Source: a virus
IMG/VR virus record: IMGVR_UViG_3300029911_000002
Span: 1-64,000 of that record
Reading direction: 5' to 3' (one strand)
DNA length: 64,000 bases
Shown: positions 1 to 64,000 of the stretch, piece by piece
Layout of the letters: the number at the start of each line of letters is the position of its first letter
Numbering within the stretch: position 1 is the stretch's first letter
Made by a program: the position numbers and the translations under genes
The notes under the pieces: model-generated
Told to the model about the DNA's origin: nothing
Seen by the model: only the letters and a program-made list of their open reading frames with translations
Databases searched by the model: none

Positions 1-320
1 TATGAGTATCCGTTTGAGTGTTTTAAATATAGTGTTTTATTGTTAATTATTTAGCATGTGTTACTTGTCAACCATCTCTTTATTAGTTAACTACGTACAA
101 CTCTCAATTTTAACTTGGGGATTAATTAAAACATAAGAAACAACTCCATAGTAGTTGATCAGAACAATCAACCACGTATGCTTTATTTTAGTCTATCCTA
201 ATTGATGACCCATACAATCAAATTTTATAACTATATAAATAACAAGACATTACTAATATTAAATAGATAAAGCGAATCAACATAAATATATATATTAAGA
301 TATCCAAACGGATACTCATA
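1..320. ncRNA. Inverted-repeat-bounded non-coding segment, candidate structured RNA
   Basis: No ORF is seen. Bases 1-16 and 305-320 are perfect reverse complements (16 bp), so the segment could close into one long stem. Inside, GTTGAT (154-159) pairs with ATCAAC (167-172), and CAACT (141-145) pairs with AGTTG (153-157) as an alternative. Directly to its right begins the headless remainder of a small RK-tail gene, so the segment may interrupt that gene (intron-like or insertion). I saw no convincing group I core. The left end may lie outside the window. Confidence 0.4.
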
Positions 321-499
321 TATCTTTTTATGATGATTTTTTTAAAAAATATAACACGTATACGATAGTTCAAATTTTAAATAATGGTATTACATTTGGA
401 CTAGGAATTAAAGAGATAGGTGGTTATTACTCATCAAATTATTTCATAACTTTAAAAGAATATAGAAAATTAAAACTTCAAAAATTAGAATTGTTATGA
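321..499 (+). pseudogene. 5'-truncated small RK-tail gene
   Basis: An open frame without a start codon encodes the second half of a small SH3-like protein. It has the family's Y-N-x-Y-T-I segment and ends in ITLKEYRKLKLQKLELL before TGA at 497-499. The usual N-terminal G-D-K-V-V-C-I part is missing; the inverted-repeat segment 1-320 sits in its place. It may be an exon whose 5' part lies left of the window, or a remnant. Confidence 0.5.
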
Positions 500-743
500 T
501 AACTAATATAAATAAATATGATAAAGTAGTATATATTTTGGTCATGATGGTAAAATTAGTCAGTCTAAATTTATCTATGGTAATATTTATACAGTAACAG
601 GCTACTTTCGATCTTATATACCAGAATTGTCTTATATAACTACAGATGAAATAGAAAATTTTTATATTTATCTTAATTTTTTTATTACATTAAAAGAATA
701 TAGAAAATTAAAACTTCAAAAATTAGAATTATGTTTAGAGTAG
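496..743 (+). pseudogene. Small RK-tail gene with a frameshift
   Basis: ATG at 496 overlaps the previous TGA (ATGA). The first frame reads MITNINKYDKVVYI and then fails. The next frame continues from about 550 (G-H-D-G-K ... YTVTGYF) and ends LKEYRKLKLQKLELCLE, TAG at 741-743. The break is in TATTTTGG near 546, a T run, so one extra T would explain it. It is either a decayed paralogue or a homopolymer error. Confidence 0.55.
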
Positions 744-940
744 GAGAAAAAATAGTTTATATAAAGCAATCATATACTGGACTTAAATTAGCATCAATTC
801 ATATTATAAAAGATATTAGATTTGATACTAGTATATCATTAGAAGATTCTTATAAAAATTGGTGGTTTTCATCCGAATGTTTTATATCACTATCTGAATA
901 TCGAAAACAAAAACTTAATGAATTAAAAAAAATATCATAA
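731..940 (+). CDS. Small SH3-like RK-tail protein
   Basis: A 69-residue product of unknown function. The start R-V-G-E-K-I-V-Y-I matches the G-D-K-V-V-C-I signature shared by many genes here, which looks like the first strands of a small SH3/KOW-type barrel (fold is inference). It ends in SEYRKQKLNELKKIS. The start overlaps the end of the preceding frameshifted gene. Confidence 0.7.
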   Translation: MFRVGEKIVYIKQSYTGLKLASIHIIKDIRFDTSISLEDSYKNWWFSSECFISLSEYRKQKLNELKKIS

Positions 941-1005
941 TATTTTTTTATTCAAAATTAATTTCATATATTTGCACATTAAATGTTTAACTAAATAATT
1001 ATAAT

Positions 1006-2067
1006 ATGATAGATAAAAATATTTGTATACCTGGCAACATATTTGTTGTAAATAACAAAGTTTCAAAAGTAAATAATCAATATAATGATTATTATAATCA
1101 AAAAGACTCATTAGGATTAAATGCTTATATTCATATGAAAGATGGAATAGATTATTCTGGTTATAACATGATTGAAATTCCATCAGGTACAAAAATTGAA
1201 ATAATTAAATTTAAAAATGCAACAGCATTTTTTAAAATAATAAGTGAGCCTAATAATATTTATTCTGCATATTGGTCTCCATTTAAAGTTAAAGTTGATA
1301 AAATTGAAGGTCAAGAAATTAGTGAACCTGAAGTTATACCAACTAGATATAAAATCTTCTATAAAGGAAAAGCTCACAAGCCAAAATATTTCAATGATCT
1401 TGGTAAAGTTAAAGCATCATTACTTATTACAATTGGATATTATGAAAATCAATATGAAATGTTCCAAAAATATATTGATCGTAATCCAGAATTAGAAGAC
1501 TCACAAATTCCAGAATGGTGTCAATCTGCGAATGAAACATTTGATAGAGATGATTGTAAATATCTTGAAATTATGTCATACGTTAATGGTGATAACAAAC
1601 ATCCTATCAAATTTGATTTTGATATGCTTAAATATTATGATGATTCAATGAGATTGATTAATGTCACTGCTCAGTTTGGCAACGCAGCAAGAGAAGTATT
1701 CAAAAATGTAATGAATACAAAAGAATATTCTTATATGTTAGTTTATTATCCTTATGAATATCGTAATCCTAATAATTTTGATGTAAGTTATGGCTATAAA
1801 AGTAGTAATTTTGATTTTAGTGAATTGAAAGAAGATCAAAGAATTAAAGACATTTTAAAAGAATCTGGGATCAAAGGAACAAAAAAATCTACCAAATTTG
1901 GTAAAACTGCAATAGCTTTTAAAACTCTTGATGATCTTAAACAAGTTATGTTAAGGCTAGAACCAAAAGAATATTTTATTCTTGATTGTGACGGTGATCA
2001 ATTAATTGAAAAAAATACAAGATTTATTAAATTAATTATGCTTCAAGAAGAAAATTTTGATGAATAA
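1006..2067 (+). CDS. Hypothetical protein, 353 aa
   Basis: I do not recognise this protein. It is hydrophilic, without signal peptide or membrane segment, and much longer than its neighbours. Visible parts are an N-terminal C-I-P-G-N-I-F-V-V stretch (residues ~6-14), an aromatic Y-W-S-P-F segment (~90) and a C-terminal YFILDCDGDQ segment (~325-334). A TATATTTG box lies about 35 bases upstream (967-974), so it may have its own promoter. The stop is 3 bases from the next start, suggesting cotranscription with the small genes downstream. Confidence 0.8.
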   Translation: MIDKNICIPGNIFVVNNKVSKVNNQYNDYYNQKDSLGLNAYIHMKDGIDYSGYNMIEIPSGTKIEIIKFKNATAFFKIISEPNNIYSAYWSPFKVKVDKIEGQEISEPEVIPTRYKIFYKGKAHKPKYFNDLGKVKASLLITIGYYENQYEMFQKYIDRNPELEDSQIPEWCQSANETFDRDDCKYLEIMSYVNGDNKHPIKFDFDMLKYYDDSMRLINVTAQFGNAAREVFKNVMNTKEYSYMLVYYPYEYRNPNNFDVSYGYKSSNFDFSELKEDQRIKDILKESGIKGTKKSTKFGKTAIAFKTLDDLKQVMLRLEPKEYFILDCDGDQLIEKNTRFIKLIMLQEENFDE

Positions 2068-2070
2068 TAT

Positions 2071-2373
2071 ATGAAAATAGGAGATAAAATATTTTGCTTA
2101 GATTATCAAATATATTCGGATTATAATGACGATATTAAATATAAAGGAGGATTATTAAAAAAAAATACAGAATATACAATCTATGGTATTTTTTTAGAAT
2201 TTAGTGATTATTCTGAAAAATGGGTAGCAGAAACTCCTAAGATAGATGATAATAATTGTCAAATATATTTTGAATTAATTGAACTTGATGAGTTGATGTT
2301 TAATAAATGTAGATTTTTAACTAATAATGAATATAGAAAACTTAAGTTGCAGAAAATATATGAAAGTAGGTGA
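2071..2373 (+). CDS. Small SH3-like RK-tail protein
   Basis: 100 residues. Starts M-K-I-G-D-K-I-F-C-L-D (SH3-like signature) and ends NEYRKLKLQKIYESR. It is the first of three tandem overlapping paralogues (2071, 2360, 2580); each stop overlaps the next start by about 14 bases. Function unknown. Confidence 0.75.
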   Translation: MKIGDKIFCLDYQIYSDYNDDIKYKGGLLKKNTEYTIYGIFLEFSDYSEKWVAETPKIDDNNCQIYFELIELDELMFNKCRFLTNNEYRKLKLQKIYESR

Positions 2374-2593
2374 TAAAGTAATTTTTCATAGTAATCATTA
2401 TTATAGAGATTTAATAGAAGGTTACACATATACAATATCTGAAATTAATAGAATAGATGATGCTTATATTGAAATACCTAACGAAGATTATATTATAGTA
2501 TTATTAGAAAATACTTACGTTTTTTTATCAGATTTTATAACTATAAAAGAATATCGAAAACTTAAATTGAAAGAAATAGATGAAAGTAGGTGA
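2360..2593 (+). CDS. Small SH3-like RK-tail protein
   Basis: 77 residues if started at the ATG at 2360, chosen over 2327 because only this start gives the family opening M-K-V-G-D-K-V-I and the usual short overlap with the upstream gene. Ends KEYRKLKLKEIDESR. Second member of the tandem trio. Confidence 0.72.
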   Translation: MKVGDKVIFHSNHYYRDLIEGYTYTISEINRIDDAYIEIPNEDYIIVLLENTYVFLSDFITIKEYRKLKLKEIDESR

Positions 2594-2783
2594 TAAAGTT
2601 GTATGTATTGATAATTATAATTATACATATAAAATTTCATTAGATAAAATTTTAACAATAAAATTCAATAATAATTCTTATATGAAATTTGATGAAATCG
2701 ATTATAGATATTCAAGTAATAGATTTATAACTATAAAAGAATATAGAAAACGTAAATTAAAAAAATTAAAAAACTTATACTAA
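2580..2783 (+). CDS. Small SH3-like RK-tail protein
   Basis: 67 residues, opening M-K-V-G-D-K-V-V-C-I-D and ending KEYRKRKLKKLKNLY. Third tandem copy. The bases around its start are identical to those around 2360 (ATGAAAGTAGGTGATAAAG), so the junction itself is conserved at DNA level. Confidence 0.72.
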   Translation: MKVGDKVVCIDNYNYTYKISLDKILTIKFNNNSYMKFDEIDYRYSSNRFITIKEYRKRKLKKLKNLY

Positions 2784-2785
2784 TA

Positions 2786-2817
2786 TTTGGTAGTTATAAA
2801 AAAATATATTATCTTTA
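2786..2817 (+). promoter_or_regulatory. Bacteroidota-type promoter
   Basis: TTTG (2786-2789), 20-nt spacer, TATCTTTA (2810-2817), one base off TAnnTTTG. It lies just upstream of the LOG-family gene at 2822, so the leader would be very short. Confidence 0.5.
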
Positions 2818-2821
2818 TAAT

Positions 2822-3346
2822 ATGACAGAAAACAAACAAATAAATAAAAATGTAACTTTTTTTGGAGGTGCTATTAATGATAGAACTACTTCTAAATATA
2901 GTGATAGTGTTTTAATTGGAAACTTTTTAGCTTCAAATGGGTATATAATTAAAAATGGAGGATATAGTGGATTAATGGAAGCTGTTTCTAAGGGAGCTAA
3001 TGAAGCAGAAGGTACAATAATTGGTTATACTTGTTTATCTATTGGCTGTGCAAGAGGAAATGAATATTTAACAGAAACAGTTCCTTGTATTGACATCTAT
3101 CAAAGATTGAGATTATTAATATCTGATAGTGAAATTTTTATAGTCCAAATAGGTGGAATTGGTACATTATCTGAAGTGTTTCTTCTATTAGATGGCATAA
3201 GAAAATTAAAAGTAAAACCAAGAATATTTTTATTTGGACCTGAATGGAACAATTTATTTAATAATTTAACTGACTTTATGTCACCTGATCAAATAAAAAT
3301 GATCACATTTTGTCAGGATTTTGAAGAATTTATAAAAGTTTTTTAA
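2822..3346 (+). CDS. LOG-family (lysine decarboxylase-like) nucleotide-binding protein
   Basis: 174 residues with the Rossmann fold pattern of the LOG/TIGR00725 group: an early FFGGAIND segment, GGYSGLMEAVSKGANEA (~40-56), and QIGGIGTLSEVFLLLD (~114-129), which corresponds to the PGGxGTxxE motif of this family. Known LOG enzymes hydrolyse nucleoside 5'-monophosphates to base and ribose 5-phosphate; others are molybdenum-cofactor carriers. The family's first P is replaced by I here, so activity is uncertain. It has its own promoter-like sequence and stands alone among small unknown genes. Confidence 0.75.
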   Translation: MTENKQINKNVTFFGGAINDRTTSKYSDSVLIGNFLASNGYIIKNGGYSGLMEAVSKGANEAEGTIIGYTCLSIGCARGNEYLTETVPCIDIYQRLRLLISDSEIFIVQIGGIGTLSEVFLLLDGIRKLKVKPRIFLFGPEWNNLFNNLTDFMSPDQIKMITFCQDFEEFIKVF

Positions 3347-3391
3347 ATTTATTTAGTTGGTATCATATTTGTAATATTAAAAAAAATATAA

Positions 3392-3721
3392 ATGACTGTA
3401 TTTTATACATATTTATTTGGTGTGATAGTAGTATTTATTCTAATTATAAATATTCATATATTAGATGAAAAAACAAAATATAAAGATGATGATAGAGATT
3501 TATCTATAAAATACTATATATTATTTTATATTTTTAATATATTTTGTTATTTATTTTTAAATGTAATACGTGAAAAAAGAAAAATAAATTATTATAAATA
3601 TTATATAAAATGTTTTGATGATAATAGAATATATTTTGAATTATCATTTAGTTTAGAAATTGAAATCAAAAAAAGAAATAAAATAATTAGATATTTAAAA
3701 ATTAAACAATTAAAAAAATAA
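3392..3721 (+). CDS. Small membrane protein, paralogue of next gene
   Basis: 109 residues with two predicted membrane segments (~4-22 and ~45-62) separated by a conserved LDEKTK-DD-R loop. It ends IIRYLKIKQLKK, a variant of the RK tail. The neighbour at 3741 shares the loop, the second membrane segment (IFYIFN-FC-LFLN-IRE) and the tail, so this is a tandem duplication. Function unknown. Confidence 0.75.
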   Translation: MTVFYTYLFGVIVVFILIINIHILDEKTKYKDDDRDLSIKYYILFYIFNIFCYLFLNVIREKRKINYYKYYIKCFDDNRIYFELSFSLEIEIKKRNKIIRYLKIKQLKK

Positions 3722-3740
3722 TCATTATATAAACTTAAAT

Positions 3741-4106
3741 ATGATAATAGCAGTAAAAGTGTATCAAATTATTTTATTTATGATATTAATTGCAATTATT
3801 TATAAAATTGTTCTGGTATTAGATGAAAAAACAAAATTTCCTGATGATCATAGAAAAATATCTTTTAAATATTCTATATTTTTTTATATTTTTAATGCTT
3901 TTTGCTTTCTATTTTTAAATACTATAAGAGAAAATAGAAAAAATGATTATTATAAATATTACGTAAAATATTATAAAAAATATAAAAAATCACTTGATTT
4001 TTTAACTAAATATTCTATATATGATGATTGTAATGCAATAAATTATAATATTAAAACTTATAATAAAATACTTAGATATTTAAAAATTAAACAATTAAAA
4101 AAATAA
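3741..4106 (+). CDS. Small membrane protein, tandem paralogue
   Basis: 121 residues. Same layout as 3392: N-terminal membrane helix, VLDEKTKFPDDHRK loop, second helix, charged tail ending ILRYLKIKQLKK. The ~23 bases after both stop codons (TAATCATTATATAAAC region at ~3719 and ~4104) are nearly identical, marking the duplication boundary. Confidence 0.75.
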   Translation: MIIAVKVYQIILFMILIAIIYKIVLVLDEKTKFPDDHRKISFKYSIFFYIFNAFCFLFLNTIRENRKNDYYKYYVKYYKKYKKSLDFLTKYSIYDDCNAINYNIKTYNKILRYLKIKQLKK

Positions 4107-4165
4107 TCATTATATAAACCCAAACATGACAATATTGTTATGCTTAACAAAAAAAAAAGAAAATT

Positions 4166-4267
4166 ATGAAACATCAACATTAGGTTTTATCATTTGATAG
4201 AGGTTCACCTTTTATTATTTTTAATCAATTAGTATTTAAAAAAATTAATAATTTAATAAAAAAATAA
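4166..4267 (+). CDS. Short ORF with one in-frame TAG
   Basis: ATG at 4166, TAG at 4181-4183 (codon 6), then an open frame to TAA at 4265-4267; 33 codons if the TAG is read. It reads MKHQH-x-VLSFDRGSPFIIF and ends in Lys/Asn/Ile-rich sequence. It is short, so chance cannot be excluded. It is listed because a CUA tRNA lies 770 bases downstream. Confidence 0.3.
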
Positions 4268-4274
4268 TAAAAAT

Positions 4275-4598
4275 ATGAAAACTACAATAAAAAATGATAT
4301 AAAAAAACTGGCGGAGAATCAATCAAATCTCAGAAATCAAAGAAAAACTATTCACATTAAAGGTGAAAGAGTAATGGAATCATGGAAAGCAGATTATTTA
4401 CATTCTGAAAACAGACATGAATTAAGAATGTTATATGCAGCTTATGCAGTATTAAAAGGTAAAATATTTGAAGAAATTGAACCTAAAAATAAACCAGATA
4501 AATTGCCTTTATCATATTACAAAAATTCAATTGATAAATTAGTTGAAAAATATAATGTGATAGAAGAAATTAAAGATGAATCATTAGCATCTATTTAA
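4275..4598 (+). CDS. Hypothetical protein, 107 aa
   Basis: Not recognised. Predicted soluble and helical, rich in charged residues, with a W-K-A-D-Y-L-H segment near residue 38 and an R-H-E-L-R-M-L-Y-A-A-Y-A-V-L helix near 50. A possible ATG for the Pth2-like gene begins one base after its stop, so the two are probably cotranscribed. Confidence 0.65.
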   Translation: MKTTIKNDIKKLAENQSNLRNQRKTIHIKGERVMESWKADYLHSENRHELRMLYAAYAVLKGKIFEEIEPKNKPDKLPLSYYKNSIDKLVEKYNVIEEIKDESLASI

Positions 4599-4599
4599 T

Positions 4600-4926
4600 A
4601 TGATAATGAAAAACGTCAAAGATGATTTAGAAAAAGATAAATTATTTATATTAATTGACAACAAGCTTGATGTTACTTATGGAGGAGTTCAAGGTGCTCA
4701 CGCTTCATGCCAATGGTTACTTGATCATAAATAGGTGCAAACCTGGAATAATCAATACTTAATTTTTCTATCTGCAGAACTTGAAAAATGGATATTTAAG
4801 TTAACTCTTAAAAATATAGATTTCACAGTGTTCTATGAACCTGATTTAGATAATAAACCAACTGCATTAGCAGTACATGGCAATGATTCTCTATTTCGTA
4901 ATTTAAAACTTTGGGGTGCTTTATAA
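4600..4926 (+). CDS. Pth2-like peptidyl-tRNA hydrolase family protein with in-frame TAG
   Basis: One frame runs from ATG at 4600 (or 4606) to TAA at 4924-4926, interrupted only by TAG at 4732-4734 (codon 45). The N-terminal half has the Pth2 signature Q-x-x-H-A in GGVQGAHASCQWLL. The second half has FYEPDLDNKPTALAV, which matches the E-P-D-x-x-N-x-x-T-A-I/L-A pattern of phage Pth2-like proteins. Both halves are needed for the fold, so the protein is functional only if TAG is decoded. Pth2 enzymes release tRNA from peptidyl-tRNA. A tRNA with anticodon CUA starts 23 bases after the stop. Alternatives are a recent nonsense mutation or two separate ORFs (GTG follows the TAG directly). Confidence 0.7.
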
Positions 4927-4938
4927 GCACCCCGATTT
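4913..4938 (+). terminator. Hairpin at the end of the Pth2-like gene
   Basis: GGGGTGCTT (4913-4921) pairs perfectly with AAGCACCCC (4925-4933) around a TAT loop, followed by GATTTTA. It overlaps the stop codon. The T tract is weak, so it may pause rather than terminate, or act in processing of the tRNA just downstream. Confidence 0.5.
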
Positions 4939-4948
4939 TAATAAAAAT

Positions 4949-5019
4949 GCTCATTTAGTCCAGTGATAGGGCGGTAGCCTCTAAAACTACCTACATCGGT
5001 TTGAATCCGATAGTGAGCA
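4949..5019 (+). tRNA. Candidate amber suppressor tRNA, anticodon CUA
   Basis: Cloverleaf: acceptor GCTCATT (4949-4955) with AGTGAGC (5012-5018), 7 bp including one G-U; T8 and A9; D stem GTCC/GGGC around AGTGATA; anticodon stem GTAG/CTAC with a C-A mismatch next to the loop; loop CTCTAAA (4979-4985) with U33 and anticodon CTA (4981-4983); variable CTAC; T stem ATCGG/CCGAT around TTTGAAT; discriminator A. No CCA is encoded, fitting the CCA-adding enzyme at 38229. Weak points are the mismatch at 31-39 and a D loop without GG. The loop CTCTAAA is identical to that of classical amber suppressors such as E. coli supF. The charging amino acid cannot be told from sequence. Confidence 0.7.
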
Positions 5020-5053
5020 CAAATATATTTTTCATAAGGTATATTTATTTTTA

Positions 5054-5085
5054 AAAGGATTGAAATTCATTTCAATCCTTTTTTT
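5054..5085 (+). terminator. Intrinsic terminator after the tRNA
   Basis: AAAGGATTGAAAT (5054-5066) pairs with ATTTCAATCCTTT (5069-5081), followed by a run of T. Perfect 13-bp stem. Confidence 0.85.
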
Positions 5086-5096
5086 ATGTATAAAAA

Positions 5097-5128
5097 TTTG
5101 CACATTCAAAATTTAATAGTTATATTTG
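5097..5128 (+). promoter_or_regulatory. Bacteroidota-type promoter
   Basis: TTTG (5097-5100), 20-nt spacer, TATATTTG (5121-5128): a full match to TTTG/TAnnTTTG. It would start transcription just before the ATG at 5153 and drive the long small-gene operon that follows the terminator. Confidence 0.75.
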
Positions 5129-5152
5129 TATCTTATTTTAAAACTTATAAAA

Positions 5153-5578
5153 ATGATTGTAAATATTGTAAATTATGTAATGAGTAGTTCATATATATCA
5201 TTAAATACTGATTATAATATTTTTTATAATAATAATGATTCTATTAAAATATTAGATTTTAATAAGATGCTTGATATTACTATATCAATGAAAATAAATA
5301 ATATAAATTTAGGTGGACTATTATGGTTCGTTAAAGAAATTCGTATGTATGAAATATGTCAATTAAAAGAATGTAAAGATTTTACTGATATGTTGAGAAT
5401 GATTGGTATAATAATTGGCACAAATACTATATCTATAAGTGATGAAATATATTCAATAAAAGGTTTAACTTTATTAGAATTAACTCACATAATTGATAAT
5501 AATCCTGATAATTCATTTCAGAAATTACGAACATATATTAGAAAGAAAAAACTTGAAAAAATAATGATAGATGCTTAA
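5153..5578 (+). CDS. Hypothetical RK-tail protein, 141 aa
   Basis: Start at 5153 (MIVNIVNYV) chosen because the upstream in-frame ATG at 5126 falls inside the promoter -7 box. Function unknown. It shares the pattern ISDEIYSIKGLTLLELTHIIDNN with the protein at 6780 (I-E-D-I-K-G-I-T-L-H-Q-F-N), so the two are distant paralogues. Ends YIRKKKLEKIMIDA. Confidence 0.7.
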   Translation: MIVNIVNYVMSSSYISLNTDYNIFYNNNDSIKILDFNKMLDITISMKINNINLGGLLWFVKEIRMYEICQLKECKDFTDMLRMIGIIIGTNTISISDEIYSIKGLTLLELTHIIDNNPDNSFQKLRTYIRKKKLEKIMIDA

Positions 5579-5825
5579 CGTTGGAGACAAAATTTATTTT
5601 ATTAAATCTTTATGATACAATATAGATTTACCATCAAATAAAGAATTAACAATCTTACATATATTTGATTGCCGTAATAATATTGTAATAGGAGGAGTTA
5701 CTACTGTAATTAGAATAAAAGAAGCTATAATTGTTGATGATTATTATTCAGAACAATTTTTATCATTGAAAGATTATAGAAAAGAAAAACTAAAAAAATT
5801 ATCAAATATATGCAAGCTTGGGTAA
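5571..5825 (+). pseudogene. Small SH3-like RK-tail gene with in-frame TGA
   Basis: ATG at 5571 overlaps the previous gene. Reads M-L-N-V-G-D-K-I-Y-F-I-K-S-L, then TGA at 5613-5615, then stays open through a full family-like body to the tail LSLKDYRKEKLKKLSNIC and TAA at 5823. Everything but codon 15 looks intact. TGA is a normal stop elsewhere here, so this is probably a nonsense mutation or an error; TGA read as Trp cannot be excluded. Confidence 0.5.
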
Positions 5826-6064
5826 AAAAACATAATTCAACATTTTATTGTATTGATAACTATATAAAAAAAGATAATAAAAATTATAATCTTAAATCTT
5901 ATAAAATGGGTACATCTTTTGATAAATATACTAATTTTAGAATAATATACTATGATAGTAATATATCAAGACAAGTTTTTTTTTCAAATATAACATTATC
6001 TGCTAATGAATATAATAATTTTATAAGAAAAACAAAAATTGAAAAATTATCAAAATATGAATGA
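5810..6064 (+). CDS. Hypothetical RK-tail protein
   Basis: 84 residues, opening MQAWVKKHNSTF and ending FIRKTKIEKLSKYE. It resembles the next gene: both begin with an aromatic segment, carry KKDN-K-Y and end in the RK tail. Overlaps both neighbours. Function unknown. Confidence 0.65.
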   Translation: MQAWVKKHNSTFYCIDNYIKKDNKNYNLKSYKMGTSFDKYTNFRIIYYDSNISRQVFFSNITLSANEYNNFIRKTKIEKLSKYE

Positions 6065-6320
6065 TTGGATAAATAAATGGATAGAAAGAAAAAATGAATT
6101 ACCATTATTTTTTGATTATATTATTAAAAAAGATAATGAAAAATATGAATTTTATTCATATATGAAATTAACAACTTATGAATTTAGCATAAAAGTTAAA
6201 TTGTCATATTATATTATAAATGTAGATACTATGTTTTCAGATGAAAAAGAAATATCATTTAATTCATTTAATAATTATCTTAGAAAAATTAAATTAGAAA
6301 AATTAAATGAAAATATCTAA
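6057..6320 (+). CDS. Hypothetical RK-tail protein
   Basis: 87 residues from the ATG at 6057 (MNDWINKWIERK); an ATG at 6039 is also in frame but overlaps the upstream coding region more. Contains YIIKKDNEKYEFYSY, similar to the gene at 5810. Ends YLRKIKLEKLNENI. Confidence 0.65.
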   Translation: MNDWINKWIERKNELPLFFDYIIKKDNEKYEFYSYMKLTTYEFSIKVKLSYYIINVDTMFSDEKEISFNSFNNYLRKIKLEKLNENI

Positions 6321-6594
6321 TTTTGAATTATTGATTTATGTTATAAATAACGTTGAACGTTTTTATATATCAGAAGGATATGTTATAGATCGTATATCAT
6401 ATAATATAATTAGAAATACATTATGTATAACTGTACGATATTTAATTAAAGTTGATTCTGAATTATGTACAAGTATTACAGTAAATGTTAATATTAGAGA
6501 TTATATTAGAGAAACTAGAAGAATAAAATTTAAGAAAATGAAAATAGATGAAAATAACAAAAAAGGATATGATGATTTATATATTGAATCATGA
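6307..6594 (+). CDS. Hypothetical RK-tail protein (variant tail)
   Basis: 95 residues; the tail region reads YIRETRRIKFKKMKIDE and is followed by an unusual further 12 residues, which overlap the start of the next (broken) gene at 6549. The extension suggests that the original stop was lost. Function unknown. Confidence 0.6.
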   Translation: MKISNFELLIYVINNVERFYISEGYVIDRISYNIIRNTLCITVRYLIKVDSELCTSITVNVNIRDYIRETRRIKFKKMKIDENNKKGYDDLYIES

Positions 6595-6783
6595 TGAAGA
6601 ATTTATTCTTAATAAAAAATATACTATTGACGATATAAAATATCATATATCAATAATGAAATTAATATTGATATTACATATTTAATAGCTGATAATAAAT
6701 ATAAACAATTTAATTATTATATTTATATTTTAGAATACGTAAAATATATAAGAAAATTTAAATTATCTAAAATAATATTATGA
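6549..6783 (+). pseudogene. Frameshifted RK-tail gene
   Basis: The ATG at 6549 opens MKITKKDMMIYILNHDEEF and continues to about 6655 (DDIKYHIS). The frame then shifts; the following frame reads N-N-E-I-N-I-D-I-T-Y-L-I-A-D-N-K and ends YIRKFKLSKIIL, TGA at 6781-6783. Together the two frames make one typical family member. Confidence 0.5.
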
Positions 6784-7208
6784 TAAACGTAAAGTTATAT
6801 AATAAAGAATTATTTACTAAACATAATTTGTTTATTGAAGTCTGTATTCCTAATGATAAATATAATTCTATATCTCATTTATTTGATGTAATAATAAATA
6901 AATTAATAGAGTATAAAAATAGAGATGTTTATTTTGCTTCTATTCGTAGTTTAATAGGTATAATGCTAGTTGAAATGAAACATGTAGATGAATTGGAATT
7001 AGAAGATTTTTTTAGAATTTTTCAATATAGATTTGATGTGCTTGATAATAAAATAGATGTGTTTAATGGATGGTATCATTTTATAAATCAAGATATAGAA
7101 GATATTAAAGGAATAACTTTACATCAATTTAATATGATGATTAATGATGATAAATATATTAAAAAATATTTTAGAATGATTAAACTTCAAAAATTATCAA
7201 AATTATGA
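6780..7208 (+). CDS. Hypothetical RK-tail protein, 142 aa
   Basis: Distant paralogue of 5153 (shared IKGITLHQFN-type segment at ~115). No known domain recognised. Ends YFRMIKLQKLSKL. Stop and next start overlap (ATGA). Confidence 0.7.
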   Translation: MINVKLYNKELFTKHNLFIEVCIPNDKYNSISHLFDVIINKLIEYKNRDVYFASIRSLIGIMLVEMKHVDELELEDFFRIFQYRFDVLDNKIDVFNGWYHFINQDIEDIKGITLHQFNMMINDDKYIKKYFRMIKLQKLSKL

Positions 7209-7576
7209 TAGTAGAATATTATAATATAGATTTTTCAATAAATTATCAATCTGAAGAAATAGATTCAAATAGAATATATAATATTATTAAAAATTATATA
7301 AATAATTATATAATGATATATAAAAATAATCCTCATATTTATGTAGGTAAGGATTGTTTTGATTTTATTTTATATTCCGATAAATTTCATCTTATTTCTT
7401 ACAAATCATCAAAACCTTATATCGGAATATTATATGACTGTTATCTTTATATAAACACAGATTTACAAGAAGGGGATTTTTATTTATCTAATAATAAAAT
7501 AGATTTTAAACAATATAATAGAAAATTAAAAATAGAAAAAATAAATAATTATTATAATGAAAATAGTAAAATTTAA
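7205..7576 (+). CDS. Hypothetical RK-tail protein, 123 aa
   Basis: Opens MIVEYYNIDFSINYQ and carries the tail YNRKLKIEKINNYY plus seven further residues that overlap the next gene's start. Function unknown. Confidence 0.68.
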   Translation: MIVEYYNIDFSINYQSEEIDSNRIYNIIKNYINNYIMIYKNNPHIYVGKDCFDFILYSDKFHLISYKSSKPYIGILYDCYLYINTDLQEGDFYLSNNKIDFKQYNRKLKIEKINNYYNENSKI

Positions 7577-7900
7577 TGTTGAAATATTTGATAATTATAT
7601 ATTAAAAACTACTAGGATTTTTACGAATTATTATATAAAGAAATATCTAAAAATTTTAATGATTATGGAGTTGCTGTTGTTTTTAGTCGTAAAATGATGG
7701 ATAATTTAAATTATCTTAATTGTAATTATAAAATTCATATTCAATATCAAGTAAATGATTATATAAACATAAATGATGTTTTTATATATCCATATTATGC
7801 AGCCAATGAATGTGATATTATATTAACAGATTTTGATTTTATTAAATATTATAGAAAACAAAAACTTAAAGAAATATGTTTAAACCAGGAGATAGAGTAG
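7557..7900 (+). pseudogene. Frameshifted RK-tail gene
   Basis: The ATG at 7557 opens MKIVKFNVEIFDNYIL and runs to about 7622 (KTTRIFT). The next frame continues E-L-L-Y-K-E-I-S-K-N-F and is open through the ATG at 7694 to the tail YYRKQKLKEICLNQEIE at 7900. One missing or extra base near 7622 (after ATTTTTAC) separates the halves. The second half alone (from 7694) could still be translated. Confidence 0.5.
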
Positions 7901-8118
7901 TTTGCATAAATGATGAAAATAATTGTGATCCAAATATAAATCTAATTAAATATAATATTTATATTGTAAAAGAGTTACATGAATATACCAATAATAGAAT
8001 AATATTAGAATATCATGAAAATAGTTTATATTATAATACTAGATTTATATTATTAAAAGAATATAGAAAAGAAAAACTCAAACAAATAGAATTATGTTCA
8101 AACCAGGAGATAAAGTAG
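7876..8118 (+). CDS. Small SH3-like RK-tail protein
   Basis: 80 residues: M-F-K-P-G-D-R-V-V-C-I-N, central IKYNIYIV strand, tail KEYRKEKLKQIELCSNQEIK. It is one of the run of close paralogues between 7876 and 9742 (with 8789 as an unrelated insert). The start overlaps the previous stop by 25 bases because CSNQEI codons double as the next gene's start. Confidence 0.75.
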   Translation: MFKPGDRVVCINDENNCDPNINLIKYNIYIVKELHEYTNNRIILEYHENSLYYNTRFILLKEYRKEKLKQIELCSNQEIK

Positions 8119-8330
8119 TGTGTATTAATGATAAATATTTTTATAATGATAAATCTATAATAGAAATGATTAAATATAATATTTATACAATAAATAGAAT
8201 TGCAGAAATTTCAGGTAGCAATACAGATAGAGTTGTATTATATGAATGTAAACGTATGTATTTTTCACACAGATTCATATCATTAAAAGAATATAGAAAA
8301 CAAAAATTATTAGAAATATGTTCAAAGTAG
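8094..8330 (+). CDS. Small SH3-like RK-tail protein
   Basis: 78 residues: M-F-K-P-G-D-K-V-V-C-I-N, IKYNIYTI strand, tail KEYRKQKLLEICSK. Its stop is TAG (8328-8330), one of the few natural TAG stops in the window. Confidence 0.75.
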   Translation: MFKPGDKVVCINDKYFYNDKSIIEMIKYNIYTINRIAEISGSNTDRVVLYECKRMYFSHRFISLKEYRKQKLLEICSK

Positions 8331-8584
8331 GAGATAAAGTAGTTTGTATTGATGTTAAAAAATATAATAATAATAATTATAATGTAAACCTAATTAAATA
8401 TAATATTTATACAATTAATATAGATTTTTCAGTTTTTGATAGATCAAGTTTTGGTAGATCAAGAGTTGAAATAAAAGAATGTTGTAATGAGACATTTTAT
8501 TCAGAGAGATTTATATTATTAAAAGAATATAGAAAACAAAAACTCAAACAAATAGAATTATGTTCAAACCAGGAGATAAAGTAG
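8318..8584 (+). CDS. Small SH3-like RK-tail protein
   Basis: 88 residues: M-F-K-V-G-D-K-V-V-C-I-D, IKYNIYTI strand, tail KEYRKQKLKQIELCSNQEIK. Tail and overlap with the next gene are nearly identical to those of the gene at 7876. Confidence 0.75.
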   Translation: MFKVGDKVVCIDVKKYNNNNYNVNLIKYNIYTINIDFSVFDRSSFGRSRVEIKECCNETFYSERFILLKEYRKQKLKQIELCSNQEIK

Positions 8585-8799
8585 TTTGCATTGATCAACA
8601 ATATAGAAAAAAATACAATTTACCTAATACAATATTAGAAGTTACAGAATATAAAGATATAAGATATAAAAAATTATTTAGTGAAAATTTTATTATTTGT
8701 TTCAAAGATATAAAATATGGATATAATTATAATTGTTTTATGCTATTAAAAGAATATCGTAAATTAAAATTATTAAAATTAAATAAAAATGATAAGTGA
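8560..8799 (+). CDS. Small SH3-like RK-tail protein
   Basis: 79 residues: M-F-K-P-G-D-K-V-V-C-I-D start, divergent middle without the IKYNIYT strand, tail KEYRKLKLLKLNKNDK. Confidence 0.73.
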   Translation: MFKPGDKVVCIDQQYRKKYNLPNTILEVTEYKDIRYKKLFSENFIICFKDIKYGYNYNCFMLLKEYRKLKLLKLNKNDK

Positions 8800-9070
8800 A
8801 TCAAGTCTTGTTAATTATATAGAAAATCTAAATCTTAGAAAAACCCATGAATGTTTTGATACTAACTATATAATTGATAATAATTATATAATATGCATTG
8901 AATCATCTACTAATGTTTTTTTCATAGATAAAAAAATGAATTCGAACCTGTATATTTTCATAATTAATATTGAAAAATTAAAAGATATTTATTATAAAAA
9001 AACTGGTAAAAATATAGAAATTTTAATGAGAAAAGAAAAACTAAAAAAATTAGAAGAATGTTCAAGATAA
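8789..9070 (+). CDS. Hypothetical RK-tail protein with unrelated body
   Basis: 93 residues opening MISESSLVNYIENLN, with no SH3-like signature, yet ending LMRKEKLKKLEECSR. It shows that the tail is shared by proteins whose bodies are not homologous. Confidence 0.7.
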   Translation: MISESSLVNYIENLNLRKTHECFDTNYIIDNNYIICIESSTNVFFIDKKMNSNLYIFIINIEKLKDIYYKKTGKNIEILMRKEKLKKLEECSR

Positions 9071-9282
9071 GAGATAGAGTAGTTTGCATTGATAATTCTT
9101 ATTTATATGATATAAATCTATTACAATTAAATAATATTTATATAATTGAAGATATTTTTAGTTATGATACAGAAAATAATTATATTGGTATGATATTAGA
9201 AAAATATAATTTTGAATTTAATTCTAATAGATTTATATCATTAAAAGAATATAGAAAACAAAAAATATTAAAATTATGTTAA
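9058..9282 (+). CDS. Small SH3-like RK-tail protein
   Basis: 74 residues: M-F-K-I-R-D-R-V-V-C-I-D-N-S-Y-L; tail KEYRKQKILKLC. Near-paralogue of 9276 (both have CIDNSYL-D). Confidence 0.74.
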   Translation: MFKIRDRVVCIDNSYLYDINLLQLNNIYIIEDIFSYDTENNYIGMILEKYNFEFNSNRFISLKEYRKQKILKLC

Positions 9283-9521
9283 AACCAGGAGATAAAGTAA
9301 TTTGTATTGATAATTCTTATTTAGATGATAATAGTATGAGAAAATTATTATTAAACCATATTTATATAATTAAACTATGCTTTACATATCAATCAGATCA
9401 TTTTAATTATATTATATTAGAAAATGATTTTGAATATCATGAAAATAGATTTATAACATTAAAAGAATATAGAAAACAAAAACTATTAAAATTATGTTCA
9501 AACCAGGAGATAAGTTATTAG
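9276..9521 (+). CDS. Small SH3-like RK-tail protein
   Basis: 81 residues: M-L-K-P-G-D-K-V-I-C-I-D-N-S-Y-L; tail KEYRKQKLLKLCSNQEISY overlapping the next start. Confidence 0.74.
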   Translation: MLKPGDKVICIDNSYLDDNSMRKLLLNHIYIIKLCFTYQSDHFNYIILENDFEYHENRFITLKEYRKQKLLKLCSNQEISY

Positions 9522-9742
9522 AAATATCAACTAACAAAATTTTCACATTCTGTGATTATATAAAAACTATATCATATTCATCAAATTATAATGATATGAT
9601 AGTGAATGATTATGATTATGAAAATGGTTTAATATCAATCAATGAAGATGCAGAAAATTATCATAGAATTAATAAATATTTATCTATTAAAGAATGTAGA
9701 AAAGAAAAACTTAAAAAATTATATAAAGATTTTAATATTTAA
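9494..9742 (+). CDS. Small SH3-like RK-tail protein
   Basis: 82 residues: M-F-K-P-G-D-K-L-L-E-I; divergent body; tail KECRKEKLKKLYKDFNI. Last member of this tandem run. Confidence 0.72.
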   Translation: MFKPGDKLLEISTNKIFTFCDYIKTISYSSNYNDMIVNDYDYENGLISINEDAENYHRINKYLSIKECRKEKLKKLYKDFNI

Positions 9743-9835
9743 AGTTAAAAATCAATAAAATAAATAATATATTAATATCTAAATCATTTATATTTTATAT
9801 CTTTGTCATCATTATAATAATTATTTAAAATACTC

Positions 9836-10102
9836 ATGAAAATAACATATACTAAGCAAAAAGGGGCGAGAATTAAATATTCATTCAAAAGACCATTTTC
9901 AATTAATATAAATGGTTATTGGTGGAATTGTGAATTATTAAGATGGGAAAAAGAAGATGACTTCAATTTTTATAAATATGAATATACTAGTAATTATTAT
10001 TCTTTAAAATCAGTTAAAAGATTTCTTATAAAATATAAAGCACCAAAAGGTAAAGATTCCGTTACAAAAAAATTAAATAAAAATATAAAAAAGTGTAAAT
10101 AA
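9836..10102 (+). CDS. Hypothetical basic protein, 88 aa
   Basis: Strongly basic, many Lys and Tyr, with a W-W-N-C-E segment (~30). The Lys-rich C-terminus (KKLNKNIKKCK) lacks the RK-tail pattern. No RNA- or DNA-binding family recognised. It has about 90 bases of AT-rich leader and precedes a structured non-coding stretch. Confidence 0.6.
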   Translation: MKITYTKQKGARIKYSFKRPFSININGYWWNCELLRWEKEDDFNFYKYEYTSNYYSLKSVKRFLIKYKAPKGKDSVTKKLNKNIKKCK

Positions 10103-10490
10103 AATAAACTTTTTTAAAATATTATACTATTAAATATAATTAAACAAATAGTTCTTTGATGTCATGATAAAAGTAATAAGTTTGATTAAAAATCAAACTG
10201 AAACTTTTAATCGTTATACATATCAATAATATTGATTACAGTAAACATAGAACGATTAATACACTTTTAAATACATCTTAACAACGGACTATAATAAGTC
10301 TTAAAAATGGTTGTTCGTTATGTAGTTTAAATAATTAAAAGCGACTACGATTTCTTTAAATTATTAAAGAATAGTGTGTTCGGATAAAGAATTTCATCAA
10401 ACGAAATTCAAACGTCACAGCAAGTACAAATTTGTATAAGTTTAAGTTGACGGTATACCTATTAATATATCAACCATGTGGATTAATCAT
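10103..10490 (+). ncRNA. Candidate structured RNA with several hairpins
   Basis: No ORF. At least five perfect local hairpins: GTTTGATT/AATCAAAC (10180-10198), ATCAAT/ATTGAT (10222-10236), GAATTTC/GAAATTC (10389-10409), plus GACT/AGTC and AACAAC/GTTGTT around 10275-10320. AATCGTT and AACGATT enclose the second hairpin. The motif ATCAACCA-Y-GT near the 3' end also occurs at ~168 in the segment 1-320, so the two may be related. No promoter or terminator seen. Confidence 0.45.
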
Positions 10491-10493
10491 GAT

Positions 10494-10577
10494 ATGAAAG
10501 TTATCATAAAAAAAGATTTAGTTGGAAGTAAATTAAGAAAAAGAAAATTATTAAAAATAAATGAAAATAGGAGATAA
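10494..10577 (+). CDS. Tail-only mini ORF
   Basis: 27 residues: a ten-residue lead (MKVIIKKDLV) and then little more than the RK tail, SKLRKRKLLKINENR. It overlaps the next start as full-length members do. It is probably the remnant of a gene whose body was deleted, or a leader that couples translation to the gene at 10561. Confidence 0.4.
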   Translation: MKVIIKKDLVGSKLRKRKLLKINENRR

Positions 10578-10785
10578 AGTTTTATTTACTGATTATTTTT
10601 ATGAACATCATAAATATATAACAGATAATAGATATAATATTTTTACAATCAAAGATTATTTTAGCGATAATTTCACCATTATTTCTTTATATGAACTTCC
10701 AATGTATTATTTTGAACCAAAAAATTTAATAACAGTATCAGAAATTAGAAAAAAAAAATTAAAAAAATTAAAAATATATGAATAA
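10561..10785 (+). CDS. Small SH3-like RK-tail protein
   Basis: 74 residues: M-K-I-G-D-K-V-L-F-T-D; tail SEIRKKKLKKLKIYE. Overlaps the NMN adenylyltransferase start by 8 bases, so translation is probably coupled. Confidence 0.73.
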   Translation: MKIGDKVLFTDYFYEHHKYITDNRYNIFTIKDYFSDNFTIISLYELPMYYFEPKNLITVSEIRKKKLKKLKIYE

Positions 10786-11329
10786 ATTCGGAGTAATATT
10801 AGCAAGAGTTCAGCCAGTACATAATGGTCATATGGCATTAATTAAAAAGGCATATGATGAAAATGAAAATGTAGTATTTTTAGTTGGAAGTGCGGATAAA
10901 GTTGACTCAAGAAATCCAATTCCAGTTAGCATTAGAATTGAAATGCTAAAAGATGCATTAAAAGAAGCTAAGTTGATTGATAAATGTTTAATAATACCAT
11001 TAGATGATTTAACTTCAGAAAGTGATAATTCTATTGAATGGGGTTTTTATCTTTATACTAAAATAGTAGATCAAATTAAAGATAGTTGTTTCACTATGTA
11101 TTATTCAGATGGATTTGAAATCATCACTAAATGGTTTCCAGGATTTATGTTCAAAAATAATGTATCTCTGGTGCTATTAGCAAGAGGAACTGTTGAAGAT
11201 GGTGTATCTGCTACCGAAGTTAGAAAAGCTATACTGAGCAATTCTCCTGAGCTAAAAAACATGGTTCCAAAATCAGTCTATAATAACAGAAATACGATTA
11301 AATCATTTATTGAATTAAATAAAGAATGA
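10778..11329 (+). CDS. Nicotinamide-nucleotide adenylyltransferase (NadM/NadR type)
   Basis: 183 residues. The nucleotidyltransferase signature is clear: ILARVQPVHNGHMALI (residues ~7-22), with the H-x-G-H pair as N-G-H, and the C-terminal SATEVRKAI (~146-154), equivalent to the I-S-S-T-x-x-R motif that binds ATP. The enzyme class joins NMN and ATP to give NAD+. Length fits the archaeal-type NadM or NadR N-domain. Phages use such enzymes in NAD+ rebuilding, often beside NadV or Prs, neither of which is in this window. Pantetheine-phosphate adenylyltransferase is a less likely alternative. Confidence 0.85.
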   Translation: MNKFGVILARVQPVHNGHMALIKKAYDENENVVFLVGSADKVDSRNPIPVSIRIEMLKDALKEAKLIDKCLIIPLDDLTSESDNSIEWGFYLYTKIVDQIKDSCFTMYYSDGFEIITKWFPGFMFKNNVSLVLLARGTVEDGVSATEVRKAILSNSPELKNMVPKSVYNNRNTIKSFIELNKE

Positions 11330-11610
11330 AAAATATTTATATAACAAAAGATGAACTTGATAATTTCACAGAAGAACAATTAAATAGATTAGTATTTGTT
11401 TTTTATGATGGGCAAGGAGACACTAGCGTTATGATATGGAAAGATTTTATTGAATTATCAAAAGAATGGGAGAAAGAACTTGGAATTGGATTTCCAAAAA
11501 ATTCAGATAAATTTGATTTTTTATATAAAGATAGTGAACTAAATGGTAATATAAGTGAATTTCTATATTTTGATTTTAATAATGAATACAAAAGAATTTA
11601 TTTTAAATAA
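11326..11610 (+). CDS. Hypothetical acidic protein, 94 aa
   Basis: Not recognised. Acidic, opening MKNIYITKDELDNFTEEQL; contains V-F-Y-D-G-Q-G-D-T-S-V and many aromatic residues near the C-terminus. Overlaps the NMNAT gene by 4 bases (ATGA). Confidence 0.7.
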   Translation: MKNIYITKDELDNFTEEQLNRLVFVFYDGQGDTSVMIWKDFIELSKEWEKELGIGFPKNSDKFDFLYKDSELNGNISEFLYFDFNNEYKRIYFK

Positions 11611-11618
11611 TAATTATT

Positions 11619-11855
11619 ATGGCAAAAGATTATTTTGATAAAGAATTTAAAAAAATGTGGATGGAAACGTGCATTGAATCTTGGAATGATCAATTTCTTG
11701 GAATATACTATACAAAACCATTTGAGGAAATTATTTATCTACATAATAATATAGAAGAATTAGAAAGATATATTTCAGCATATGAAAAAAAATATGATAC
11801 TAAACTAACATATAGATTAGATAACGGTTGCTCTTATATTTCACAATTAAAATAG
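11619..11855 (+). CDS. Hypothetical protein, 78 aa
   Basis: Not recognised. Contains W-N-D-Q-F-L-G-I-Y-Y-T-K-P and a C-terminal coiled stretch. Ends in TAG (11853-11855); an in-frame TAA follows eight codons later, so read-through would add only a few residues. Confidence 0.65.
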   Translation: MAKDYFDKEFKKMWMETCIESWNDQFLGIYYTKPFEEIIYLHNNIEELERYISAYEKKYDTKLTYRLDNGCSYISQLK

Positions 11856-11859
11856 AGAT

Positions 11860-12153
11860 ATGAAAGAGCACAATCACAATAATGATATTAATTATAATGC
11901 TGTTATTGAACAATGTGGTTTAATATTATATAAAAAGAAAGCAATAGGTAATAAAGCAAGATTATTGTATATAATTCAAGCAAAATCTGGTAGATATGAT
12001 CATCAAAGTATTATTATAATAAAAGAAATTAATAAAGATTTCATAAAAATAAATGATTCTAATGATATAGAATCAAAATTATATGAACCAGATAGATTAC
12101 TTTATAACCAAATAAAAGAATATATAATAGAAGCAAATTATGAATATAGATAG
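11860..12153 (+). CDS. Hypothetical protein, 97 aa
   Basis: Not recognised. N-terminal His/Asn-rich stretch (MKEHNHNNDIN), then a small beta-rich body (QSIIIIKEIN). Stops with TAG at 12151-12153, backed up by TAA eight codons on. Overlaps the RNA ligase start by 14 bases. Confidence 0.65.
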   Translation: MKEHNHNNDINYNAVIEQCGLILYKKKAIGNKARLLYIIQAKSGRYDHQSIIIIKEINKDFIKINDSNDIESKLYEPDRLLYNQIKEYIIEANYEYR

Positions 12154-13162
12154 AAAATTAGCAACAATTCAGGTAATTAAAGACATATTACCAATTAAAG
12201 GAGCAGATAGAATAGAGGTTGCACGCATAAAAGGTTGGAAAGTAGTAGTTAAAAAAGACGAATTTAAAGTAGGTGACAAAGTTGTTTATTTTGAAATTGA
12301 TTCACTATTACCTATTAGAGAAGAATTTGAATTTCTTAGAAATAGTTCATATAGAAAAACTGATGAACAAGAAGGTTTCCTCTTGAGAACGGTCAAATTA
12401 CGCAAACAATTTTCATGTGGACTAATAATGTCATTAGATATTTTAAATGATACACCTTGTCATATATTTAAATTGACAGAAGGTGATGATGTATCTGATT
12501 ATCTAAATGTTGTAAAATTTGAAGTTCCAATACCTGATGAACTTAAAGCTGATGTTGTTGGTCCTATTCCTTCATTCATATTGAAGACAAATGAAGAACG
12601 CGCACAAAATTTATCTGATGATTTCGATGAATGGAAAAAAGATAATGTAATATTCTATGAAACAGAGAAACTTGATGGTCAATCTACCACTATGTATTTA
12701 CATAATGGAGTATTTGGCGTGTGTGGTAGAAACTGGGAATTTAAAAGAAATCCAAATAATTTATTTTGGAAATTTGCAATTGAAAATAATATTGAAGAGA
12801 AATTAAGAATATATGGTAAAAATATTGCTGTTCAAGGTGAATTAATTGGTTCAGGAATAGAAGGCAATAACTATAAATTAAGCCATAAAACAATAAAATA
12901 TTTTAGAGTTTTTAATATAGATGAATATAAATTGGAAGATTATAATACATTCGTTGATATTGTAACTAATGTATTAAATGCTGACACGGTTCCTTTAATT
13001 TGTAGTTATTATAAATTACCTGGCACTATTGATGAAATATTAAAACATGTTGAAGGCAAATCTGTATTAACAAATTCATCAAAAAGGGAGGGAAGTGTAT
13101 TTAAATCAATTGATTCATCAATAAGTTTTAAGGTCATTAACAATGAATATTTAATTAATTGA
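12140..13162 (+). CDS. RNA ligase, Rnl5/DraRnl-like (TIGR02306 family)
   Basis: 340 residues. An N-terminal OB-like domain (~1-100, VKKDEFKVGDKVVYFEID) precedes the adenylyltransferase domain. Motif I is EKLDGQS (~175-181; the Lys accepts AMP), motif IV-like VQGELIGSGIEG (~233-244), then REGSVFKS (~311-318) and motif V SFKVIN (~324-329). The layout with an N-terminal OB module is that of Deinococcus Rnl, which seals 3'-OH/5'-phosphate nicks in RNA. With the kinase-phosphatase at 36663 it gives a full end-healing and sealing route for cleaved tRNA. Confidence 0.88.
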   Translation: MNIDRKLATIQVIKDILPIKGADRIEVARIKGWKVVVKKDEFKVGDKVVYFEIDSLLPIREEFEFLRNSSYRKTDEQEGFLLRTVKLRKQFSCGLIMSLDILNDTPCHIFKLTEGDDVSDYLNVVKFEVPIPDELKADVVGPIPSFILKTNEERAQNLSDDFDEWKKDNVIFYETEKLDGQSTTMYLHNGVFGVCGRNWEFKRNPNNLFWKFAIENNIEEKLRIYGKNIAVQGELIGSGIEGNNYKLSHKTIKYFRVFNIDEYKLEDYNTFVDIVTNVLNADTVPLICSYYKLPGTIDEILKHVEGKSVLTNSSKREGSVFKSIDSSISFKVINNEYLIN

Positions 13163-13255
13163 TAATCAACAAATTACGGGAAGATATTATATATTTATAT
13201 TATATATCATGATCTTGCATCTTTTTTATAATACATTTAATATTAGTGAATTACA

Positions 13256-13578
13256 ATGGTAGAATTTAAATTTAAAATTAGTGATGAAGCATTTAATTTA
13301 TTGATGTACATTAAAGAGCATAAACAAGCAGAATATCGTGATTATGAATTTGAAAATATAGATAAATTTATAAAATCTAATAATGAATTTATTACAGTTG
13401 AACAATTTAAACATAGAAATTGTAATGGAACTTATTATTTAATCGACTTGAGATACATAATTTAGTTTGTAGTAATAATTTTGCATGGCATCCTACATTT
13501 ATATTAACTGAAATAGGTAAAAAAATGTTAGAAAATAATTGTAGAAGAATTAAATTAGAAAATTTAAATAAAATATAA
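13256..13578 (+). pseudogene. Frameshifted winged-helix-like RK-tail gene
   Basis: Residues 1-66 are read in one frame (MVEFKFKISDEAFNLLMYI ... NCNGTYYLIDL), ending at TAG 13463-13465. A -1 shifted frame continues HNLVCSNNFAWHPTFILTEI-GKKML and the tail CRRIKLENLNKI to TAA at 13576. The combined product aligns along its whole length with the intact gene at 13792, so this is a single-base indel near 13445. Confidence 0.6.
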
Positions 13579-13582
13579 AAAA

Positions 13583-13804
13583 ATGTTTAAACATGGTGAT
13601 GTAGTAATTGCATTAGAAACATATGATAATTTAATTGTAATAAATAATTCTTATATTATTGAACGTACTGGATATGTGAAAAATAGAAAAAAATATTATG
13701 TAATATTACAGTATCCGCCTGGTTTTTATATAGAAGAAGAAAAATTTAAATTAGATATAAAATATCAAAGAATAGAAAAATTGAAAAAAATATGCAAAAT
13801 ATAA
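13583..13804 (+). CDS. Small SH3-like RK-tail protein
   Basis: 73 residues: M-F-K-H-G-D-V-V-I-A-L; tail YQRIEKLKKICKI, a divergent version. Overlaps the next gene by 13 bases. Confidence 0.7.
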   Translation: MFKHGDVVIALETYDNLIVINNSYIIERTGYVKNRKKYYVILQYPPGFYIEEEKFKLDIKYQRIEKLKKICKI

Positions 13805-14136
13805 TAAATAGCAGAAATATTATTAATAATATTAGTCATGATGCTCATAAATTATTAATTTATATTTATGAGAATGGTAGTGCTGAATATAAAGATCCAC
13901 AATATCAATCTATCTCTGATTTTATAGGCAATTCATTATATTTGAATCTTGTTGAAGAATTTAAAATAAGAAATTGTGACGGTACACTTTATTTAATACC
14001 AGAGTTAATAAAATATTCATTAGTTGATAAATATTTTTCAGAATATACTGATAAATATATATTATCTGATTTTGGTAAAAAAATACTTGTTAGCGTTATT
14101 AGAAAAGAAAAATTAAAAAAATTAGAAAAATTATAA
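13792..14136 (+). CDS. Winged-helix-like RK-tail protein
   Basis: 114 residues. Helix H-K-L-L-I-Y-I-Y-E-N-G-S-A-E-Y, a central V-E-E-F-K-I-R-N-C-D-G-T segment, then YILSDFGKKIL, which resembles the L-T-x-x-G-x-x-L wing end of small winged-helix proteins. Tail VIRKEKLKKLEKL. The resemblance to DNA-binding winged helices is weak. Paralogue of the broken gene at 13256. Confidence 0.65.
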   Translation: MQNIINSRNIINNISHDAHKLLIYIYENGSAEYKDPQYQSISDFIGNSLYLNLVEEFKIRNCDGTLYLIPELIKYSLVDKYFSEYTDKYILSDFGKKILVSVIRKEKLKKLEKL

Positions 14137-14141
14137 AAAAT

Positions 14142-14558
14142 ATGCAAAAAATAGTAATAGTAAATAGTAATAATGGTTGTACTTTTTCATTATCAACAAA
14201 AGTTATACGTAGATATTTCGAACTTTCAAATTTGGGTAAACCATATTTTTATATCAGAGATTATAGTTATTTAAATATCACTAAATATAAAAAAATTGAA
14301 GATGCTGATGATTATTTTTATACTTCATTTAATGATTTAGGAAAAGAATTAACAAATGAAAATAACATTTTTGATAAAGAAAATTATTTTGATCAAATGG
14401 AAATTTTAAGAGATGATGTAAATTTAGTTAAAGCAGTGGAAGAAATAAAACCTGACGAAATAAAAATTGTTGAAATTCCAGATGATGTTGAATGGTATAT
14501 TAGAGAAGAAGATGATGGACATGAATCAATAGAAGAAACACATAGATCTTGGTTTTAA
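14142..14558 (+). CDS. Hypothetical acidic protein, 138 aa
   Basis: Not recognised. N-terminal beta-rich half (MQKIVIVNSNNGCTFSLS) and a very acidic C-terminus (IREEDDGHESIEETHRSWF). No RK tail. Confidence 0.7.
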   Translation: MQKIVIVNSNNGCTFSLSTKVIRRYFELSNLGKPYFYIRDYSYLNITKYKKIEDADDYFYTSFNDLGKELTNENNIFDKENYFDQMEILRDDVNLVKAVEEIKPDEIKIVEIPDDVEWYIREEDDGHESIEETHRSWF

Positions 14559-14574
14559 TTAATTAAATAAATAT

Positions 14575-15042
14575 ATGAAAAAAGAGTTTTATAGTTATTC
14601 TGATGAAGAACAAAAACAAATAAAAAGAATTCAAGCATTTAGTTTGATGAAAGAAATAGAAATTATTAATTGTGATAAATTAGATGATGAAACGCACACA
14701 CAGTTAATGATATATGTTGTGTTATTTTCTAATCCTCACTTATCATATCTTAATAAATTTAATACAGAATATACTATTGTAGGCAATGAGATTATTGAAA
14801 AAACTTATACAGTTAATAAAAAAATCGAAAAAATCGAAAAAATAAAACCTGATTATATTTTTGAAAGAAAAGAATATAAAAGAAAAACAGTAGTAGAAGG
14901 AAAGGTAGGAATTGTAAATGATTATGAAGAATATGTTAATAGTAAGAAATATTATGAATATTCAGATGATAGTTATGAAAGGAAAAATTGGAGAACTATT
15001 GAATATAAATGGAAAAATTACATTAAAGAAATAAATATATGA
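14575..15042 (+). CDS. Hypothetical protein, 155 aa
   Basis: Not recognised. Helical N-terminus, then a Lys/Glu-rich coiled region with the repeats K-K-I-E-K-I-E-K-I (~82-90), and a Tyr-rich C-terminus. Overlaps the downstream lipoprotein by 4 bases. Confidence 0.7.
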   Translation: MKKEFYSYSDEEQKQIKRIQAFSLMKEIEIINCDKLDDETHTQLMIYVVLFSNPHLSYLNKFNTEYTIVGNEIIEKTYTVNKKIEKIEKIKPDYIFERKEYKRKTVVEGKVGIVNDYEEYVNSKKYYEYSDDSYERKNWRTIEYKWKNYIKEINI

Positions 15043-15485
15043 AAAAATTATTTTTATGTGCATTGTTTAGTGTATTATTTTTGTCTTGTCAAAAATATAA
15101 AACATATGTGACAAAACCAGTTGTTTTAAGACAAATGGTTAAAACTGAAGTATCAAATAAATCAGCAAGTGGTAGTTTTTTATTGGTTTATGGGATTTAT
15201 AACTCTAAAGAAAAAACCGAATTGATGGTTAGATGTTTAGGAAACGTAGATGGTATGTATAGATTAATTGAGTTGCCAATGAAGAGCGTTAGAATAAAGA
15301 TCAATAACAATATAATTACTCCAACATTACAATTTGTTTATTATAGTAATTACGAATTAAATATTAACTCTTTACTTTCTATAGGAGAATGTCCAGATCC
15401 ATTTTCTAACTATAACTTCCTATATTATATTATAAATATTCCAGAAAAATATATTCCAGAAAAATTAATACCAATAACATTATAA
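15039..15485 (+). CDS. Lipoprotein, 148 aa
   Basis: Signal peptide MKKLFLCALFSVLFLSC with lipobox L-S-C (Cys-17); the mature part starts QKYKTYVTKP. The predicted location is the outer or inner membrane of the host. No known domain seen. Phage lipoproteins often block superinfection, which is possible here but not shown. Confidence 0.78.
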   Translation: MKKLFLCALFSVLFLSCQKYKTYVTKPVVLRQMVKTEVSNKSASGSFLLVYGIYNSKEKTELMVRCLGNVDGMYRLIELPMKSVRIKINNNIITPTLQFVYYSNYELNINSLLSIGECPDPFSNYNFLYYIINIPEKYIPEKLIPITL

Positions 15486-15510
15486 TAAATTAAATTAAAA
15501 AATTATAAAT

Positions 15511-15798
15511 ATGAAAAAATTAATATTATTTAGTTGCATTTTATTATTTAGCTGTAATAATAAAATACATTATGATGGACAAGAGTTTGATAATTATGAT
15601 CAATATGTAGAATATTCCATTAATCAGTTGAAATCTCCAGTAGTAATTACTAATATTAGATCTAAATTTTATTCTAGTGATACTATATATTCTATTGTAG
15701 TTAAAGATGCCAATAATATAATTAAAGAATATGATTCACAATCAGAATTAATTGATATTATAGCAAAAACAAAAGATATTGGAGATACAATTAGATAA
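15511..15798 (+). CDS. Lipoprotein, 95 aa
   Basis: Signal peptide MKKLILFSCILLFSC with Cys-15, mature start NNKIHYDGQEFDNYDQY. Second lipoprotein in tandem with 15039; the mature parts are not alike. Function unknown. Confidence 0.78.
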   Translation: MKKLILFSCILLFSCNNKIHYDGQEFDNYDQYVEYSINQLKSPVVITNIRSKFYSSDTIYSIVVKDANNIIKEYDSQSELIDIIAKTKDIGDTIR

Positions 15799-15808
15799 AT
15801 AATATATT

Positions 15809-16086
15809 ATGGAACAAAATAAAGAAATTATTTACAGAGTTGTAAAAAATATATAAAATTATAGAAATATTTATAATTTTATAATTATCACAATAAAAAA
15901 TGCGATGTTATTATAGTTACTAATGTAGATAATCCTTATTATAGAATTATGAATAATGATAAAGAAAATTTGGAATATGATGAATATATTGATAGTCATG
16001 ATTTAAATATTTATTGACTTATTGATTATTTAATTTATTATGGATTAATGAATAAAAATTACAAACAATTAAATTTAAATAATTAA
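15809..16086 (+). pseudogene. Broken small gene (frameshift and in-frame TGA)
   Basis: ATG at 15809 opens MEQNKEIIYRVVKNI and hits TAA. A different frame from about 15890 reads HNKKCDVIIVTNVDNPYYRI and stays open except for TGA at 16015-16017 (DLNIY-TGA-LIDYLIYYG), ending TAA at 16084. At least one indel and one nonsense codon are needed to join it. Confidence 0.45.
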
Positions 16087-16089
16087 ATC

Positions 16090-16242
16090 ATGGATGATAT
16101 AACAATATTATGCATATGCATTCCGCTTGCGATATTTTTTATATTTTTAGCAATATCTACTATTTTTGGTAAAAACAGAAATAGTGGAATTGGTGGATTT
16201 AAACCACCAATATCAAATAAAAACTTAAATTCTAAAAAATAA
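16090..16242 (+). CDS. Small membrane protein, 50 aa
   Basis: MDDITILCICIPLAIFFIF starts a single membrane helix (~5-26), followed by a Gly/Asn/Lys-rich tail (GKNRNSGIGGFKPP). Too short for family assignment. Confidence 0.55.
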   Translation: MDDITILCICIPLAIFFIFLAISTIFGKNRNSGIGGFKPPISNKNLNSKK

Positions 16243-16245
16243 ATT

Positions 16246-16395
16246 ATGGATTATACCGCAGTTTATTACGACAAGAATTTAAAGGTTATTTCTTATGAAA
16301 ATTTAAAAGATTTAGAAATTTTTATAAATCAGAACAAATCAAGTAAATTAAAATATGTTCTTTCTGTGAATTTGGACCTTAATCTATTTAATTGA
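16246..16395 (+). CDS. Short ORF converging on the NADAR gene
   Basis: 49 residues, MDYTAVYYDKNLKVISYENL start. Its last 66 bases overlap the 3' end of the opposite-strand NADAR gene. It looks coding in its first half; the C-terminus may be truncated by the insertion of the minus-strand gene. Confidence 0.4.
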   Translation: MDYTAVYYDKNLKVISYENLKDLEIFINQNKSSKLKYVLSVNLDLNLFN

Positions 16396-16817
16396 ATTAA
16401 GAATTCACTTTTTGTTATTAATGTATTAGTTTTTCCAGATTTTCCAATAGAATGTTCTAATTTATAAGGTATTGATTCTTTTAAACTATTTCTAAAATAT
16501 TCATTTTTTTCAAATAAGCAATCATAAGATCTTGTTATTAAATTATCATATTCTTCGGATTGTCTATCAATTGGAGTAGATATCCAATATAATTTTTGCT
16601 TATCTACCCAATTTAAATATTGACCAGCTTTCCATGCTTCAAACCCTGATAGTTTCCATATATTCTCTTTAATTTGTATATCTGGAGTCCTTAAAGACTG
16701 TACAAAGCCTTCATATGAAGCCACAGATATACCGTCAATCTCGAATTGATAAGGATATAAATTTGATAGTTTTTTTTCTAAACCATCAGTTCTAAATTTA
16801 ATATCTAATATTTCCAT
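16329..16817 (-). CDS. NADAR-domain (YbiA-like) protein
   Basis: 162 residues matching the NADAR pattern: LSNLYPYQFEIDGISVASYEGF (~17-38, in two parts), LSGFEAWKAG (~56-65), LYWISTPIDRQSEEY (~76-90), YDCLFEKNEYFRNSL and LEHSIGKSGKTNTLITKSEF. NADAR proteins act on ADP-ribose or riboflavin-type N-glycosides; some remove ADP-ribose from guanine in DNA. It is the only minus-strand gene in the first 33 kb, so it probably arrived as a unit. It fits the NAD/ADP-ribose theme with the PARG at 59731. Confidence 0.82.
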   Translation of the reverse strand: MEILDIKFRTDGLEKKLSNLYPYQFEIDGISVASYEGFVQSLRTPDIQIKENIWKLSGFEAWKAGQYLNWVDKQKLYWISTPIDRQSEEYDNLITRSYDCLFEKNEYFRNSLKESIPYKLEHSIGKSGKTNTLITKSEFLIQLNRLRSKFTERTYFNLLDLF

Positions 16818-16849
16818 TCTATATTATATGGTATAAAAATAAAAAAGTT

Positions 16850-17128
16850 ATGATTAAAGTAAATATTATATTATCCGAGATTAACTATTATAAAAATAAG
16901 TTAACTGAATTTGAAAAGGAGCATATTACAATTGAAAATAATATTAAAACAGTACATATAAAATCGGTTAATGATTGTAATAATTATGTTAATATTATGA
17001 AATCATTAAATGAATATGAAAATAAATATAAAAATGCAATAGAATATAATGCTAAAATTGATATTAGAAAAGATAAGTTAAAACAATTATCAAAATATTA
17101 TCATTATTGTAATAAAATTAATATTTAA
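16850..17128 (+). CDS. Hypothetical coiled-coil RK-tail protein
   Basis: 92 residues with heptad-like helices (NYYKNKLTEFEKEHITIENN) and tail IRKDKLKQLSKYY. Function unknown. Confidence 0.65.
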   Translation: MIKVNIILSEINYYKNKLTEFEKEHITIENNIKTVHIKSVNDCNNYVNIMKSLNEYENKYKNAIEYNAKIDIRKDKLKQLSKYYHYCNKINI

Positions 17129-17143
17129 AATAGTTGAGAATAA

Positions 17144-17174
17144 TTTGTGTATTTGAATTTTTTTATTATCTTTG
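17144..17174 (+). promoter_or_regulatory. Bacteroidota-type promoter
   Basis: TTTG (17144-17147), 19-nt spacer, TATCTTTG (17167-17174). Full consensus; about 50 bases upstream of the 375-residue gene at 17227. Confidence 0.75.
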
Positions 17175-17226
17175 TATTTGAAATCAATAAAAAATTGTTT
17201 TCATGTTTAATTAAAATAATAATAAT

Positions 17227-18354
17227 ATGAATTTATTAAATGTAACACCAACAACAACAGTATCATCAACAAAAAAAGTTGATAAACTTGGATTATTAAA
17301 TAAACTTAATGTAATAGAATCTGACATAAAGGATTTTATATTAACATTGAGAGTATTAGAAAAAGTTAAAATTATTGATACCCATAGTCACTATTATTCT
17401 GATAATTCTAAAACTAATTTTTCTACTAAACAAGAAATTTTCAAACATTTAGGATATGAAATCACGGATAAAGTAAATAATTATAATAGTATATTAAGAG
17501 AATTAAAAAACTTTAATATTAAAGTACCAGATAATTTAATTAAATATGATTTAGAAGTTGAAGAAATTAAATCTGGTTGTAGATATAATGGATCATCAAG
17601 TGAAAAATATAATCAAATTTTAATTAAAACAGATGAAAATTATAATAAATATCTAAATTCAAGATTAAATTCAAAACTTAGTTCTATCGTAGAAATAGCA
17701 GAAACATTTGGATTTATGATAATTCCATTAGAATTAGCAAAAAATTCAATTTTAACTTGTGATCCAAAAAGAAAATCTGTAGATATTGAATCTGCAATTA
17801 ACAATTATAAATTTGCAAATTCAGAAAGATATTTTTACATTTTATGTCCAATTGGATTTTATGATTTTGAAAAACATGTAAAATCTCAAAAATACTATGA
17901 TGTTTATTTTCCTAGTTCATTATCAATGGTTAGTATGAATGTTGGTATGAATTTACCATTATTCAGAAGTATGTATGAAACTATGGTAAATCTTGGTAAT
18001 AGAGTAGATGCACTTGAAAATTCAACAAAAGTTTTAAAAGAGCAAGTAAAAGGAATAGAACAAAATATTTGTAGAATTCAGTCAGAACTTGAAAAAATAT
18101 CAAAAGAACAAATTCGTCAGCAACAACTAGCTATTCAGCAAGCTGAACAAATTAAAACATTAAACCTTGAAGTCCAACAAGCATTAGCAAGAAGAGAAGA
18201 TCCTTTATTATTTTCTACATCTTATAGTATAACTAATTTTTCTGAAGATTCTCATTGTGATGTTGCATTTGCATGGGGTACAGAATTTCCAAATGAATTT
18301 TTAGAAATGATGAATGTTAAAGGAATTAAAAAAAGTAATTATTGGTTAAAATAA
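17227..18354 (+). CDS. Hypothetical coiled-coil protein, 375 aa
   Basis: Not recognised. A Thr/Ser-rich start (VTPTTTVSSTKK), a mixed alpha/beta body (~20-250), and a strong coiled coil at ~255-325 (VNLGNRVDALENSTKVLKEQ ... IRQQQLAIQQAEQI), then a short Trp-containing end. It has its own consensus promoter and no RK tail, so it is probably made at high level. Could be a structural or scaffold protein. Confidence 0.75.
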   Translation: MNLLNVTPTTTVSSTKKVDKLGLLNKLNVIESDIKDFILTLRVLEKVKIIDTHSHYYSDNSKTNFSTKQEIFKHLGYEITDKVNNYNSILRELKNFNIKVPDNLIKYDLEVEEIKSGCRYNGSSSEKYNQILIKTDENYNKYLNSRLNSKLSSIVEIAETFGFMIIPLELAKNSILTCDPKRKSVDIESAINNYKFANSERYFYILCPIGFYDFEKHVKSQKYYDVYFPSSLSMVSMNVGMNLPLFRSMYETMVNLGNRVDALENSTKVLKEQVKGIEQNICRIQSELEKISKEQIRQQQLAIQQAEQIKTLNLEVQQALARREDPLLFSTSYSITNFSEDSHCDVAFAWGTEFPNEFLEMMNVKGIKKSNYWLK

Positions 18355-18358
18355 TATT

Positions 18359-18658
18359 ATGAAATTAAATGAAACTTGGGTATTATATGATATGTGTATG
18401 TCTGAAATAGTTGAAGTATTTTCAGATAAAAATAAAGCAATTGAACTTTGTGATATAAATATTAAAGATTGTTATATTAAAAATCGTGAGTTAACTCATT
18501 TTTTTAAAGATATGTCTGATGAACAATATGATGAGCATTTTAAAAAATATTTTTCAAATACTTTATTTAGCGTTATTACATTAGATGAAGCTATTGAAAA
18601 TATAAAAGAAAAATTAACTGATTATTTTGAATCAATAATATATCCTAATTATAATTAA
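18359..18658 (+). CDS. Hypothetical protein, 99 aa
   Basis: Not recognised. Opens MKLNETWVLYDMCMSEIVEV; acidic; contains SVITLDEAIENIKEKLTDYF. Cotranscribed with 17227 (4-base gap). Confidence 0.68.
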   Translation: MKLNETWVLYDMCMSEIVEVFSDKNKAIELCDINIKDCYIKNRELTHFFKDMSDEQYDEHFKKYFSNTLFSVITLDEAIENIKEKLTDYFESIIYPNYN

Positions 18659-18659
18659 A

Positions 18660-18998
18660 ATGATTGATAAAAAAAGATTAAAAGAACACCTTAATAATGG
18701 TAAAATAGAATATGTTATGTGCGCTTCTAATTGGATAGATGATGGAATAGATTATCTTTATAAGCCATATAATATAGATAAAGGAATTTGCTATAATAGC
18801 GTACGGCATCCTTGCATATATGAGCAAACAAATAAAATTTATCCTGCTGAAAAATATGGAATGTTGACTGTTGAAGGATTTTTAACTACAAAAAATAGAT
18901 TTCTTAATAGAGAAGAAGCTTTAGAATTAGTTAAATCAAATGATCAGTTAAAACAAGATTTAATAGGTAGTGTATTAACATCTGAAGATTTATGGTAA
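18660..18998 (+). CDS. Hypothetical phage protein, 112 aa
   Basis: The C-terminal half has the pattern V-E-G-F-L-T-T-K-N-R-F-L-N-R-E-E-A-L-E-L (~78-97), which recurs in many uncharacterised phage proteins of about this size (G-F-x-T-S-x-G-R-F-V-x-R-x-E-A). Function unknown. Overlaps the next start by 7 bases. Confidence 0.7.
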   Translation: MIDKKRLKEHLNNGKIEYVMCASNWIDDGIDYLYKPYNIDKGICYNSVRHPCIYEQTNKIYPAEKYGMLTVEGFLTTKNRFLNREEALELVKSNDQLKQDLIGSVLTSEDLW

Positions 18999-19252
18999 AT
19001 AGAAATATAATTAAAATAGGATATATGAGAATTAATATAGATACTATTTTATGCTATTATATTGGTAGAGGTGATAAAACTATTATAATTCAAAGATCAC
19101 TAGATGATATAAATGATATTGAAATAGATTTTGATAATAATATAGAATGTGAAAAATCATTAGCTGAATTAGATTCATTATTAGTTTTAAATGCTCATAA
19201 TTATATAAGAAAATTAAAAATAGAAGAACTAAATGATAATAGAACGAGATAA
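18992..19252 (+). CDS. Hypothetical RK-tail protein (pair with 19233)
   Basis: 86 residues. I-I-K-I-G-Y-M-R-I-N-I-D-T-I-L-C-Y-Y aligns with the next protein's I-K-I-G-D-Y-R-L-K-I-D-S-I-F-A-Y-Y, so the two are tandem paralogues distinct from the SH3-like group. Tail YIRKLKIEELNDNR. Confidence 0.7.
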   Translation: MVNRNIIKIGYMRINIDTILCYYIGRGDKTIIIQRSLDDINDIEIDFDNNIECEKSLAELDSLLVLNAHNYIRKLKIEELNDNRTR

Positions 19253-19508
19253 AATTAAAATAGGTGATTATAGATTAAAAATTGATAGTATATTTGCATA
19301 TTATCCTACTACAGTTGAAGAAAATGATCGTTGGTTTATTGTAATTGAACGTGACGTACCAGATGGTATTACAGAATTAGAAGTCGAATTTGATACAGAA
19401 GAAGAAAGAGATAAAGTTTTATTAGAATTAGATAAATTATGTACTATTGATCCAATGAATTTAAGAAAAGAAAAATTAGAAGAAATAAATAAAAATGGAA
19501 AAATTTAA
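19233..19508 (+). CDS. Hypothetical RK-tail protein (pair with 18992)
   Basis: 91 residues; acidic middle (TELEVEFDTEEERDKVLLEL) and tail LRKEKLEEINKNGKI. Overlaps both neighbours. Confidence 0.7.
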   Translation: MIIERDKIKIGDYRLKIDSIFAYYPTTVEENDRWFIVIERDVPDGITELEVEFDTEEERDKVLLELDKLCTIDPMNLRKEKLEEINKNGKI

Positions 19509-19743
19509 AATAATTAAACAAGTTCACACATATCAAAATAATATTACTAATTTTGTTGTATATAAAAAGAATTTTATTGGTTGGACTCCAGCAAATATTA
19601 TTTACAATAATTTTAAATATCAATATGATTCATTCTTTGAAGCTGAGATGTCAATATTTAATTATTTTGAAACTAAACATGGTGGTATAATAGATATTGA
19701 TGTAAATATTTATACATACTCACCGTATTCTTTACCAATATGA
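19495..19743 (+). CDS. Hypothetical protein, 82 aa
   Basis: Not recognised; Tyr/Phe/Asn-rich with F-I-G-W-T-P-A-N-I-I-Y in the middle. No RK tail. Last gene of this overlapping run. Confidence 0.62.
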   Translation: MEKFKIIKQVHTYQNNITNFVVYKKNFIGWTPANIIYNNFKYQYDSFFEAEMSIFNYFETKHGGIIDIDVNIYTYSPYSLPI

Positions 19744-19787
19744 ATTAAAAAATAAATAATATTTTATATATAAAGATATAATTAAAA

Positions 19788-20078
19788 ATGAAAGATAATA
19801 GATTAGTAAGAACTGAGTTAGTTACAAGAGAGATCGAAATTGATTTAACATATCATGAGATAAAAAAACTTATGATTGAAAAGTCTCCAACTGAAATTTT
19901 TGTTATGACATATAGTAGTTCCAAACCATGTATTCGTATTACTAAGCCAATATTAGATAGTGATAAAGAAATATGTGTTTGTTATGAATCATGTAAAGAT
20001 AAAGATGAATATTTCCTTACATGGATAGGTTTTTATAATTTACTTGAAAAATATGGATTATCAAATATTAGATTTTAA
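19788..20078 (+). CDS. Hypothetical protein, 96 aa
   Basis: Not recognised. Mixed alpha/beta; S-K-P-C-I-R-I-T-K-P (~45) and V-C-Y-E-S-C-K-D-K-D (~66) hold three Cys. 44-base AT-rich leader. Confidence 0.65.
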   Translation: MKDNRLVRTELVTREIEIDLTYHEIKKLMIEKSPTEIFVMTYSSSKPCIRITKPILDSDKEICVCYESCKDKDEYFLTWIGFYNLLEKYGLSNIRF

Positions 20079-20108
20079 TATTTTATCAAATAAAAAAAAT
20101 AAATTAAA

Positions 20109-20597
20109 ATGAAAATAAAAAAAGAAGATTATTATGAATATAAACAAAATAGATCATTATCATCATTTAAACATGCATTAATTGTTATTGGTGTAGCATT
20201 TTTAGCATTTATGGCATTCCAATTTGGAACTAAAATTGGTCAAAATACAGAATTGAATTATTATTTAAATGTAATGAATCCTGTTGACCCAAATATTGAA
20301 GTTGGGCAAACTTGGATTTATATTCTTAATAAAGATAATCCATTTGAAGATACAATTCAAATTAAGAAAAAAATTATAGGAATTAAAAATGATTATATTT
20401 TATATGTTCAAAGCAACTCTGATAGTACAATAAATAGTAATGATACTATTAGTGAAAATGAATCTTATTTTATAATAGGATGTGAATTATTGAAATCAGA
20501 TAGTACTAAATTTAATATTGAGTTTCCTATATTTAATGAAAATATACCTGAATATAAACCTGAATATGAATTCAAATTAAATTATATAAATAATTAA
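20109..20597 (+). CDS. Membrane-anchored hypothetical protein, 162 aa
   Basis: A charged N-terminus, one membrane helix (ALIVIGVAFLAFMAFQFG, ~24-41), then an extracytoplasmic-looking beta-rich domain with G-Q-T-W-I-Y and a second half with repeated Asp/Ser. First of three membrane genes in a row. Confidence 0.7.
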   Translation: MKIKKEDYYEYKQNRSLSSFKHALIVIGVAFLAFMAFQFGTKIGQNTELNYYLNVMNPVDPNIEVGQTWIYILNKDNPFEDTIQIKKKIIGIKNDYILYVQSNSDSTINSNDTISENESYFIIGCELLKSDSTKFNIEFPIFNENIPEYKPEYEFKLNYINN

Positions 20598-20601
20598 AAA
20601 T

Positions 20602-20763
20602 ATGAAAAAATTAGAATATATTAATGTATTTATTCTGATAATATTATGTGGTATTTTAGGGTATCTAATATCTTATCCATTTGATCTCAAATTTCAAACT
20701 ATAGTTATATCAGTATTATTTTTATCATATTTAACTTTTTTTTTATATAAAAATAAAAAATAA
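20602..20763 (+). CDS. Small membrane protein, 53 aa
   Basis: Two membrane helices (INVFILIILCGILGYLI and IVISVLFLSYLTFFLY) and a KNKK end. ATG follows the upstream stop by 4 bases. Confidence 0.6.
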   Translation: MKKLEYINVFILIILCGILGYLISYPFDLKFQTIVISVLFLSYLTFFLYKNKK

Positions 20764-20780
20764 AGAAAAATTAAAAAATA

Positions 20781-20957
20781 ATGAGAATACTATTATATTT
20801 TATGTTGTTTATGCTAATGTCTCTAACTGGTTTATTTTGTTATTTAATATATTATCAGCCAAATGATAAATTACATATTGGATTATCAATAATAGCATTT
20901 TTTATATATTTAGGAATATTTATATATGTAGATGAAAAATCAAGAAAAATTAATTAA
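20781..20957 (+). CDS. Small membrane protein, 58 aa
   Basis: Two membrane helices (LLYFMLFMLMSLTGLFCYL-type start; IGLSIIAFFIYLGIFIYV) and a short charged tail. Same length class and topology as its neighbour at 20602. Confidence 0.6.
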   Translation: MRILLYFMLFMLMSLTGLFCYLIYYQPNDKLHIGLSIIAFFIYLGIFIYVDEKSRKIN

Positions 20958-20971
20958 TTAAATGAATAAAA

Positions 20972-21211
20972 ATGAATAAAAATAATATTACAGTCAAAGT
21001 GGAGGGAGCAACTGCAATCGGCAAATCCGCTGTTACACTAGCAATAGTAAAAGCTCTTAAAGAATTTGGATTTGAAGTAGATTTAGAAGATACTGGACAT
21101 AGAAATATTAATCATTTAGAGCATTCCATGGAGCATGATATATCATTTTCTGAACGAATGAATACTATGAATAGTAATACTAAAGTGATAATAAAAGAAA
21201 TAACAATTTAA
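20972..21211 (+). CDS. Small P-loop protein, 79 aa
   Basis: Contains a Walker A motif, GATAIGKS (~13-20), in VKVEGATAIGKSAVTLAIVK, followed by a helix and a second strand (FEVDLEDTG). No Walker B region follows; the protein ends after 79 residues, far short of a complete kinase or ATPase. It may be a truncated P-loop NTPase or a small nucleotide-binding protein, as often seen in phages. Confidence 0.65.
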   Translation: MNKNNITVKVEGATAIGKSAVTLAIVKALKEFGFEVDLEDTGHRNINHLEHSMEHDISFSERMNTMNSNTKVIIKEITI

Positions 21212-21213
21212 AT

Positions 21214-21516
21214 ATGAAAAGATATAGAAGATTAGAAGATATTTTAGTGTTTCATTGGACTGGTGATTTTTCAATTATTGATGAAATTAATAATGCAGTA
21301 AAATCATTTAATAAAGAACATCAAGATACTTTAAATGCAAGTAAAGATGTTGATAATGACGATAAAATTTTAATAATAACTCATAATGGAGAATATGGTA
21401 CAATGAGTGAATCAGTTAAAATGAATGATTATATTATATTTGATGTAAATGAAATTGAAACATCATTAGGTGCATATTCTGAAGATTATTTAAATGATCA
21501 TTTTATATTAATATAA
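21214..21516 (+). CDS. Hypothetical protein, 100 aa
   Basis: Not recognised. Opens MKRYRRLEDILVFHWTGDFS; acidic C-terminus. The TAA overlaps the next ATG by one base. Confidence 0.65.
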   Translation: MKRYRRLEDILVFHWTGDFSIIDEINNAVKSFNKEHQDTLNASKDVDNDDKILIITHNGEYGTMSESVKMNDYIIFDVNEIETSLGAYSEDYLNDHFILI

Positions 21517-21692
21517 TGAAAAGAATAGAAGTCGAATTTAATGTTAAAATGATTATTGATGTTGAAGATAATCAGAATATAGAAACAGTTGTTAATACAA
21601 TTGAAATTGGTGAATTTGATATAGATGAAGATGCCAATATTATAGCATGTAACATAACGAATAGAAATTATTCTAATTTTTTAAAAAAATGA
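21516..21692 (+). CDS. Hypothetical protein, 58 aa
   Basis: MKRIEVEFNVKMIIDVEDN start, single beta-beta-alpha-like domain, ends NYSNFLKK. Overlaps the phosphoesterase start by 4 bases. Confidence 0.6.
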   Translation: MKRIEVEFNVKMIIDVEDNQNIETVVNTIEIGEFDIDEDANIIACNITNRNYSNFLKK

Positions 21693-22390
21693 AAATTTTA
21701 AACATAGGGGATATTCACGGATTTGATTCATGGAAAAAATTTGTAGATGATATTTCTCAATATGATAAAATAATATTTGTAGGAGATTATGTTGATGAAT
21801 ATCATCTAAGTAATATTACAATATTAAATAATTTATTAGATATCATTGAATTTAAGAAAAAATATCCAGATAAAGTTATTTTATTATTAGGTAATCATGA
21901 TTATCAATATGCTATACGACCACCTAGTATGAATATTTTAGGACATTGCTCTGGATATAGAGCAGAAATGCATTTTGATTTATATGAAATATTTCATAAT
22001 AATTTAAAATTATTTCAATTATCTTATCAATACGAAAATTATATTTGGACCCATGCAGGAATTCATCGTGGATGGTATGACCATTTTTTAATAGAATTTA
22101 AAAAAGTTTCTGATTTTGAAGGTACTATATCAGATAAATTAAATTTAGCATTTGAATTTGAGTTAGAATGCTTACTTGATTGCGGATATGTACGTGGTGG
22201 ATATAATAAAGTTAGCGGTCCATTGTGGGCTGATAAAACTGAATCATGGACTAAACCATTAAAGAATTGTCATCAAATTTGCGGTCATACCCACACAGAT
22301 AAAATAGTTCATCATGAAATACCAAATATAAATTCATCTGTTACATATATTGACTCCTTGCCAGAATATTGTTACATTTTAAATATATAA
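21689..22390 (+). CDS. Calcineurin-like metallophosphoesterase
   Basis: 233 residues with the full set of metal-binding motifs: GDIHG (7-11), GDYVDEYH (~32-39), LGNHDY (~68-73), a WTHAGIHRGW block (~124-133) and CGHTHTD (~197-203). The class hydrolyses phosphomonoesters or diesters using two metal ions; targets in phages include nucleic-acid ends and dinucleotides. The substrate cannot be told from sequence. Confidence 0.85.
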   Translation: MKILNIGDIHGFDSWKKFVDDISQYDKIIFVGDYVDEYHLSNITILNNLLDIIEFKKKYPDKVILLLGNHDYQYAIRPPSMNILGHCSGYRAEMHFDLYEIFHNNLKLFQLSYQYENYIWTHAGIHRGWYDHFLIEFKKVSDFEGTISDKLNLAFEFELECLLDCGYVRGGYNKVSGPLWADKTESWTKPLKNCHQICGHTHTDKIVHHEIPNINSSVTYIDSLPEYCYILNI

Positions 22391-22393
22391 ATT

Positions 22394-22615
22394 ATGAAAA
22401 TTAAAATATTTAATTACTATTTCGGTACCAGACTTGCATATGCTGATACTATTACTAAACTTGAGTATGAATTGAATCATTGGATAGAATATGATAAACC
22501 TGAAATTAAACAATTCACACAATCAAATACTAAAGAATATTTAATATATACCTTTTTATATTACGAAAAAAAAGAATTAAGAAAAACAAAACTTGAAAAA
22601 ATTAATGAATTATGA
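22394..22615 (+). CDS. Hypothetical RK-tail protein
   Basis: 73 residues, MKIKIFNYYFGTRLAYAD start, not SH3-like; tail KELRKTKLEKINEL. Overlaps the next start (ATGA). Confidence 0.66.
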   Translation: MKIKIFNYYFGTRLAYADTITKLEYELNHWIEYDKPEIKQFTQSNTKEYLIYTFLYYEKKELRKTKLEKINEL

Positions 22616-22830
22616 AAACAGATAAATTAAAAAATAGATTACTTGAGTTTTATATATTAGGATTCAAAAATGAAATAGATTTTTGTGATGTACCAAATAA
22701 AGAAAATCTAAAAAAATCATATTTATTAGGAAAAAAACATTCAGATGCAGGCGATACATTTGAATCTACTGAATATTTGAACGACGATATCATTGAATAT
22801 TTAATAGAAAAAGAGGAATTAAATTATTGA
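22612..22830 (+). CDS. Hypothetical protein, 72 aa
   Basis: Helical, KLKNRLLEFYILGFKNEID start, G-K-K-H-S-D-A-G-D middle, acidic end. Resembles small phage proteins with a Y-x-x-G-x-x-D/H-A pattern; function unknown. Last gene before the tRNA-like cluster. Confidence 0.62.
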   Translation: MKTDKLKNRLLEFYILGFKNEIDFCDVPNKENLKKSYLLGKKHSDAGDTFESTEYLNDDIIEYLIEKEELNY

Positions 22831-23135
22831 GGATGAATAAATTATAAATAATATTTGCAATTTGCAAATTGCAAATTTAAAAATTTTATATATAGTTTAT
22901 GATTGTGAGTTATTAATTTAACTATCAATTAATTAAGTTAGAGAAGCTTAACGATTTATTATTTACGTAAAAAATGATACTGATTGTGCTATAGTTTAAT
23001 AGTGCTAAATGGATAAGGAATAACCAATTCCCCCATTTTAGGTGACTTTTTTTAATTCAGTAAGACGATTAAGTTGTTTTTTTCAAAGTAAAAAAACATT
23101 GGTTACATCTATTCATTGTATTCTCAGGTGGAGAT
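22831..23135 (+). other. Non-coding leader of the tRNA-like cluster
   Basis: No ORF. Contains the palindromic repeat TTTGCAATTTGCAAATTGC at ~22855, a nested hairpin AAATGG...CCATTT enclosing GGAAT/ATTCC (~23008-23038), and a T-run. No clear promoter. It may be part of a tRNA precursor or a separate small RNA. Confidence 0.4.
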
Positions 23136-23233
23136 AGCTAGGTGGCGGAAAGGTTAGACGTTTGGGTAAAAGTCCCATTAGTGAGGTAGCTCAAAGATTA
23201 TTTCTTATATAGGTTCGAGTCCTATCCTAACTA
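23136..23233 (+). tRNA. tRNA-Leu-like element with non-canonical anticodon loop
   Basis: Acceptor AGCTAGG with CCTAACT (one C-A mismatch), T8 G9, Leu-type D arm (TGGCGG ... GG ... AGACG), canonical T arm ATAGG/CCTAT around TTCGAGT, discriminator A followed by CA. The anticodon position holds GGG-TAAAAGT-CCC, whose loop lacks the universal U33, and the variable region is long with TGAG/CTCA and AAGA/TCTT pairs. So it looks like a class II tRNA but a readable anticodon cannot be assigned. Confidence 0.55.
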
Positions 23234-23243
23234 CATTTAAAAA

Positions 23244-23304
23244 TGAAAAGACGGATCTAAGCCAAAAAAGCATTAGTATGTGGGTTCAACTCCCACATTT
23301 TCAC
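23244..23304 (+). tRNA. Shortened tRNA-like element, D arm missing
   Basis: Acceptor TGAAAA(G) with (A)TTTTCA, T arm GTGGG/CCCAC around TTCAACT: both clear. Only 29 nt lie between them, too few for a D arm plus anticodon arm. They hold one hairpin, CTAA/TTAG with 12-nt loop GCCAAAAAAGCA. The same loop core occurs in the next element. Probably not a translating tRNA. Confidence 0.45.
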
Positions 23305-23320
23305 TAAATAATATTAATTA

Positions 23321-23413
23321 AAGAAAGTAAGTCAAAAGGTCAGACTAGTAAAGCCAAAAAAGCGTTTATATAAAAAATATTCATTTATGTTGGTTCGAAT
23401 CCAACCTTTCTTT
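23321..23413 (+). tRNA. Class-II tRNA-like element with 12-nt anticodon loop
   Basis: Acceptor AAGAAAG/CTTTCTT, T8 A9, D stem AGTC/GACT with a normal GG-containing loop, T arm GTTGG/CCAAC around TTCGAAT, and variable-arm hairpin ATAAA/TTTAT: all perfect. The anticodon stem GTAAA/TTTAT (one G-U) encloses 12 nt, GCCAAAAAAGCG, instead of 7, and no U33 can be placed. Either an insertion hides the anticodon or the element has another role. Confidence 0.55.
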
Positions 23414-23537
23414 CAAAAATTTAAAAATATGAAATCACATACTCAAAAAAATAATTTTTTATTTAACTGAAAAGTTTGTGATGATGAAAAAACTTTTTTT
23501 GAATTTTTGAAATAATAATAAAATATTGAATTTTTTA

Positions 23538-23569
23538 TTTGGTTAATCCATAATATAGTTGTATCTTTG
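23538..23569 (+). promoter_or_regulatory. Bacteroidota-type promoter
   Basis: TTTG (23538-23541), 20-nt spacer, TATCTTTG (23562-23569). Full consensus, leading into the gene at 23602. Confidence 0.78.
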
Positions 23570-23601
23570 TAAGCTATATTATGGATTTATTAATTTATAT
23601 T

Positions 23602-23838
23602 ATGAAACAAGGGGATAAAGTAGTTTGTATATGTAACACAAGAGGAGCCTTTATGGGGAGTCCAAGATTATATGTAGGTAAAACATATACAGTAAAAGAT
23701 TATCATATGGTAGGATTTTCTGCAAATTTTATATGTCTTGATGAGCATCCACAATATTCATATACAGAAAAAGATTTTATAACTCAATCTGAAAATAGAA
23801 AAAATAAGTTAAATAAAATAAATAAATGTATAATATGA
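23602..23838 (+). CDS. Small SH3-like RK-tail protein
   Basis: 78 residues from ATG 23602; the in-frame ATG at 23581 lies only about 11 bases after the promoter box and gives an atypical start. Opens M-K-Q-G-D-K-V-V-C-I and ends SENRKNKLNKINKCII. First gene of a new operon after the tRNA-like cluster. Stop overlaps the next start (ATGA). Confidence 0.75.
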   Translation: MKQGDKVVCICNTRGAFMGSPRLYVGKTYTVKDYHMVGFSANFICLDEHPQYSYTEKDFITQSENRKNKLNKINKCII

Positions 23839-24023
23839 AAAAATTTAATTTAGATAGGGAGCATGGTATTTTTTGTGGAGTGTGTGCTGGATTGTCAAAT
23901 TATTTTGATATTGATAAATTATTAATAAGAGTATTATTTTTGATATTTTTTAGTTATAGTTTATTACCATATCTTATAATTGCATTAGTCAAATCAAATA
24001 ATGATACTGATGAACAAACATAA
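23835..24023 (+). CDS. PspC-domain membrane protein
   Basis: 62 residues: KKFNLDREHGIFCGVCAGLSNYFDID followed by a hydrophobic helix, matching the short PspC domain (R-x-x-x-x-x-x-G-V-C-x-G-L-A-x-Y-F/L-x-I-D). PspC proteins sense or respond to membrane stress. A single-domain version this short is common as an accessory gene. Start at 23835 chosen for the ATGA overlap. Confidence 0.82.
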   Translation: MKKFNLDREHGIFCGVCAGLSNYFDIDKLLIRVLFLIFFSYSLLPYLIIALVKSNNDTDEQT

Positions 24024-24408
24024 AAATAAAAAAGTTTCATTCGATTTTGATAGTACATTATCAAAAACTAATATTCAGGATTATGCAAAATTATTGATCG
24101 AAAAAGGAATAGAAGTTCATATTGTAACTGATAGATTTGAAAATACAACTAAATGCGCATACACAAATGATTATTTGTTTGAAGTAGTTGAAAAATTAGG
24201 AATTAATAAAAATAATATTCATTTCCTTAATATGACAGATAAACATAAATTTTTTTTAGATAATTCAGATTTTATTTGGCATCTTGATGATGATGATATT
24301 GCTATGAGTTTTATTAATGCGGAAACAAATGTTATATGTATATTAAATGATAAAATGATAGATTGGAAAGTTAACTGCAATAATTTATTACAAAAATATA
24401 TAAAATGA
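24010..24408 (+). CDS. HAD-like phosphatase domain protein
   Basis: 132 residues. Motif I is SFDFDSTLS (D-x-D-x-T), then a short alpha/beta core with VHIVTDRF (motif II-like) and WHLDDDD near residue 97 (motif IV-like). Too small for a cap domain. The HAD class transfers phosphoryl groups; in phages such domains often work on nucleotides or polynucleotide ends. Substrate unknown. Confidence 0.75.
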   Translation: MNKHKNKKVSFDFDSTLSKTNIQDYAKLLIEKGIEVHIVTDRFENTTKCAYTNDYLFEVVEKLGINKNNIHFLNMTDKHKFFLDNSDFIWHLDDDDIAMSFINAETNVICILNDKMIDWKVNCNNLLQKYIK

Positions 24409-24620
24409 AAAAAGGTAAAAAATTAAAAATATTCTTATGTTTTTTCGTGATATTATTAATGTCATTTTATTTAATTGATCTTGTATCATATTATTTAATA
24501 GGCGCTGAAATTAATATTAAGTATTTTATATTTGATACAATTGCTATAATATATTGGATTTATCTTTTGAAAAATACTATTAAAAATAAAAACAAAAAAA
24601 GTGAAACAATAACTAAATAA
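24405..24620 (+). CDS. Small membrane protein, 71 aa
   Basis: Two membrane helices (IFLCFFVILLMSFYLIDLV; FIFDTIAIIYWIYLL) and a Lys-rich C-terminus. Overlaps the HAD gene by 4 bases. Confidence 0.65.
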   Translation: MKKGKKLKIFLCFFVILLMSFYLIDLVSYYLIGAEINIKYFIFDTIAIIYWIYLLKNTIKNKNKKSETITK

Positions 24621-24657
24621 AAATATAAACCAAATAAAAAATTAAACATAAATAAAT

Positions 24658-24978
24658 ATGGAAACTAAATTATCAAAGGAAGAATTGCAAGAGCAATTGA
24701 ATATAATTGAAGAAAAAGAAAAAGAATTGAAAGAAGAAATTTTTTATCAAGATTATTCTGATCTTACATTTTTTCAATTATGGAAAAATCATAACGATTG
24801 GAAAAGAATTATTATATTTGATATTATTTATAGTATTATAATTGCTGCATTATGTTATCATACAATATTATTACCAGTAATATTTATTCCTACTGCAATT
24901 CTTTTTTTAGCTTCTTTATCAACTGCATTAGACGTTAAGATGAAAATTAATAGCATTAAAAAGAAAAGAACAAATTAA
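24658..24978 (+). CDS. Membrane protein with N-terminal coiled coil
   Basis: 106 residues: Glu/Lys coiled coil (~4-30) then two membrane helices (IIFDIIYSIIIAALCYH; LPVIFIPTAILFLASL) and a basic end. Function unknown. Confidence 0.68.
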   Translation: METKLSKEELQEQLNIIEEKEKELKEEIFYQDYSDLTFFQLWKNHNDWKRIIIFDIIYSIIIAALCYHTILLPVIFIPTAILFLASLSTALDVKMKINSIKKKRTN

Positions 24979-25057
24979 AATTTAATATGAATGAAATAGA
25001 AATATATGATTATAAATTTCTAATAGTAATTAATATTATATAATATAAAATTAAATT

Positions 25058-25456
25058 ATGGAATCAGATTCAAAATGTCCAAAATGTGGTTCATATAGAT
25101 TCTACGATGGTACTAAATGTACAAATTGTGGATATAAGAATGATAATCCTGATGATGATATAATTATATGTCCTGGATTTTTTAAATATGATAAATTAAA
25201 TATGATAAATATGGTGTGGGGAGTTGATAGTGGAAGTATAGATGATAAAATTTTAAAGCCATTAGGATTAGTTTGTGATGGAGGTGGATCATTTAAAAAT
25301 AATGAGCTTAGTTATCATGTTACAAATATTAATAGTAATAAAAATAAAATTGATATTTATCTTACTAAAAAAGAATTTAATAATATTGAAAATTATATGA
25401 AAAAATATAATAAAGAAATTAGATTAAAAAAATTAAAAATATTAAATTTAAAATAA
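25058..25456 (+). CDS. Zinc-ribbon protein with degenerate RK tail
   Basis: 132 residues. N-terminal zinc ribbon C-P-K-C-G-S ... C-T-N-C-G-Y (Cys at ~7, 10, 20, 23), then a body with NMVWGVDSGSIDDKIL. Ends EIRLKKLKILNLK. The ribbon suggests nucleic-acid or protein binding; no specific family recognised. Confidence 0.7.
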   Translation: MESDSKCPKCGSYRFYDGTKCTNCGYKNDNPDDDIIICPGFFKYDKLNMINMVWGVDSGSIDDKILKPLGLVCDGGGSFKNNELSYHVTNINSNKNKIDIYLTKKEFNNIENYMKKYNKEIRLKKLKILNLK

Positions 25457-25458
25457 AA

Positions 25459-25626
25459 ATGGAAAAAGCAACTTATTGTATAGGAGTAAATGAAGTAGGA
25501 ATTAATTCATATGTAGAACATGAAATTCCTGAAAACGATGTAGATGAATCAACAGTGTTAACGCCTGATGTTGATATTAATGAATCTTATAATGAAACAG
25601 ATGGATTAATTAATGATGTAAAATAA
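25459..25626 (+). CDS. Hypothetical acidic protein, 55 aa
   Basis: MEKATYCIGVNEVGINSYVE start, then a very acidic, Asn/Asp/Thr-rich and probably unstructured stretch. ATG lies 2 bases after the upstream stop. Confidence 0.55.
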   Translation: MEKATYCIGVNEVGINSYVEHEIPENDVDESTVLTPDVDINESYNETDGLINDVK

Positions 25627-25637
25627 AATTATAGAAT

Positions 25638-26051
25638 ATGAATATGAAAAAAATTATAATTCTTCTTATACTTGGATTTGGAATATTTTCAAATTCATAT
25701 TCTATTGATAAATATTCTATTGATAGCGTAAAAATAAGAGTAAATAATGTAAAATATGAAAATTGTTATACTCTATATGAATGGCAATCTTGGCAAAAAG
25801 TCAATGGTCAATTGTATATAGATAAAGATAATAAAAGAATAACTTTAGCATTAAATATGCCTAAAGTATACATTTATATGAATGAAAAACTTGAAAGATA
25901 TAGTAATAATATAAATTTTGATTGTTTTTATACGAATGATGTTTATACGCTATCTATTTATATGTATAATAATGATACATATTTTTATATTTTAGATGAC
26001 TTTAATCAAATTGAAATAATTTATAAATTAAATAAAAAATGGAAGAATTAA
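25638..26051 (+). CDS. Secreted or periplasmic hypothetical protein
   Basis: 137 residues with a signal peptide (KKIIILLILGFGIFSNSYS, cleavage near residue 22) and a beta-rich mature part with many Tyr. No lipobox. Function unknown. Confidence 0.7.
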   Translation: MNMKKIIILLILGFGIFSNSYSIDKYSIDSVKIRVNNVKYENCYTLYEWQSWQKVNGQLYIDKDNKRITLALNMPKVYIYMNEKLERYSNNINFDCFYTNDVYTLSIYMYNNDTYFYILDDFNQIEIIYKLNKKWKN

Positions 26052-26467
26052 AACAAGGCACAAGAGTAAAATATCATGAGCAATTACTTATTGGAACAGG
26101 TAAAATTGTTGGAGTGGTAACAAATGATATGCCTTTAACTGGTAGATTATATATAGTTGAACCAGATGAAAAAGTAATTAGTGAAATTTATCATTATTCA
26201 AATATCGCAGTATTCGAAAGTAATTTAGAAGTTATAGATGAAATAAAAATAAAAAAAGCATTTTTATCATTTGAAGATAACTTAAACATTAAAGATCTTG
26301 AAATAGAAGATGGAAACCAATTTAAATGCTTTCATATTGATTTAACTGAAGGTGAAGATAATGGTATGTATATCAAACTTTGTTCTTGGGATGAAAATTT
26401 AGAGCATAAAAATTTTGATCAATTTATAGGCAAAAAAGTTAAAATAACTATTGAAGAAATAAATTAA
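26039..26467 (+). CDS. Hypothetical protein, 142 aa, SH3-like N-terminus
   Basis: The first ~60 residues (QGTRVKYHEQLLIGTGKIVG) read like a small SH3/KOW beta-barrel controlling a phage regulatory protein; the rest (LNIKDLEIEDGNQFKCFHID) is a second beta-rich unit. No RK tail. Function unknown. Confidence 0.65.
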   Translation: MEELKQGTRVKYHEQLLIGTGKIVGVVTNDMPLTGRLYIVEPDEKVISEIYHYSNIAVFESNLEVIDEIKIKKAFLSFEDNLNIKDLEIEDGNQFKCFHIDLTEGEDNGMYIKLCSWDENLEHKNFDQFIGKKVKITIEEIN

Positions 26468-26470
26468 ATT

Positions 26471-26683
26471 ATGAAAAAATTTTTAATGTCATATTTTGCA
26501 ATTATTTGGGAAGTCAAATATAGTATATTGACTACATGGTTGTTTTTCTTTTTATTAGCAACGTGCAGTAAATCACCTTTTAGTTTTTTACATTTAGCGA
26601 TTTCATCATTTTGTTTTGTATTAGGAATTATTTCATTTATAATTTTATTTATAACTTTATTATCAAATCATAGATATAAATAA
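26471..26683 (+). CDS. Small membrane protein, 70 aa
   Basis: Two membrane helices (~15-32 and ~42-64), Ser/Phe-rich. No family recognised. Confidence 0.65.
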   Translation: MKKFLMSYFAIIWEVKYSILTTWLFFFLLATCSKSPFSFLHLAISSFCFVLGIISFIILFITLLSNHRYK

Positions 26684-26684
26684 T

Positions 26685-26903
26685 ATGAAAATAGGAGAAT
26701 TAATAGATTTAAACTCAGAAGCTCATGAAATTATAAATTCCAATTTAAGTTGGAATGTTAAATATGATTTGATTTTTTCTGATGATATGTCATCAAAAGT
26801 TAAATTAGATTATTATGATCCAGACACATCATATGAAGAAGATGTACTAGCTTGGATTGGAGCCTTTGATGAATATTTAAAATATAATAACATATTAAAA
26901 TGA
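26685..26903 (+). CDS. Hypothetical acidic protein, 72 aa
   Basis: Acidic, MKIGELIDLNSEAHEIINSN start, YDPDTSYEEDVLAWIGAFDE near the C-terminus. Overlaps the NadD-like gene by 4 bases, so translation is probably coupled. Confidence 0.65.
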   Translation: MKIGELIDLNSEAHEIINSNLSWNVKYDLIFSDDMSSKVKLDYYDPDTSYEEDVLAWIGAFDEYLKYNNILK

Positions 26904-27520
26904 AAAATATCGCACTTTTTTTTGGTAGCTATAATCCTTGTCATAATACACATATTAAGGTAGCTGAATGTGTATCTAAGTTAGATTATATTGATGAAGT
27001 GCAATTAGTAGTTTCGCCACAAAATCCATTTAAGCATGATTTAGCTGATTATAATGATAGATTTAATATGTGTGAGTTATCTGTAGAAAATTATGCTAAT
27101 ATCACAGTAAATCATATCGAACGTTATTTACCTTTACCATCATTTACCATTAATGCATTAAATGAGTTAAGTAAATTAAATCCTGATACTAAATATTATA
27201 TGATAATGGGGTTAGATATTTTTTTAGATATAGATAAATGGAAAAGTTATAAGGTTATATGTGAAAAATACCCTTTTTTAGTTTTACCAAGAGATTTTGA
27301 TATAGAAACAAATGAAAAATGTTTTATTTATAAGAAAACTGAATTACTCAATAGTAATGTAATTATAAATAAAGATACTGTTTTTTTGAAAGATTTTAAA
27401 ATATCATCATTATCTTCAACAAAAATAAGAAATAGTGTTGCAAATTCAGAAGATATTAGTATCTTTGTACCAGAAACAGTAAATAAATATATTCATCAAC
27501 ATAATCTATACAAAATATGA
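26900..27520 (+). CDS. Nicotinate-nucleotide adenylyltransferase-like protein (NadD)
   Basis: 206 residues. LFFGSYNPCHNTHIKVAE (~6-23) is the G-x-F/Y-x-P-x-H-x-x-H motif of NadD, with T in place of the usual G before the second H. It continues VQLVVSPQNPFK (like V-P-x-x-x-P-H-K), YYMIMGLDIFLDIDKWKSY (G-x-D-x-x-x-x-x-x-x-W) and ISSTKIRN (I-S-S-T-x-I-R). All are NadD hallmarks. The enzyme makes deamido-NAD+ from nicotinate mononucleotide and ATP. Second adenylyltransferase of NAD metabolism in the window, 16 kb from the NMNAT. Confidence 0.85.
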   Translation: MKNIALFFGSYNPCHNTHIKVAECVSKLDYIDEVQLVVSPQNPFKHDLADYNDRFNMCELSVENYANITVNHIERYLPLPSFTINALNELSKLNPDTKYYMIMGLDIFLDIDKWKSYKVICEKYPFLVLPRDFDIETNEKCFIYKKTELLNSNVIINKDTVFLKDFKISSLSSTKIRNSVANSEDISIFVPETVNKYIHQHNLYKI

Positions 27521-27828
27521 TTTATGTAACAACTACTTATTCCGATGATTATACCCATATTGAAAATGTATGGGATGTAAATGTAGATAATGTTGAAGAA
27601 CTTTATAAAATTTTTATTACTGAAAAATCAATAGAGATGAATATTATTATAAATAAATATTGGTTAAATATAATGGATTTTGAACTTTTTCATAAACATT
27701 TAACAAAAACACAATATAATAATTTATCTAAAAAATGGAAAAAGTTTTTACGTTTATGGAATAAAGATAAATTCATTTTTGAAAAATTAAATGGATTAAA
27801 ATTAGAATTTAAATGTTTATCTAATTAA
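27517..27828 (+). CDS. Hypothetical protein, 103 aa
   Basis: Not recognised; MIYVTTTYSDDYTHIENVWD start, aromatic helical C-terminus. Overlaps NadD by 4 bases. Confidence 0.65.
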   Translation: MIYVTTTYSDDYTHIENVWDVNVDNVEELYKIFITEKSIEMNIIINKYWLNIMDFELFHKHLTKTQYNNLSKKWKKFLRLWNKDKFIFEKLNGLKLEFKCLSN

Positions 27829-27834
27829 TAAAAT

Positions 27835-28206
27835 ATGCATAATTTCAGTGAACTGTTAAATTTTAATACATTAGAAGAAGGTCAAAAAAATTTGAATAAA
27901 GCGGTTGAAATTCGAGATATGATGGGAGGAGAATTATATTGGAACATAGCTAATGATGATTGTGATGAAATTTCAAATAAGCTTGTTGATCTTAAAGTTA
28001 AATTGTTCAAAATAAAAGAAAAACTTAACGGCATAAGTATTAAAGTTATTAAATTTTATTTAAGAATAAAAAAAATAGAATATTTAGATTCATCTTTAAA
28101 TAGTAATGATAATAGATGTTTTGGATATTATATTCTAGATACTATAGAATTTAAATATATTGAAAATTTTTACAATAAAATTGATATAAATATATGGAAA
28201 ATATAA
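27835..28206 (+). CDS. Hypothetical protein, 123 aa
   Basis: Not recognised. Helical N-terminal half (LNFNTLEEGQKNLNKAVEIR), basic middle. Overlaps the next gene by 13 bases. Confidence 0.65.
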   Translation: MHNFSELLNFNTLEEGQKNLNKAVEIRDMMGGELYWNIANDDCDEISNKLVDLKVKLFKIKEKLNGISIKVIKFYLRIKKIEYLDSSLNSNDNRCFGYYILDTIEFKYIENFYNKIDINIWKI

Positions 28207-28427
28207 ACGAATTATCTTTAAAATTAAAGAATGAATTGATTAATGATTTAATGACATCTCCAAGAAATTTAGATGTAGAATATCTTCATGTTGGAATGAA
28301 AGTATACTCCAGACGAGAGTTGGCTAATGAAATTAAAAATGAAACTGAATTTGGATTAGAGTGGCTAGCAACATCAATAACTGTTGCAATAAATATAATT
28401 GCTAAGGATTCATTAAAAAATAAATAA
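28194..28427 (+). CDS. Hypothetical helical protein, 77 aa
   Basis: Acidic helical protein, with Y-S-R-R-E-L-A-N-E-I-K-N in the middle and a hydrophobic helix near the end (ATSITVAINIIA). Function unknown. Confidence 0.62.
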   Translation: MENINELSLKLKNELINDLMTSPRNLDVEYLHVGMKVYSRRELANEIKNETEFGLEWLATSITVAINIIAKDSLKNK

Positions 28428-28461
28428 AGAAAATTATAATAAACAATAAATAAAAATTAAA

Positions 28462-28800
28462 ATGAAAGAAAAAATTAAAGAATACCCAGTTATTACGACA
28501 GAAGAATTCGAAGCAAAAAAATTATTTATGATAATTGATGTTCTTGATATATTTTATAAAAAGCATATCAAAAATAGTATAGAGTCAGTAAATATTGTTC
28601 TTAATTTTTTTGATAAATTCTCAAAAGAAAATAATATACAATGTAAAAATTTGTATGTAGTATCATTTGAATATAAAGGAGATGTAGTAGGATATTATGG
28701 ATGCTGTGATATATTATCAGATGAATATTTAGAAAAATTTAGTGACTATTGCGATAATATCGGATTAGATTTAGATTATTATATCGAAGATAATGATTAA
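28462..28800 (+). CDS. Hypothetical protein, 112 aa
   Basis: Not recognised. Contains V-V-G-Y-Y-G-C-C-D-I-L with vicinal Cys (~80) and an acidic end. Overlaps the next start by 8 bases. Confidence 0.65.
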   Translation: MKEKIKEYPVITTEEFEAKKLFMIIDVLDIFYKKHIKNSIESVNIVLNFFDKFSKENNIQCKNLYVVSFEYKGDVVGYYGCCDILSDEYLEKFSDYCDNIGLDLDYYIEDND

Positions 28801-29257
28801 TTTAAAAAAAATTAACGGAAATGAAATTATAGATTTCATTAACAAATCATATGAAGATAATGATGATCTTGATGATTGCTCACTAGGATTTCCACTTACA
28901 TTTGAAAGTCAAAGAATTTTCAATGACAGATATGAATTGAGATTTATGTCCCGTTATAATAATTGGGGTAGTAACGGTACATTACAACCTATATCTGATA
29001 ATATTATTGCTATTGATGAAGAAGGTAATATTATAATAGGATTAGAAGAACCTTTTGAAGATGATGAAAGTTCTGATATATTAGAAGATATACTAAGCAA
29101 ATGGTTACCTACTCATGTTTTCAGTGATCAATCTGAAAATTTTAATAATATAATGATTGACGCACGTGAAAAAATTAATAAAATTTCTATTAACGATATA
29201 AATCTTATGGATAATATAATCAAACAATTAACCAATGCTAGAACAATGATGAAATAA
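28793..29257 (+). CDS. Hypothetical acidic protein, 154 aa
   Basis: Not recognised. Many Asp/Glu; contains RYNNWGSNGTLQPISDNIIA (~63-82) and a helical C-terminus. Confidence 0.68.
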   Translation: MINLKKINGNEIIDFINKSYEDNDDLDDCSLGFPLTFESQRIFNDRYELRFMSRYNNWGSNGTLQPISDNIIAIDEEGNIIIGLEEPFEDDESSDILEDILSKWLPTHVFSDQSENFNNIMIDAREKINKISINDINLMDNIIKQLTNARTMMK

Positions 29258-29258
29258 T

Positions 29259-29456
29259 ATGAATGCTACTGAAATTGTTACAAATAGAGAAGATTTTAAA
29301 GATAAATTAAAAAAACTTTTCATTCCATCATGTATAAAGGATTTTGGTGATATAGAACCATTTAACATAGGATACGCAATGAAAAACTGGACATTTTTTT
29401 ATTATTCTGTTGAAAATATTGGAATACATACAGTAGAATTAATTGAAAATAAATAA
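29259..29456 (+). CDS. Hypothetical protein, 65 aa
   Basis: Not recognised; MNATEIVTNREDFKDKLKKL start and an aromatic middle (KNWTFFYYS). Sits directly before the ART-like gene. Confidence 0.58.
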   Translation: MNATEIVTNREDFKDKLKKLFIPSCIKDFGDIEPFNIGYAMKNWTFFYYSVENIGIHTVELIENK

Positions 29457-29457
29457 T

Positions 29458-29865
29458 ATGAAAAAACAATTTATATCACCTTTTAATGAGGAGTCTTTTG
29501 AAAAAGAATTTATTCAACATGATATTAGTAAATATGATGTTTTGTATCATGTAACAACTGAAGATAGAATAGAAAATATTAAAAATGATGGACTGAAAAT
29601 TAACCAGCCTCAGTATAAATCACTTGTTGAGACAGGGATGTTGTTCTTTTCTTATCCTATACTACATAATACTCAAGATTTATTTAGATATTATGATAAA
29701 TCGTATATTGTAGCACTTGATGTACAAAAATTGATTAAAGATGGTATTATTTTTTATGATGATAATTTCTCAAATCAAGATCAATCATCAAATAGAAATC
29801 ATTTATGCTGTGAAGTAGATATACCAGTTAAATATATTAAAAAAATTATAGAACCATTTGAATAA
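29458..29865 (+). CDS. ADP-ribosyltransferase-like fold protein (tentative)
   Basis: 135 residues from ATG 29458. The segment YDVLYHVTTEDRIENIKNDG (~27-46) matches the first core motif of ART-fold proteins such as DarT/KptA relatives (L-Y-H-x-T/S ... I-x-x-I-x-x-x-G-L). A later Y-I-V-A-L-D-V strand and E-V-D-I-P-V-K-Y-I-K end are also ART-like. Catalytic residues past the first His cannot be assigned, so enzyme activity is unproven. If active it would use NAD+. Confidence 0.5.
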   Translation: MKKQFISPFNEESFEKEFIQHDISKYDVLYHVTTEDRIENIKNDGLKINQPQYKSLVETGMLFFSYPILHNTQDLFRYYDKSYIVALDVQKLIKDGIIFYDDNFSNQDQSSNRNHLCCEVDIPVKYIKKIIEPFE

Positions 29866-29867
29866 TA

Positions 29868-30065
29868 ATTTGCATTGAAAATATTAATTCAATTGATGCG
29901 TTCACTCGTAATTTGCCATTATTTAAGCCTTTGCATGTAGTATCTAATGATCAATTTAGAATTGAATTTAAAGAATATAAAAATAGGTTATATTATAAAA
30001 ACCGTCATATATTTATTACACCATCTGAATATAGAAAACTTAAATTAAATAAATTAAATAATTAA
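29868..30065 (+). pseudogene. 5'-truncated RK-tail gene
   Basis: Open frame after TGA with no ATG: begins ATA-ATA-ATT-TGC-ATT and reads ICIENINSIDAF ... LPLFKPLHVV, aligned with the gene at 30275 from its C-T-H position onward. The first ~8 codons (M-I-K-P-G-D-I-L) are gone. Ends SEYRKLKLNKLNN, TAA 30063-30065. Confidence 0.5.
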
Positions 30066-30291
30066 ATCTGGCGATATATTAATTTGTACTCAGCATAATT
30101 CAAGTTTTGGGTTCACTAACACTAACTTAAAACTTTTTACTCCATTGCATGTTAAACATTTAAAATATGGAGATACATTTGAATTTTATGAATATCCAGG
30201 TAAAACTTATATATCTGAATATCACACTTTCATAAAATTATCTGATTATAGAAAACTTAAATTAAATAAATTAAATGATAAAACCTGGTGA
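30058..30291 (+). CDS. SH3-like RK-tail gene with ATA in place of ATG
   Basis: The full family body is present (I-K-S-G-D-I-L-I-C-T-Q ... LFTPLHVKHL ... SDYRKLKLNKLND), in one open frame to TGA 30289-30291. The codon aligned with the start of its paralogue 30275 is ATA (30058-30060), followed by ATT. It overlaps the upstream stop in the usual way. It may be translated from ATA/ATT by coupling, or be a dead copy. Confidence 0.5.
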   Translation: MIKSGDILICTQHNSSFGFTNTNLKLFTPLHVKHLKYGDTFEFYEYPGKTYISEYHTFIKLSDYRKLKLNKLNDKTW

Positions 30292-30511
30292 TATATTAAT
30301 TTGTACTCATAATAAAGAAGGTTCAAGTAAAATTGAACTTTTCAAACCTTTACATGTTAAACTAACAACAAATGATGATCATTTTTTTGAATTTGAAGAA
30401 TTTGAAAATGTTGCATACACCAGTAATTATCATATTTTTATAAAATTATCTGAATATAGAAAACTTAAATTAAATGAATTAAATGAAATCTCAAATAAAG
30501 AAATTTATTGA
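30275..30511 (+). CDS. Small SH3-like RK-tail protein
   Basis: 78 residues: M-I-K-P-G-D-I-L-I-C-T-H, KPLHVKL strand, tail SEYRKLKLNELNEISNKEIY. The intact last copy of a three-gene tandem (29868, 30058, 30275). Confidence 0.74.
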   Translation: MIKPGDILICTHNKEGSSKIELFKPLHVKLTTNDDHFFEFEEFENVAYTSNYHIFIKLSEYRKLKLNELNEISNKEIY

Positions 30512-30776
30512 TTATATATTCGAAAAAATACATAAGCAAAAAATAGAATTAATTCTTAAAAAATATAAAATTGATACTGATTCATATGAGAAAGGTAGGC
30601 AATTTGGATATGAGAAAGGGTTTATTGACGGAACAAAATCGAATCCACAAAAACATTACTCTGTACCAAAAAAAGATTATGATGACTTAATTATATATTT
30701 AGCATCTCATAATCTTGTACTTATATATAACGTAGATTCACCAGATGGAACTGGATTAATGGTTAGAAAAATATAA
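30483..30776 (+). CDS. Hypothetical protein, 97 aa
   Basis: Lys-rich helical N-terminus (IKKFIDYIFEKIHKQKI), then YEKGRQFGYEKGFIDG repeats of a Y-E-K-G-x-x-x-G pattern (~35-50), and a beta-rich end. Function unknown. Confidence 0.66.
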   Translation: MKSQIKKFIDYIFEKIHKQKIELILKKYKIDTDSYEKGRQFGYEKGFIDGTKSNPQKHYSVPKKDYDDLIIYLASHNLVLIYNVDSPDGTGLMVRKI

Positions 30777-30787
30777 AAATAATAATT

Positions 30788-31186
30788 ATGGGCCTTGATT
30801 TAACATTTTATAAAACAAAAGATATATATAATGAGATAACTCCAGTTATATATAAAGATAATGATTATACAGAAGATGAAGCAAAAAATTCAATAATATT
30901 TGAAGATTTTGAAAAAAAGGTAATAGAAATTTATTATCTTAGAAATAATTACCAATTACTAACTTATTTAATTAGTGAATATGGTCAAATAAAAAATGAT
31001 AAAAAATCATATTTTAAAAATAATGAGCTTAATGATTGCATTGTTAAAATTAAAGAAAGTGATATATTAAATATTAAAGAAGTTATAAAAAATAAGCACT
31101 GGACAGATAAAGATGAAACTCATTTCATTGATATTCTTAAAAAATCAATTGTGCACAATAGCATTTTAATACATATTAGTTATTAA
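30788..31186 (+). CDS. Hypothetical phage protein (MGLD-start family), 132 aa
   Basis: The opening M-G-L-D-L-T-F-Y-K is typical of a widespread group of uncharacterised phage proteins of this size; I know of no assigned function. Soluble, mixed alpha/beta. Confidence 0.68.
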   Translation: MGLDLTFYKTKDIYNEITPVIYKDNDYTEDEAKNSIIFEDFEKKVIEIYYLRNNYQLLTYLISEYGQIKNDKKSYFKNNELNDCIVKIKESDILNIKEVIKNKHWTDKDETHFIDILKKSIVHNSILIHISY

Positions 31187-31212
31187 TATTATTATTTAAC
31201 TTTTAAGATACT

Positions 31213-31241
31213 ACATATACCAAATATATGTGGTATCTTTG
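31213..31241 (+). promoter_or_regulatory. Promoter -7 box with a possible operator
   Basis: TATCTTTG (31234-31241) with no TTTG at the usual -33 place. Instead ACATATA-CCAAA-TATATGT, a perfect 7-bp inverted repeat with 5-base centre, covers 31213-31231, just where RNA polymerase would contact. This suggests an activator- or repressor-controlled promoter for the gene at 31277. Confidence 0.5.
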
Positions 31242-31276
31242 TATTTGAAATTTTTAAACAATTAAATCATATTATT

Positions 31277-31480
31277 ATGAGTACAATGTTAATATTATCA
31301 GTATTTTTAGGAATTATTTCTGTTATTTTTTTTGGATTTGCATTTCTTGGTAAATCAAATAGATTAATGATGTATATTATTGGATGCTTATTCTTTTGTG
31401 CTAGCATGATTTTTATGCATGAATATTCTGATCATGTAAAATGTAATAATTCTAAATTAGAGTATTATATTAAAAAATAA
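31277..31480 (+). CDS. Small membrane protein, 67 aa
   Basis: Two membrane helices (LILSVFLGIISVIFFGFAF; LMMYIIGCLFFCASMIFM), short charged end. Likely expressed alone from the promoter at 31234. Confidence 0.68.
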   Translation: MSTMLILSVFLGIISVIFFGFAFLGKSNRLMMYIIGCLFFCASMIFMHEYSDHVKCNNSKLEYYIKK

Positions 31481-31489
31481 ATTATTAGA

Positions 31490-31721
31490 GTATTTTTATT
31501 ATAACTTCATGTTATTCATTTAGTGAAATAACAACAAGAGATAAACAGGTTTGGTGAGGTTATGAAATAATATTTGTAAACCGAAGTGGAACTAAGATGC
31601 CATTGAAAAAAGTTAGTAAGTTCGGCGCAGGACTAAAAAGATTACAAGGTCTAAGTTAGAGAGGGATCCAAGAAAGAACTGAACTATGCCATAGTAGAAA
31701 TAAATACCTGTAATAATTTAT
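31490..31721 (+). ncRNA. Candidate structured small RNA (~230 nt)
   Basis: No ORF, and a more balanced base composition than its surroundings. GTTATT/AATAAC form a hairpin at 31511-31532. ACAGGT (31545-31550) pairs with ACCTGT (31706-31711) to close a ~165-nt domain that contains GGTTT/AAACC and GACT/GGTC pairings. A strong terminator follows at once (31722), so it is probably an independent transcript. No Rfam family recognised. Confidence 0.6.
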
Positions 31722-31756
31722 AAAAAGTGAATGATTAATCATTCACTTTTTTTGCG
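31722..31756 (+). terminator. Intrinsic terminator of the small RNA
   Basis: AAAAAGTGAATGA (31722-31734) and TCATTCACTTTTT (31739-31751) around TTAA, then T residues. Perfect 13-bp stem. Confidence 0.88.
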
Positions 31757-31848
31757 TATATAATAGTTATATAACATAAATTTAATATAATTTTAATAGT
31801 AAATCATCTAATAATATAGTGAATATTAAATATATAATAATAAAAAAT

Positions 31849-32553
31849 ATGGAAATAGAAGCACTTTTTATATCAGATGTGCATCTTGGTACAAAATATA
31901 CAAAAGCTACTGAATTATTAGAAATATTAAAATATTATAAGCCAAAAAAATTATTTTTAATAGGAGATATCATTGATGGATGGGCGTTAAAAAAGAAGCA
32001 TTACTGGAATCAAGAACAAACAAATGTAATTAGAAAAATTTTATCATATTCAAAAAATGGAACAGAAATATATTACATATCAGGAAATCATGATGATTTT
32101 TTAAAACATTATATATTTGATTTTGGTAATATTCATATAATATCTGAAATGATATGGAATAATTGTTTAATTACTCATGGAGATAAATATGATACTGTAG
32201 TTATGAATAATAAATGGATTGCTCATTTGGGTAGTATTGGTTATGATATCGCTCTTTATTTAAATAAATATATTAGTAATATTAGAAAATTATTTGGTTT
32301 AGATAAAAAATCTTTCAGTAAATGGTTAAAAAATAATGTAAAAGAAGCTATCAATTTTATATACAAATTTGAAGAAATTTTAATAACAGATACAATAAAA
32401 AAAGGTTGTGATACTGTAATTTGCGGTCATGTTCACACTCCTGATGATAAAATTATAAATAATGTAAGATATTTAAATACTGGTGATTGGATTGAAAATT
32501 GTTCATATATTATATATGATAAAAATAAATTCACTTTAAAATATTATGATTAA
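31849..32553 (+). CDS. LpxH-like metallophosphoesterase
   Basis: 234 residues from ATG 31849 (MEIEALFISDVHLG); the ATG at 31819 adds ten residues outside the fold. Motifs: SDVHLG, GDIIDGW, SGNHDD, THGDKYD, CGHVHTP. The D-x-H-L and G-D-x-x-D-x-W patterns are those of UDP-2,3-diacylglucosamine hydrolase and its relatives. It overlaps the glycosyltransferase by 8 bases, so the pair may act on host surface lipids or sugars. Confidence 0.85.
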   Translation: MEIEALFISDVHLGTKYTKATELLEILKYYKPKKLFLIGDIIDGWALKKKHYWNQEQTNVIRKILSYSKNGTEIYYISGNHDDFLKHYIFDFGNIHIISEMIWNNCLITHGDKYDTVVMNNKWIAHLGSIGYDIALYLNKYISNIRKLFGLDKKSFSKWLKNNVKEAINFIYKFEEILITDTIKKGCDTVICGHVHTPDDKIINNVRYLNTGDWIENCSYIIYDKNKFTLKYYD

Positions 32554-33271
32554 TATAAAAGATTTATTGACAATTATTATTCCTTGTAAAAATGAAGAAA
32601 AATATATAGAAAGCACTTTAACTAATATTAATAATCAAAATAATGTTAAAGGAATAATTGTTTATATTTCTGATGCAGGATCAACAGATAACACATTAGA
32701 TATAATTAGTAGTTTTGAAAATAATTTAAAAAATAATTTAAAAATTAAAATAATTGAAGGTGGTAGAGTATCTGTAGGTAGAAATAATGGATTGAAATTA
32801 GTTGATACTCCTTATGTTTTATTTATGGACGCTGATACAACATTAGAAAATGATAATCAAATAAATGAATATTTAAATTGTATGATAAATAATGATTTAT
32901 ATTTAATGACTTCTCCATTATATTGTATTGTAAATGATAAATATGCAAAAATAATGTTCAAATCTTTTAACGCTTTAAATAAAATATTATCTAATATTCA
33001 ACCGTTTGCAATTGGATTGTTTTTTATGACAAAAACTGATATTATTAAAAAATTAGGTGGCTTTGATGAATCTGTTATACATTCAGAAGATTATCTATTA
33101 TCTAAAAAATATAATAGAAATAAATTTAAAATAGGTAAATATAAAGTAGGACAAGATAATAGAAGATTTAAAAGATTTGGATATTTCAAAATGATAAAAT
33201 TATTATCAAATGGATTATTATATCAAAATAATATAGATTATTTCAGAAAAGATAATAATTATTGGAATTAA
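32546..33271 (+). CDS. Family 2 glycosyltransferase
   Basis: 241 residues. LTIIIPCKNEEKYIESTL (~8-25), ISDAGSTDNTLDII (~39-52) for the first Asp, SVGRNNGLKLVDTPYVLFMD-A-D (~76-97) with the D-x-D metal site as D-A-D. GT-A fold, inverting. A membrane-proximal region near the C-terminus is weak. Transfers a sugar from a nucleotide donor; target likely a host envelope glycan or a phage DNA/protein. Coupled to the LpxH-like gene. Confidence 0.85.
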   Translation: MINIKDLLTIIIPCKNEEKYIESTLTNINNQNNVKGIIVYISDAGSTDNTLDIISSFENNLKNNLKIKIIEGGRVSVGRNNGLKLVDTPYVLFMDADTTLENDNQINEYLNCMINNDLYLMTSPLYCIVNDKYAKIMFKSFNALNKILSNIQPFAIGLFFMTKTDIIKKLGGFDESVIHSEDYLLSKKYNRNKFKIGKYKVGQDNRRFKRFGYFKMIKLLSNGLLYQNNIDYFRKDNNYWN

Positions 33272-33286
33272 AAAATTCTGAAAGAA

Positions 33287-33598
33287 CTATAAGTTAAAAT
33301 TAGTTGCAGCATTTTTTAGTTTAATTATTTCTTTATCTTTATCAAATATTAATATAGCATCTGGATAAATGATCCATCCTTTAGTATGACTAAAATCATA
33401 AAAATTAATTGTATATGATGCCATAGTTCCAGTTTCATAATCAATTATTTTAAAAATTTTATTTGTTAATTTTTTCAAATAATATTTTTTTAATTCTGAA
33501 TTTGAAAAACTTATATTATTCACATCAAGAATAACATAATCTCCTACTTCAGGTTTATCAGTATTATTTATTTCTTCAAATCTTTTTAAGTATTTCAT
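33287..33598 (-). CDS. Leader/KFN-tail protein
   Basis: 103 residues: leader MKYLKRFEE, SH3-like middle (EVGDYVILDVNNI), end AATNFNL (tail variant without K). It is the last gene of a four-gene overlapping array on the minus strand. The middle repeats the PEVGDYV motif of its neighbours. Confidence 0.75.
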   Translation of the reverse strand: MKYLKRFEEINNTDKPEVGDYVILDVNNISFSNSELKKYYLKKLTNKIFKIIDYETGTMASYTINFYDFSHTKGWIIYPDAILIFDKDKEIIKLKNAATNFNL

Positions 33599-33963
33599 AT
33601 GTTAAATTTATTTGCATTTTTTTTAATTTCTATTCGTTGTTTTAATTCTTCTTTTGTTTTTCCAATTGCATTTATATCCTCTAAATTAAATATTTTATTA
33701 TAACCTCCATAAGGTTTATCATATGGAAAAAACTTTAATACATTTTCTGGAATTTTAAATCCATATGTTACAATTATTCTATCATCATTAAAAAATGTAT
33801 ATATTTGTCCAGGATGATTAAGAAGATAATCTTTTAAATTATCAAGTTCTTTTTCATCATAGTATCTTTTTAAATGATTAATATATTTTTTACTTATTAT
33901 TGAAACATAATCTCCTACTTCAGGCTTATTAGTAGTATTTTCAAATGTTTTTATATATTTCAT
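33595..33963 (-). CDS. Leader/KFN-tail protein
   Basis: 122 residues: MKYIKTFE leader, PEVGDYVSIISKKY middle, end KKNANKFNI. TGA overlaps the next ATG (ATGA). A G-Q-I-Y-T-F segment and the LEDINAIGKTKEELK segment recur in the gene at 34307. Confidence 0.75.
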   Translation of the reverse strand: MKYIKTFENTTNKPEVGDYVSIISKKYINHLKRYYDEKELDNLKDYLLNHPGQIYTFFNDDRIIVTYGFKIPENVLKFFPYDKPYGGYNKIFNLEDINAIGKTKEELKQRIEIKKNANKFNI

Positions 33964-34310
33964 ATGTTAAATTTATTTGCTTGTAATATAGCTTTTAATT
34001 CTTCTTTATTTTTAGAATATTTTATAATATCTATTGCTTTCATAGAAAATCCATATTCATTATTTGATAGAAATATTTTAAAATTATTTAATTCAAATGG
34101 AATATTATCATATTGTATAATATAATGTGTAGTTCCAGGAAATAATTTACCAGTAATTTCAACAAGTTTACCTATATTATTATTAATAAAATCATTAAAT
34201 ATTTTATATTTTTCATTATTATGACCTTCATACCATTCACATATGACGTAATTTCCTACTTCAAGTTTATCAGTATTATTTATTTCTTCAAATGTTTTTA
34301 TGTATTTCAT
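33960..34310 (-). CDS. Leader/KFN-tail protein
   Basis: 116 residues: MKYIKTFEE leader, LEVGNYVICEWYEG middle, end ILQANKFNI. Also contains a YSKNKEELK segment before the tail. Confidence 0.75.
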   Translation of the reverse strand: MKYIKTFEEINNTDKLEVGNYVICEWYEGHNNEKYKIFNDFINNNIGKLVEITGKLFPGTTHYIIQYDNIPFELNNFKIFLSNNEYGFSMKAIDIIKYSKNKEELKAILQANKFNI

Positions 34311-34630
34311 AAATTAAATTTATTTGCTGCAATTTTAAGTTTCAAATCCTCTTTGGTTTTAGAAAATGCATATATTTCGTTATATTGAAAATTTTTAAAA
34401 TATCCATATTTTTCAATATATCCTAATAATTCTTTCATATTATCAGGTATATTTTTACCATATGATACCTCAACGCTATGTATATTATTTCCAATACTAT
34501 AAAATTTAATTATTTTACCTGGATAATTAAGAAAAAAATCTTTATAATCTTCATATCTACTATTTATTGAAACATAATCTCCTACTTCAGGCTTATTAGT
34601 AGTATTTTCAAATAATTTTAAGTATTTCAT
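34307..34630 (-). CDS. Leader/KFN-tail protein
   Basis: 107 residues from the ATG at 34630 (MKYLKLFEN), chosen because the longer ORF start adds a hydrophobic stretch absent from all relatives. PEVGDYVSINSR middle, FSKTKEDLK segment, end IAANKFNL. First gene of the array. Confidence 0.75.
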   Translation of the reverse strand: MKYLKLFENTTNKPEVGDYVSINSRYEDYKDFFLNYPGKIIKFYSIGNNIHSVEVSYGKNIPDNMKELLGYIEKYGYFKNFQYNEIYAFSKTKEDLKLKIAANKFNL

Positions 34631-34683
34631 ATTATTATATATTAAAAAAATATAATTAAATTCCTCAATTGAAATAATTATAG

Positions 34684-34691
34684 TATTTTTG
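34684..34691 (+). promoter_or_regulatory. Promoter -7 box
   Basis: TATTTTTG matches TAnnTTTG, 24 bases before the ATG at 34715. No clear -33 TTTG. Confidence 0.4.
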
Positions 34692-34714
34692 TACATAATA
34701 TTAAATATAAATAT

Positions 34715-35239
34715 ATGGAACTAAAAGTAGTAGATTATAAGATATATAAAATTCATACCACACGTGAACAATATCGTGAGAATGCTATCAAATATGATTA
34801 TGCATTAAAAAATAAAAATTGGGCTAACGATTTTGAAGGAATGATTGAAAAAAAATATTCTGGATATTCTGATGAAATAGGTTCATTTAGTGAGAATCAT
34901 TATTTATTAAAAACTGTATTTGTTGGTGATAAATTTGATATAAATAAAGATTTTTATGATAAATGTAAAGAACCTTACTATAATATAGTAAATATTGAAT
35001 TTAGAGAATATGGTGATAATTTGACCGATGAAATTATTAAATCTAAATTTGAAGTAGTTAAACCAAATAAACCAACTACATATCCTAAATATAATAATGA
35101 AATTAAATTTAATTATGATAAAAAAAATGTTACAATTGAAAAAATATACTTTGATGGATATCAATGGCAATATAAATTAAAGAATATTGGGCATATTTAT
35201 GATTATATTTCTGAAACTACTATCAATAAATATAATTGA
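34715..35239 (+). CDS. Hypothetical protein, 174 aa
   Basis: Not recognised. Charged, soluble, with HTTREQYRENAIKYDYALKN (~14-33) and NKPTTYPKYNNEIKFNYDKK (~124-143). Lies alone between the tagged array and MgtC. Confidence 0.7.
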   Translation: MELKVVDYKIYKIHTTREQYRENAIKYDYALKNKNWANDFEGMIEKKYSGYSDEIGSFSENHYLLKTVFVGDKFDINKDFYDKCKEPYYNIVNIEFREYGDNLTDEIIKSKFEVVKPNKPTTYPKYNNEIKFNYDKKNVTIEKIYFDGYQWQYKLKNIGHIYDYISETTINKYN

Positions 35240-35271
35240 ATTGTTAAAAAAATATAAAAATTATTTAATTT

Positions 35272-35303
35272 TTTGGTATATAATAAAAAATGTGATAATT
35301 TTG
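35272..35303 (+). promoter_or_regulatory. Bacteroidota-type promoter
   Basis: TTTG (35272-35275), 20-nt spacer, TAATTTTG (35296-35303); full consensus. Drives the MgtC-like gene at 35326. Confidence 0.75.
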
Positions 35304-35325
35304 TAATGTAATTAAAAATTAAAAT

Positions 35326-35955
35326 ATGCAACCAGAATACGAGCACATTATTCAAATCTTAGCATCATTAGCCGCTGGCTCTATATTGGGATTAGAACGT
35401 GGATTTCATGGTAAGCCTGCAGGTTTTAAAACTATGATATTGATTTGCGTTAGTTCATGTTTATTCACTATACTATCAGTTAATTTAGTTAGTGGTGATC
35501 GTATAGCATCAAATATAGTTACAGGAATAGGATTTATTGGTGCTGGAGTTGTATTTAAAGAAGGTGGAAATGTTCGTGGTATAACTTCTGCAGCTATCAT
35601 TTGGATGGCATCAGCAATAGGTATGTGTATTGGGTTTCAAAATTACGCACTATCTTTCTTTGTTTTATTAGTAGTTATGCTAGTTATGATTGTACTATTT
35701 AAGTTTGAGAAATTGTTTGATACTTTTCATCATTCTAAATTATATATTATACATTTTATATTTTCTGAATATTCATTAGAAGATTTAGAAAAAGAAATGA
35801 CAGAACTTGAAATTTCATATAAAAGAAATAAAATAGGTAAAACTAATAATATTATTAATGTTGAATATAATGTAATAATTTATCCAATTGAAAATATGAA
35901 AAAAATTGATAATTTTTTAATCAATAATACTCATATAAATAGTTTTTATGATTAA
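35326..35955 (+). CDS. MgtC/SapB-family membrane protein
   Basis: 209 residues. The MgtC core is intact: AAGSILGLERGFHGKPAG (~16-33), TMILICVSSCLFTILS, GIGFIGAGVVFKEGGNVRGI (~67-86), AIIWMASAIGMCIGF, then a long hydrophobic helix and an ACT-like C-terminal domain of ~80 residues. MgtC inhibits or modulates ion-motive ATPases and helps growth at low Mg2+. In a phage it may adjust membrane energetics or Mg2+ during infection. Its own promoter. Confidence 0.9.
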   Translation: MQPEYEHIIQILASLAAGSILGLERGFHGKPAGFKTMILICVSSCLFTILSVNLVSGDRIASNIVTGIGFIGAGVVFKEGGNVRGITSAAIIWMASAIGMCIGFQNYALSFFVLLVVMLVMIVLFKFEKLFDTFHHSKLYIIHFIFSEYSLEDLEKEMTELEISYKRNKIGKTNNIINVEYNVIIYPIENMKKIDNFLINNTHINSFYD

Positions 35956-35974
35956 ATAAAATAAATAAATAAAT

Positions 35975-36634
35975 ATGTGGAATATTTTAAAAAGTAATGC
36001 TCGTAAAAAACTTGACGCTGAAAAAATTAAATTTGAATCTGAAAAAATTAAGCTTGAAGCTGAAAGATTGGATGCGCTATATAATATAGAAAGCAAACGA
36101 CTAAATGATAAGATATCTAATGCATGTATCAAATTTAGAAAAAAAGAAAAAGACAGAATAAAAAAATTGAATGAAATTTGTCCAAAATGTTCTTCTAATA
36201 AAGTTGTTGATAAAATAAGTCAATTGAAAGGAGAGATAAATGGAACATCATTTGGATCAATGTCATTTGGATCAGGATATTCTTCAGGATCAATTCATGG
36301 AAGCATGGATACGTATGAAATTAATAAATGTAATGATTGTGGTAATGAATGGAAAAAAGTTACTTATAATAATTACGGTGAAACTTCATGGGATCAAAAA
36401 ATTAGATTCTTAAGATTATCTATATCTAATTTTATTCAATTTCCAGATAAAAAAGAACCTTATTATGTTATAGAAACAAGAAATTTCTGGTCTGGTACTA
36501 AATTAGAAATTTTACCTTTATTGCTTGAAAAAGAACATATTGAAAATGAATATTATAGTGTTAACAAAATTATAATGGATTTAATTAAAGGTAATGAAGA
36601 TATTTTAATTGATAAATTAGGATTTATAAAATGA
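35975..36634 (+). CDS. Coiled-coil zinc-ribbon protein
   Basis: 219 residues: N-terminal charged coiled coil with repeats of (K/S)EKIK-E (~10-60), then a split zinc ribbon, C-P-K-C (~69-72) and C-N-D-C (~113-116), separated by a Ser/Gly-rich loop (GTSFGSMSFGSGYSSGS), then a globular end. Function unknown; the ribbon suggests nucleic-acid binding. Confidence 0.72.
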   Translation: MWNILKSNARKKLDAEKIKFESEKIKLEAERLDALYNIESKRLNDKISNACIKFRKKEKDRIKKLNEICPKCSSNKVVDKISQLKGEINGTSFGSMSFGSGYSSGSIHGSMDTYEINKCNDCGNEWKKVTYNNYGETSWDQKIRFLRLSISNFIQFPDKKEPYYVIETRNFWSGTKLEILPLLLEKEHIENEYYSVNKIIMDLIKGNEDILIDKLGFIK

Positions 36635-36662
36635 TAAATGGAATAGTTATAGATATTAAAAA

Positions 36663-37601
36663 ATGAAAAAAGATAAAAAATTAGTCATATCTTGTGGATT
36701 ACCAGCAGCAGGTAAATCAAGCATCATTGAAAAATATGTTGATTATAAATGTACATTACTATCAAGAGATATTGAAGGAGATACATTAAGTTCTCTTAAT
36801 AAAAAACTTGAACAATTAATGTTAGATGGCGTGGATATTGTATTAGATGGAACATATTCAACTAAATTATCTAGGGCTGATGTTATTGAATTAGCAAAAA
36901 AATATAATTATTATATATTATGTATTCATTTTACTACAAAAATTGAAGATTGTATGTTCAATCAGGTAACAAGAATGATAAGAAAATATGGTAAATTATT
37001 CACAGAATTAAGTGAATATTCTAACTCTAATGATCCACATATGTTTCCTGTTGCTGCACTTTATAAAATTAATAAAAATTTTGAAGCACCTGAATTATCA
37101 GAAGGTATTGATGATATAGAAAAAATAGATTTTAAACGTTATTCATCAGAATATAAAAATAAAGCAATTTTATTTGATTATGATGGTACATTGAGATTAA
37201 CTAAAAGTGGTGAACATTATCCAACTGATATTAGTGATATTGAAATAATTCCAGGTAGAACAGAAAAACTTTTAGAATTACAAAGTCAAGGTTATATATT
37301 ACTTGGAGTTTCAAATCAAAGTGGAATAGCAAAAGGATTATTATCTAATGATACAGCAATAGCTTGTTTTGAAAAAACAAATGAAATGCTAGGAGTTAAT
37401 ATTGATTATAAATATTGTGGGCATTCAGTTCCTCCAATAACTTGCTATTGTAGAAAACCAGGAGTTGGACTAGGAATAGAATTTATTGAAAAATATAAAC
37501 TTGATCCATCTCAATGCATAATGGTTGGAGATTTAACAAGTGATAAAACATTTGCTAAAAGATGTGGATTCAAATATATTGATGCTGCTAATTTCTTCTA
37601 A
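36663..37601 (+). CDS. Polynucleotide 5'-kinase / 3'-phosphatase (T4 PseT-like)
   Basis: 312 residues. N-terminal kinase: P-loop SCGLPAAGKSS (~10-20), LSRD (~33-36), VLDGTYST (~60-67), and an R-x-x-R lid region. C-terminal HAD phosphatase: LFDYDGTLR (~171-179, D-x-D-G-T), GVSNQSGIAKG (~217-227), and CRKPGVGLG plus GDLTSDKTFAK (~281-291). It heals RNA ends, adding 5'-phosphate and removing 3'- or 2',3'-cyclic phosphate, so that an RNA ligase can seal them. Domain order matches T4 Pnkp; the partner ligase is at 12140. Confidence 0.92.
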   Translation: MKKDKKLVISCGLPAAGKSSIIEKYVDYKCTLLSRDIEGDTLSSLNKKLEQLMLDGVDIVLDGTYSTKLSRADVIELAKKYNYYILCIHFTTKIEDCMFNQVTRMIRKYGKLFTELSEYSNSNDPHMFPVAALYKINKNFEAPELSEGIDDIEKIDFKRYSSEYKNKAILFDYDGTLRLTKSGEHYPTDISDIEIIPGRTEKLLELQSQGYILLGVSNQSGIAKGLLSNDTAIACFEKTNEMLGVNIDYKYCGHSVPPITCYCRKPGVGLGIEFIEKYKLDPSQCIMVGDLTSDKTFAKRCGFKYIDAANFF

Positions 37602-37624
37602 TTAATATTAAAAAACATTAAATT

Positions 37625-37658
37625 AAACCTTGAATATTTTATATTCAAGGTTTTTTTT
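37625..37658 (+). terminator. Intrinsic terminator after the kinase-phosphatase
   Basis: AAACCTTGAATAT (37625-37637) pairs with ATATTCAAGGTTT (37641-37653), then five more T. Perfect stem with 3-base loop. Confidence 0.9.
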
Positions 37659-37659
37659 A

Positions 37660-37667
37660 TACTTTTG
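37660..37667 (+). promoter_or_regulatory. Promoter -7 box
   Basis: TACTTTTG matches TAnnTTTG and lies directly after the terminator, 24 bases before ATG 37692. The -33 region falls inside the terminator hairpin. Confidence 0.45.
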
Positions 37668-37691
37668 TATTGTAATTAAAACAAACTACTT

Positions 37692-37958
37692 ATGAAAGAG
37701 CCGAAAGATATAATTGATATTCCTACAATTGATAATATTGATTTATTCTATTCAAATAGGGATAGAGCAGAACATATGAATTTAGAACATTGTCCATGCT
37801 GTGGAAAAGAATTAAAAAATCCAGAATATTTCATCAATTCTATATATGGTGGATGTATGTATAAATCTGATGATAAAGAAGTTTATTCTGACACATGGAT
37901 TATGGGTGTAGGTCCAGAATGTAGAAAAAAGTTTCCAGAAGGTTATGTATTCAAATAA
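37692..37958 (+). CDS. Hypothetical zinc-binding protein, 88 aa
   Basis: C-P-C-C-G-K-E-L (~34-41) and further Cys at ~56 and ~80 (GPECRKKFP) give a likely zinc site. The pattern resembles small phage proteins with H-C-x-x-C-G-K. Function unknown. Confidence 0.7.
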   Translation: MKEPKDIIDIPTIDNIDLFYSNRDRAEHMNLEHCPCCGKELKNPEYFINSIYGGCMYKSDDKEVYSDTWIMGVGPECRKKFPEGYVFK

Positions 37959-37966
37959 TTGGTATT

Positions 37967-38224
37967 ATGAAAGATAAACTTTTTAAAATTTTTAAAATTT
38001 TTTATAATTTCATTTTATTGATTGTATATGGATATATGTTTTCACTTACAATTGGTGCAATAAAAATTACATATAATTTATATAATATTCATTATTATTC
38101 ATTAAATAAATGTATTTAGAATTATATTGTTTTAGGATTAGTTTCATTGATAATTTTTATTATATTTATTACTATATTAGTTATTTCATATATTACATTA
38201 AAAACTAAAAAAAATAAAATATAA
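37967..38224 (+). CDS. Two-helix membrane protein with in-frame TAG
   Basis: ATG 37967 to TAA 38222-38224, 85 codons, interrupted only by TAG at 38117-38119 (codon 51). Before it: charged start and membrane helix FILLIVYGYMFSLTIGAI. After it: membrane helix YIVLGLVSLIIFIIFITILV and a Lys-rich end. The combined product has the same two-helix layout as other membrane proteins in the window (for example 24405). Best read as one gene whose TAG is decoded; otherwise a nonsense mutant. Confidence 0.55.
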
Positions 38225-38228
38225 AATT

Positions 38229-38951
38229 ATGCCAAAAATTTATGAAGTGGGCGGATGTGTACGTGACCGTATCTTAGGAGTTGATTGTAAAGATATAGAC
38301 TTTACTTTTGTATTGGATGACAAGAATCAATCAGTTGAATCTGGATTCATGTCAATGGACTTGTGGTTACGTAAAAATGGCTACACCGTATATAATTCAA
38401 CTCCAAGATGTTTCACAATCAAAGCAAAGTTTCCAAAAGGACATAAGCATGAAGGGTTAACTGCAGATTTTGTAATGGCTAGAAAGGAAATTGGTTATTA
38501 CGAAGGAACAAGACGTCCAATTTTAGAACTTGGTACACTTGAAGATGATTTAATCAGACGTGATTTCACATTGAATGCTATGGCACTTGATGAAGATGAA
38601 AATTTGATTGATTTATTTGATGGAGTAAAAGATCTTAAAATGGGTATTCTTAGAACGCCAAGACCTTGCCAACTTACATTTGATGAGGATCCATTACGGA
38701 TTTTACGTTGTGAGCGTTTTTGTATTACAAAAGGTTTCAGAATGACTGATGATATTGAAGTTGCTATTAAAAATTATGATTATGAATCAAAAATGCAAGT
38801 AGTTTCAAATGAAAGAATTCAAGATGAACTTACCAAGTGTTTTAAATTTGATACATTAAAAACAATTTTGATGTTGAATGAATTTCCTGAATTGAGAGAT
38901 TATGTATTTAATCATACTAAGATGTGGTTGAAACCATCATTTCAAAAATAA
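38229..38951 (+). CDS. CCA-adding tRNA nucleotidyltransferase, head and neck domains
   Basis: 240 residues. VGGCVRDRILGVDCKDIDFT (~7-26) holds G-G-x-V-R-D and D-x-D; RRDFTLNAMALDED (~116-129) and DLFDGVKDL follow, then DEDPLRILRCERF (~156-168) and the E-R-I-x-x-E/D-L motif (NERIQDEL, ~197-204). These are the class II nucleotidyltransferase signatures. It adds CCA to tRNA 3' ends and repairs trimmed ones. At 240 residues it lacks the tail/HD part; an HD protein with matching sequence lies at 58968. None of the tRNA-like genes here encodes CCA, which fits. Confidence 0.9.
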   Translation: MPKIYEVGGCVRDRILGVDCKDIDFTFVLDDKNQSVESGFMSMDLWLRKNGYTVYNSTPRCFTIKAKFPKGHKHEGLTADFVMARKEIGYYEGTRRPILELGTLEDDLIRRDFTLNAMALDEDENLIDLFDGVKDLKMGILRTPRPCQLTFDEDPLRILRCERFCITKGFRMTDDIEVAIKNYDYESKMQVVSNERIQDELTKCFKFDTLKTILMLNEFPELRDYVFNHTKMWLKPSFQK

Positions 38952-38988
38952 AAAAAGAGTTGTGATTTAAATCACAACTCTTTTTTTA
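38951..38988. terminator. Bidirectional terminator
   Basis: A-run, AGAGTTGTGATTT and AAATCACAACTCT back to back (perfect 13-bp palindromic stem), T-run. Serves the CCA gene (+) and the gene at 38986 (-). Confidence 0.88.
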
Positions 38989-39186
38989 TTTTTTCTTTAA
39001 ACGTTTATTTAAAATTTCACTTATAACATAATTAATATCATTATTTGTTGGTTTATAACCTTCAATTGTAGTGGATTTAAAATTTTTAACTGCACTATTT
39101 ATTGCAACTAAAAATTGAAGTTTTAATTCTTCTCTTATTCTCCAATTTTCAAATTCCTTTATTTCTTTTTCTTTATCTGTTTTCAT
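38986..39186 (-). CDS. Hypothetical charged protein, 66 aa
   Basis: Highly charged helical start (KTDKEKEIKEFENWRIREEL) and basic end (LNKRLKKK). Function unknown. 7 bases after the receiver-domain gene. Confidence 0.65.
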   Translation of the reverse strand: MKTDKEKEIKEFENWRIREELKLQFLVAINSAVKNFKSTTIEGYKPTNNDINYVISEILNKRLKKK

Positions 39187-39193
39187 AATATTA

Positions 39194-39532
39194 TTAATAA
39201 CAATGTTTCATGTAATTCTTTAAATAACAATCAATATTTTCTCTACCCACTGTATTAGCTGATTGCATTGCATATGCAGGTAGTTTTATTTTTTTCATGT
39301 CACAGTATCTACATAACCATTTCGCACACTCATAGCCATCCCCATTACCTGTACCTAAGTCATGATCAAAGCATATCGCATCAGGTAATCCATTGATCAT
39401 AATCCAATCTTGAAATTCAAGTTGTGATGTTACCCAGGATACATTTACGTCTTTTCCTATTGGACTAAAAACTAACCAATCATTTTTCATTGGATCACGA
39501 GAGTCATCTAGCCAAAGTAATGTTTTCATCAT
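39194..39532 (-). CDS. Cyclic-phosphate-processing receiver-domain protein (cREC-like)
   Basis: 112 residues. LLWLDDSRDP (~5-14), GLPDAICFDHDLGTGNGDGY (~49-68) and the late YAMQSANTVGRENIDCYLKN fit the receiver-derived cREC family: L-D-D-x-R-x-P, F-D-H-D-L-G and the S-x-N-x-x-G motif (here Q-S-A-N, where many relatives have H-S). The family is linked by its name and known contexts to RNA repair and cyclic-phosphate ends. Together with Pnkp, ligase and CCA enzyme it supports an RNA-repair role. Lacks a classic phospho-transfer partner. Confidence 0.75.
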   Translation of the reverse strand: MMKTLLWLDDSRDPMKNDWLVFSPIGKDVNVSWVTSQLEFQDWIMINGLPDAICFDHDLGTGNGDGYECAKWLCRYCDMKKIKLPAYAMQSANTVGRENIDCYLKNYMKHCY

Positions 39533-39693
39533 TTTTTTGTAAATTTATTTTTAATTGATTTATATCTTTTTCTAAAAAAAGTTTTTATAATTGATAAAAT
39601 AATAGAACCACATAAAGACAATCCTAAATAAATCAACATAAAAACAAAAAATATTTTAGTTAAACGATCTGATGATTTGGACATTTTATTCAT
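39529..39693 (-). CDS. Small membrane protein, 54 aa
   Basis: MNKMSKSSDRLTKIF start, one long membrane helix (FFVFMLIYLGLSLCGSIIL), and a basic end (FFRKRYKSIKNKFTKK). Overlaps the receiver gene's start by 4 bases. Confidence 0.6.
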   Translation of the reverse strand: MNKMSKSSDRLTKIFFVFMLIYLGLSLCGSIILSIIKTFFRKRYKSIKNKFTKK

Positions 39694-39714
39694 TTATTTT
39701 TTATTACAAATATA

Positions 39715-39750
39715 TAATAAAAAAATGAATTATTGTTGAATAATTCATTA
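39715..39750 (-). terminator. Terminator of the minus-strand array
   Basis: AATGAATTATT (39724-39734) pairs with AATAATTCATT (39739-39749) around GTTG. On the minus strand it is followed by a T-run. Ends the transcript of the array 39767-45484. Confidence 0.75.
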
Positions 39751-39766
39751 ATTTTTGTTAAATATT

Positions 39767-39985
39767 TTAATAATCTTGATAATAATTCATATTCGGTAAA
39801 TTATTATCATGTGCATATTTTTTACCTTTATTTATTATATCTTCTTCTGATGTGGAATCAAAATTATATTCAATTCCGTTTTCATCACACCATCTTTTAT
39901 AATAAGTATAATATTTATCTAATGATGTACCAGGCATCTGATTTGTATCAGCTTCGTTTAATTCTTTAAATTTTTTAACTTTCAT
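39767..39985 (-). CDS. Hypothetical protein with T4-like capsid-targeting leader
   Basis: 72 residues. The leader MKVKKFKELNEADTNQ ends in L-N-E followed by A, which fits the (L/I)-x-E cleavage rule of the T4 prohead protease and resembles T4 internal-protein leaders (M-K-T-Y-Q-E-F-I-A-E-A). The body is acidic and Tyr/Asn-rich; no KFN tail. First clue that the leaders in this region may direct proteins into the capsid. Confidence 0.65.
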   Translation of the reverse strand: MKVKKFKELNEADTNQMPGTSLDKYYTYYKRWCDENGIEYNFDSTSEEDIINKGKKYAHDNNLPNMNYYQDY

Positions 39986-40002
39986 ATTTGTATATATTAA
40001 AT

Positions 40003-40455
40003 TTATAAATTAAATTTACTTGCTTCTTTTTTTAGTTTATATTGTTTATATTGTTCTGGATATTTGTCAATAATTTCTTTTCTATATTTATAATTTAAAA
40101 CATCAAAAAAATCTTCATCATTTACATTATCTTTTATGTTCCAATTTGCACCTGCTTTTATTAATTCATTCATAATTTGAATATTACTATAATATGAAGT
40201 ATACCATAAAGCTGTTCTATTTAAATTATTAGTCAAATCTAAAATAGCTCCTGCTTTTATTAATTCTTTAACTCCTTCTAAAAAATCTTTATTAACTGAT
40301 GTTATTAATGGAGTATTACCTTCCATTGTTTTGGAGTTTATATCAACATCAGTTTTTTCAATCAATTCCTTAATTTCTTCAATATTTTTAGTTCTAATAT
40401 AAAAATATAGATTATCATTATTATAATTATTTTCAAATTTTTTTAAGTATTTCAT
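40003..40455 (-). CDS. Ankyrin-repeat leader/KFN-tail protein
   Basis: 150 residues: leader MKYLKKFEN, three to four ankyrin repeats (GNTPLITSVNKDFLEGVKEL, NRTALWYTSYYSNIQIMNEL) and tail KLKKEASKFNL. Ankyrin repeats bind other proteins. Last gene of the nine-gene overlapping array 40003-43816. Confidence 0.8.
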   Translation of the reverse strand: MKYLKKFENNYNNDNLYFYIRTKNIEEIKELIEKTDVDINSKTMEGNTPLITSVNKDFLEGVKELIKAGAILDLTNNLNRTALWYTSYYSNIQIMNELIKAGANWNIKDNVNDEDFFDVLNYKYRKEIIDKYPEQYKQYKLKKEASKFNL

Positions 40456-40943
40456 ATGTTAAATTTACCTGCTTCTTTTTTAAGTTTATATTCTTCATAT
40501 TTTTTAGGATAATTATCAATTATATATTGTAATATTATTGGATTTGAACTATTAATTCTACTAAAAATATCTAATCCTTTTATATTTTTAGTATTAAGAT
40601 CAATTCCAGATTTCATTATTAAATCAATAATATTATCAATTTTAAATTTATATGTGGTATAATTCCATTGATTATTATCTACAATATGAAATAAGCAATT
40701 TTCATTAACTCTATTTGTTAAATTTACATCTGCTCCACTCTCAATTAACAATTTAATGATACTATAATTTAATTTAATTACAGCCTTAATTAATGGAGTT
40801 CTACTTTTACTAGAATCAAAGCAATTAACATTAGCTCCATCTGTTATTAATTCTCTTACTTTTTGTAAAGATGATTTAGATTCAGAATATTTTAATAATT
40901 CATCATCTAATTCTTTCTGAGTATATGTTATTAAATGTTTCAT
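40452..40943 (-). CDS. Ankyrin-repeat leader/KFN-tail protein
   Basis: 163 residues: divergent leader MKHLITYTQKELDDE, ankyrin repeats (SRTPLIKAVIKLNYSIIKLL; NENCLFHIVDNN), tail KLKKEAGKFNI. Stop overlaps the next ATG. Confidence 0.8.
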   Translation of the reverse strand: MKHLITYTQKELDDELLKYSESKSSLQKVRELITDGANVNCFDSSKSRTPLIKAVIKLNYSIIKLLIESGADVNLTNRVNENCLFHIVDNNQWNYTTYKFKIDNIIDLIMKSGIDLNTKNIKGLDIFSRINSSNPIILQYIIDNYPKKYEEYKLKKEAGKFNI

Positions 40944-41458
40944 ATGTTAAATTTATTTGCTTCTTTTTTAAGTTTGTATTTTTCATATTGCGTAGGATAT
41001 TTATTCATAATTTCTTTTGAATGTTTTATAGTTAAATAATCAAGAAATTCCAATTCATATTTATTAATAATATTCCAATCAGCTCCTTCTTCTATTAATA
41101 ATTCCATAACATCATAATGATGTCTATCTGCAGCCCATATTAATGCACTTTTATTATCACAATCAACATAATCAATATTGGCGCCAGCATTCAATAGTTC
41201 TGTTGATATTTGTGCATATAAATTATAATATTTAGATATATTATTTTTTATATAACAACTTAAAATTGAACATTTAATTAACGGAGTTCTATTCATCCAA
41301 TTTACATCAATATTATCAATAATACATCCATTATCAATAGCATTTCTTATTTTTTTTAATAATTTTATAGCATCTGATTCATAATATATTTCATCTTCTA
41401 AAATATAATTCAAATCAGAATTCATTATAGAAATCTCAAATTTTTTTAAATATTTCAT
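40940..41458 (-). CDS. Ankyrin-repeat leader/KFN-tail protein
   Basis: 172 residues: MKYLKKFEI leader, ankyrin repeats (NRTPLIKCSILSC; NKSALIWAADRHHYDVMELL; GADWN), tail KLKKEANKFNI. Confidence 0.8.
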   Translation of the reverse strand: MKYLKKFEISIMNSDLNYILEDEIYYESDAIKLLKKIRNAIDNGCIIDNIDVNWMNRTPLIKCSILSCYIKNNISKYYNLYAQISTELLNAGANIDYVDCDNKSALIWAADRHHYDVMELLIEEGADWNIINKYELEFLDYLTIKHSKEIMNKYPTQYEKYKLKKEANKFNI

Positions 41459-41961
41459 AAGTTAAATTGTTTTGCTAATTTTCTATCTGGATATTTATTA
41501 TAAAACCAATTCCAATAACCTTCCAAATCATTATATGGTAAATTATTATTATAACATTGAAATTGTGTTACAGATTCTGGTAATTCTGGCAATTCAGATA
41601 AATTATTATTCTCGCATAAAAAATATTCTAAATTACTTGGTAATTCTGGCAATTCTTCTAAATTATTACCACCACAAGATAAATTTATTAATGATTTTGG
41701 TAATTTAGGCAATGTTTTTAATTTATTCTCATGAATATATAATCCTGTTAATGTATCTGGTAATTCTGGCAACGTTTTTAATTCATTATTACCACAAAAT
41801 AATTCTTCTAAATTACTTGGTAATTCTGGTAATGATTTTAATTTATTGTGATGACAATCTAAATATGTTAATGTATCTGATAATTCAGGTAAAGACGTTA
41901 AACCTTTATTAGCAAGATTGAGTTTTGTTATTATATTTTCAAATCTTTTTATATATTTCAT
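41455..41961 (-). CDS. Leucine-rich-repeat leader/KFN-tail protein
   Basis: 168 residues: MKYIKRFEN leader, then six 20-residue repeats of the form L-x-x-L-P-E-L-P-x-x-L-x-x-L-x-C-x-x-N-x (~18-140), then LPYNDLEGYWNWFYN and tail LAKQFNL. The 20-residue LPxLP type is that of secreted effectors such as YopM/IpaH, though also found elsewhere. Sits among ankyrin genes with the same ends, so the middles look interchangeable. Confidence 0.85.
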   Translation of the reverse strand: MKYIKRFENIITKLNLANKGLTSLPELSDTLTYLDCHHNKLKSLPELPSNLEELFCGNNELKTLPELPDTLTGLYIHENKLKTLPKLPKSLINLSCGGNNLEELPELPSNLEYFLCENNNLSELPELPESVTQFQCYNNNLPYNDLEGYWNWFYNKYPDRKLAKQFNL

Positions 41962-42335
41962 ATGTTAAATTTATTTGTATCTTTAAGATATGGTAATGCT
42001 TCTTTACTTGTTAACTTCCATTTTGAATTTAATGTTGTAATATTTCTAATTTTATCAAGTGTCATACTTGATAAAATATTAGGTTGTATATATCTATCTA
42101 TCTTAAAATCAATTTTCATAAGAATATTATATTCCTGTACATTAGCTGCATAAGCTATAATTTTAATAAAACTTTTATGATAAAATATATCATAATCTAT
42201 ATTATTTTCATCTAAAATATCAATGTGCTCATATAGATCTTCATATACATTTTCATATTCAAAATATGTTTTAAACATTATATTATATCCATTTCTATCT
42301 ATTTTCTTATCTTCATATTCTTTTATATATTTCAT
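41958..42335 (-). CDS. Leader/KFN-tail protein, unknown middle
   Basis: 125 residues: MKYIKEYED leader, a helical middle (FKTYFEYENVYEDLYEHIDI), a region resembling a degenerate ankyrin stack (IKIIAYAANVQEYNILMKID), tail KDTNKFNI. Confidence 0.75.
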   Translation of the reverse strand: MKYIKEYEDKKIDRNGYNIMFKTYFEYENVYEDLYEHIDILDENNIDYDIFYHKSFIKIIAYAANVQEYNILMKIDFKIDRYIQPNILSSMTLDKIRNITTLNSKWKLTSKEALPYLKDTNKFNI

Positions 42336-42760
42336 AAGTTAAATTTATTTGTAGCGTTATTTAATTCCCATTGATAATATGTAGTTTCTTTTAATTCTTC
42401 AAATTTATCTTGAGAAACTTTTAACGATGATGATATAAATATTTTTTCAAATGAAGAAGGATATGTGTTTATTATTTCCCTTCCAATATGAATTTTTTCA
42501 TTTTCTTTTAATTCATGTTGATCTAGTTCACATATATAAGAAATAATATCTACATTCAGTTGAATACATTCATCAAAAATTTTTGGAGATAAAATTCTGC
42601 ATAGTGCTAAATAATTATTTTGCTTGTTAAATTTCCAATTATAACTACCGGATTTATATATCATATAAAATCCTGAAGGATATTCAGTTATAAAATCATT
42701 AAATTGAATTTTTGATTTTATTTTATCTTTATAATTCTCATATATTTTAATATATTTCAT
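42332..42760 (-). CDS. Leader/KFN-tail protein, unknown middle
   Basis: 142 residues: MKYIKIYEN leader, basic start, helical body (NNYLALCRILSPKIFDECIQ), tail NNATNKFNL. Middle resembles the preceding gene weakly in length and helical pattern. Confidence 0.75.
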   Translation of the reverse strand: MKYIKIYENYKDKIKSKIQFNDFITEYPSGFYMIYKSGSYNWKFNKQNNYLALCRILSPKIFDECIQLNVDIISYICELDQHELKENEKIHIGREIINTYPSSFEKIFISSSLKVSQDKFEELKETTYYQWELNNATNKFNL

Positions 42761-43101
42761 AAGTTAAATTTTTCTTCTGCTTCTTTTTTAATTAAATAGT
42801 TATTATATTCATTTGGATAATTTTTTATAATATTTTCATATTGCTTATCAGTCAATAAATATGTAAAATAGTAACCTTTATTATTTTTAACATTCCAATC
42901 TGCTCCTGCTTCAATTAAAATGTTAACTATCTGCATATAATCATGCTGTGCTGCATAAAATAATGGAGTACGACCATCAATAGCTTTAATATTTATATCA
43001 GTGCCAGTACGAATTAAATGTTTAATTCTATTAATATCACCTTTTAAAATTGCATTAAATAAATCAATGCCTTTATCTTCAAATAATTTTATATATTTCA
43101 T
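42757..43101 (-). CDS. Ankyrin-repeat leader/KFN-tail protein
   Basis: 114 residues: MKYIKLFED leader, two clean ankyrin repeats (LFNAILKGDINRIKHLIRTG; GRTPLFYAAQHDYMQIVNIL), GADWNVKNNKG and tail KKEAEEKFNL. Confidence 0.82.
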   Translation of the reverse strand: MKYIKLFEDKGIDLFNAILKGDINRIKHLIRTGTDINIKAIDGRTPLFYAAQHDYMQIVNILIEAGADWNVKNNKGYYFTYLLTDKQYENIIKNYPNEYNNYLIKKEAEEKFNL

Positions 43102-43409
43102 ATGTTAAATTTATTTATATTCTTCCAAAGTTCTGGATCAGTTGACATTCTAAAAAATGGTTCTTCTTTAAAATTATTATGAGTTATCCAATTTTCAACA
43201 GTAAATTTATTAATATCACTAGATCCATTATAATATCTAAATGGTGGATATTCTAAATCTTCTATTTTTGCAAATGTATATGTGATTCCATTATAATCAA
43301 TTAATTTAACTAAATATTTTTTATTTTTATTATAATTACTATTAAAACTATAATATGATCCAATATTAAGATTTAATTCTATTTTTTCAAATGTTTTTAT
43401 ATATTTCAT
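43098..43409 (-). CDS. Leader/KFN-tail protein, unknown middle
   Basis: 103 residues: MKYIKTFEK leader, beta-rich middle (GSYYSFNSNYNKNKKYLVKL), tail NINKFNI. Confidence 0.75.
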   Translation of the reverse strand: MKYIKTFEKIELNLNIGSYYSFNSNYNKNKKYLVKLIDYNGITYTFAKIEDLEYPPFRYYNGSSDINKFTVENWITHNNFKEEPFFRMSTDPELWKNINKFNI

Positions 43410-43816
43410 ATGTTAAATTTATTTGAACTTATTATCAAATCAAAATCATCTTTATTTATTTGATTTATTATATAATCAACATGTTTAGCTGTTATGCTAA
43501 ATGTATATATACAATTATATTCATTTTTAACTAAATCTAATCCATCTATAGTTTCAAAATATTCTTCAATAATATTAAATTCATCATGAATATTTGATAA
43601 TTTCAAATAAGTTTCTCCTAATATTATAGCAAATTCAAATGTTGTTGAAGAAGGTGTCTTTGAATAAAAAGATATTTCATTATGATATTTATATATTTTA
43701 TTATAATTTGAAGTTAGATTAAAATCTAATGATAATATAAAATTTACTAAAAAATTCATAAAATAAGCACTATTATCAGTTAAATCATATTTCTCAAATG
43801 TTTTTATATATTTCAT
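43406..43816 (-). CDS. Leader/KFN-tail protein, unknown middle
   Basis: 136 residues: MKYIKTFEK leader, mixed alpha/beta middle (AYFMNFLVNFILSLDFNLTS), tail ISSNKFNI. First gene of the array; a short AT-rich repeat (TTATTTATTATTT) separates it from the PPK2 gene. Confidence 0.75.
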   Translation of the reverse strand: MKYIKTFEKYDLTDNSAYFMNFLVNFILSLDFNLTSNYNKIYKYHNEISFYSKTPSSTTFEFAIILGETYLKLSNIHDEFNIIEEYFETIDGLDLVKNEYNCIYTFSITAKHVDYIINQINKDDFDLIISSNKFNI

Positions 43817-43834
43817 ATTATTATTTATTATTTA

Positions 43835-45484
43835 TTATTTATTATTATTATTTAACTTTTCAATTGCTTCATTCATAATATCATCTGTTATACCTAATTC
43901 ATGAGTGGTTTTAACAATATGTTTTTTATTAAATACATCATATAAATCATGCTTATTATCATCTATAATTATAAAATTACTAACTATTTTATTATTTTTC
44001 AACCAATCTTTTATATCGGCACCTCTTTTTTTAGATTTGTCATTTGGAACACAGTCATATATTTTATATTTAAAACCTGCTTTTTTCATCATATCTTCTA
44101 TTTTACTTTTAGGTTTATCATCTCTATATGATGAAGATAAAACAACTTTAGCATCTGTTTTTTCAATTATTGTGTTTAAATTACTCATGGCAGTTTTACT
44201 CCATTTATCAGGCTCATTAAAAAATTTATGATAATTTACATCAGAATTTTTATTATAAGGAATAAGTGGTCCATCAATATCTTCAAATATTACTTTTATT
44301 CCTCCATCTTTTTCTTTTTCTTTATCTTTTTCAATAGTTTTTATTATACCATTAAATGATTCTAATCTGGAATAATTTTCATCATCTGCATCTATTATTA
44401 TCCAAGGAGCATTTTTAGTATTTGTTTTTTTGAAAATTTCATTTATATATTTAGTAAATTCGTCCCATTTATCTAAAGTTTGTTCATCATTCTTACTAAA
44501 TTTCCAATATTTTAATGGGTTAGATTTTCTTAATTCAAACCTCATTTTTTGTACATCCTGAGATATAGAAAACCATATTTTTATAAGTATTATATCATCA
44601 TCAATTAATTTATCTTCAAAATTATTGACTTCTTTCATGAATTTATTATATTTATCTTCATTTGAATATCCCATTACAGGTTCTACATAACCTCTTGTAT
44701 ACCAAGATCTATCAAAGAACACAATTTCACCGTTTTTAGGTAACACTTTTTCATATCTTTCAAACCAATTATCACTTTCTTCTTCTGAAGGAATACCAAA
44801 AGTTTGAACTTTAAAATGCTTAGGATCAAGAAATCTTGTTATATTTCTAATTGCAGATCCTTTTCCTGCTGCATCTCTACCTTCAAATATAATTAACACT
44901 TTTTTATTATTATATACAATCCACTCTTGTAATTTCAATAATTCTATTTGATATTTATATTTTGTTTTTTGATAATCATCAAAAGGTACTTTATTTATTT
45001 TAATATCTATTTTATTATATGGTTCATATGACTTATCAGTTTCAATTTTATTGTAGAAAAATTCATAAGTGTTATCTATATATCTATCAACATTATCAAG
45101 ATATGCTTTGAAAACACTATCTGCATTCTTTATATTAATATCAAATGAATTTGTTATAGAATATATTTTTAGAATATCATTAGCAAATTTACCTAATCTC
45201 ATCTGTTTAATTATATCATCATCTACATTATTTAAAAAATCTTTAAATAAATCTTTAAATTTACCCATAGTATTTTTATTATAATTATTTAATAAATATG
45301 TTTTATATGATTCTAAATCTTCTTTAATTTGAGTTTTATAGAAATCTAATGTGTATTTTTTATCAATAGATTGCTTCAAATTTATAATTAAGCTTTTAAA
45401 AGAATGAATAAGGTTTTCCAATTCATCTTTACTACGATGAAAAAAAGCTTCATTTAGTTTATTATAATCATTATAGTTTAACAT
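43835..45484 (-). CDS. PPK2 polyphosphate kinase fused to an RNA-repair-type HAD domain
   Basis: 549 residues in three parts. (1) ~1-160: leader MLNYNDYNKLNEAFF (L-N-E/A, a possible prohead-protease site) and a helical region. (2) ~170-380: PPK2 domain with Walker A FEGRDAAGKGSAIR, FGIPSEEESDNWFERY, Walker B FFDRSWYTRGYVEPVMG and a lid with MRFELRKSNPLKYWKFS. PPK2 makes NTP from NDP (or NDP from NMP) with polyphosphate. (3) ~390-549: HAD domain with VIFEDIDGPLIP and VVLSSSYRDD, as in the HAD domain of 'Swiss army knife' RNA repair proteins; the nucleophile position reads E-D-I-D-G. I know of no described protein with this fusion. Confidence 0.88.
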   Translation of the reverse strand: MLNYNDYNKLNEAFFHRSKDELENLIHSFKSLIINLKQSIDKKYTLDFYKTQIKEDLESYKTYLLNNYNKNTMGKFKDLFKDFLNNVDDDIIKQMRLGKFANDILKIYSITNSFDINIKNADSVFKAYLDNVDRYIDNTYEFFYNKIETDKSYEPYNKIDIKINKVPFDDYQKTKYKYQIELLKLQEWIVYNNKKVLIIFEGRDAAGKGSAIRNITRFLDPKHFKVQTFGIPSEEESDNWFERYEKVLPKNGEIVFFDRSWYTRGYVEPVMGYSNEDKYNKFMKEVNNFEDKLIDDDIILIKIWFSISQDVQKMRFELRKSNPLKYWKFSKNDEQTLDKWDEFTKYINEIFKKTNTKNAPWIIIDADDENYSRLESFNGIIKTIEKDKEKEKDGGIKVIFEDIDGPLIPYNKNSDVNYHKFFNEPDKWSKTAMSNLNTIIEKTDAKVVLSSSYRDDKPKSKIEDMMKKAGFKYKIYDCVPNDKSKKRGADIKDWLKNNKIVSNFIIIDDNKHDLYDVFNKKHIVKTTHELGITDDIMNEAIEKLNNNNK

Positions 45485-45573
45485 TAGGCACTAATATTTT
45501 TATTTGTATTATATATAAAAAAATAAGATCGTTATTTTATATTAAACTATTTTTATTTATGAATAATTATTTA

Positions 45574-45581
45574 TATCTTTG
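45574..45581 (+). promoter_or_regulatory. Promoter -7 box
   Basis: TATCTTTG, with a T-rich but non-consensus -33 region, upstream of the gene at 45665. Confidence 0.45.
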
Positions 45582-45664
45582 TAATCTTAAATATTTTTAA
45601 TGCTTATGATAAAAAAATATCATAAATATTATATTAAACTTTATATTAATTAAAAAATAAAAAT

Positions 45665-46111
45665 ATGAAAAATATTGAAAAAACTAAATTTGAAATTAAT
45701 AGTATAGACTTTAGTAATTTGAATGACACTGATTCAAATAATTTAAAAATAGAGTTATTGAAATATAATGATGATGAATTAAAAGAATTATTATTATATA
45801 TAATGGACGATAAATTATCAATAAACATAAATATGGATAGTGATCCAAATTTAAAAATACTATTTGATGATAAAAGAATTATGAATATTCTTGAAACCAT
45901 GTATGATGAAAATAAAAAAGAAATGGATAATATAGAAAAAAATACTCCAAATTTTAAAGCTATATTATGCGTTGGATTAGGATATGATATTTCAGGGTTG
46001 ACTGATGAAAATATTAAAAATATTCTTGAAAATGAATTTGGTGATAAATCAAAAATGATATTAACAGCAATGAGATTAGCATTCAAATTTGGTAAATGCT
46101 CTAATGAATAA
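45665..46111 (+). CDS. Hypothetical acidic protein, 148 aa
   Basis: Not recognised. Opens MKNIEKTKFEINSIDFSNL; alpha-helical, acidic, with NFKAILCVGLGYDISGL (~98-114) near the middle. Preceded by a TATCTTTG box and followed by a terminator, so it is its own transcription unit. The complementary strand is also open over this stretch but that ORF looks like a shadow. Confidence 0.68.
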   Translation: MKNIEKTKFEINSIDFSNLNDTDSNNLKIELLKYNDDELKELLLYIMDDKLSININMDSDPNLKILFDDKRIMNILETMYDENKKEMDNIEKNTPNFKAILCVGLGYDISGLTDENIKNILENEFGDKSKMILTAMRLAFKFGKCSNE

Positions 46112-46128
46112 TAAAATAATATTTATTA

Positions 46129-46160
46129 AAAAAGTTCAAGTAAATTACTTGAACTTTTTT
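46129..46160. terminator. Bidirectional terminator
   Basis: AAAAAGTTCAAGTAA and TTACTTGAACTTTTT, nearly perfect stem with A-run before and T-run after; lies between convergent genes 45665 and 46165. Confidence 0.85.
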
Positions 46161-46164
46161 GTTT

Positions 46165-46764
46165 TTATAGTTTTCTATTTTTTATTTTGTAAAATTGAAA
46201 ATCATTTGGTAAATTTTTATTTGGAAAATAATAAGTTAATGTATCATTAGTAGGCGATATTATTTGTTTGTAAAATCCATTAGGAACATGAGCACCAGAT
46301 TTTAGAATTAATAAATTTCCAGTAAAATCTAATACAACTTTAACTGTCAATTTTTTATATTTAGTAAATAGAGTAGTTCTTTCATAGTTTTCTAAATGTT
46401 CCCATGTTACTCTATTTAATGTATAATATTGCAAAGAGCAATTTAAATATGAAAATGTTTCATATAAATGATTTTTAGTATCAGAAAAAGTTGCGGCTGG
46501 AGCTAAATGTCCTTTATCCCATACATTATTCAAATAATCCGCATTAGTTGAAGTAATTATACCTGGAACTTCATAAAAATCCATTCCTGCTCTTGAAACA
46601 TTCTTTGTCACATTAGTTATATAATAAATAACCCAATTAGGTTGCTTATATACCTCATTGTATGATACAGTATAAATGTCGTTTTTGACTATAACATTAG
46701 TTCTTTGAGAAAAAGAAAATAATGTTGCAAACATAAAAATTAATAATATTGATAATTTTTTCAT
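46165..46764 (-). CDS. Secreted DNA/RNA non-specific endonuclease (NUC1 family)
   Basis: 199 residues. Signal peptide MKKLSILLIFMFATLFSFSQ, then DKGHLAPAATF (~83-93), which is the D-R-G-H-x-A-P-A active-site motif with K for R. It continues NCSLQYYTLNRVTWEHLENY (~108-127), matching the N-x-x-P-Q-x-x-x-x-N-x-x-x-W-x-x-L-E metal-binding block. These Mg2+ endonucleases cut DNA and RNA without sequence preference. Export suggests attack on extracellular or periplasmic DNA, for instance competing phage DNA or a biofilm matrix. Confidence 0.88.
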   Translation of the reverse strand: MKKLSILLIFMFATLFSFSQRTNVIVKNDIYTVSYNEVYKQPNWVIYYITNVTKNVSRAGMDFYEVPGIITSTNADYLNNVWDKGHLAPAATFSDTKNHLYETFSYLNCSLQYYTLNRVTWEHLENYERTTLFTKYKKLTVKVVLDFTGNLLILKSGAHVPNGFYKQIISPTNDTLTYYFPNKNLPNDFQFYKIKNRKL

Positions 46765-46822
46765 AAGATTTTTTATTTTATATATTAATATATATAAGTA
46801 TCAAAAATAAAATTTATAAAAT

Positions 46823-47122
46823 ATGAAATATATAAAAACTTTTGAATTCGTTAGCAGAGAAGTAGATTTACCAATAGGATATTATGTTATTCCTGCTCTT
46901 AAAGGAATAAATTATGATATTCAATATAAAAATAAAATCAGTAATAATATTTTTCAAATAATAAATAAAAGTAAGACACAATTTAAAATTGATTTTAAAG
47001 ATTATTATCATGAAGATGGGTTTTGGATTGACAAAAAAGATGTTTATAAATTCTCAGGAAGTAAAAAAGTACTACAAGATAAATTGGAATTAATGAAACA
47101 AACGAATAAATTTAACTTATGA
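46823..47122 (+). CDS. Leader/KFN-tail protein
   Basis: 99 residues: MKYIKTFEF leader, beta-rich middle (DLPIGYYVIPALKGINYDIQ), tail MKQTNKFNL. One of only two array-type genes on the plus strand. Stop and next start overlap (TTATGATAA). Confidence 0.76.
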   Translation: MKYIKTFEFVSREVDLPIGYYVIPALKGINYDIQYKNKISNNIFQIINKSKTQFKIDFKDYYHEDGFWIDKKDVYKFSGSKKVLQDKLELMKQTNKFNL

Positions 47123-47511
47123 TAACAAATTTTAAACTATATGAAATAATAAAAAAATCTCCAACTAAAAAAGCATTAGCAAGAGATTATAAAATAGGAG
47201 ATTATGTTATATGTGAATGTAAAACATCATTTACATTTCCTGAACTTCCTGAACTTAATGAATTTACATTGAATAATATCGGACAAATAATAGATATTTT
47301 GGATATAAGAAGACGTAGTGATATTTATGTTGTTCAATTTGATTATATTCCAGAAATATTAAGACCTGGATTCCAAATCAAATATAATAAAGCTGATATA
47401 AATAAAAAATATGAAAATTCAATAACTTTTAATAGAGAAGATATAAAATATTTATCAGATGATAAATCAGATTTAGAAACATTAATATCAGCAAATAAAT
47501 TTAATTTATAA
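47119..47511 (+). CDS. Leader/KFN-tail protein (divergent leader)
   Basis: 130 residues: leader MITNFKLYEIIKK, SH3-like middle (DYKIGDYVICECKTSFTFPE), LSDDKSDLE segment and tail ISANKFNL, as in the genes at 33960 and 54362. Leader differs while tail is kept. Confidence 0.76.
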   Translation: MITNFKLYEIIKKSPTKKALARDYKIGDYVICECKTSFTFPELPELNEFTLNNIGQIIDILDIRRRSDIYVVQFDYIPEILRPGFQIKYNKADINKKYENSITFNREDIKYLSDDKSDLETLISANKFNL

Positions 47512-47512
47512 T

Positions 47513-48052
47513 TTATTTATATAAAATATTTTTCATATTTTTTGCATTATCTGATTGACCATCAAACGCTTCTACTTCCCAAGGACGTTGATCATAATTC
47601 ATATCTGATATATCAACCACTTCATTCAACCATAAATATGCACCACTTTTGCTAATGATTAATGTTTTATCATAATATTGTTTTAAATGAATTAATTCAT
47701 GAGATAATATAGTAATATTTTGACTTCTATCATAATTTCCAATAAGAATATAATATATATCATTAGAATCCACTATATATGCTTTTAATTCAATATCTTC
47801 TCCATTAATTTCTTCTGATGTCTGTTGAATATTTTTAATTATAACAGTTACGGTATCAATTTTAAGTGATCTTAGTCCTGATTCTACTATAGTATCTAAA
47901 TATGATTTATTAGTTAAATTATAAATATGATGATATTTATAAAATTCAATTTTATCAAATGGTTTATCTTTAACTGTAGATAATTTATAAATTATAAATG
48001 TAACTATTAGTAAAGATAAAATTATTATTCCAATTTTTATTATTTTGCTCAT
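47513..48052 (-). CDS. Membrane-anchored zinc-peptidase-like protein
   Basis: 179 residues. One N-terminal membrane helix (KIGIIILSLLIVTFIIYKL), then ILSHELIHLKQYYD (~133-146), an H-E-x-x-H zinc-binding motif, followed by a C-terminal W-E-V-E-A-F-D segment with a Glu that could be the third ligand. The layout resembles small M48/M78-like or SprT-like zincins, but the family is not certain. It faces the periplasm if the helix is an anchor. Confidence 0.7.
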   Translation of the reverse strand: MSKIIKIGIIILSLLIVTFIIYKLSTVKDKPFDKIEFYKYHHIYNLTNKSYLDTIVESGLRSLKIDTVTVIIKNIQQTSEEINGEDIELKAYIVDSNDIYYILIGNYDRSQNITILSHELIHLKQYYDKTLIISKSGAYLWLNEVVDISDMNYDQRPWEVEAFDGQSDNAKNMKNILYK

Positions 48053-48576
48053 TTGTGAGTTATTTTTTTTAAAGATTCAATTATTAAATTTATATTAGCA
48101 TTAATCCAACCGCATAATTGATTAGATATTATATTCTCAGTTTCTCTATCCTTTTTAGCTAAATTTAACCAATATGATAAAGGTTTTACTGCTAAATTAT
48201 ATTTATTACCACCTAACCATAAAGAATTGATTGTAGCAGAATATTTATTTGTTGATCTATTTATTCCATTTGGATTAACTTCTATGTTTTTTATTACATT
48301 AAATATAGTATTTGTAGGATCTGATTTTTTTAATTGAATTATCATTGCTTCATCTTCAATAATCTCATCATTAATGAGTCTATTTAGAGAATTTATTGAT
48401 ATTATTGATTTAGTAACTACTTGTTCAGTTAATTTACCAATAGGTAATAATAAATTTTTAAGTTGTTCTATTAATTTATTTGCTTTTATTCCTGCGTTAT
48501 ACCTAGTATTTTCAGGAGTAAAACCATCAGTTAGTACATCTTCATTGTATTTATCAAAACTTTTTATATTTTTCAT
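48049..48576 (-). CDS. Hypothetical protein with capsid-type leader
   Basis: 175 residues: MKNIKSFDKYNEDVLTDGF leader, similar to the M-K-x-x-K-x-F leaders of the tagged arrays but without a KFN tail. The body is helical (KANKLIEQLKNLLLPIGKL) with a central beta region. Overlaps the peptidase gene by 4 bases. Possible virion or prohead protein. Confidence 0.68.
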   Translation of the reverse strand: MKNIKSFDKYNEDVLTDGFTPENTRYNAGIKANKLIEQLKNLLLPIGKLTEQVVTKSIISINSLNRLINDEIIEDEAMIIQLKKSDPTNTIFNVIKNIEVNPNGINRSTNKYSATINSLWLGGNKYNLAVKPLSYWLNLAKKDRETENIISNQLCGWINANINLIIESLKKITHK

Positions 48577-48609
48577 AATACCATATATATTAAAAAATAA
48601 AAATCAAAT

Positions 48610-48783
48610 ATGCAGGACGATAAAAAATGGTTAGAAGATATTAATGACGATATGATATGTGAAGTTTGTGGGCATAAAAATAAAAATTGTACATGTAAAA
48701 CTCAAAGAACTAATAATATAATTATGACAATTGGCGTTATTCTTCTTGTGTTAGCTTTTCTTGCATTAGAATTTTTAGTATAA
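48610..48783 (+). CDS. Small zinc-finger membrane protein, 57 aa
   Basis: MQDDKKWLEDINDDMICEVC start; Cys pattern C-E-V-C ... C-T-C (~17, 20, 27, 29), then one membrane helix (IIMTIGVILLVLAFLALEFL). Function unknown. Confidence 0.62.
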   Translation: MQDDKKWLEDINDDMICEVCGHKNKNCTCKTQRTNNIIMTIGVILLVLAFLALEFLV

Positions 48784-48799
48784 AAATAAAATAAATAAT

Positions 48800-49129
48800 A
48801 TGATTAAAGTTTATATTGCATCTCCTTATACAAAAGGAGATCCTGCAGTTAATGTCAAAACTCAAATTGATATGGCAGATGAATTAATAAATAAAGGATT
48901 TGCGCCATTCGTTCCATTATATTTCCATTTTCAACATATGCATCATCCCAGACCATATGAAGATTGGTTGAAATTAGATTTAGAATGGATAAAAAGTTGT
49001 GATTGTATATTAAGATTACCAGGAGAATCAAGCGGAGCAGATAAAGAAGTTGATTTTGCAACTAATAATGATACATTAGTATTTTTCTCAATGAAAGATT
49101 TATGTTTTTATTACGATATAGAATATTAA
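48800..49129 (+). CDS. Nucleoside 2-deoxyribosyltransferase-like (DUF1937/DUF4406) protein
   Basis: 109 residues. VYIASPYTKGDP (~4-15), MADELINKGFAPFVPLYFHF (~28-47), a D-L-E-W-I-K-S-C-D block (~65-73) and RLPGESSGADKEVDFA (~76-91) match the Rossmann-like family of nucleoside deoxyribosyltransferase relatives (Y-I-A-x-P; D ... LPG-S-x-G-x-x-x-E). Relatives cleave or swap N-glycosidic bonds of nucleosides or NAD-like compounds. Last gene before the non-coding region. Confidence 0.82.
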   Translation: MIKVYIASPYTKGDPAVNVKTQIDMADELINKGFAPFVPLYFHFQHMHHPRPYEDWLKLDLEWIKSCDCILRLPGESSGADKEVDFATNNDTLVFFSMKDLCFYYDIEY

Positions 49130-49181
49130 TTTATTGATATATAAATATTTAAAAAATATTTTAAAATTTAACACTAAAATA

Positions 49182-49212
49182 TTTGGTGATATGAAAACTT
49201 TTAGTAATTTTG
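49182..49212 (+). promoter_or_regulatory. Promoter cassette copy 1
   Basis: TTTG (49182-49185), 19 nt, TAATTTTG (49205-49212). Copies 2-10 follow at about 60-700-base intervals. The spacer of this one is divergent (GTGATATGAAAACTTTTAG). Confidence 0.7.
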
Positions 49213-49339
49213 CATCACAAACAAAAACAAATGTAATTATTTACAATCAAATCAACTAAGAAAAATAATAAATATCTTAGTTGATTTGATAATTTAATAA
49301 GAGGACTTGAAAAAAATTTCAAAACTTTAACATTAAATA

Positions 49340-49371
49340 TTTGGTGAAATGAAAACATTTTTATAATTTTA
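49340..49371 (+). promoter_or_regulatory. Promoter cassette copy 2
   Basis: TTTG (49340-49343), 20 nt, TAATTTTA (49364-49371; last base off consensus). Preceded by the shared block AAAACTTTAACATTAAATAT. Confidence 0.6.
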
Positions 49372-49446
49372 TTCTACAATAAAAAAACAAAAATTTTTAA
49401 GTAATAGTATTGAAAAAAAAAAACTTCAAAACTTTATCATTAAATA

Positions 49447-49478
49447 TTTGGTAAAACAAAAAACTTTTTGTAATTTTA
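49447..49478 (+). promoter_or_regulatory. Promoter cassette copy 3
   Basis: TTTG (49447-49450), 20 nt, TAATTTTA (49471-49478). Spacer is the standard one, with the palindrome ACAAAAAACTTTTTGT. Confidence 0.65.
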
Positions 49479-49496
49479 TTCTACAACAAAAAATAT

Positions 49497-49512
49497 CAAG
49501 TAAGAGTACTTG
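49497..49512. repeat. Recurrent hairpin CAAGTA-n4-TACTTG
   Basis: CAAGTA AGAG TACTTG. The same 6-bp stem recurs at 50818-50833, 51128-51143 and 51871-51886 with changing loops (GGAG, AGAG, AAAG). The first three precede the next promoter cassette by about 30 bases; the last has none after it. An A-run follows, not a T-run, so it is more likely an RNA-processing site than a plus-strand terminator. Confidence 0.6.
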
Positions 49513-49544
49513 AGAAAAAAAGTTCAAAACTTTAACATTAAATA

Positions 49545-49576
49545 TTTGGTAAAACAAAAAACTTTTTGTAATTTTG
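49545..49576 (+). promoter_or_regulatory. Promoter cassette copy 4
   Basis: TTTG (49545-49548), 20 nt, TAATTTTG (49569-49576); full consensus. Confidence 0.75.
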
Positions 49577-49653
49577 AACTACAACATCAAAAGAAAAGTA
49601 ATTATAAAAATTATATTTTAATTGAAAAAAAGTAGAAAAAACTTTCAAAAATA

Positions 49654-49685
49654 TTTGGTAAAACAAAAAACTTTTTGTAACTTTG
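49654..49685 (+). promoter_or_regulatory. Promoter cassette copy 5
   Basis: TTTG (49654-49657), 20 nt, TAACTTTG (49678-49685); full consensus. Confidence 0.75.
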
Positions 49686-49763
49686 AACTACAATTCAAAA
49701 AGAAATATAGTTTTAAAAAATTAAATTTCAATTGAAAAAAGTTCAAACTTTAACATTAAAATA

Positions 49764-49795
49764 TTTGGTAAAACAAAAAACTTTTTGTAACTTTG
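49764..49795 (+). promoter_or_regulatory. Promoter cassette copy 6
   Basis: TTTG (49764-49767), 20 nt, TAACTTTG (49788-49795); full consensus. Leads directly into RNA element copy 1. Confidence 0.75.
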
Positions 49796-49834
49796 AACTA
49801 CAATAAAAAACAAATCAAACTTCAGATTGAAAAA

Positions 49835-49904
49835 AATCTAATGGTACAAAAACCAACTCAAAGCTTGCGAGAGTATAGATAGTGCAAATGAACACACTTA
49901 GATT
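49835..49904 (+). ncRNA. 68-nt RNA element, copy 1
   Basis: AATCTAA (49835-49841) pairs with TTAGATT (49898-49904) as a 7-bp closing stem. Inside, CTC(A)AAGCTTGCGAG replaces the CCTT/AAGG hairpin of other copies, so the inner stem is kept with different bases; then GTG/CAC. About 40 nt downstream of promoter copy 6. Confidence 0.65.
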
Positions 49905-50119
49905 AATGTAATAATAATTTAGTAGTAAGGAAACAAACTTTAATCTTGAAAAAGTTTATAGTGAAACTTGAAAATAAATTTAATATTACAAAAGTAAATA
50001 TAGTAAGTTCAAACTTACTGTTTCTAATCTGTGAAGATAAAAAGGACTGAAAATGATTTGATTTTTATTTACTCTTGTAAACGTACTTGAGAAAAAATAG
50101 AAAATACTTTCAAAAATAT

Positions 50120-50151
50120 TTGGTAAAACAAAAAACTTTTTGTAAATTTAT
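50120..50151 (+). promoter_or_regulatory. Promoter cassette copy 7
   Basis: TTTG (50120-50123), 20 nt, TAAATTTA (50144-50151). Drives the ~600-nt segment holding the tRNA-like element at 50516. Confidence 0.65.
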
Positions 50152-50515
50152 TCTATAATAATTTAAATCAAAAAATCAGATTTAAACAAGAAATATCAGC
50201 GAGATTTGCGCTCTGAGTGTATATATTTATAAGAAAATATATATCAACCAGATGAATGAGAAGCTCATAGTGGTGAGTCAATGATAAGATTATAATCTTA
50301 AATAATCAATATTATCAAAGATAGACAGTCCATTGAAACAGATATATAAGACATGTAGAACTTATCTTGTTATAAATATACAAAGCAACCACACCGTGGA
50401 GATTGAATATTGGAATTAAATTTCGAATATGATAAAATCCTAATGTTAGATGAGACGTGACTAACTACTTTCATTCCACTACAAGGACTGATTATTGATT
50501 AAATTATAAAATGTT
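50152..50515 (+). ncRNA. Structured non-coding segment upstream of tRNA-like element
   Basis: No ORF. Contains ATATATTT/AAAATATAT and other short hairpins, AGATTATAATCT-like palindrome at ~50289 and a stretch richer in G/C (CAACCACACCGTGGAGATTG, ~50388-50407). Probably a stable RNA or precursor transcribed from promoter copy 7. Confidence 0.45.
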
Positions 50516-50607
50516 GGAGATAAGCACACAGGGTGCATCATTATTAGAATAATCTAATTTGAAGGGGCAAGTGTCAATGACACAAGGTTCAATTCCTTCT
50601 ATCTTCA
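50516..50607 (+). tRNA. Class-II-like tRNA with enlarged anticodon region
   Basis: Acceptor GGAGATA (50516-50522) with TATCTTC (50600-50606), one G-U; D-like stem GCAC/GTGC; long variable arm GTGTC/GACAC; T arm AAGG/CCTT around TTCAATT; discriminator A; no CCA. Between D and variable arms are 34 nt rather than about 18, holding ATTAGA/TCTAAT around ATAA. A normal 7-nt anticodon loop cannot be drawn. Total 92 nt, the size of tRNA-Ser/Leu. Confidence 0.5.
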
Positions 50608-50817
50608 CTATGAATATTGATTTCAACACTGAAAATCAGAACTTGTTCTGAAAGTAAGTTCCACTATTGATATTCATAACCAACAACAAGCGAGTTTTGG
50701 TTAAATAATAAATATTAAAAAATGTATATTAATTAATTGAAATCTCTTGAAAAAGAGCTGTTAATTTAAATAATATGATTTAATAACATTATTTAATCAA
50801 AATTCCTTGGATAAAAA

Positions 50818-50833
50818 CAAGTAGGAGTACTTG
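50818..50833. repeat. Recurrent hairpin CAAGTA-n4-TACTTG
   Basis: CAAGTA GGAG TACTTG, 30 bases before promoter cassette copy 8; same stem as at 49497. Confidence 0.6.
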
Positions 50834-50863
50834 AAAAATAGTTCAAACTTTAACATTAAAATA

Positions 50864-50895
50864 TTTGGTAAAACAAAAAACTTTTTGTAAATTTG
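50864..50895 (+). promoter_or_regulatory. Promoter cassette copy 8
   Basis: TTTG (50864-50867), 20 nt, TAAATTTG (50888-50895); full consensus. Confidence 0.75.
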
Positions 50896-50938
50896 AACTA
50901 CAATAAAAAAGAAAATCATAATTCAGATTTAATAGATA

Positions 50939-51007
50939 ATCTAATGGGATAAAAACCACCTTGAAGCTTGCAAAAGGAAAGATAGTGCAATTAAACACTC
51001 TTAGATT
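50939..51007 (+). ncRNA. 68-nt RNA element, copy 2
   Basis: Closing stem AATCTAA (50939-50945) / TTAGATT (51001-51007); inner CCTT-GAAGCTTGCAA-AAGG hairpin and AGTG/CACT. 40 nt after promoter copy 8. Confidence 0.68.
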
Positions 51008-51127
51008 GATAATGATAATAATCGTAAGATTATTAAATTACAAGAATAAATATGATAAATGAAAATTTATTTTTTCTAAGCTGAGAAGCTAAAAGAACTG
51101 ATAAAAGATTTTTTTTAATACTCATTT

Positions 51128-51143
51128 CAAGTAAGAGTACTTG
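51128..51143. repeat. Recurrent hairpin CAAGTA-n4-TACTTG
   Basis: CAAGTA AGAG TACTTG, between RNA element copy 2 and promoter copy 9. Confidence 0.6.
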
Positions 51144-51171
51144 AAAAAAATGTAGAAAAAATTCAAAAATA

Positions 51172-51203
51172 TTTGGTAAAACAAAAAACTTTTTGTAATT
51201 TTG
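51172..51203 (+). promoter_or_regulatory. Promoter cassette copy 9
   Basis: TTTG (51172-51175), 20 nt, TAATTTTG (51196-51203); full consensus. Only ~110 bases separate it from copy 10, with no recognised RNA element between. Confidence 0.75.
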
Positions 51204-51318
51204 TACTTAATAAATAATAATCATCTAATTGAAACTAGTTTATTGCTTCCATGTGATACTTCAATTTATGATTAGTAAGATTATTATTAATTTAAAAAAG
51301 TATAAAAATTCAAAAATA

Positions 51319-51350
51319 TTTGGTAAAACAAAAAACTTTTTGTAAATTTG
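51319..51350 (+). promoter_or_regulatory. Promoter cassette copy 10
   Basis: TTTG (51319-51322), 20 nt, TAAATTTG (51343-51350); full consensus. Precedes four tandem RNA elements (copies 3-6). Confidence 0.75.
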
Positions 51351-51395
51351 GACTACAATAATGAAACAAATCAAATTTCAGATTGAAGCAATAAA

Positions 51396-51469
51396 AATAT
51401 AATGGTACAAAAACCACCTTGAAGCTTGCAAAAGGAGATAGTGCAAATGAACACAACTTATATATTAAG
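51396..51469 (+). ncRNA. 68-nt RNA element, copy 3
   Basis: Same inner sequence as copy 2 (CCTTGAAGCTTGCAAAAGG). The closing stem is AATATAA with TTATAT(ATT): relative to the other copies C became A on one side and G became T on the other, a compensatory change that supports the stem. Confidence 0.65.
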
Positions 51470-51489
51470 TATCTTGCTGAAACAATTAA

Positions 51490-51558
51490 AATCTAATGGG
51501 ATAGAAACCACCTTGAAGCTTGCAAAAGGAGATAGTGCAATTAAACACACTTAGATAT
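51490..51558 (+). ncRNA. 68-nt RNA element, copy 4
   Basis: AATCTAA (51490-51496) / TTAGAT(A)TT at 51551; inner hairpin as in copy 2. Copies 4 and 5 differ by only a few bases. Confidence 0.66.
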
Positions 51559-51582
51559 TAAATATTGTATAAGTAACTAAAA

Positions 51583-51652
51583 AATCTAATGGGATAGAAA
51601 CCACCTTGAAGCTTGCAAAAGGAGATAGTGCAATTAAACACACTTAGATATT
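51583..51652 (+). ncRNA. 68-nt RNA element, copy 5
   Basis: AATCTAA (51583-51589) / TTAGAT(A)TT at 51644; inner CCTT/AAGG hairpin intact. Confidence 0.66.
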
Positions 51653-51677
51653 AATGAAATTGAAAAAGTAATAAAAA

Positions 51678-51725
51678 TAATCAAAGGCAATAGCCACCTT
51701 GAAGCTTGCAAAAGGAGAGATTAAT
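51678..51725 (+). ncRNA. RNA element copy 6, partial
   Basis: Only the inner part (GCCACCTTGAAGCTTGCAAAAGGAG) remains; the closing stem and the GTGCAA...CAC segment are missing. Degenerate copy at the end of the tandem. Confidence 0.5.
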
Positions 51726-51870
51726 ATTACAAAAGTAAATATTGCAAAAGTAATAAAAATTCAAGGATTTATATTACAAGAGTAGATATAATGAACATAA
51801 CCAAATGTTTATTGTTCCAATGATAAAGTTCTGTGAAGAACAAAGGACTGAAATAGATTTGTGACATTTT

Positions 51871-51886
51871 CAAGTAAAAGTACTTG
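51871..51886. repeat. Recurrent hairpin CAAGTA-n4-TACTTG
   Basis: CAAGTA AAAG TACTTG at the end of the tandem RNA-element unit, preceded by the recurring motif AAAGGACTGAAA (also at ~50041). Confidence 0.6.
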
Positions 51887-52059
51887 AACTTTTAAAACAA
51901 CATGAATTAATATAAAATTATGTAGGTTGAAATTCCAGGAAAGTGGATCAATAATGAGCAGAAAGTTAATGTCTTTCTATCGCTTTTGTTAAGTCTTATT
52001 TAAAATTCTTCTATATTAATTCTGTTGTTTTTTTAAAGCGTTCTTTGTAAAATTGAAAA

Positions 52060-52945
52060 TATTTGGCTGTCTGTAGTCATAAATAAACTACGAAAGTAGT
52101 ATAAAGTGAGTTATAGTTGTTTCTATAACTTGCGGTATTAAATGTGCAGTTGATTTTATTTTTTCGGAAATAAAATTAATTGTAAACAATAATACTTGAG
52201 CAGACAATCAGGATATCATTAAACCTTGATTATCGAGGGTAACACTGTAGAGAAAGTGGTTTAATGCAAAGGCTATGTGGGTAGTCTGAGTGAGATGGGA
52301 ACATCAATAAGAATAACCTGAAGGATTATTGCAAGAAATACGATTTCCAGTTGTGTAATTGCGTTATCCAATATAAAAGTTGACTTAAAACCGAAAGGTA
52401 AATTAGATTGTAATACAATGTACAGGTGGTGCTGTAATTAAGGTTACCTTAACATTACCAAGTGTTACGAGAGTATCTTAGTTGACTTAAAATATGGAGG
52501 TAGGGATATCTCAGAGAGTAGTTTAGTATAGCTCAGTTCAAAAGATTGAGAAGCTGGTTGTCGAACCACTACTTTCATCATCCACAAAACAAACTTTAAC
52601 TGCAAATTTAATGCAAATTAAAATAAACAAATAAAGGAAAAGAGTTCGACTGTTGTTAGTGATAGGTGACTACTAGTTATGAGAAGCAATTCGTCGTAGC
52701 CGTGAAAGACCCCAAGTCCAACATGATTTTTAAGAAAGTTCTCTAAATCCGCAAGATTTAATCTGGAAGGCATTCTAGATGAGTAATGATTATTAAGAGA
52801 GTAATTAACAACAAAAGGAGTGGTGAATCTAATTGACCGTCATTGGAGGAGTACCAATTCAAAAGATTGGTGGAAAAGAAGCAGAAAAAATAATAGTTTC
52901 TAAAGTTCTTCTCTATAATGCTGTATTCTCAAGCAATATAAAATA
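52060..52945 (+). ncRNA. Large structured RNA, about 890 nt
   Basis: No ORF and a richer base composition than the surroundings. Strong local folds: ACTAC-GAAA-GTAGT (52087-52100, GNRA loop), AGTTATAG/CTATAACT (52109-52130), ATTTTATTT/AAATAAAAT (52153-52176), long-range CATTAAACC (52217-52225) / GGTTTAATG (52258-52266), GAGAGTAGT/ACTACTTTC (52514-52576), and two hairpins with the same TTCAAAAGA loop but different stems: CTCAG/TTGAG (52532-52550) and ACCAA/TTGGT (52853-52871). Ends at a perfect terminator. Size and phage/tRNA-like context recall GOLLD or ROOL RNAs, but I cannot confirm either. Confidence 0.7.
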
Positions 52946-52984
52946 AAAATCCTATCTAATTGAAAAATTAGATAGGATTTTTTA
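52946..52984. terminator. Strong bidirectional terminator
   Basis: AAAATCCTATCTAATT (52946-52961) pairs perfectly over 16 bp with AATTAGATAGGATTTT (52966-52981) around GAAA, then T-run. Ends the non-coding region and faces the minus-strand array. Confidence 0.92.
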
Positions 52985-53030
52985 TTTATAAGCTATTTCA
53001 CTTATAAATACACTTTATAAGTTATTTCAC

Positions 53031-53342
53031 TTATAAATTGAATTTGTTTGCATCTTGTTTTAATTTATAATCTTTCATAAATTCTTCAACTTCGTCGTCA
53101 ATAACTATATATTCTCTGTTTTTTAAACATAATCTATCATCCACGTACTTTCCTTTTTGATCTAGATACACTCCAACATCACCATTACAGGAACCAAATG
53201 GATGAGTAAGAGTACCAGTTAAATACTCATCATCCTCTTTAAATTTGATTTTAGTGCCTACTGGATATTTAGATCTACCTGCTAATATAACATCATCATC
53301 TAACATTGTAAATTGATGCTCATTAAATTTTAGTATTTTCAT
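53031..53342 (-). CDS. Leader/KFN-tail protein
   Basis: 103 residues from ATG 53342 (MKILKFNEHQF); the longer ORF start overlaps the upstream gene. SH3-like middle (GTKIKFKEDDEYLTGTLTHP), tail KQDANKFNL. Last gene of the five-gene array 53031-55125. Confidence 0.75.
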   Translation of the reverse strand: MKILKFNEHQFTMLDDDVILAGRSKYPVGTKIKFKEDDEYLTGTLTHPFGSCNGDVGVYLDQKGKYVDDRLCLKNREYIVIDDEVEEFMKDYKLKQDANKFNL

Positions 53343-53346
53343 ATTA

Positions 53347-53796
53347 CTATATATTAAATTTTTTAGCATTAAATATATCAGGATGATTTATCTCTAACCA
53401 TTTGTTATATTCATCTAAATTGTTATAAGGTAGGTTATTACCTTCACATACTAATATTTCTAATGTCTCTGGTAATAATGGTAACTCAGATAAATTATTA
53501 TTACTACAATTTAATGTCTTTAATGAATATGGTAATGTCGGCAATTCTTTTAAATTATTAGAATAGCAAAATATTTTTTTTATTGAGTGCGGTAAAGTAG
53601 GTAACTCACGCAAAACATTATTAAAACAAGATAATATCTCTAATGTCTCTGGTAATGTTGGCAATTCTTTTAAATTATTATTATAGCAATATAATTCTGT
53701 TGTTGTATCTGGAATATTTGATATTATAAATAATCCTTTATCATTTAATGTCAATACATTATCCATTATATGTTCAAATGTTTTTATATATTTCAT
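53347..53796 (-). CDS. Leucine-rich-repeat leader/KFN-tail protein
   Basis: 149 residues: MKYIKTFEH leader, five 20-residue LPxLP repeats (each ~L-x-E-L-P-T-L-P-x-S-L-K-x-L-x-C-x-N-N), then LPYNNLDEYNKWLEIN and tail NAKKFNI. Closest relative in the window is 41455; the two share the LPYN-L cap and ends but differ in repeats. Confidence 0.85.
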   Translation of the reverse strand: MKYIKTFEHIMDNVLTLNDKGLFIISNIPDTTTELYCYNNNLKELPTLPETLEILSCFNNVLRELPTLPHSIKKIFCYSNNLKELPTLPYSLKTLNCSNNNLSELPLLPETLEILVCEGNNLPYNNLDEYNKWLEINHPDIFNAKKFNI

Positions 53797-54365
53797 ATAT
53801 TAAATTTATTTGTATTTTTAACCATTAAATAATTTGAATATTCTTCTGGATATTCTTCTATAATTTCTTTTCTATATGCAGGAGGTAAATAATCTATAAA
53901 TGTATGGTCAATATCATCAGTTATATTCCAATCTGCTCCATTTTCAATTAAAAACTTAGTTATTTTTAATGCTTTTTTATCTCTATAATTATAATTAGAA
54001 TTCACAATTAATGCAGTTTCACTATTATTATTTATTTTATTTATATCTGCTCCTGCTGTTATTAAATCTTGAATCATTTCTTCTTTTTTATTTCGTACTA
54101 CTAATATCAATGGAGTATTTCCAAAATTATCAGTAGTATTAACATCAGCTCCTGAATCAATTAAAATTTTAAATATTTGATATAACCCATACCTTATAGT
54201 GATTATTAAAGGAGTATCTCCATTACTATTTTTAATATTAAGATTTATATTTGGGATTTTAGATATCAATTCTTTAATTTTAGGTGAATCAATTTCATAA
54301 ATATATTTAAATATATCTTTTTCATCATAAAATTTTGTTAATTCAAATTGTTTTATATATTTCAT
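53793..54365 (-). CDS. Ankyrin-repeat leader/KFN-tail protein
   Basis: 190 residues, longest of the group: MKYIKQFEL leader, four ankyrin repeats (GDTPLIITIRYGLYQIFKIL; GNTPLILVVRNKKEEMIQDL; SETALIVNSNY; GADWN), tail VKNTNKFNI. Confidence 0.83.
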   Translation of the reverse strand: MKYIKQFELTKFYDEKDIFKYIYEIDSPKIKELISKIPNINLNIKNSNGDTPLIITIRYGLYQIFKILIDSGADVNTTDNFGNTPLILVVRNKKEEMIQDLITAGADINKINNNSETALIVNSNYNYRDKKALKITKFLIENGADWNITDDIDHTFIDYLPPAYRKEIIEEYPEEYSNYLMVKNTNKFNI

Positions 54366-54685
54366 AAGTTAAATTTATTTGCTTGTAATTCTAATTCTAA
54401 TTCTTCTTTAGTTCTAGCATATTTTTCAACATCACTTGAATTTAACTCTATATGATAAACATAATATTTTCCTTTTTTATCAAAACATTCAATTAGTTCA
54501 TCTGGTACATATTCATATCCAAACTTAATCCAAATAGGATTGGTTCCTCTTATATCAATAATTTTACAAATATTATTTTTAAAAAAAACTGATATCCCTT
54601 GGTTTCTAGGTTCAAAGTTAATTATAGCATAATCTCCTTTTTTTATATCTCTATTTAATCTTTCAAATGTTTTTAAATATTTCAT
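54362..54685 (-). CDS. Leader/KFN-tail protein
   Basis: 107 residues: MKYLKTFER leader, SH3-like middle (DIKKGDYAIINFEPRNQGIS), YARTKEELE segment, tail LQANKFNL; the same architecture as 33960 and 34307, 20 kb away. Confidence 0.76.
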   Translation of the reverse strand: MKYLKTFERLNRDIKKGDYAIINFEPRNQGISVFFKNNICKIIDIRGTNPIWIKFGYEYVPDELIECFDKKGKYYVYHIELNSSDVEKYARTKEELELELQANKFNL

Positions 54686-55125
54686 ATGTTAAATTTATCA
54701 GTATTTTTATTAAGTTTAAGTTCTTTAACTATTTCTGGATATTTTTTATCAAGCCATTTTTTCAATTTATCATCTGTAATTAAATCATAAAATGTTTCAC
54801 CTTTATATTTTATATTATAATCAATTCCGTTATCTAATAATAATTGAATCATTTTCTTTTTTTCATATATATCTCCTTCACCTGTTATAACAAAAAATAA
54901 AACTGTTTGATATTTTAATATGTCATTTAATTTATCAATATAATCAGGTAATAAATATATAAATCTTTTAAGATTACCATCATAAGCGGATTGCATCAGG
55001 GCATTATAACCCATTCGTATACCCATTCGTATTAAATCATTTTCTACTGCTGAATTCCACATATCTAAATCATGAGATTTAAATACGTTAGTAAACCTAT
55101 TTTCAAATGTTTTTAAATATTTCAT
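54682..55125 (-). CDS. Ankyrin-like leader/KFN-tail protein
   Basis: 147 residues: MKYLKTFEN leader, degenerate ankyrin-like helices (GYNALMQSAYDGNLKRFIYL), ends NKNTDKFNI. First gene of the array. Confidence 0.77.
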   Translation of the reverse strand: MKYLKTFENRFTNVFKSHDLDMWNSAVENDLIRMGIRMGYNALMQSAYDGNLKRFIYLLPDYIDKLNDILKYQTVLFFVITGEGDIYEKKKMIQLLLDNGIDYNIKYKGETFYDLITDDKLKKWLDKKYPEIVKELKLNKNTDKFNI

Positions 55126-55209
55126 GTAACTATATATTAAATTAAGTTATTAAAAAATAAAAATAAGAATATTTTATATTAATAATAATAATCATTGAAT
55201 TATATTTAT

Positions 55210-55217
55210 TATCTTTG
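55210..55217 (+). promoter_or_regulatory. Promoter -7 box
   Basis: TATCTTTG 23 bases before ATG 55240; -33 region is A/T-rich without TTTG. Confidence 0.45.
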
Positions 55218-55239
55218 TATTCTAAATAATATAAATATT

Positions 55240-55572
55240 ATGAATGTAACAGATGTAATGTTAAATGTTATTTCTTTATTTGATAAAGAAGACAAAGTAA
55301 ATTCAGATTATTATCATAATGGTAGTGAAACTGGACCAATATTAGAATATGATGTTAGTTATGATAATGTTATTGAAGCTACATATGGATGGAATGATTA
55401 TGAAGAAGGAGAAACTACACAAATAAAAATTTATTTCACAACAGATGATATAAAAGTAGAAAAAAATATCTCTGGTTCAAGTGTGATGTGTGATGACCCA
55501 TATGATGAAGATTCGAATTTTGTATTTTCAAATGAGATAGATTTTATAACTTGGTTAAAAGAAGAAATCTAA
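55240..55572 (+). CDS. Hypothetical acidic protein, 110 aa
   Basis: Start at 55240 (MNVTDVMLNVISLF), because the in-frame ATG at 55195 lies upstream of the promoter box. Very acidic, with YGWNDYEEGETTQIKIYF in the middle. Function unknown. Confidence 0.7.
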   Translation: MNVTDVMLNVISLFDKEDKVNSDYYHNGSETGPILEYDVSYDNVIEATYGWNDYEEGETTQIKIYFTTDDIKVEKNISGSSVMCDDPYDEDSNFVFSNEIDFITWLKEEI

Positions 55573-55862
55573 TGAATTACGATGAAACATTTGCTAAAAG
55601 AGATAAATTAATAATCAAAGCAGATTCTATAACAGAAAATTATTTAGAACTTGCTACAGAATTATTAGAAAAATCTAATAATTTTTTACATACTTCTAGA
55701 ATAACTCACACTGATATTGATTCTGATGGCATAACATTTGAATTTTGGATAAATGATTATGATTTTCCTCAAGGAAAACGTCAAATTCTTATAACTAAAG
55801 AAATTTTAGATAAAAATATTAATTCTTTTTTAAGAAAGAAAAAACTAAAATTATTAAAATGA
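55572..55862 (+). CDS. Hypothetical RK-tail protein, 96 aa
   Basis: Start at 55572 (MNYDETFAKRDKLI), overlapping the upstream stop by one base. Helical start, beta end (GITFEFWINDYDFPQGKRQI), tail FLRKKKLKLLK. The RK-tail group thus also occurs 25 kb away from the main array. Confidence 0.7.
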   Translation: MNYDETFAKRDKLIIKADSITENYLELATELLEKSNNFLHTSRITHTDIDSDGITFEFWINDYDFPQGKRQILITKEILDKNINSFLRKKKLKLLK

Positions 55863-56182
55863 ATAAGCCAGATAGAAATCAATATTATAAATTATACTCT
55901 ACTGTTATAGTTTGTAATTCAGTTGGATCATCATTATGTAATAAATGTAAAAAAAACAATCAAGAGTTTTCAGTTTTTCTTGGATCTGATACTAAACTTA
56001 GTACTTTATTTGGATATTATTGTAGTGATTGTTTACCATTACTTGTAAAAGAAGCAAATATTAAAGGTCAATATAATTTTGAAAAATATTACAATAACGC
56101 TTGTAAACGATATTATGAAGAATGTGTTCAATATGTAAGAAAAACAAAATTAGATAATCTAGGTAATATTATAAAAGAATAA
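55859..56182 (+). CDS. Zinc-binding RK-tail protein, 107 aa
   Basis: Two CxxC-type pairs, C-N-K-C (~24-27) and C-S-D-C (~55-58), form a likely zinc ribbon; tail YVRKTKLDNLGNIIKE. Overlaps the upstream gene by 4 bases. Confidence 0.7.
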   Translation: MNKPDRNQYYKLYSTVIVCNSVGSSLCNKCKKNNQEFSVFLGSDTKLSTLFGYYCSDCLPLLVKEANIKGQYNFEKYYNNACKRYYEECVQYVRKTKLDNLGNIIKE

Positions 56183-56186
56183 TAAT

Positions 56187-56366
56187 ATGAAAAAAATTAA
56201 AGCTGAAGCTGAAAAAATTATTGCGATAATTAAAGATCCAATTAATGGTACAATTCAAACAATAACATCTATATCCAAAGATACGTTTGAAACAGAAGAT
56301 GGTAAAATATTTTATTATGATAAAGATGCAATAGAATATGAAAAAAAATTAAAATATGTTAAGTAG
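56187..56366 (+). CDS. Hypothetical protein, 59 aa
   Basis: MKKIKAEAEKIIAIIKDPIN start; small charged protein. Its stop is TAG (56364-56366), a normal terminal TAG; read-through would add only four codons before TGA. Confidence 0.6.
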   Translation: MKKIKAEAEKIIAIIKDPINGTIQTITSISKDTFETEDGKIFYYDKDAIEYEKKLKYVK

Positions 56367-56376
56367 ATGATATTTA

Positions 56377-56408
56377 TTTGATATAATAAATAATTAGTTG
56401 TACTTTTG
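56377..56408 (+). promoter_or_regulatory. Bacteroidota-type promoter
   Basis: TTTG (56377-56380), 20-nt spacer, TACTTTTG (56401-56408); full consensus. GTAC repeats flank the -7 box. Confidence 0.75.
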
Positions 56409-56441
56409 TAGTACAAATTAATCATTTAAAATCATATAATT

Positions 56442-56828
56442 ATGAGAATATTTAATATTGAAAATTTATCACAAAAAGATGCAATTGAATTTTTAAGTAA
56501 TAAATTAACTGATAAAGTTGAATATGTTAAAGTATCAAATGCTTGCATGGGAAATGATACTATTATATTGACATTATCTTTTGATAAAAAAGAAAATTGG
56601 CATTATGGTTATATCCAAAACTCAAACTATTTAAGAATGAATATTGAGCAATCTGGTGAAGTAGAAATATTTGAATGTTCATTACATCAAAAAGGTTCTT
56701 CAAGAAGAGAAAGATTAAATTCTAAATTCCGTAAATGTACAGTAAAATCAATGGAAAAAGTTGTTGAAAAAATAATTATTTTTGTTGAAAAAGTAAATTC
56801 AGAATTAAAAATATGTGAAATTAATTAA
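56442..56828 (+). CDS. Hypothetical protein, 128 aa
   Basis: Not recognised. Opens MRIFNIENLSQKDAIEFLSN; alpha/beta, with SSRRERLNSKFRKCTVKSME (basic, ~88-107). Driven by the promoter at 56377. Confidence 0.7.
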   Translation: MRIFNIENLSQKDAIEFLSNKLTDKVEYVKVSNACMGNDTIILTLSFDKKENWHYGYIQNSNYLRMNIEQSGEVEIFECSLHQKGSSRRERLNSKFRKCTVKSMEKVVEKIIIFVEKVNSELKICEIN

Positions 56829-56837
56829 TACAATTGT

Positions 56838-57146
56838 ATGAAAAATAACTATTTAAATTTATATGTAGATGATATTAAGATAACTAATATTATATTTAAT
56901 CTTTTATCCAAATATAATAGTAATATGTCTAATCAAGATTTTAAAAATAATATTATTGAAATAGACAATATTCAATCTGATGATTTATCTGAGTATGATG
57001 ATGATTTGATTTGTGATTTTTATGACAATAAATTATCAAAAATTTGTAAAAAACAAATAGATTTTTATTTAAAAGATAATACTATGATGGCAAGAGGTGA
57101 AAAATTTTGTGATTATATGCGGTTTATTAAGGGTATAAATTATTAA
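56838..57146 (+). CDS. Hypothetical acidic protein, 102 aa
   Basis: Not recognised; acidic helical protein (IIEIDNIQSDDLSEYDDDLI), with a basic end. Cotranscribed with 56442. Confidence 0.66.
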   Translation: MKNNYLNLYVDDIKITNIIFNLLSKYNSNMSNQDFKNNIIEIDNIQSDDLSEYDDDLICDFYDNKLSKICKKQIDFYLKDNTMMARGEKFCDYMRFIKGINY

Positions 57147-57149
57147 AAA

Positions 57150-57178
57150 ATAGAGATATTAAATATCTCTCTTTTTGT
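57150..57178. terminator. Bidirectional terminator
   Basis: AGAGATATT (57152-57160) pairs with AATATCTCT (57162-57170), then T-run. Overlaps the 3' end of the epimerase gene. Confidence 0.75.
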
Positions 57179-58031
57179 TTTTTATTATTTTTATCCAATC
57201 TTCTAATTTATGTTCTGGTATCCATTTTAATTCACTTTCAGTATCAGTTTCAAATTCTTCTGAAGTATATCTTTCACCTCTTCTTTTAGGAATAAATTCA
57301 AAATCTCCAAACATTTTAGCAACATCAATAATCGTAGTATTTATTCCAGATCTTAAATACCATTCATGATTCATATTTGTGAATGATGATAATACTACAC
57401 CTCTCACAATGTCCTCAATGTGTGTAAAATCTCTACTCTGAGTACCTGGCTCAACAACTGTACATTTATTACCTTCTTTAATTTGCTGCTCAAATATACC
57501 AATTACAGTAGCATAATCACCTGTAGTTATTTGTCCTTCTCCATACACATTAAAAAAATAACAAATTTCATATTGTAAATTATACCAAGTATTATAATTT
57601 TTAATTAGTTCAACTATTTTTGCTTTCATCCATGAATAAGGAGCTAAATTTTCATTTTCTCCGTTATTTCCAAATTTAGAAGAAGATGCAGAATATATTA
57701 ATTTGGCATTCCATTTTCTACATAATTCCATTATTATTGGAGTTCCATATAAAATAGTTTTTTCTACATATTTAATATCATCAAAAGATTTTACTATTCT
57801 TGAATATTCACCAAAATGAAATACTACATCAAATTCTTTATCTTTAAATATTTCAGGAGCATCCCATGTATTACCATCATAATATGTTACCCCATCTATA
57901 TGATTTTCTTTTTTGCCTGTGAAATAATTATCTAATGATGTTATATTTATATCTTTATAATTTTTCTTTAAATATTTAATAAGATTAGTTCCTACAAATC
58001 CAGCGCCTCCTGTTATTAATACATTATTCAT
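57159..58031 (-). CDS. NAD-dependent sugar epimerase/dehydratase (SDR family)
   Basis: 290 residues from ATG 58031 (MNNVLITGGAGFVGTNL); the longer ORF start adds residues outside the fold. Rossmann motif GGAGFVGTNL, YSASSSKFGN, and Y-S-W-M-K-A-K for the catalytic Y-x-x-x-K, with Ser before it. Closest class is UDP-glucose/UDP-glucuronate 4-epimerase-type enzymes. The window also holds a glycosyltransferase (32546), so a phage sugar pathway is plausible. Confidence 0.87.
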   Translation of the reverse strand: MNNVLITGGAGFVGTNLIKYLKKNYKDINITSLDNYFTGKKENHIDGVTYYDGNTWDAPEIFKDKEFDVVFHFGEYSRIVKSFDDIKYVEKTILYGTPIIMELCRKWNAKLIYSASSSKFGNNGENENLAPYSWMKAKIVELIKNYNTWYNLQYEICYFFNVYGEGQITTGDYATVIGIFEQQIKEGNKCTVVEPGTQSRDFTHIEDIVRGVVLSSFTNMNHEWYLRSGINTTIIDVAKMFGDFEFIPKRRGERYTSEEFETDTESELKWIPEHKLEDWIKIIKNKKRDI

Positions 58032-58076
58032 TCCTATTTTTATTTTTATATATTTATTATATATGGTCATAAAAAC

Positions 58077-58107
58077 AAAAAAGATGATACATATATATCA
58101 TCTTTTT
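58077..58107. terminator. Bidirectional hairpin terminator
   Basis: AAAAAGATGATA and TATCATCTTTTT around a short centre, between epimerase and the next minus-strand gene. Confidence 0.7.
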
Positions 58108-58237
58108 CTAAATATGCCTGATTTTACAGGACCTTTTGAGCTTAATTGTTATTCTTTCTTGGATATCAAAAGTGCTAATTACACTACATATTATTTTTAA
58201 TCTACTCAATAACTGATCATGATGACCTTAATAAAAT

Positions 58238-58967
<730 letters not shown>

Positions 58968-58978
<11 letters not shown>

Positions 58979-59726
58979 TTTTAAATGTTTTAATATAATT
59001 GATGGCATCTTCTTCAGTCCATTCTCCTGATTTTATTTTTTCATCAGTTACTTTCTTTATATCACCAACCATTCTACCAGTAGTAATATTTAACATTCCC
59101 ATAATAATAGTTCCTGTTATTGGTGATCTCCATTTAGATTCATTATCTTTCTTACGAACTTCCAATATTCTATTTTTTATTTCATCCAATCCTGATATAA
59201 TACGTTGTCTTTTATCATCATATTTAGTGGTTATATCACACTTACAGAACTCAATTAACTCTAATACTATATCATGTCCAACTTCTAAATCTAACCTTCT
59301 TATAGCTGATTCTGTTACATCCCTATGCATCTTTACTCTACCATGATATTTGACCATTCTATAAACATAATCAATAGTTTTCTTATTAGTTATATTAAAT
59401 CTTTTTAATATTTTTTTTACCATTTTTGCACCTACATTTTCATGATCATGAAATGTCCAATTTCCATCATCATTTTTAGATCTAACAGAAATTTTACCAA
59501 TATCATGTAATACTGCAACAATTTTCATTTTTAAGTTATCATTATCATATTCAATCACGTTATTAAGTACGCCTAATGTATGGTAATAATTATTTTTATG
59601 ACCATTAGTAGTTGTATGTAAATTACATAATTCTGGTAAAATTATATCTAAATCACCATCTTTATATAACATATTAATAGTATCAGTTAATTTTTTTGAC
59701 CGTAATAAACTTAACGCGTTTTTCAT
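58968..59726 (-). CDS. HD-domain phosphohydrolase, CCA-enzyme-tail-like
   Basis: 252 residues. ILPELCNLHTTTNGHKNNYY and then HTLGVLNNV (first His), VAVLHDIGKISVR (H-D), DHENVGAKMVKKIL and VKYHGRVKMH complete the HD site. The I-L-P-E-L ... H-T-L-x-V-L arrangement is that of the HD part of bacterial CCA-adding enzymes and poly(A) polymerases. HD domains there remove 2',3'-cyclic phosphate or 2'-phosphate. With the head-only enzyme at 38229 this could be the split second half. Confidence 0.8.
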
Positions 59727-59730
59727 TTTA

Positions 59731-60537
59731 TTAAATTAAATAGTAATTACTAAAAACATTTTTGAAAATTTCATAATTATTACCTACTGAGTTTCTATCA
59801 TTGATAATGGCAAATATAACTTTTTCAAAATATTTAGAATATCCTTCATTTACTAATAAATGTTTGAACATTTTAGCCATTTCTTCAGGATCATTTTTGA
59901 ATACTCCACATCCAAATGAACCTAAAATTATAATATCTACATCATTTTTAATAGCAAGAGATAGTATTAATCTTATTTTTTCTTTGGTGAGTTCTTCATA
60001 ATCCCATTTCGTTATTTTTTCAGAATTAATATTAATTGATGATATATTATCTTTTGTAATTGTATCAGAATAATCATTAAAATCAACTTCTACATTATTA
60101 AGATTTAATGCTGCAATAGTTACAACATCTGACTCAACTTCATTTATATAATTATAATTTACATCTTTGAAAAACACAGCATTCTTTGTATATAACGCTT
60201 TATCGTCTCCTAATGGATAGTTATCAGTATTAATAACATGAGTTAAATTTGAGCATCTAAATAAGCATTCTTCTTGTGCTTTTGATCCTCTTGCAACTCC
60301 GCCACCTGGATGTTTATATGATGCCATATTAAGAACGCAAGTTTTACCTAATTTACTATATTCTGTAACTGCAGATACACTATCAGAATTTATAACCTGT
60401 ATATTTTCATAACAAGGAATCCTAATATCTGACATTAATCGTTCGTCAAATAAATGTAATGTAGTTTCTGAATTTAGCATTTCTGAACTATGTGATTTGG
60501 TGTCTTCAAATACATGTATCAATTCTTGATTAGTCAT
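59731..60537 (-). CDS. Microbial-type poly(ADP-ribose) glycohydrolase (TIGR02452 family)
   Basis: 268 residues. VLNMASYKHPGGGVARGSKA (~69-88), then QEECLFRCSNL (~89-99), is the P-G-G-G-V-x-x-G ... Q-E-E catalytic block of bacterial PARG. A later IILGSFGCGVFKNDPEEMAK (~198-217) matches the G-x-F-G-C-G-x-F-x-N loop. The enzyme removes ADP-ribose polymers or monomers. In this window it complements the NADAR and ART-like genes and may undo host ADP-ribosylation used as defence. Confidence 0.88.
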   Translation of the reverse strand: MTNQELIHVFEDTKSHSSEMLNSETTLHLFDERLMSDIRIPCYENIQVINSDSVSAVTEYSKLGKTCVLNMASYKHPGGGVARGSKAQEECLFRCSNLTHVINTDNYPLGDDKALYTKNAVFFKDVNYNYINEVESDVVTIAALNLNNVEVDFNDYSDTITKDNISSININSEKITKWDYEELTKEKIRLILSLAIKNDVDIIILGSFGCGVFKNDPEEMAKMFKHLLVNEGYSKYFEKVIFAIINDRNSVGNNYEIFKNVFSNYYLI

Positions 60538-61300
60538 TTTCTATATTTTTTACTGATTTAAGGCTTAAAACTCTAAAATATTTATCTCCAAAAGTTTTAT
60601 CTTCTTCTGTAATAACTTCCATTTCGAGAACTTTATTTTTTATTCTTTTTGATTTACCATTCATTAATGGTAATCCATAATCATAACCAGAATAAGATTG
60701 TTGAGAATATTCATTGAATCTGAATTCAAATGAATTGTCTCTATAATTTCCTTCACTATTTAAAGAATGATAAAAATTATGTGAAAAAATACCAGAAATT
60801 TTATATTTTTCATAAGTTTCTGCAATTATTTTTTTATTATCAAATTCTTTTTTTTCATGTTCAATATTTTGATCAAGTAATTCTTTTGATGTAAATAATA
60901 TATCATTATAAAAATAACAACCTAATTCAATTAATCTATTTTTAACTATTTCATAACGTTCACCATAAACACCAGTTTCAAAATACCATATCAAGTAAGA
61001 TTGATCTTTACATTCACTAATAAGTTGACTTTCATATTTACCAAAATGAAAATATTTATCTGGATATTCAAATTTTGGCTCTTTTGACCAACTTTGACTT
61101 TTTCCTTTTAATTCTTCATCAATTTTCACGTCAGGGTAAAGTTCTTTTACTTTATCTAAATCAAAAGAAATATTTTTTATATAATTATAATTCTGTTTAA
61201 TACCATATTGATATGATTCAGTGTTAATTGTTCTATACAAAGGTTCTTCTGAATAACTCCAAAGAGTATAAAATTTATTTGCAAATCCAATTAGTTTCAT
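60530..61300 (-). CDS. Hypothetical protein with ExoX-C-like motif
   Basis: 256 residues from ATG 61300 (MKLIGFANKFYTLW); the longer ORF start lies beyond the TATCTTTG box at 61335-61328, so it cannot be used. Contains FHFGKYESQLISECKDQSYL, matching the C-terminal F-x-F-G-K-Y motif domain seen after exonuclease X-type nucleases. No nuclease domain is present. The opening is shared with uncharacterised phage proteins (G-F-x-N-x-Y-T-L-W). Overlaps PARG by 8 bases. Confidence 0.72.
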   Translation of the reverse strand: MKLIGFANKFYTLWSYSEEPLYRTINTESYQYGIKQNYNYIKNISFDLDKVKELYPDVKIDEELKGKSQSWSKEPKFEYPDKYFHFGKYESQLISECKDQSYLIWYFETGVYGERYEIVKNRLIELGCYFYNDILFTSKELLDQNIEHEKKEFDNKKIIAETYEKYKISGIFSHNFYHSLNSEGNYRDNSFEFRFNEYSQQSYSGYDYGLPLMNGKSKRIKNKVLEMEVITEEDKTFGDKYFRVLSLKSVKNIEND

Positions 61301-61327
61301 ATGTTTATGTTTTAAATTATTGATACA

Positions 61328-61335
61328 CAAAGATA
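61328..61335 (-). promoter_or_regulatory. Promoter -7 box (minus strand)
   Basis: TATCTTTG read on the minus strand, 27 bases before the start at 61300. No clear -33 TTTG. Confidence 0.45.
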
Positions 61336-61452
61336 CTACAAAAATCTGATATATAAAAATATATAACAATTATTACCATTATATTGTAGTTAAATATTAT
61401 TAAATATAAAACATATCAATCTAATATTTATATAAAGTAAAAATATAAAATT

Positions 61453-61656
61453 ATGGGATTCAATAAAAGATTTATATCAAAAGATTCACTTAGAAACATT
61501 GCAAATTTAGATGATTATTTAAGTTTTTTTAATTATTTTAAAAGTGATGTAGTATTATTTGAAGATACATTCTCTCTTAATATTATGAAAGATTTAAAAA
61601 AATATAATATTACTGATAAATATGAAATATTAAATATAATGAATAAGTGCAAATGA
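61453..61656 (+). CDS. Hypothetical protein, 67 aa
   Basis: Small helical protein, MGFNKRFISKDSLRNIANLD start. No tail. Overlaps the next start by 10 bases. Confidence 0.6.
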   Translation: MGFNKRFISKDSLRNIANLDDYLSFFNYFKSDVVLFEDTFSLNIMKDLKKYNITDKYEILNIMNKCK

Positions 61657-61868
61657 AATATTTATGCAAAAAAACATACTCAAAAGAAATTATAGCTGGA
61701 AATTTTTATGATTATTATTTAACATCTACTAAAAATTATGTTAAAATTGAAGAGTTATATTTCGTTGCTAATAATAATATGTTATCAGAGCCAAAAATTT
61801 ATAAATATTTTTATACCGAAACAGAAATACGAAAAATAAAATTGGAAAAATTGAAAGAATTTAAATAA
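61647..61868 (+). CDS. MKYLCKK-family RK-tail protein
   Basis: 73 residues: M-K-Y-L-C-K-K-T-Y-S-K-E-I-I-A-G start and tail TEIRKIKLEKLKEFK. First of four paralogues (61647, 61902, 62122, 62360) sharing the opening, an A/V-G-x-Y/F-Y strand and the tail. Confidence 0.72.
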   Translation: MQMKYLCKKTYSKEIIAGNFYDYYLTSTKNYVKIEELYFVANNNMLSEPKIYKYFYTETEIRKIKLEKLKEFK

Positions 61869-61875
61869 TTTATTG

Positions 61876-61883
61876 TATCTTTG
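61876..61883 (+). promoter_or_regulatory. Promoter -7 box
   Basis: TATCTTTG, 18 bases before ATG 61902; -33 not conserved. Confidence 0.45.
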
Positions 61884-61901
61884 TTTCAAATAAGATAATT
61901 T

Positions 61902-62138
61902 ATGAGATATCTATGTAAAAAATATTATATTGATTTTATTGTAGGAGAATATTATTATTCTGATAATATATCATATAGAAATATTAACTATAATTATAAA
62001 TATATTTTAATTAATAGCACTAAATTTATTTTAGATGATGATGACACTAGAATAGATCCAAAATTATATGAATATTTTAGTAATATTCAAGAACTACGAA
62101 AACTTAAATTAAAAAAATTAGATGAAATATCTATGTAA
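61902..62138 (+). CDS. MKYLCKK-family RK-tail protein
   Basis: 78 residues: M-R-Y-L-C-K-K-Y-Y, V-G-E-Y-Y-Y-S-D-N, tail QELRKLKLKKLDEISM. The middle (NISYRNINYNYKYILINSTK) is identical to that of the next gene apart from its first residue, a very recent duplication. Overlaps it by 17 bases. Confidence 0.73.
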   Translation: MRYLCKKYYIDFIVGEYYYSDNISYRNINYNYKYILINSTKFILDDDDTRIDPKLYEYFSNIQELRKLKLKKLDEISM

Positions 62139-62376
62139 AAAAGCATATAATGAAAATTTTATTGTAGGAAAGTATTATTATTCTGATAATAATATTCATT
62201 CTGATAATATGTCATATAGAAATATTAACTATAATTATAAATATATTTTAATTAATAGCACTAAATTTATTTTAGATAATAACACTATAATAGATCCAAA
62301 ATTATATGAATATTTTAGTAATATTCAAGAACTACGAAAACTTAAATTAAAAAAGTTATATGAAATATCTATGTAA
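62122..62376 (+). CDS. MKYLCKK-family RK-tail protein
   Basis: 84 residues; near-copy of 61902 with a short insertion (NNIHSDNM) and a changed pre-tail. Tail QELRKLKLKKLYEISM. Confidence 0.73.
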   Translation: MKYLCKKAYNENFIVGKYYYSDNNIHSDNMSYRNINYNYKYILINSTKFILDNNTIIDPKLYEYFSNIQELRKLKLKKLYEISM

Positions 62377-62569
62377 AAAATCATATCCAGATTTTATTGT
62401 AGGAAAATATTATTATAGTGAGAACTATGATTATGAAGGTTTTATAATAATAAATCAACATATGTTTTTTGACTTTCCTGAAATTAAAACAGGAAATATT
62501 CATGACTATTTTGAAACAATGCCAGAAATTAGAAGAAAAAAGCTAGCAAAATTACAAGAATTCAAATAA
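62360..62569 (+). CDS. MKYLCKK-family RK-tail protein
   Basis: 69 residues: M-K-Y-L-C-K-K-S-Y, V-G-K-Y-Y-Y-S-E-N, divergent middle, tail PEIRRKKLAKLQEFK. Last gene before the methyltransferase. Confidence 0.73.
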   Translation: MKYLCKKSYPDFIVGKYYYSENYDYEGFIIINQHMFFDFPEIKTGNIHDYFETMPEIRRKKLAKLQEFK

Positions 62570-62623
62570 TTTAAACATTCGTTTATTTTTTGTATATAAT
62601 ACAAATTTAAATCGGTTTTTTAT

Positions 62624-64000
62624 TTAATAATTTATCAATGATGTTGTAGTTAATGTCAACCATATTTTTTCTTTATCAGTATCAAATAATACTTTATTAT
62701 TTTTTTCTAAATAATTATGAAAATCTTCACTTTCTATAATTTCAATAAATGAGTCAACATTTTTTTTATCCATAACAACAGATAATCCAGATAATATTAA
62801 CGTAGGAGATTTCATTATTTTATAATGAATTTTGCCCTTTATAAATGTAATAGGTAATATTATCTGAATCTCATTTTCATTCAGTTCTTTTAATAAGCCT
62901 TGTTTTCTACCGTATCCGTACCATGCATCATATTTAGATAATTTAGTAATATTACCATTATCTCTTTTATTTAATTCATATTTATTATCTAATAGATATT
63001 TATATGCTAACGGAAAATCTTCAATTAAAATATCTTTAGTTATAATTTTATTATTAATATAAGGATATATGAACCAATAATCTTTTTTAGTAGTTGATTT
63101 ATATGCCTTTTTACAAATATTTTTTTCTATTTTAATATTAGAATCATTTTTATAAACATAATTATCATCAGAATAATCAAATTTGTAAATTTTATCTCTA
63201 AGTGTTGCTATTCCGCCATTTGCATATTTAATTATATTTTTTAAATTATTTGATGTCTCTTGTTTAAACCAATTACAATTTTTCTTACTTAATATCTGTG
63301 AAACTGATTCTGTTTCATATTCAAAAGTATCATTAATTATATCATTACAAATTATTATACATGTATAAGCTGAAATATTATCCCAAATTTTATTATTTTT
63401 ATTATCATATATTTTTAATAATCTATTATTTATAATTTCTCTTAATATTTCTCCTGTTTTATTTATTAAAAATGAATTAGGTATAATAAATCCTACTTTC
63501 TTACTAATTTTTAATGATTTTTCAATAAATGCATAATATAAATCTATATTTCCTTTTTTAATAGTTTCAAAATTTAATTCTTTTAATTTATTAACATAAT
63601 CATTTTCTAAATTTTGAATTCTTACATATGGAGGATTTCCAAATATGATATCAAATTTCATGTCAACAAATAAAAAATCACTATTTTGTATATTTACTAA
63701 TAATAATTGATTATTATATCCTAATACATTAAAATATCTATTTAATAATTCTTTTAAAATATTTATAAAATTAATATCGATATCATAACAATATAATCTA
63801 TTTTCAACAAAAAATATCATATCATTTAATTCGACATTTTGTTTTCTAAAATATTCTAAAAGACTAAACACAAAAGAACCTTTACCAACACTTGGTTCAC
63901 AAATAATATCTGTTATTTTTGGCTCTAAATATTCAATTATTTGTTCACATACTATACTTTTTGTAAATACAACTCCTTGTTTTTTTATTAATTCAATATC
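62624..64000 (-). CDS. N6-adenine DNA methyltransferase, 5' part outside window
   Basis: At least 459 residues; the frame is open to the right edge, so the start lies beyond it. Visible parts: GVVFTKSIVCEQIIEYL, motif I I-C-E-P-S-V-G-K-G-S-F, motif IV FGNPPYVRIQNL, and a helical, Lys/Asn-rich C-terminal part like the target-recognition region of Eco57I-type or type I/BREX methyltransferases. It methylates adenine to protect DNA, or with nuclease partners forms a restriction or defence system; the partners, if any, lie outside. Confidence 0.85.
   Translation of the reverse strand, partial: DIELIKKQGVVFTKSIVCEQIIEYLEPKITDIICEPSVGKGSFVFSLLEYFRKQNVELNDMIFFVENRLYCYDIDINFINILKELLNRYFNVLGYNNQLLLVNIQNSDFLFVDMKFDIIFGNPPYVRIQNLENDYVNKLKELNFETIKKGNIDLYYAFIEKSLKISKKVGFIIPNSFLINKTGEILREIINNRLLKIYDNKNNKIWDNISAYTCIIICNDIINDTFEYETESVSQILSKKNCNWFKQETSNNLKNIIKYANGGIATLRDKIYKFDYSDDNYVYKNDSNIKIEKNICKKAYKSTTKKDYWFIYPYINNKIITKDILIEDFPLAYKYLLDNKYELNKRDNGNITKLSKYDAWYGYGRKQGLLKELNENEIQIILPITFIKGKIHYKIMKSPTLILSGLSVVMDKKNVDSFIEIIESEDFHNYLEKNNKVLFDTDKEKIWLTLTTTSLINY

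Follow-up and report, generated by a model that had tools for sequence, protein, structure and literature searches.

A shared C-terminal RK tail on unrelated small proteins of T4-related large phages, a candidate docking helix

Introduction

For most of the small genes that large phages express early, no function is known. The cargo-loading peptides of encapsulins and microcompartments are short, often C-terminal, and common to unrelated cargo. In phage T4, the capsid targeting sequence (CTS), a terminal peptide of ~10 residues common to different internal proteins, targets one structure and can be moved to foreign proteins, GFP among them (PMC9958956). Here we describe the RK tail, a C-terminal motif found in a 64,000-nt window (the whole stretch of DNA analysed, positions 1 to 64,000 of IMGVR_UViG_3300029911_000002, a record of 214,510 bp and ~390 genes). 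In our search of the literature for motifs that phage proteins share at the C-terminus, we came across no account of a tail of this kind. We propose, with a probability of roughly 0.6, that it is a portable C-terminal docking helix (a short linear motif) added to many unrelated small accessory proteins in a single clade of large phages that are AT-rich and related to T4.

Occurrence of the RK tail

According to a position-specific matrix applied to the whole 214,510-bp record, a 12-mer with the core R-(K)-x-K-[LI]-x-x-[LI] closes 84 of the ~390 genes, i.e. one gene in five (~20%). Shuffling the C-terminal 25 residues of each protein gave 0.87 matches by chance (maximum 3 in 30 trials), which bears out the shared tail noted in the preliminary description. 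At internal positions of proteins, the matrix matched 8 times in ~54,700. The motif is followed by 1 to ~13 residues and thus does not form the strict protein end that had been described; TLKEYRKQKLLKL is an example of the peptide.

In the window, a six-frame search with the pattern XXX[YILFV]R[KR]x[KR][LIM]x[KEQN][LIM] returned 34 matches, of which 33 were in small ORFs on the + strand, 1-12 residues from the stop. The matrix assigned tails to 40 genes of the window, 34 of these within 321-30511. Three further tails in that region lie outside called ORFs. Two are probable remnants without a usable start (452..490, with TLKEYRKLKLQKL at the ORF end, and 6739..6774, where YVKYIRKFKLSKI closes a 50-codon frame), and the third belongs to an SH3-like ORF with one in-frame TGA (5577..5801, tail SLKDYRKEKLKKL). 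Including uncalled ORFs, there are ~37 tails in 321-30511 and 43 in the window. About 45 had been claimed for 321-30511, which is too many for that region, but the abundance of tailed genes stands, and the tail is spread more widely than first listed.

The proteins that carry the tail

All tailed features of the window are on the + strand; below, the gene is followed by its tail. The SH3-like genes are 731..940 (890-925, LSEYRKQKLNEL), 2071..2373 (2323-2358, NNEYRKLKLQKI), 2327..2593 (2543-2578, IKEYRKLKLKEI; the real start is probably 2360), 2580..2783 (2733-2768, IKEYRKRKLKKL), 7876..8118 (8053-8088, LKEYRKEKLKQI), 8094..8330 (8283-8318, LKEYRKQKLLEI), 8318..8584 (8519-8554, LKEYRKQKLKQI), 8560..8799 (8746-8781, LKEYRKLKLLKL), 9058..9282 (9241-9276, LKEYRKQKILKL), 9276..9521 (9459-9494, LKEYRKQKLLKL), 9494..9742 (9686-9721, IKECRKEKLKKL), 10561..10785 (10735-10770, VSEIRKKKLKKL), 13583..13804 (13757-13792, IKYQRIEKLKKI), 23581..23838 (23785-23820, QSENRKNKLNKI; TATCTTTG lies upstream at 23562) and 30275..30511 (30446-30481, LSEYRKLKLNEL).

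Two genes are hydrophobic and of membrane type, 3392..3721 (3677-3712, NKIIRYLKIKQL) and 3741..4106 (4062-4097, NKILRYLKIKQL), and 25058..25456 (25409-25444, NKEIRLKKLKIL) is a weak zinc-ribbon gene (E about 0.004). The winged-helix and zinc-ribbon bodies of the preliminary description are only weakly supported. Other tailed genes are 627..743 (690-725, LKEYRKLKLQKL), 5153..5578 (5528-5563, RTYIRKKKLEKI), 5810..6064 (6014-6049, NNFIRKTKIEKL), 6057..6320 (6270-6305, NNYLRKIKLEKL), 6780..7208 (7161-7196, KKYFRMIKLQKL), 7205..7576 (7508-7543, KQYNRKLKIEKI), 7697..7900 (7841-7876, IKYYRKQKLKEI), 8789..9070 (9017-9052, EILMRKEKLKKL), 13792..14136 (14089-14124, VSVIRKEKLKKL), 16850..17128 (17054-17089, KIDIRKDKLKQL), 18992..19252 (19196-19231, HNYIRKLKIEEL), 19233..19508 (19452-19487, PMNLRKEKLEEI) and 22394..22615 (22568-22603, KKELRKTKLEKI), together with an ORF of 33 aa at 10476..10577 (10524-10559, GSKLRKRKLLKI) and short ORFs at 29931..30065 (30021-30056, PSEYRKLKLNKL) and 30145..30291 (30238-30273, LSDYRKLKLNKL).

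Beyond 321-30511 there are 55572..55862 (55821-55856, NSFLRKKKLKLL), the Cys-rich 55859..56182 (56126-56161, VQYVRKTKLDNL), and four MKYLCKK-family genes: 61653..61868 (61818-61853, ETEIRKIKLEKL), 61902..62138 (62085-62120, IQELRKLKLKKL; TATCTTTG upstream at 61876), 62122..62376 (62323-62358, IQELRKLKLKKL) and 62360..62569 (62519-62554, MPEIRRKKLAKL), the last with its next gene on the opposite strand.

When the 84 tailed proteins of the record were scanned against Pfam and PHROG, only scattered weak matches resulted. The SH3-like tailed proteins had no relative in the genome collection, and three tailed proteins of the record had none among cultured phages. Across nine records, tails were found on 111 body clusters, the largest of which (142 proteins) is one SH3-like family. 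This cluster would suit the view of a single, diverged fold for every tailed protein, with the tail as its last helix, kept for folding. We regard that as highly improbable, since the same motif stands on unrelated domains, as expected of a short linear motif: besides Tad3 and the SH3-like bodies, it is carried by a ResIII-type, ATPase-like protein and by one with a DUF6794 body. In the huge-phage homolog of the DUF6794 body, the reading met an in-frame stop.

Tad3 (PF25185) is an inhibitor of type I Thoeris, and one tailed protein matches the family with a Pfam E of 3e-37 (127 bits, against a curated cut-off of 27) and PDB 9b7d with an E of 3e-24. Tad3 forms a family of its own, and in other phages it lacks the RK tail: dozens of homologs stop before it, and only the four versions from the tail clade have it. 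The tail on Tad3 is plainly an addition. The single-fold reading is ruled out for Tad3, and it is possible only inside the SH3-like family. The literature searched for Tad3 yielded nothing relevant.

Predicted structure of the tail

In AlphaFold models, the tail is predicted to be helical in two different bodies. In the SH3-like protein (gene 8094..8330), it lies in a C-terminal helix of residues 64-77 with pLDDT 88.5, and this high confidence means that the helix may pack on its own body there. In the Tad3 model, helix 167-177 is followed by a low-confidence link and then by a separate helix 182-193. In a PDB search, the SH3-like model matched nothing but SH3, PWWP and Tudor folds, all weakly, and we infer no function from this. 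The best viral matches (BFVD, TM about 0.6-0.75) were small SH3-like phage proteins, similar in fold to the commonest tailed body; several of them have 63 residues, about the length of that body without its tail helix.

The conservation of the tail shows helical periodicity (p 0.03); this result is only moderately significant, and the matrix had a part in selecting the fixed positions on which it is based. On a helical wheel, with the preceding hydrophobic residue as 0, R+1, K+4, L/I+5 and L/I+8 share one face of ~100 degrees. This geometry and the portability of the tail favour a protein docking motif. The face would dock into a groove that offers both hydrophobic pockets and acidic residues, presumably located on a single shared partner, and the tag would thereby gather early host-takeover and counter-defence proteins at one place or complex. 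Because the tag is restricted to one phage clade, a clade-specific phage protein is slightly favoured over a host protein as the partner. The basic and hydrophobic composition might also describe a general amphipathic helix with affinity for nucleic acid or membranes and not for a specific protein, and some bodies, being SH3-like or small, could bind nucleic acid. However, R and K are fixed, do not interchange, and by helix geometry share a face with the fixed leucines, unlike in a simple membrane helix, and the flanks show no excess of other fixed basic residues. We consider this explanation unlikely. If the tag is indeed a docking helix, one peptide and one partner would offer a biochemical handle on the phage's whole accessory arsenal, and the tail as a sequence signature would help to find new counter-defence proteins.

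Conservation and codon usage

In a consensus that takes in the distinct tails of all genomes and down-weights similar ones, the frequencies counted from R are 0.99 for R, 0.99 for K at +3 and 0.68 for K at +1; the other fixed positions are L/I at +4 and +7. From the terminal (E/x)-(Y/I/L)-R-K-x-K-L-x-K-L proposed earlier, R, K(+3) and L/I are thus retained as fixed, whereas E-Y is the usual form in the SH3-like subfamily alone. The invariance of R and K is partly by definition, as the matrix penalises their loss. Most of this bias is removed by body homologs chosen without requiring a tail, 400 of 435 of which keep it, most others showing a weaker form.

In ortholog pairs from related phages (n=199), body identity was 0.60, compared with 1.00 for R, 0.98 for K, 0.89 for L5 and 0.78 for L8 in the tail (preceding hydrophobic = 0). 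The tail is therefore kept more than the body at the protein level, as in short linear motifs. Synonymous differences at R/K/L were 0.17/0.12/0.41 in the tail and 0.21/0.12/0.37 in the body. Had tail codons lacked synonymous excess, the preliminary description would have been contradicted; instead, ortholog tails vary synonymously at body-like rates while R and K stay fixed. Codons at the fixed sites of the 84 tails also match genome usage (seen/expected: AGA 71/65, plus 13 other Arg codons; AAA 79/77; TTA 52/52.5; CTT 8/8.7; TTG 7/6.5). The tail is kept by selection on the protein, as had been suggested. Scanning relatives for stop-codon read-through gave results that were too noisy, mostly out-of-frame matches.

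Tails are concentrated in overlapping genes (56/142, versus 28/249 of the others), which a pure protein-level signal does not require and which speaks against the docking reading. It would be expected if the tail were a mere translation of A-rich coupling DNA between overlapping genes, the peptide having no role. Consistent with this, the AGA share of Arg is 0.91 in overlapping tails, 0.83 in non-overlapping tails and 0.77 genome-wide, and the AAA share 0.93, 0.88 and 0.89, respectively. Yet Leu codons are unbiased, 13 of the 84 Arg codons are not AGA, R and K are not swapped, and tails are also kept on genes without a close downstream gene. Moreover, the distance from R to the stop has an sd of 6.7 nt, versus 46 nt to the next start. 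A huge phage with 24% GC had 0/129 tailed genes and one weak match in a further 113 (1/242), so AT-rich DNA alone does not yield the tail. LR756511 and LR756500, to which a shared kinase-phosphatase gene had pointed, were sampled as possible tail carriers but turned out to be controls, with no tails except one weak match. Codons, spacing and the 24% GC phage rule out coupling DNA as a complete explanation, the other outcome that would have contradicted the preliminary description, and we judge that reading extremely improbable. As a partial contribution it stands: the A-enrichment of tail DNA before an overlapping gene is a slight, secondary effect, and in overlapping arrays this DNA may double as an A-rich leader for the next start.

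The tail's location, roughly 9-20 codons before the stop, and its enrichment in overlapping arrays could also suggest an action within the exit tunnel of the ribosome, where the nascent basic peptide would delay termination and so allow re-initiation at the overlapping next gene. Known arrest peptides, however, need exact register, and the distance of the tail from the stop varies by several residues. Tails on genes with no downstream neighbour likewise argue against this mechanism, which we find quite improbable.

Promoters and a second class of tags

The docking reading places the tail on early proteins. The host-type element TAnnTTTG occurs at 16/62 RK operon heads, versus 2.6 expected. Another element, T[TA]ATATATA, is found at only 5/62 of these heads, but at 48/68 MKYIKTFE/KFN genes and 34/124 large genes. 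The T4 late promoter TATAAATA was not enriched. MKYIKTFE/KFN genes form a second tag class, with N-terminal MKYIKTFE and C-terminal NKFN[LI], whose promoter differs from that of the RK class and is common to large genes. The two tags are mutually exclusive, no protein in the nine records having both, and an SH3-like body also occurs with the other tag set (E 8e-8). Combined, the classes cover close to 40% of the genes of the record. We tentatively suggest, at somewhat worse than even odds, that proteins are sorted by two addresses, which exclude each other and can replace one another on the same kind of SH3-like body. The RK helix would mark early proteins with accessory and counter-defence roles, and MKYIKTFE plus NKFN[LI] would mark late ones. 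If so, gene content could turn over fast with the addresses constant.

Comparison with known systems

The RK tail resembles the T4 CTS in being a short terminal peptide on otherwise different phage proteins. The CTS, however, is N-terminal, has another sequence and belongs to scaffold-core proteins, whereas the RK tail is C-terminal, is present on ~20% of genes and is associated with host-type promoters. Matches of the RK motif are C-terminal and rarely internal or N-terminal, and the elements at its operon heads do not point to late expression of the CTS type. Within these phages, the MKYIKTFE class is the better counterpart of the CTS. The cargo peptides of encapsulins and microcompartments differ from the RK tail in sequence, but like it they are short and stand on unrelated proteins.

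Occurrence of the RK tail

The RK tail, a C-terminal 12-mer with the core R-(K)-x-K-[LI]-x-x-[LI], was found with a 12-position matrix at the end of 84 of the 390 genes of the window's record, which were called with our own simple caller and have approximate starts. Shuffling the last 25 residues of each protein left a mean of 0.87 tails vs 84, and the matrix matched 8 of 54,694 internal positions. Within the window, the tail was present on 40 called genes and three uncalled ORFs; a six-frame motif search gave 34 matches, 33 of them 1–12 residues ahead of a stop. Nine related records supplied 378 distinct tails for the consensus (effective number 140), in which R and K at +3 (0.99 each) are fixed, as are Leu or Ile at +4 and +7. 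Of the E-Y-R-K motif described as conserved in the preliminary description, R is fixed and K at +1 is common, though outside the fixed set, but the preceding E-Y is only a subfamily trait.

Relatives were located in IMG/VR via the SH3-like family, and all eight further records (G002–G009), read in large part, contained tails. The other contigs that contained the exact pattern together with one or more called tailed genes came from the same sample series, and one further series, 3300009502, belonged to the tail clade (contig L114). Contigs of other series with chance pattern matches had no tailed neighbours. BLAST of the tail-less bodies divided the tailed proteins into 111 clusters, the largest being the SH3-like family (142). 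The tail was confined to accessory proteins of < 300 residues.

The IMG/VR virus record is linear (214,510 bases, ~ 22% GC), and the window is its bases 1–64000. Pfam matches to gp32 and to the N-terminal domain of UvsW mark the genome as a carrier of T4-type genes. One of its large genes matched Acb3, a CBASS inhibitor. Many operon heads carry a TAnnTTTG element, which we take to be the Bacteroidota −7 box, and from which we infer a probable Bacteroidota host. Inside the tailed-gene arrays, the window contains probable decayed copies at 306–490, 5577–5801 and 6686–6775, with no usable start codon or with a single in-frame TGA, which suggests fast gene turnover.

Several other features were observed. 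A gene resembling peptidyl-tRNA hydrolase (4600–4926, +) is cut by an in-frame TAG, kept in the relative G002, and is directly followed by a suppressor-type tRNA with anticodon CTA (4949–5020, +); TAG ends only 25 of the record's 390 genes. The protein encoded at 58238–58777 (−) has several copies of a KLSLLTP-type repeat, over which the opposite strand also has an open frame. The inverted pair ACTCAGTTA / TAACTGAGT recurs upstream of large genes in the record and its relatives, with 6 instances each, hundreds of times over expectation.

Protein-level and DNA-level conservation

The tail could merely be the translation of A-rich DNA that couples overlapping genes. Overlapping genes were indeed enriched in tails (56/142 vs 28/249), and AGA and AAA were chosen slightly more in overlapping tails. 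DNA thus has a side role in these regions, accounting for part of the codon choice and gene packing, but it leaves the peptide itself unexplained. Related records were compared through 199 pairs of reciprocal-best orthologs whose bodies were < 90% identical, with a mean aligned identity of 0.60. R was the same in every pair, K(+3) in 98% of them, and the leucine sites in 89% and 78%, respectively. Where residues were identical, synonymous differences were as frequent in tails as in bodies, and codons at the fixed sites followed genome usage, which upholds the earlier proposal of selection on the protein. Moreover, the huge phage LR756500 (24% GC) had no tail among the 129 genes of two stretches and a single one among the 113 of a third, so AT-rich DNA alone is no simple source of the tail.

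The tail was kept in 400 of 435 best body homologs, found without requiring it; the other 35 mostly had a weakened form. In the case of gene 78380, it was clearly absent from a paralog as well as from orthologs. L009:14380–14778 (MKIRNGFVSNSSSS) bears the tail, and the adjoining related gene (L009:14784–15260) lacks it, as do orthologs in G002 and G005.

The tail as an appended, predicted helix

The decisive case is the Thoeris inhibitor Tad3, a homolog of which bears the tail in three of the records (PF25185, 127 bits; PDB 9b7d, E 3e-24). Homologs in the phage relatives lie at L081:6601–7185, L048:12930–13514 and L071:3031–3603. In the four clade versions, ...QLKE[IV]WxYYEHQE is followed by a [TL]xSYIRYKKLKKLK-type tail, whereas all other listed distinct IMG/VR homologs, the nearest being L121 (26% GC), L122 and L115, stop no later than the end of this segment. 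The listed non-clade homologs had no tailed neighbours. In the AlphaFold model of tailed Tad3, the body is predicted with confidence and is joined by a link (pLDDT about 66) to a separate helix (182–193). In the SH3-like model, the C-terminal helix (64–77) is confidently predicted and may pack on its own body; proteins of 63 residues, roughly the length of the tail-less body, are among the closest viral structural matches of the SH3-like body.

A second class of shared ends

A second set of genes, about 60 in the record, starts with MK[YH][IL]K.FE and ends with NKFN[LI]; these genes have a promoter type distinct from that of the RK genes. In the window, genes with N-terminal MKY[IL]KTFE and C-terminal NKFN[LI] lie at 33287–34696 (−), 40003–43816 (−), 46823–47511 (+) and 53031–55125 (−). 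Their bodies are SH3-like or, with the repeats classified by eye, ankyrin and leucine-rich. Both tags were never found on one protein in the nine records; a profile of RK-tailed SH3-like bodies matched G000_96809, of the second tag set (E 8e-8), and others more weakly. TAnnTTTG was present at 16/62 RK operon heads (2.6 expected) vs 2/68 of the second class (3.1 expected), where T[TA]ATATATA occurred at 48/68 (4.3 expected). The latter was also enriched ahead of large genes (34/124). From this promoter difference, we read the RK genes as probably early and the second class as probably late.

Second-class genes end in the near-constant DNA AAATTTAA[CT][AT]TATGA/TAA (e.g. window 33609, 42346 and 54376), and nearly all copies use ATA for the final Ile and TTA for the final Leu, even without overlap. 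These ends therefore likely have a DNA-level role, unlike the RK tail. N-termini such as MKTYLQYIKEA (171228 of the record) resemble the T4 capsid targeting sequence.

LR756500, a different phage, has its own shared ends (300001–350000). They comprise N-termini of the MKYIKEYEEF type, MKYI being present in 11 genes within one 50-kb stretch, and NADDFGF close to some of the C-termini. Shared terminal peptides may thus be common in AT-rich huge phages. At about 394.3–395.4 kb, the same phage has a DUF6794 homolog with an apparent in-frame stop, possibly reflecting recoding or a broken gene.

Proposed role and comparison with known systems

On a 100° helical wheel, the fixed tail residues fall at 40°, 80°, 100° and 140°, i.e. 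on one face, with the variable residues opposite; the helical moment of conservation was 0.44 (permutation p 0.03). The fixed Arg and Lys do not interchange and share this face with two leucines, which suggests that the helix would fit a particular protein groove instead of acting through general charge. The tail is portable, is restricted to small accessory proteins and occurs on an established inhibitor of bacterial immunity, all of which suggests that it may bring proteins for takeover and counter-defence to a putative common partner or site.

A shared C-terminal tail of this sequence, present on one in five genes of a phage, was absent from the literature searched, which is weak evidence of novelty. 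Terminal targeting peptides common to several proteins are already known, as in the T4 CTS (PMC9958956). The RK tail differs from the latter in being C-terminal, in having its own sequence, and in occurring on a fifth of the phage's genes.

Follow-up and report, generated by a model that had tools for sequence, protein, structure and literature searches.

The GOLLD locus

The window, a 64,000-nt stretch of DNA, belongs to a virus record of 214,510 bp. Between 52060 and 52945 it carries no plausible open reading frame (ORF), the longest being 51 aa on the minus strand; a terminator follows at 52945-52982. A sequence-only reading had described this segment as about 890 nt without an ORF, forming a large structured RNA. 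The absence of an ORF and the structure both hold, whereas the family, then called unknown, is a described one. A cmscan search matches GOLLD (RF02032) to 52514-52935 on the plus strand across the complete model (positions 1-416), with 278.9 bits (E ~1e-78) against a gathering score of 150 bits. GOLLD is the sole non-tRNA Rfam match in the window and is present once in the whole record; searched at E up to 1, 49100-53050 gives no other Rfam match. ROOL, OLE and introns were rejected for want of a match at that threshold. The earlier comparison with GOLLD and ROOL, as large structured RNAs, was right, and the RNA is GOLLD itself.

RF02032 models the conserved 3' domain of GOLLD alone, and Rfam has no model for 52058-52513. 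This plus-strand stretch is a separate, more variable 5' domain with double changes in its helices, and it brings the RNA to the roughly 800-900 nt typical of GOLLD. The structured RNA extends from about 52058 to 52940, with a boxA leader from at least 52040 and the terminator reaching 52982. The terminator stem has 17 pairs, one more than the 16 first counted, and a T-run on both strands; it may also end the convergent gene at 53031-53369 on the minus strand.

The setting is that of a phage: the record encodes a phage-type RNA ligase and gives other PHROG matches. The phage is large, at least 214 kb, and its host is probably a member of the Bacteroidota. The closest canonical tRNA match lies about 29 kb from the RNA; proximity of tRNA genes to GOLLD is frequent rather than obligatory, and ICP1 has none (PMC7567579). 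The segment 52058-52940 is a new, divergent member of the already described GOLLD family, distinguished by two longer hairpins in its 5' domain.

Homologues

At least 119 stretches came out of a search of viral contigs with a string conserved in GOLLD. Queried with the window sequence alone, nhmmer lists the 3' part in 119 loci; 104 of these also have the 5' part (52058-52513), and in most of the other 15 the locus boundary cuts it off. All 19 related records tested score above the cut-off of the family model, the lowest scores coming from the window's lineage. At GOLLD, six records barely differ from the window, L108/L119 and L125/L129 stand for two more phage species close to it, and the other relatives show about 56-62% identity. 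In the phages collection all matches were weak, to two huge uncultured phages and one Acinetobacter phage, and a scan of bacterial genomes with the GOLLD pattern gave four putative matches in unrelated taxa, which were left out of the analysis. Directly downstream of its full copy, the L125/L129 record has another GOLLD 3' end, which is partial (model 306-415, 30.8 bits), at 280598-280699 on the minus strand of G010.

Fold and covariation

The predicted fold of the window RNA has an energy of -215.7 kcal/mol against a shuffle mean of -184.5 (z -4.0) and is more stable than all 20 dinucleotide shuffles. In a consensus structure built from 42 non-redundant homologues, most helices of both domains carry double changes. 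Covariation was judged against a null in which the substitutions of the tree were replayed at random sites (a custom script modelled on R-scape, using Fitch reconstruction); 22 pairs covary significantly (E 0.05 or less), and 20 of them fall inside the consensus structure, itself taken from the same alignment, 8 in the 5' domain and 12 in the 3' domain. Homologues with covariation, whose absence was to have counted against an RNA, thus favour one. The window copy forms 201 of the 234 consensus pairs and breaks 33.

Structural elements of the window sequence recur in this consensus. They include both TTCAAAAGA loops, several stems of 6-10 bp, the long-range helices 52514-52522/52568-52576 and 52651-52660/52804-52813, and the GNRA hairpin at 52088-52099 (CTAC-GAAA-GTAG), the stem of which covaries among relatives. 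Most of the extra length of the window's GOLLD is due to two plus-strand hairpins longer than their counterparts in relatives, one of 11 bp at 52106-52133 and one of 18 bp at 52145-52184. An A-rich variable linker lies at 52577-52640; it is unpaired in the Rfam alignment and sits inside the cage in the published GOLLD structure (PMC12286853).

Twin loops and bridge loops

The TTCAAAAGA loop occurs on two different hairpins, at 52537-52545 and 52858-52866, as the sequence-only reading had noticed; its suggestion that the repeat might mark a new class fails, since both hairpins carry such a loop across GOLLD relatives. In the Rfam consensus and the relatives listed, the first loop reads UCAAAAG(A/G). 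Almost all of these relatives have (U/C)CAAAAG as the second loop, with one UUAAAAG; the complete TTCAAAAGA string occurs twice in 8 of 42 non-redundant relatives. The twin loops are therefore a conserved trait of the GOLLD family. From the order of the hairpins, the second loop is probably L26, whose adenosines dock on P14 in the published structure (PMC12286853).

Loops of two symmetric intermolecular bridges are also kept in the window as in relatives: an L21a-like loop, CCGCAAG, which includes the GC of bridge B8, and an L21b-like loop, GGCA, of bridge B9, both assigned by position rather than by alignment to the solved structure. For the kissing pair L20-J13/15 (bridge B7), no clear complementarity was found in the window copy.

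The GOLLD leader

A boxA-like motif, GTTCTTTG, lies at 52040-52047 on the plus strand, just ahead of the 5' domain. The form GTTCTTT(G/A) is found within 300 nt upstream of GOLLD in 41 of 42 non-redundant loci, with 0.35 expected from mononucleotide shuffles, and TAnnTTTG stands upstream in equally many (5.6 expected). In the 40 loci with both, the two are separated by 32-36 nt in 31 and by exactly 36 nt in 20. In the leaders of relatives a TTG precedes TAnnTTTG by 20 nt, and many of them have, between promoter box and boxA, a short hairpin that shows compensatory changes; the pattern search landed at a wrong site in a few rows, such as L057 and L033. We take TAnnTTTG to be the Bacteroidota -7 box and GTTCTTTGA to be the boxA form of such bacteria. 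The literature that uses the TAnnTTTG term is mostly on Bacteroides and Flavobacterium.

Most GOLLD relatives thus share with bacterial rRNA operon leaders the order promoter, short hairpin (where rRNA leaders have boxB) and boxA-like GTTCTTTGAAA. The window's GOLLD differs in keeping only boxA nearby, its closest TAnnTTTG being 186 nt upstream of boxA, and binding of NusB/S10 is putative. In bacteria boxA binds NusB-S10 and blocks Rho termination (PMC10931766). The motif precedes GOLLD in a 634-kb phage and was not seen before GOLLD in Acinetobacter phage Herod or a 642-kb phage; boxA is a trait of the window's GOLLD clade, not of all GOLLD. Within a limited search, no literature linking GOLLD with boxA was found, and the leader of promoter box and boxA ahead of GOLLD in 41 of 42 relatives appears to be new. 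Such an rRNA-like leader is a direct clue to how phages produce so much GOLLD. In the leader of L085, promoter and boxA have between them about 170 nt of additional sequence, which looks structured and includes GAGGAAAGUGACUACGGGAC.

The upstream island

From the end of a gene at 49129 up to GOLLD lies a 2.9-kb island of plus-strand elements, in which no plausible ORF was found with translation table 11 or with TAG read as Q. The corresponding gap is 2.7 kb in L119 and mostly 250-870 nt at other GOLLD loci. The island is conserved in three phage species, always ahead of GOLLD; in the window's lineage it replaces the compact GOLLD promoter, an arrangement that also looks new.

About ten promoter-like repeats of the form TTTG-N20-TAnnTTT(G/A) lie on the plus strand between 49182 and 51350 (starts at 49182, 49340, 49447, 49545, 49654, 49764, 50119, 50864, 51172 and 51319). 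Seven match TTG-N19-21-TAnnTTTG, with 0.04 expected from mononucleotide shuffles, the copies being duplicates of each other. They are read as promoters because the same motif stands 11-61 nt upstream of ORFs at about seven other places in the window. An RNA hairpin was considered and dropped, since the bases that vary are the free ones of TAnnTTTG and the repeats have the spacing of the GOLLD promoters. Boxes (TTG/TTTG and TAnnTTTG) and 20-nt spacing, in the island as before phage genes, are those of Bacteroidota promoters; the island differs in holding some ten of them in tandem in a gene-free stretch.

Six copies of a four-way-junction RNA of about 70 nt, each with a closing stem and three hairpins, lie on the plus strand between 49834 and 51751 (starts at 49834, 50937, 51395, 51489, 51582 and 51678). 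Its pairs co-vary through compensatory changes over 20 copies from three species, one position being C-G, A-U or G-C. A profile search confines the element to the islands, apart from single matches in five other contigs to its 18-base repeat core, which are probably due to chance. Its 11-nt loop contains the palindrome AAGCUU, which could make symmetric kissing loops.

A tRNA-like element at 50516-50606 (plus strand) lies inside a structured stretch of about 550 nt. The element shows compensatory changes in three species. It has an acceptor-like stem, a D-like arm, a variable arm and a T-arm with TTCAATT; where an anticodon loop is expected there is a hairpin with a four-base loop. Neither ARAGORN nor Rfam calls a tRNA here, and the element was not counted as one. 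Its proposed fold, compared among three sequences, has weaker support than that of GOLLD. The island is a source of candidate partner RNAs for GOLLD.

Alternative readings

That the RNA belongs to a new class merely resembling GOLLD, with the doubled TTCAAAAGA loop as its hallmark, might be argued from the 5' stretch lying outside every Rfam model, from the two longer hairpins and from an identity of about 60% to distant relatives. The full-length GOLLD match is far over the cut-off, the 5' domain is common to typical GOLLD phages and both loops are conserved GOLLD loops; a new class was therefore rejected as extremely improbable. A degenerate, non-functional GOLLD relic would fit the set's lowest GOLLD scores, which come from the window's lineage, and the broken consensus pairs of the window copy, and is very unlikely: a comparison of two phage species gives about 96-98% identity in the 3' domain against about 80% in the upstream region, so the 3' domain is under stronger constraint, and terminator and boxA are intact.

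A wider reading takes 49.1-53.0 kb as one long RNA or RNA island with GOLLD as its 3' part, in which tandem promoters would drive several tRNA-like RNAs that cooperate with the cage, for example as cargo. It draws on the single strand, the absence of ORFs even with TAG as sense, the promoter-like repeats, covarying junction repeats and tRNA-like element, their retention before GOLLD in each of three species, and the frequent closeness of other GOLLD loci to tRNA genes. Other GOLLD phages lack the island, however, and adjacency is no proof of joint function; we regard this reading as unlikely. The specific version, a 3.9-kb non-coding island that closes with GOLLD and whose tandem phage promoters would express the tRNA-like four-way-junction RNAs and the larger tRNA-like RNA together with the cage, as its cargo or partners, seems slightly less probable still. 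The preferred reading, a GOLLD RNA with its two-domain layout and probable assembly into a cage, is very likely when these parts are taken jointly.

Predicted expression and cage assembly

Identity, domain layout, covariation, terminator and conserved leader motifs are direct observations; expression and cage assembly in this phage are expected by analogy with homologues. GOLLD env-38 forms a closed, hollow 14-mer RNA cage in vitro, and the level of GOLLD goes up during lysis (PMC12286853); in phage ICP1 a large non-coding RNA of comparable length outnumbers every other transcript (PMC7567579). In the window's phage, transcription of the plus strand would run from upstream promoters through the boxA leader and stop at the terminator, and boxA suggests that host antitermination machinery of the rRNA type may let RNA polymerase complete the long untranslated RNA at a high rate. 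The product would fold into a 5' and a 3' domain with the A-rich linker, and by homology with the solved GOLLD its copies may assemble into a closed cage capped by the 5' domains, with the 3' domains as its ring.

The window's RNA shares with GOLLD (RF02032; env-38, PMC12286853) the complete 3' domain, a homologous 5' domain, a length of about 880 nt, the unpaired linker, the conserved loops and the phage setting. It differs in its two longer 5'-domain hairpins, in having no adjoining canonical tRNA and in its 2.9-kb island of promoters and small RNAs in place of a compact leader. The longer hairpins and the identity of about 60% to most members could alter or prevent the cage geometry. ROOL, which also forms cages (PMC12286853), has the same size and phage setting; the window's RNA, searched at E up to 1, gives no hit to the ROOL model of Rfam. 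GOLLD is among the largest known RNA-only cages. As cargo, the authors of its structure considered tRNAs, ribosomes, metabolites or stress proteins (PMC12286853). A cage abundant late in infection might sequester translation-related RNAs or particles, which is a guess and rather doubtful.

Other features of the phage and its relatives

Phage-encoded tmRNA genes lie a few kb from GOLLD in L031, L071 and L076, and in L031 a tRNA follows directly 3' of the GOLLD end. In the window, ARAGORN reports a tRNA with a CUA anticodon at 4949-5020 on the plus strand (as tRNA-Pyl); it is possibly a suppressor tRNA, because TAG ends only 2 of the 56 window ORFs of 120 aa or more. Genes of an RNA-repair and tRNA set (RNA ligase, polynucleotide kinase/phosphatase, tRNA nucleotidyltransferase and a PPK2-HAD fusion of the 'Swiss Army Knife RNA repair' type) lie at 12140-13162, 36663-37601 and 38229-38951 on the plus strand and 43835-45484 on the minus strand. 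Seventeen window ORFs, among them 46823-47122 (plus), 53347-53796 and 54682-55125 (both minus), encode small proteins that begin with MKY(I/L)KxFE and end in (N)KFN(L/I) and are otherwise unlike one another; the shared termini may be a tag for sorting or packaging.
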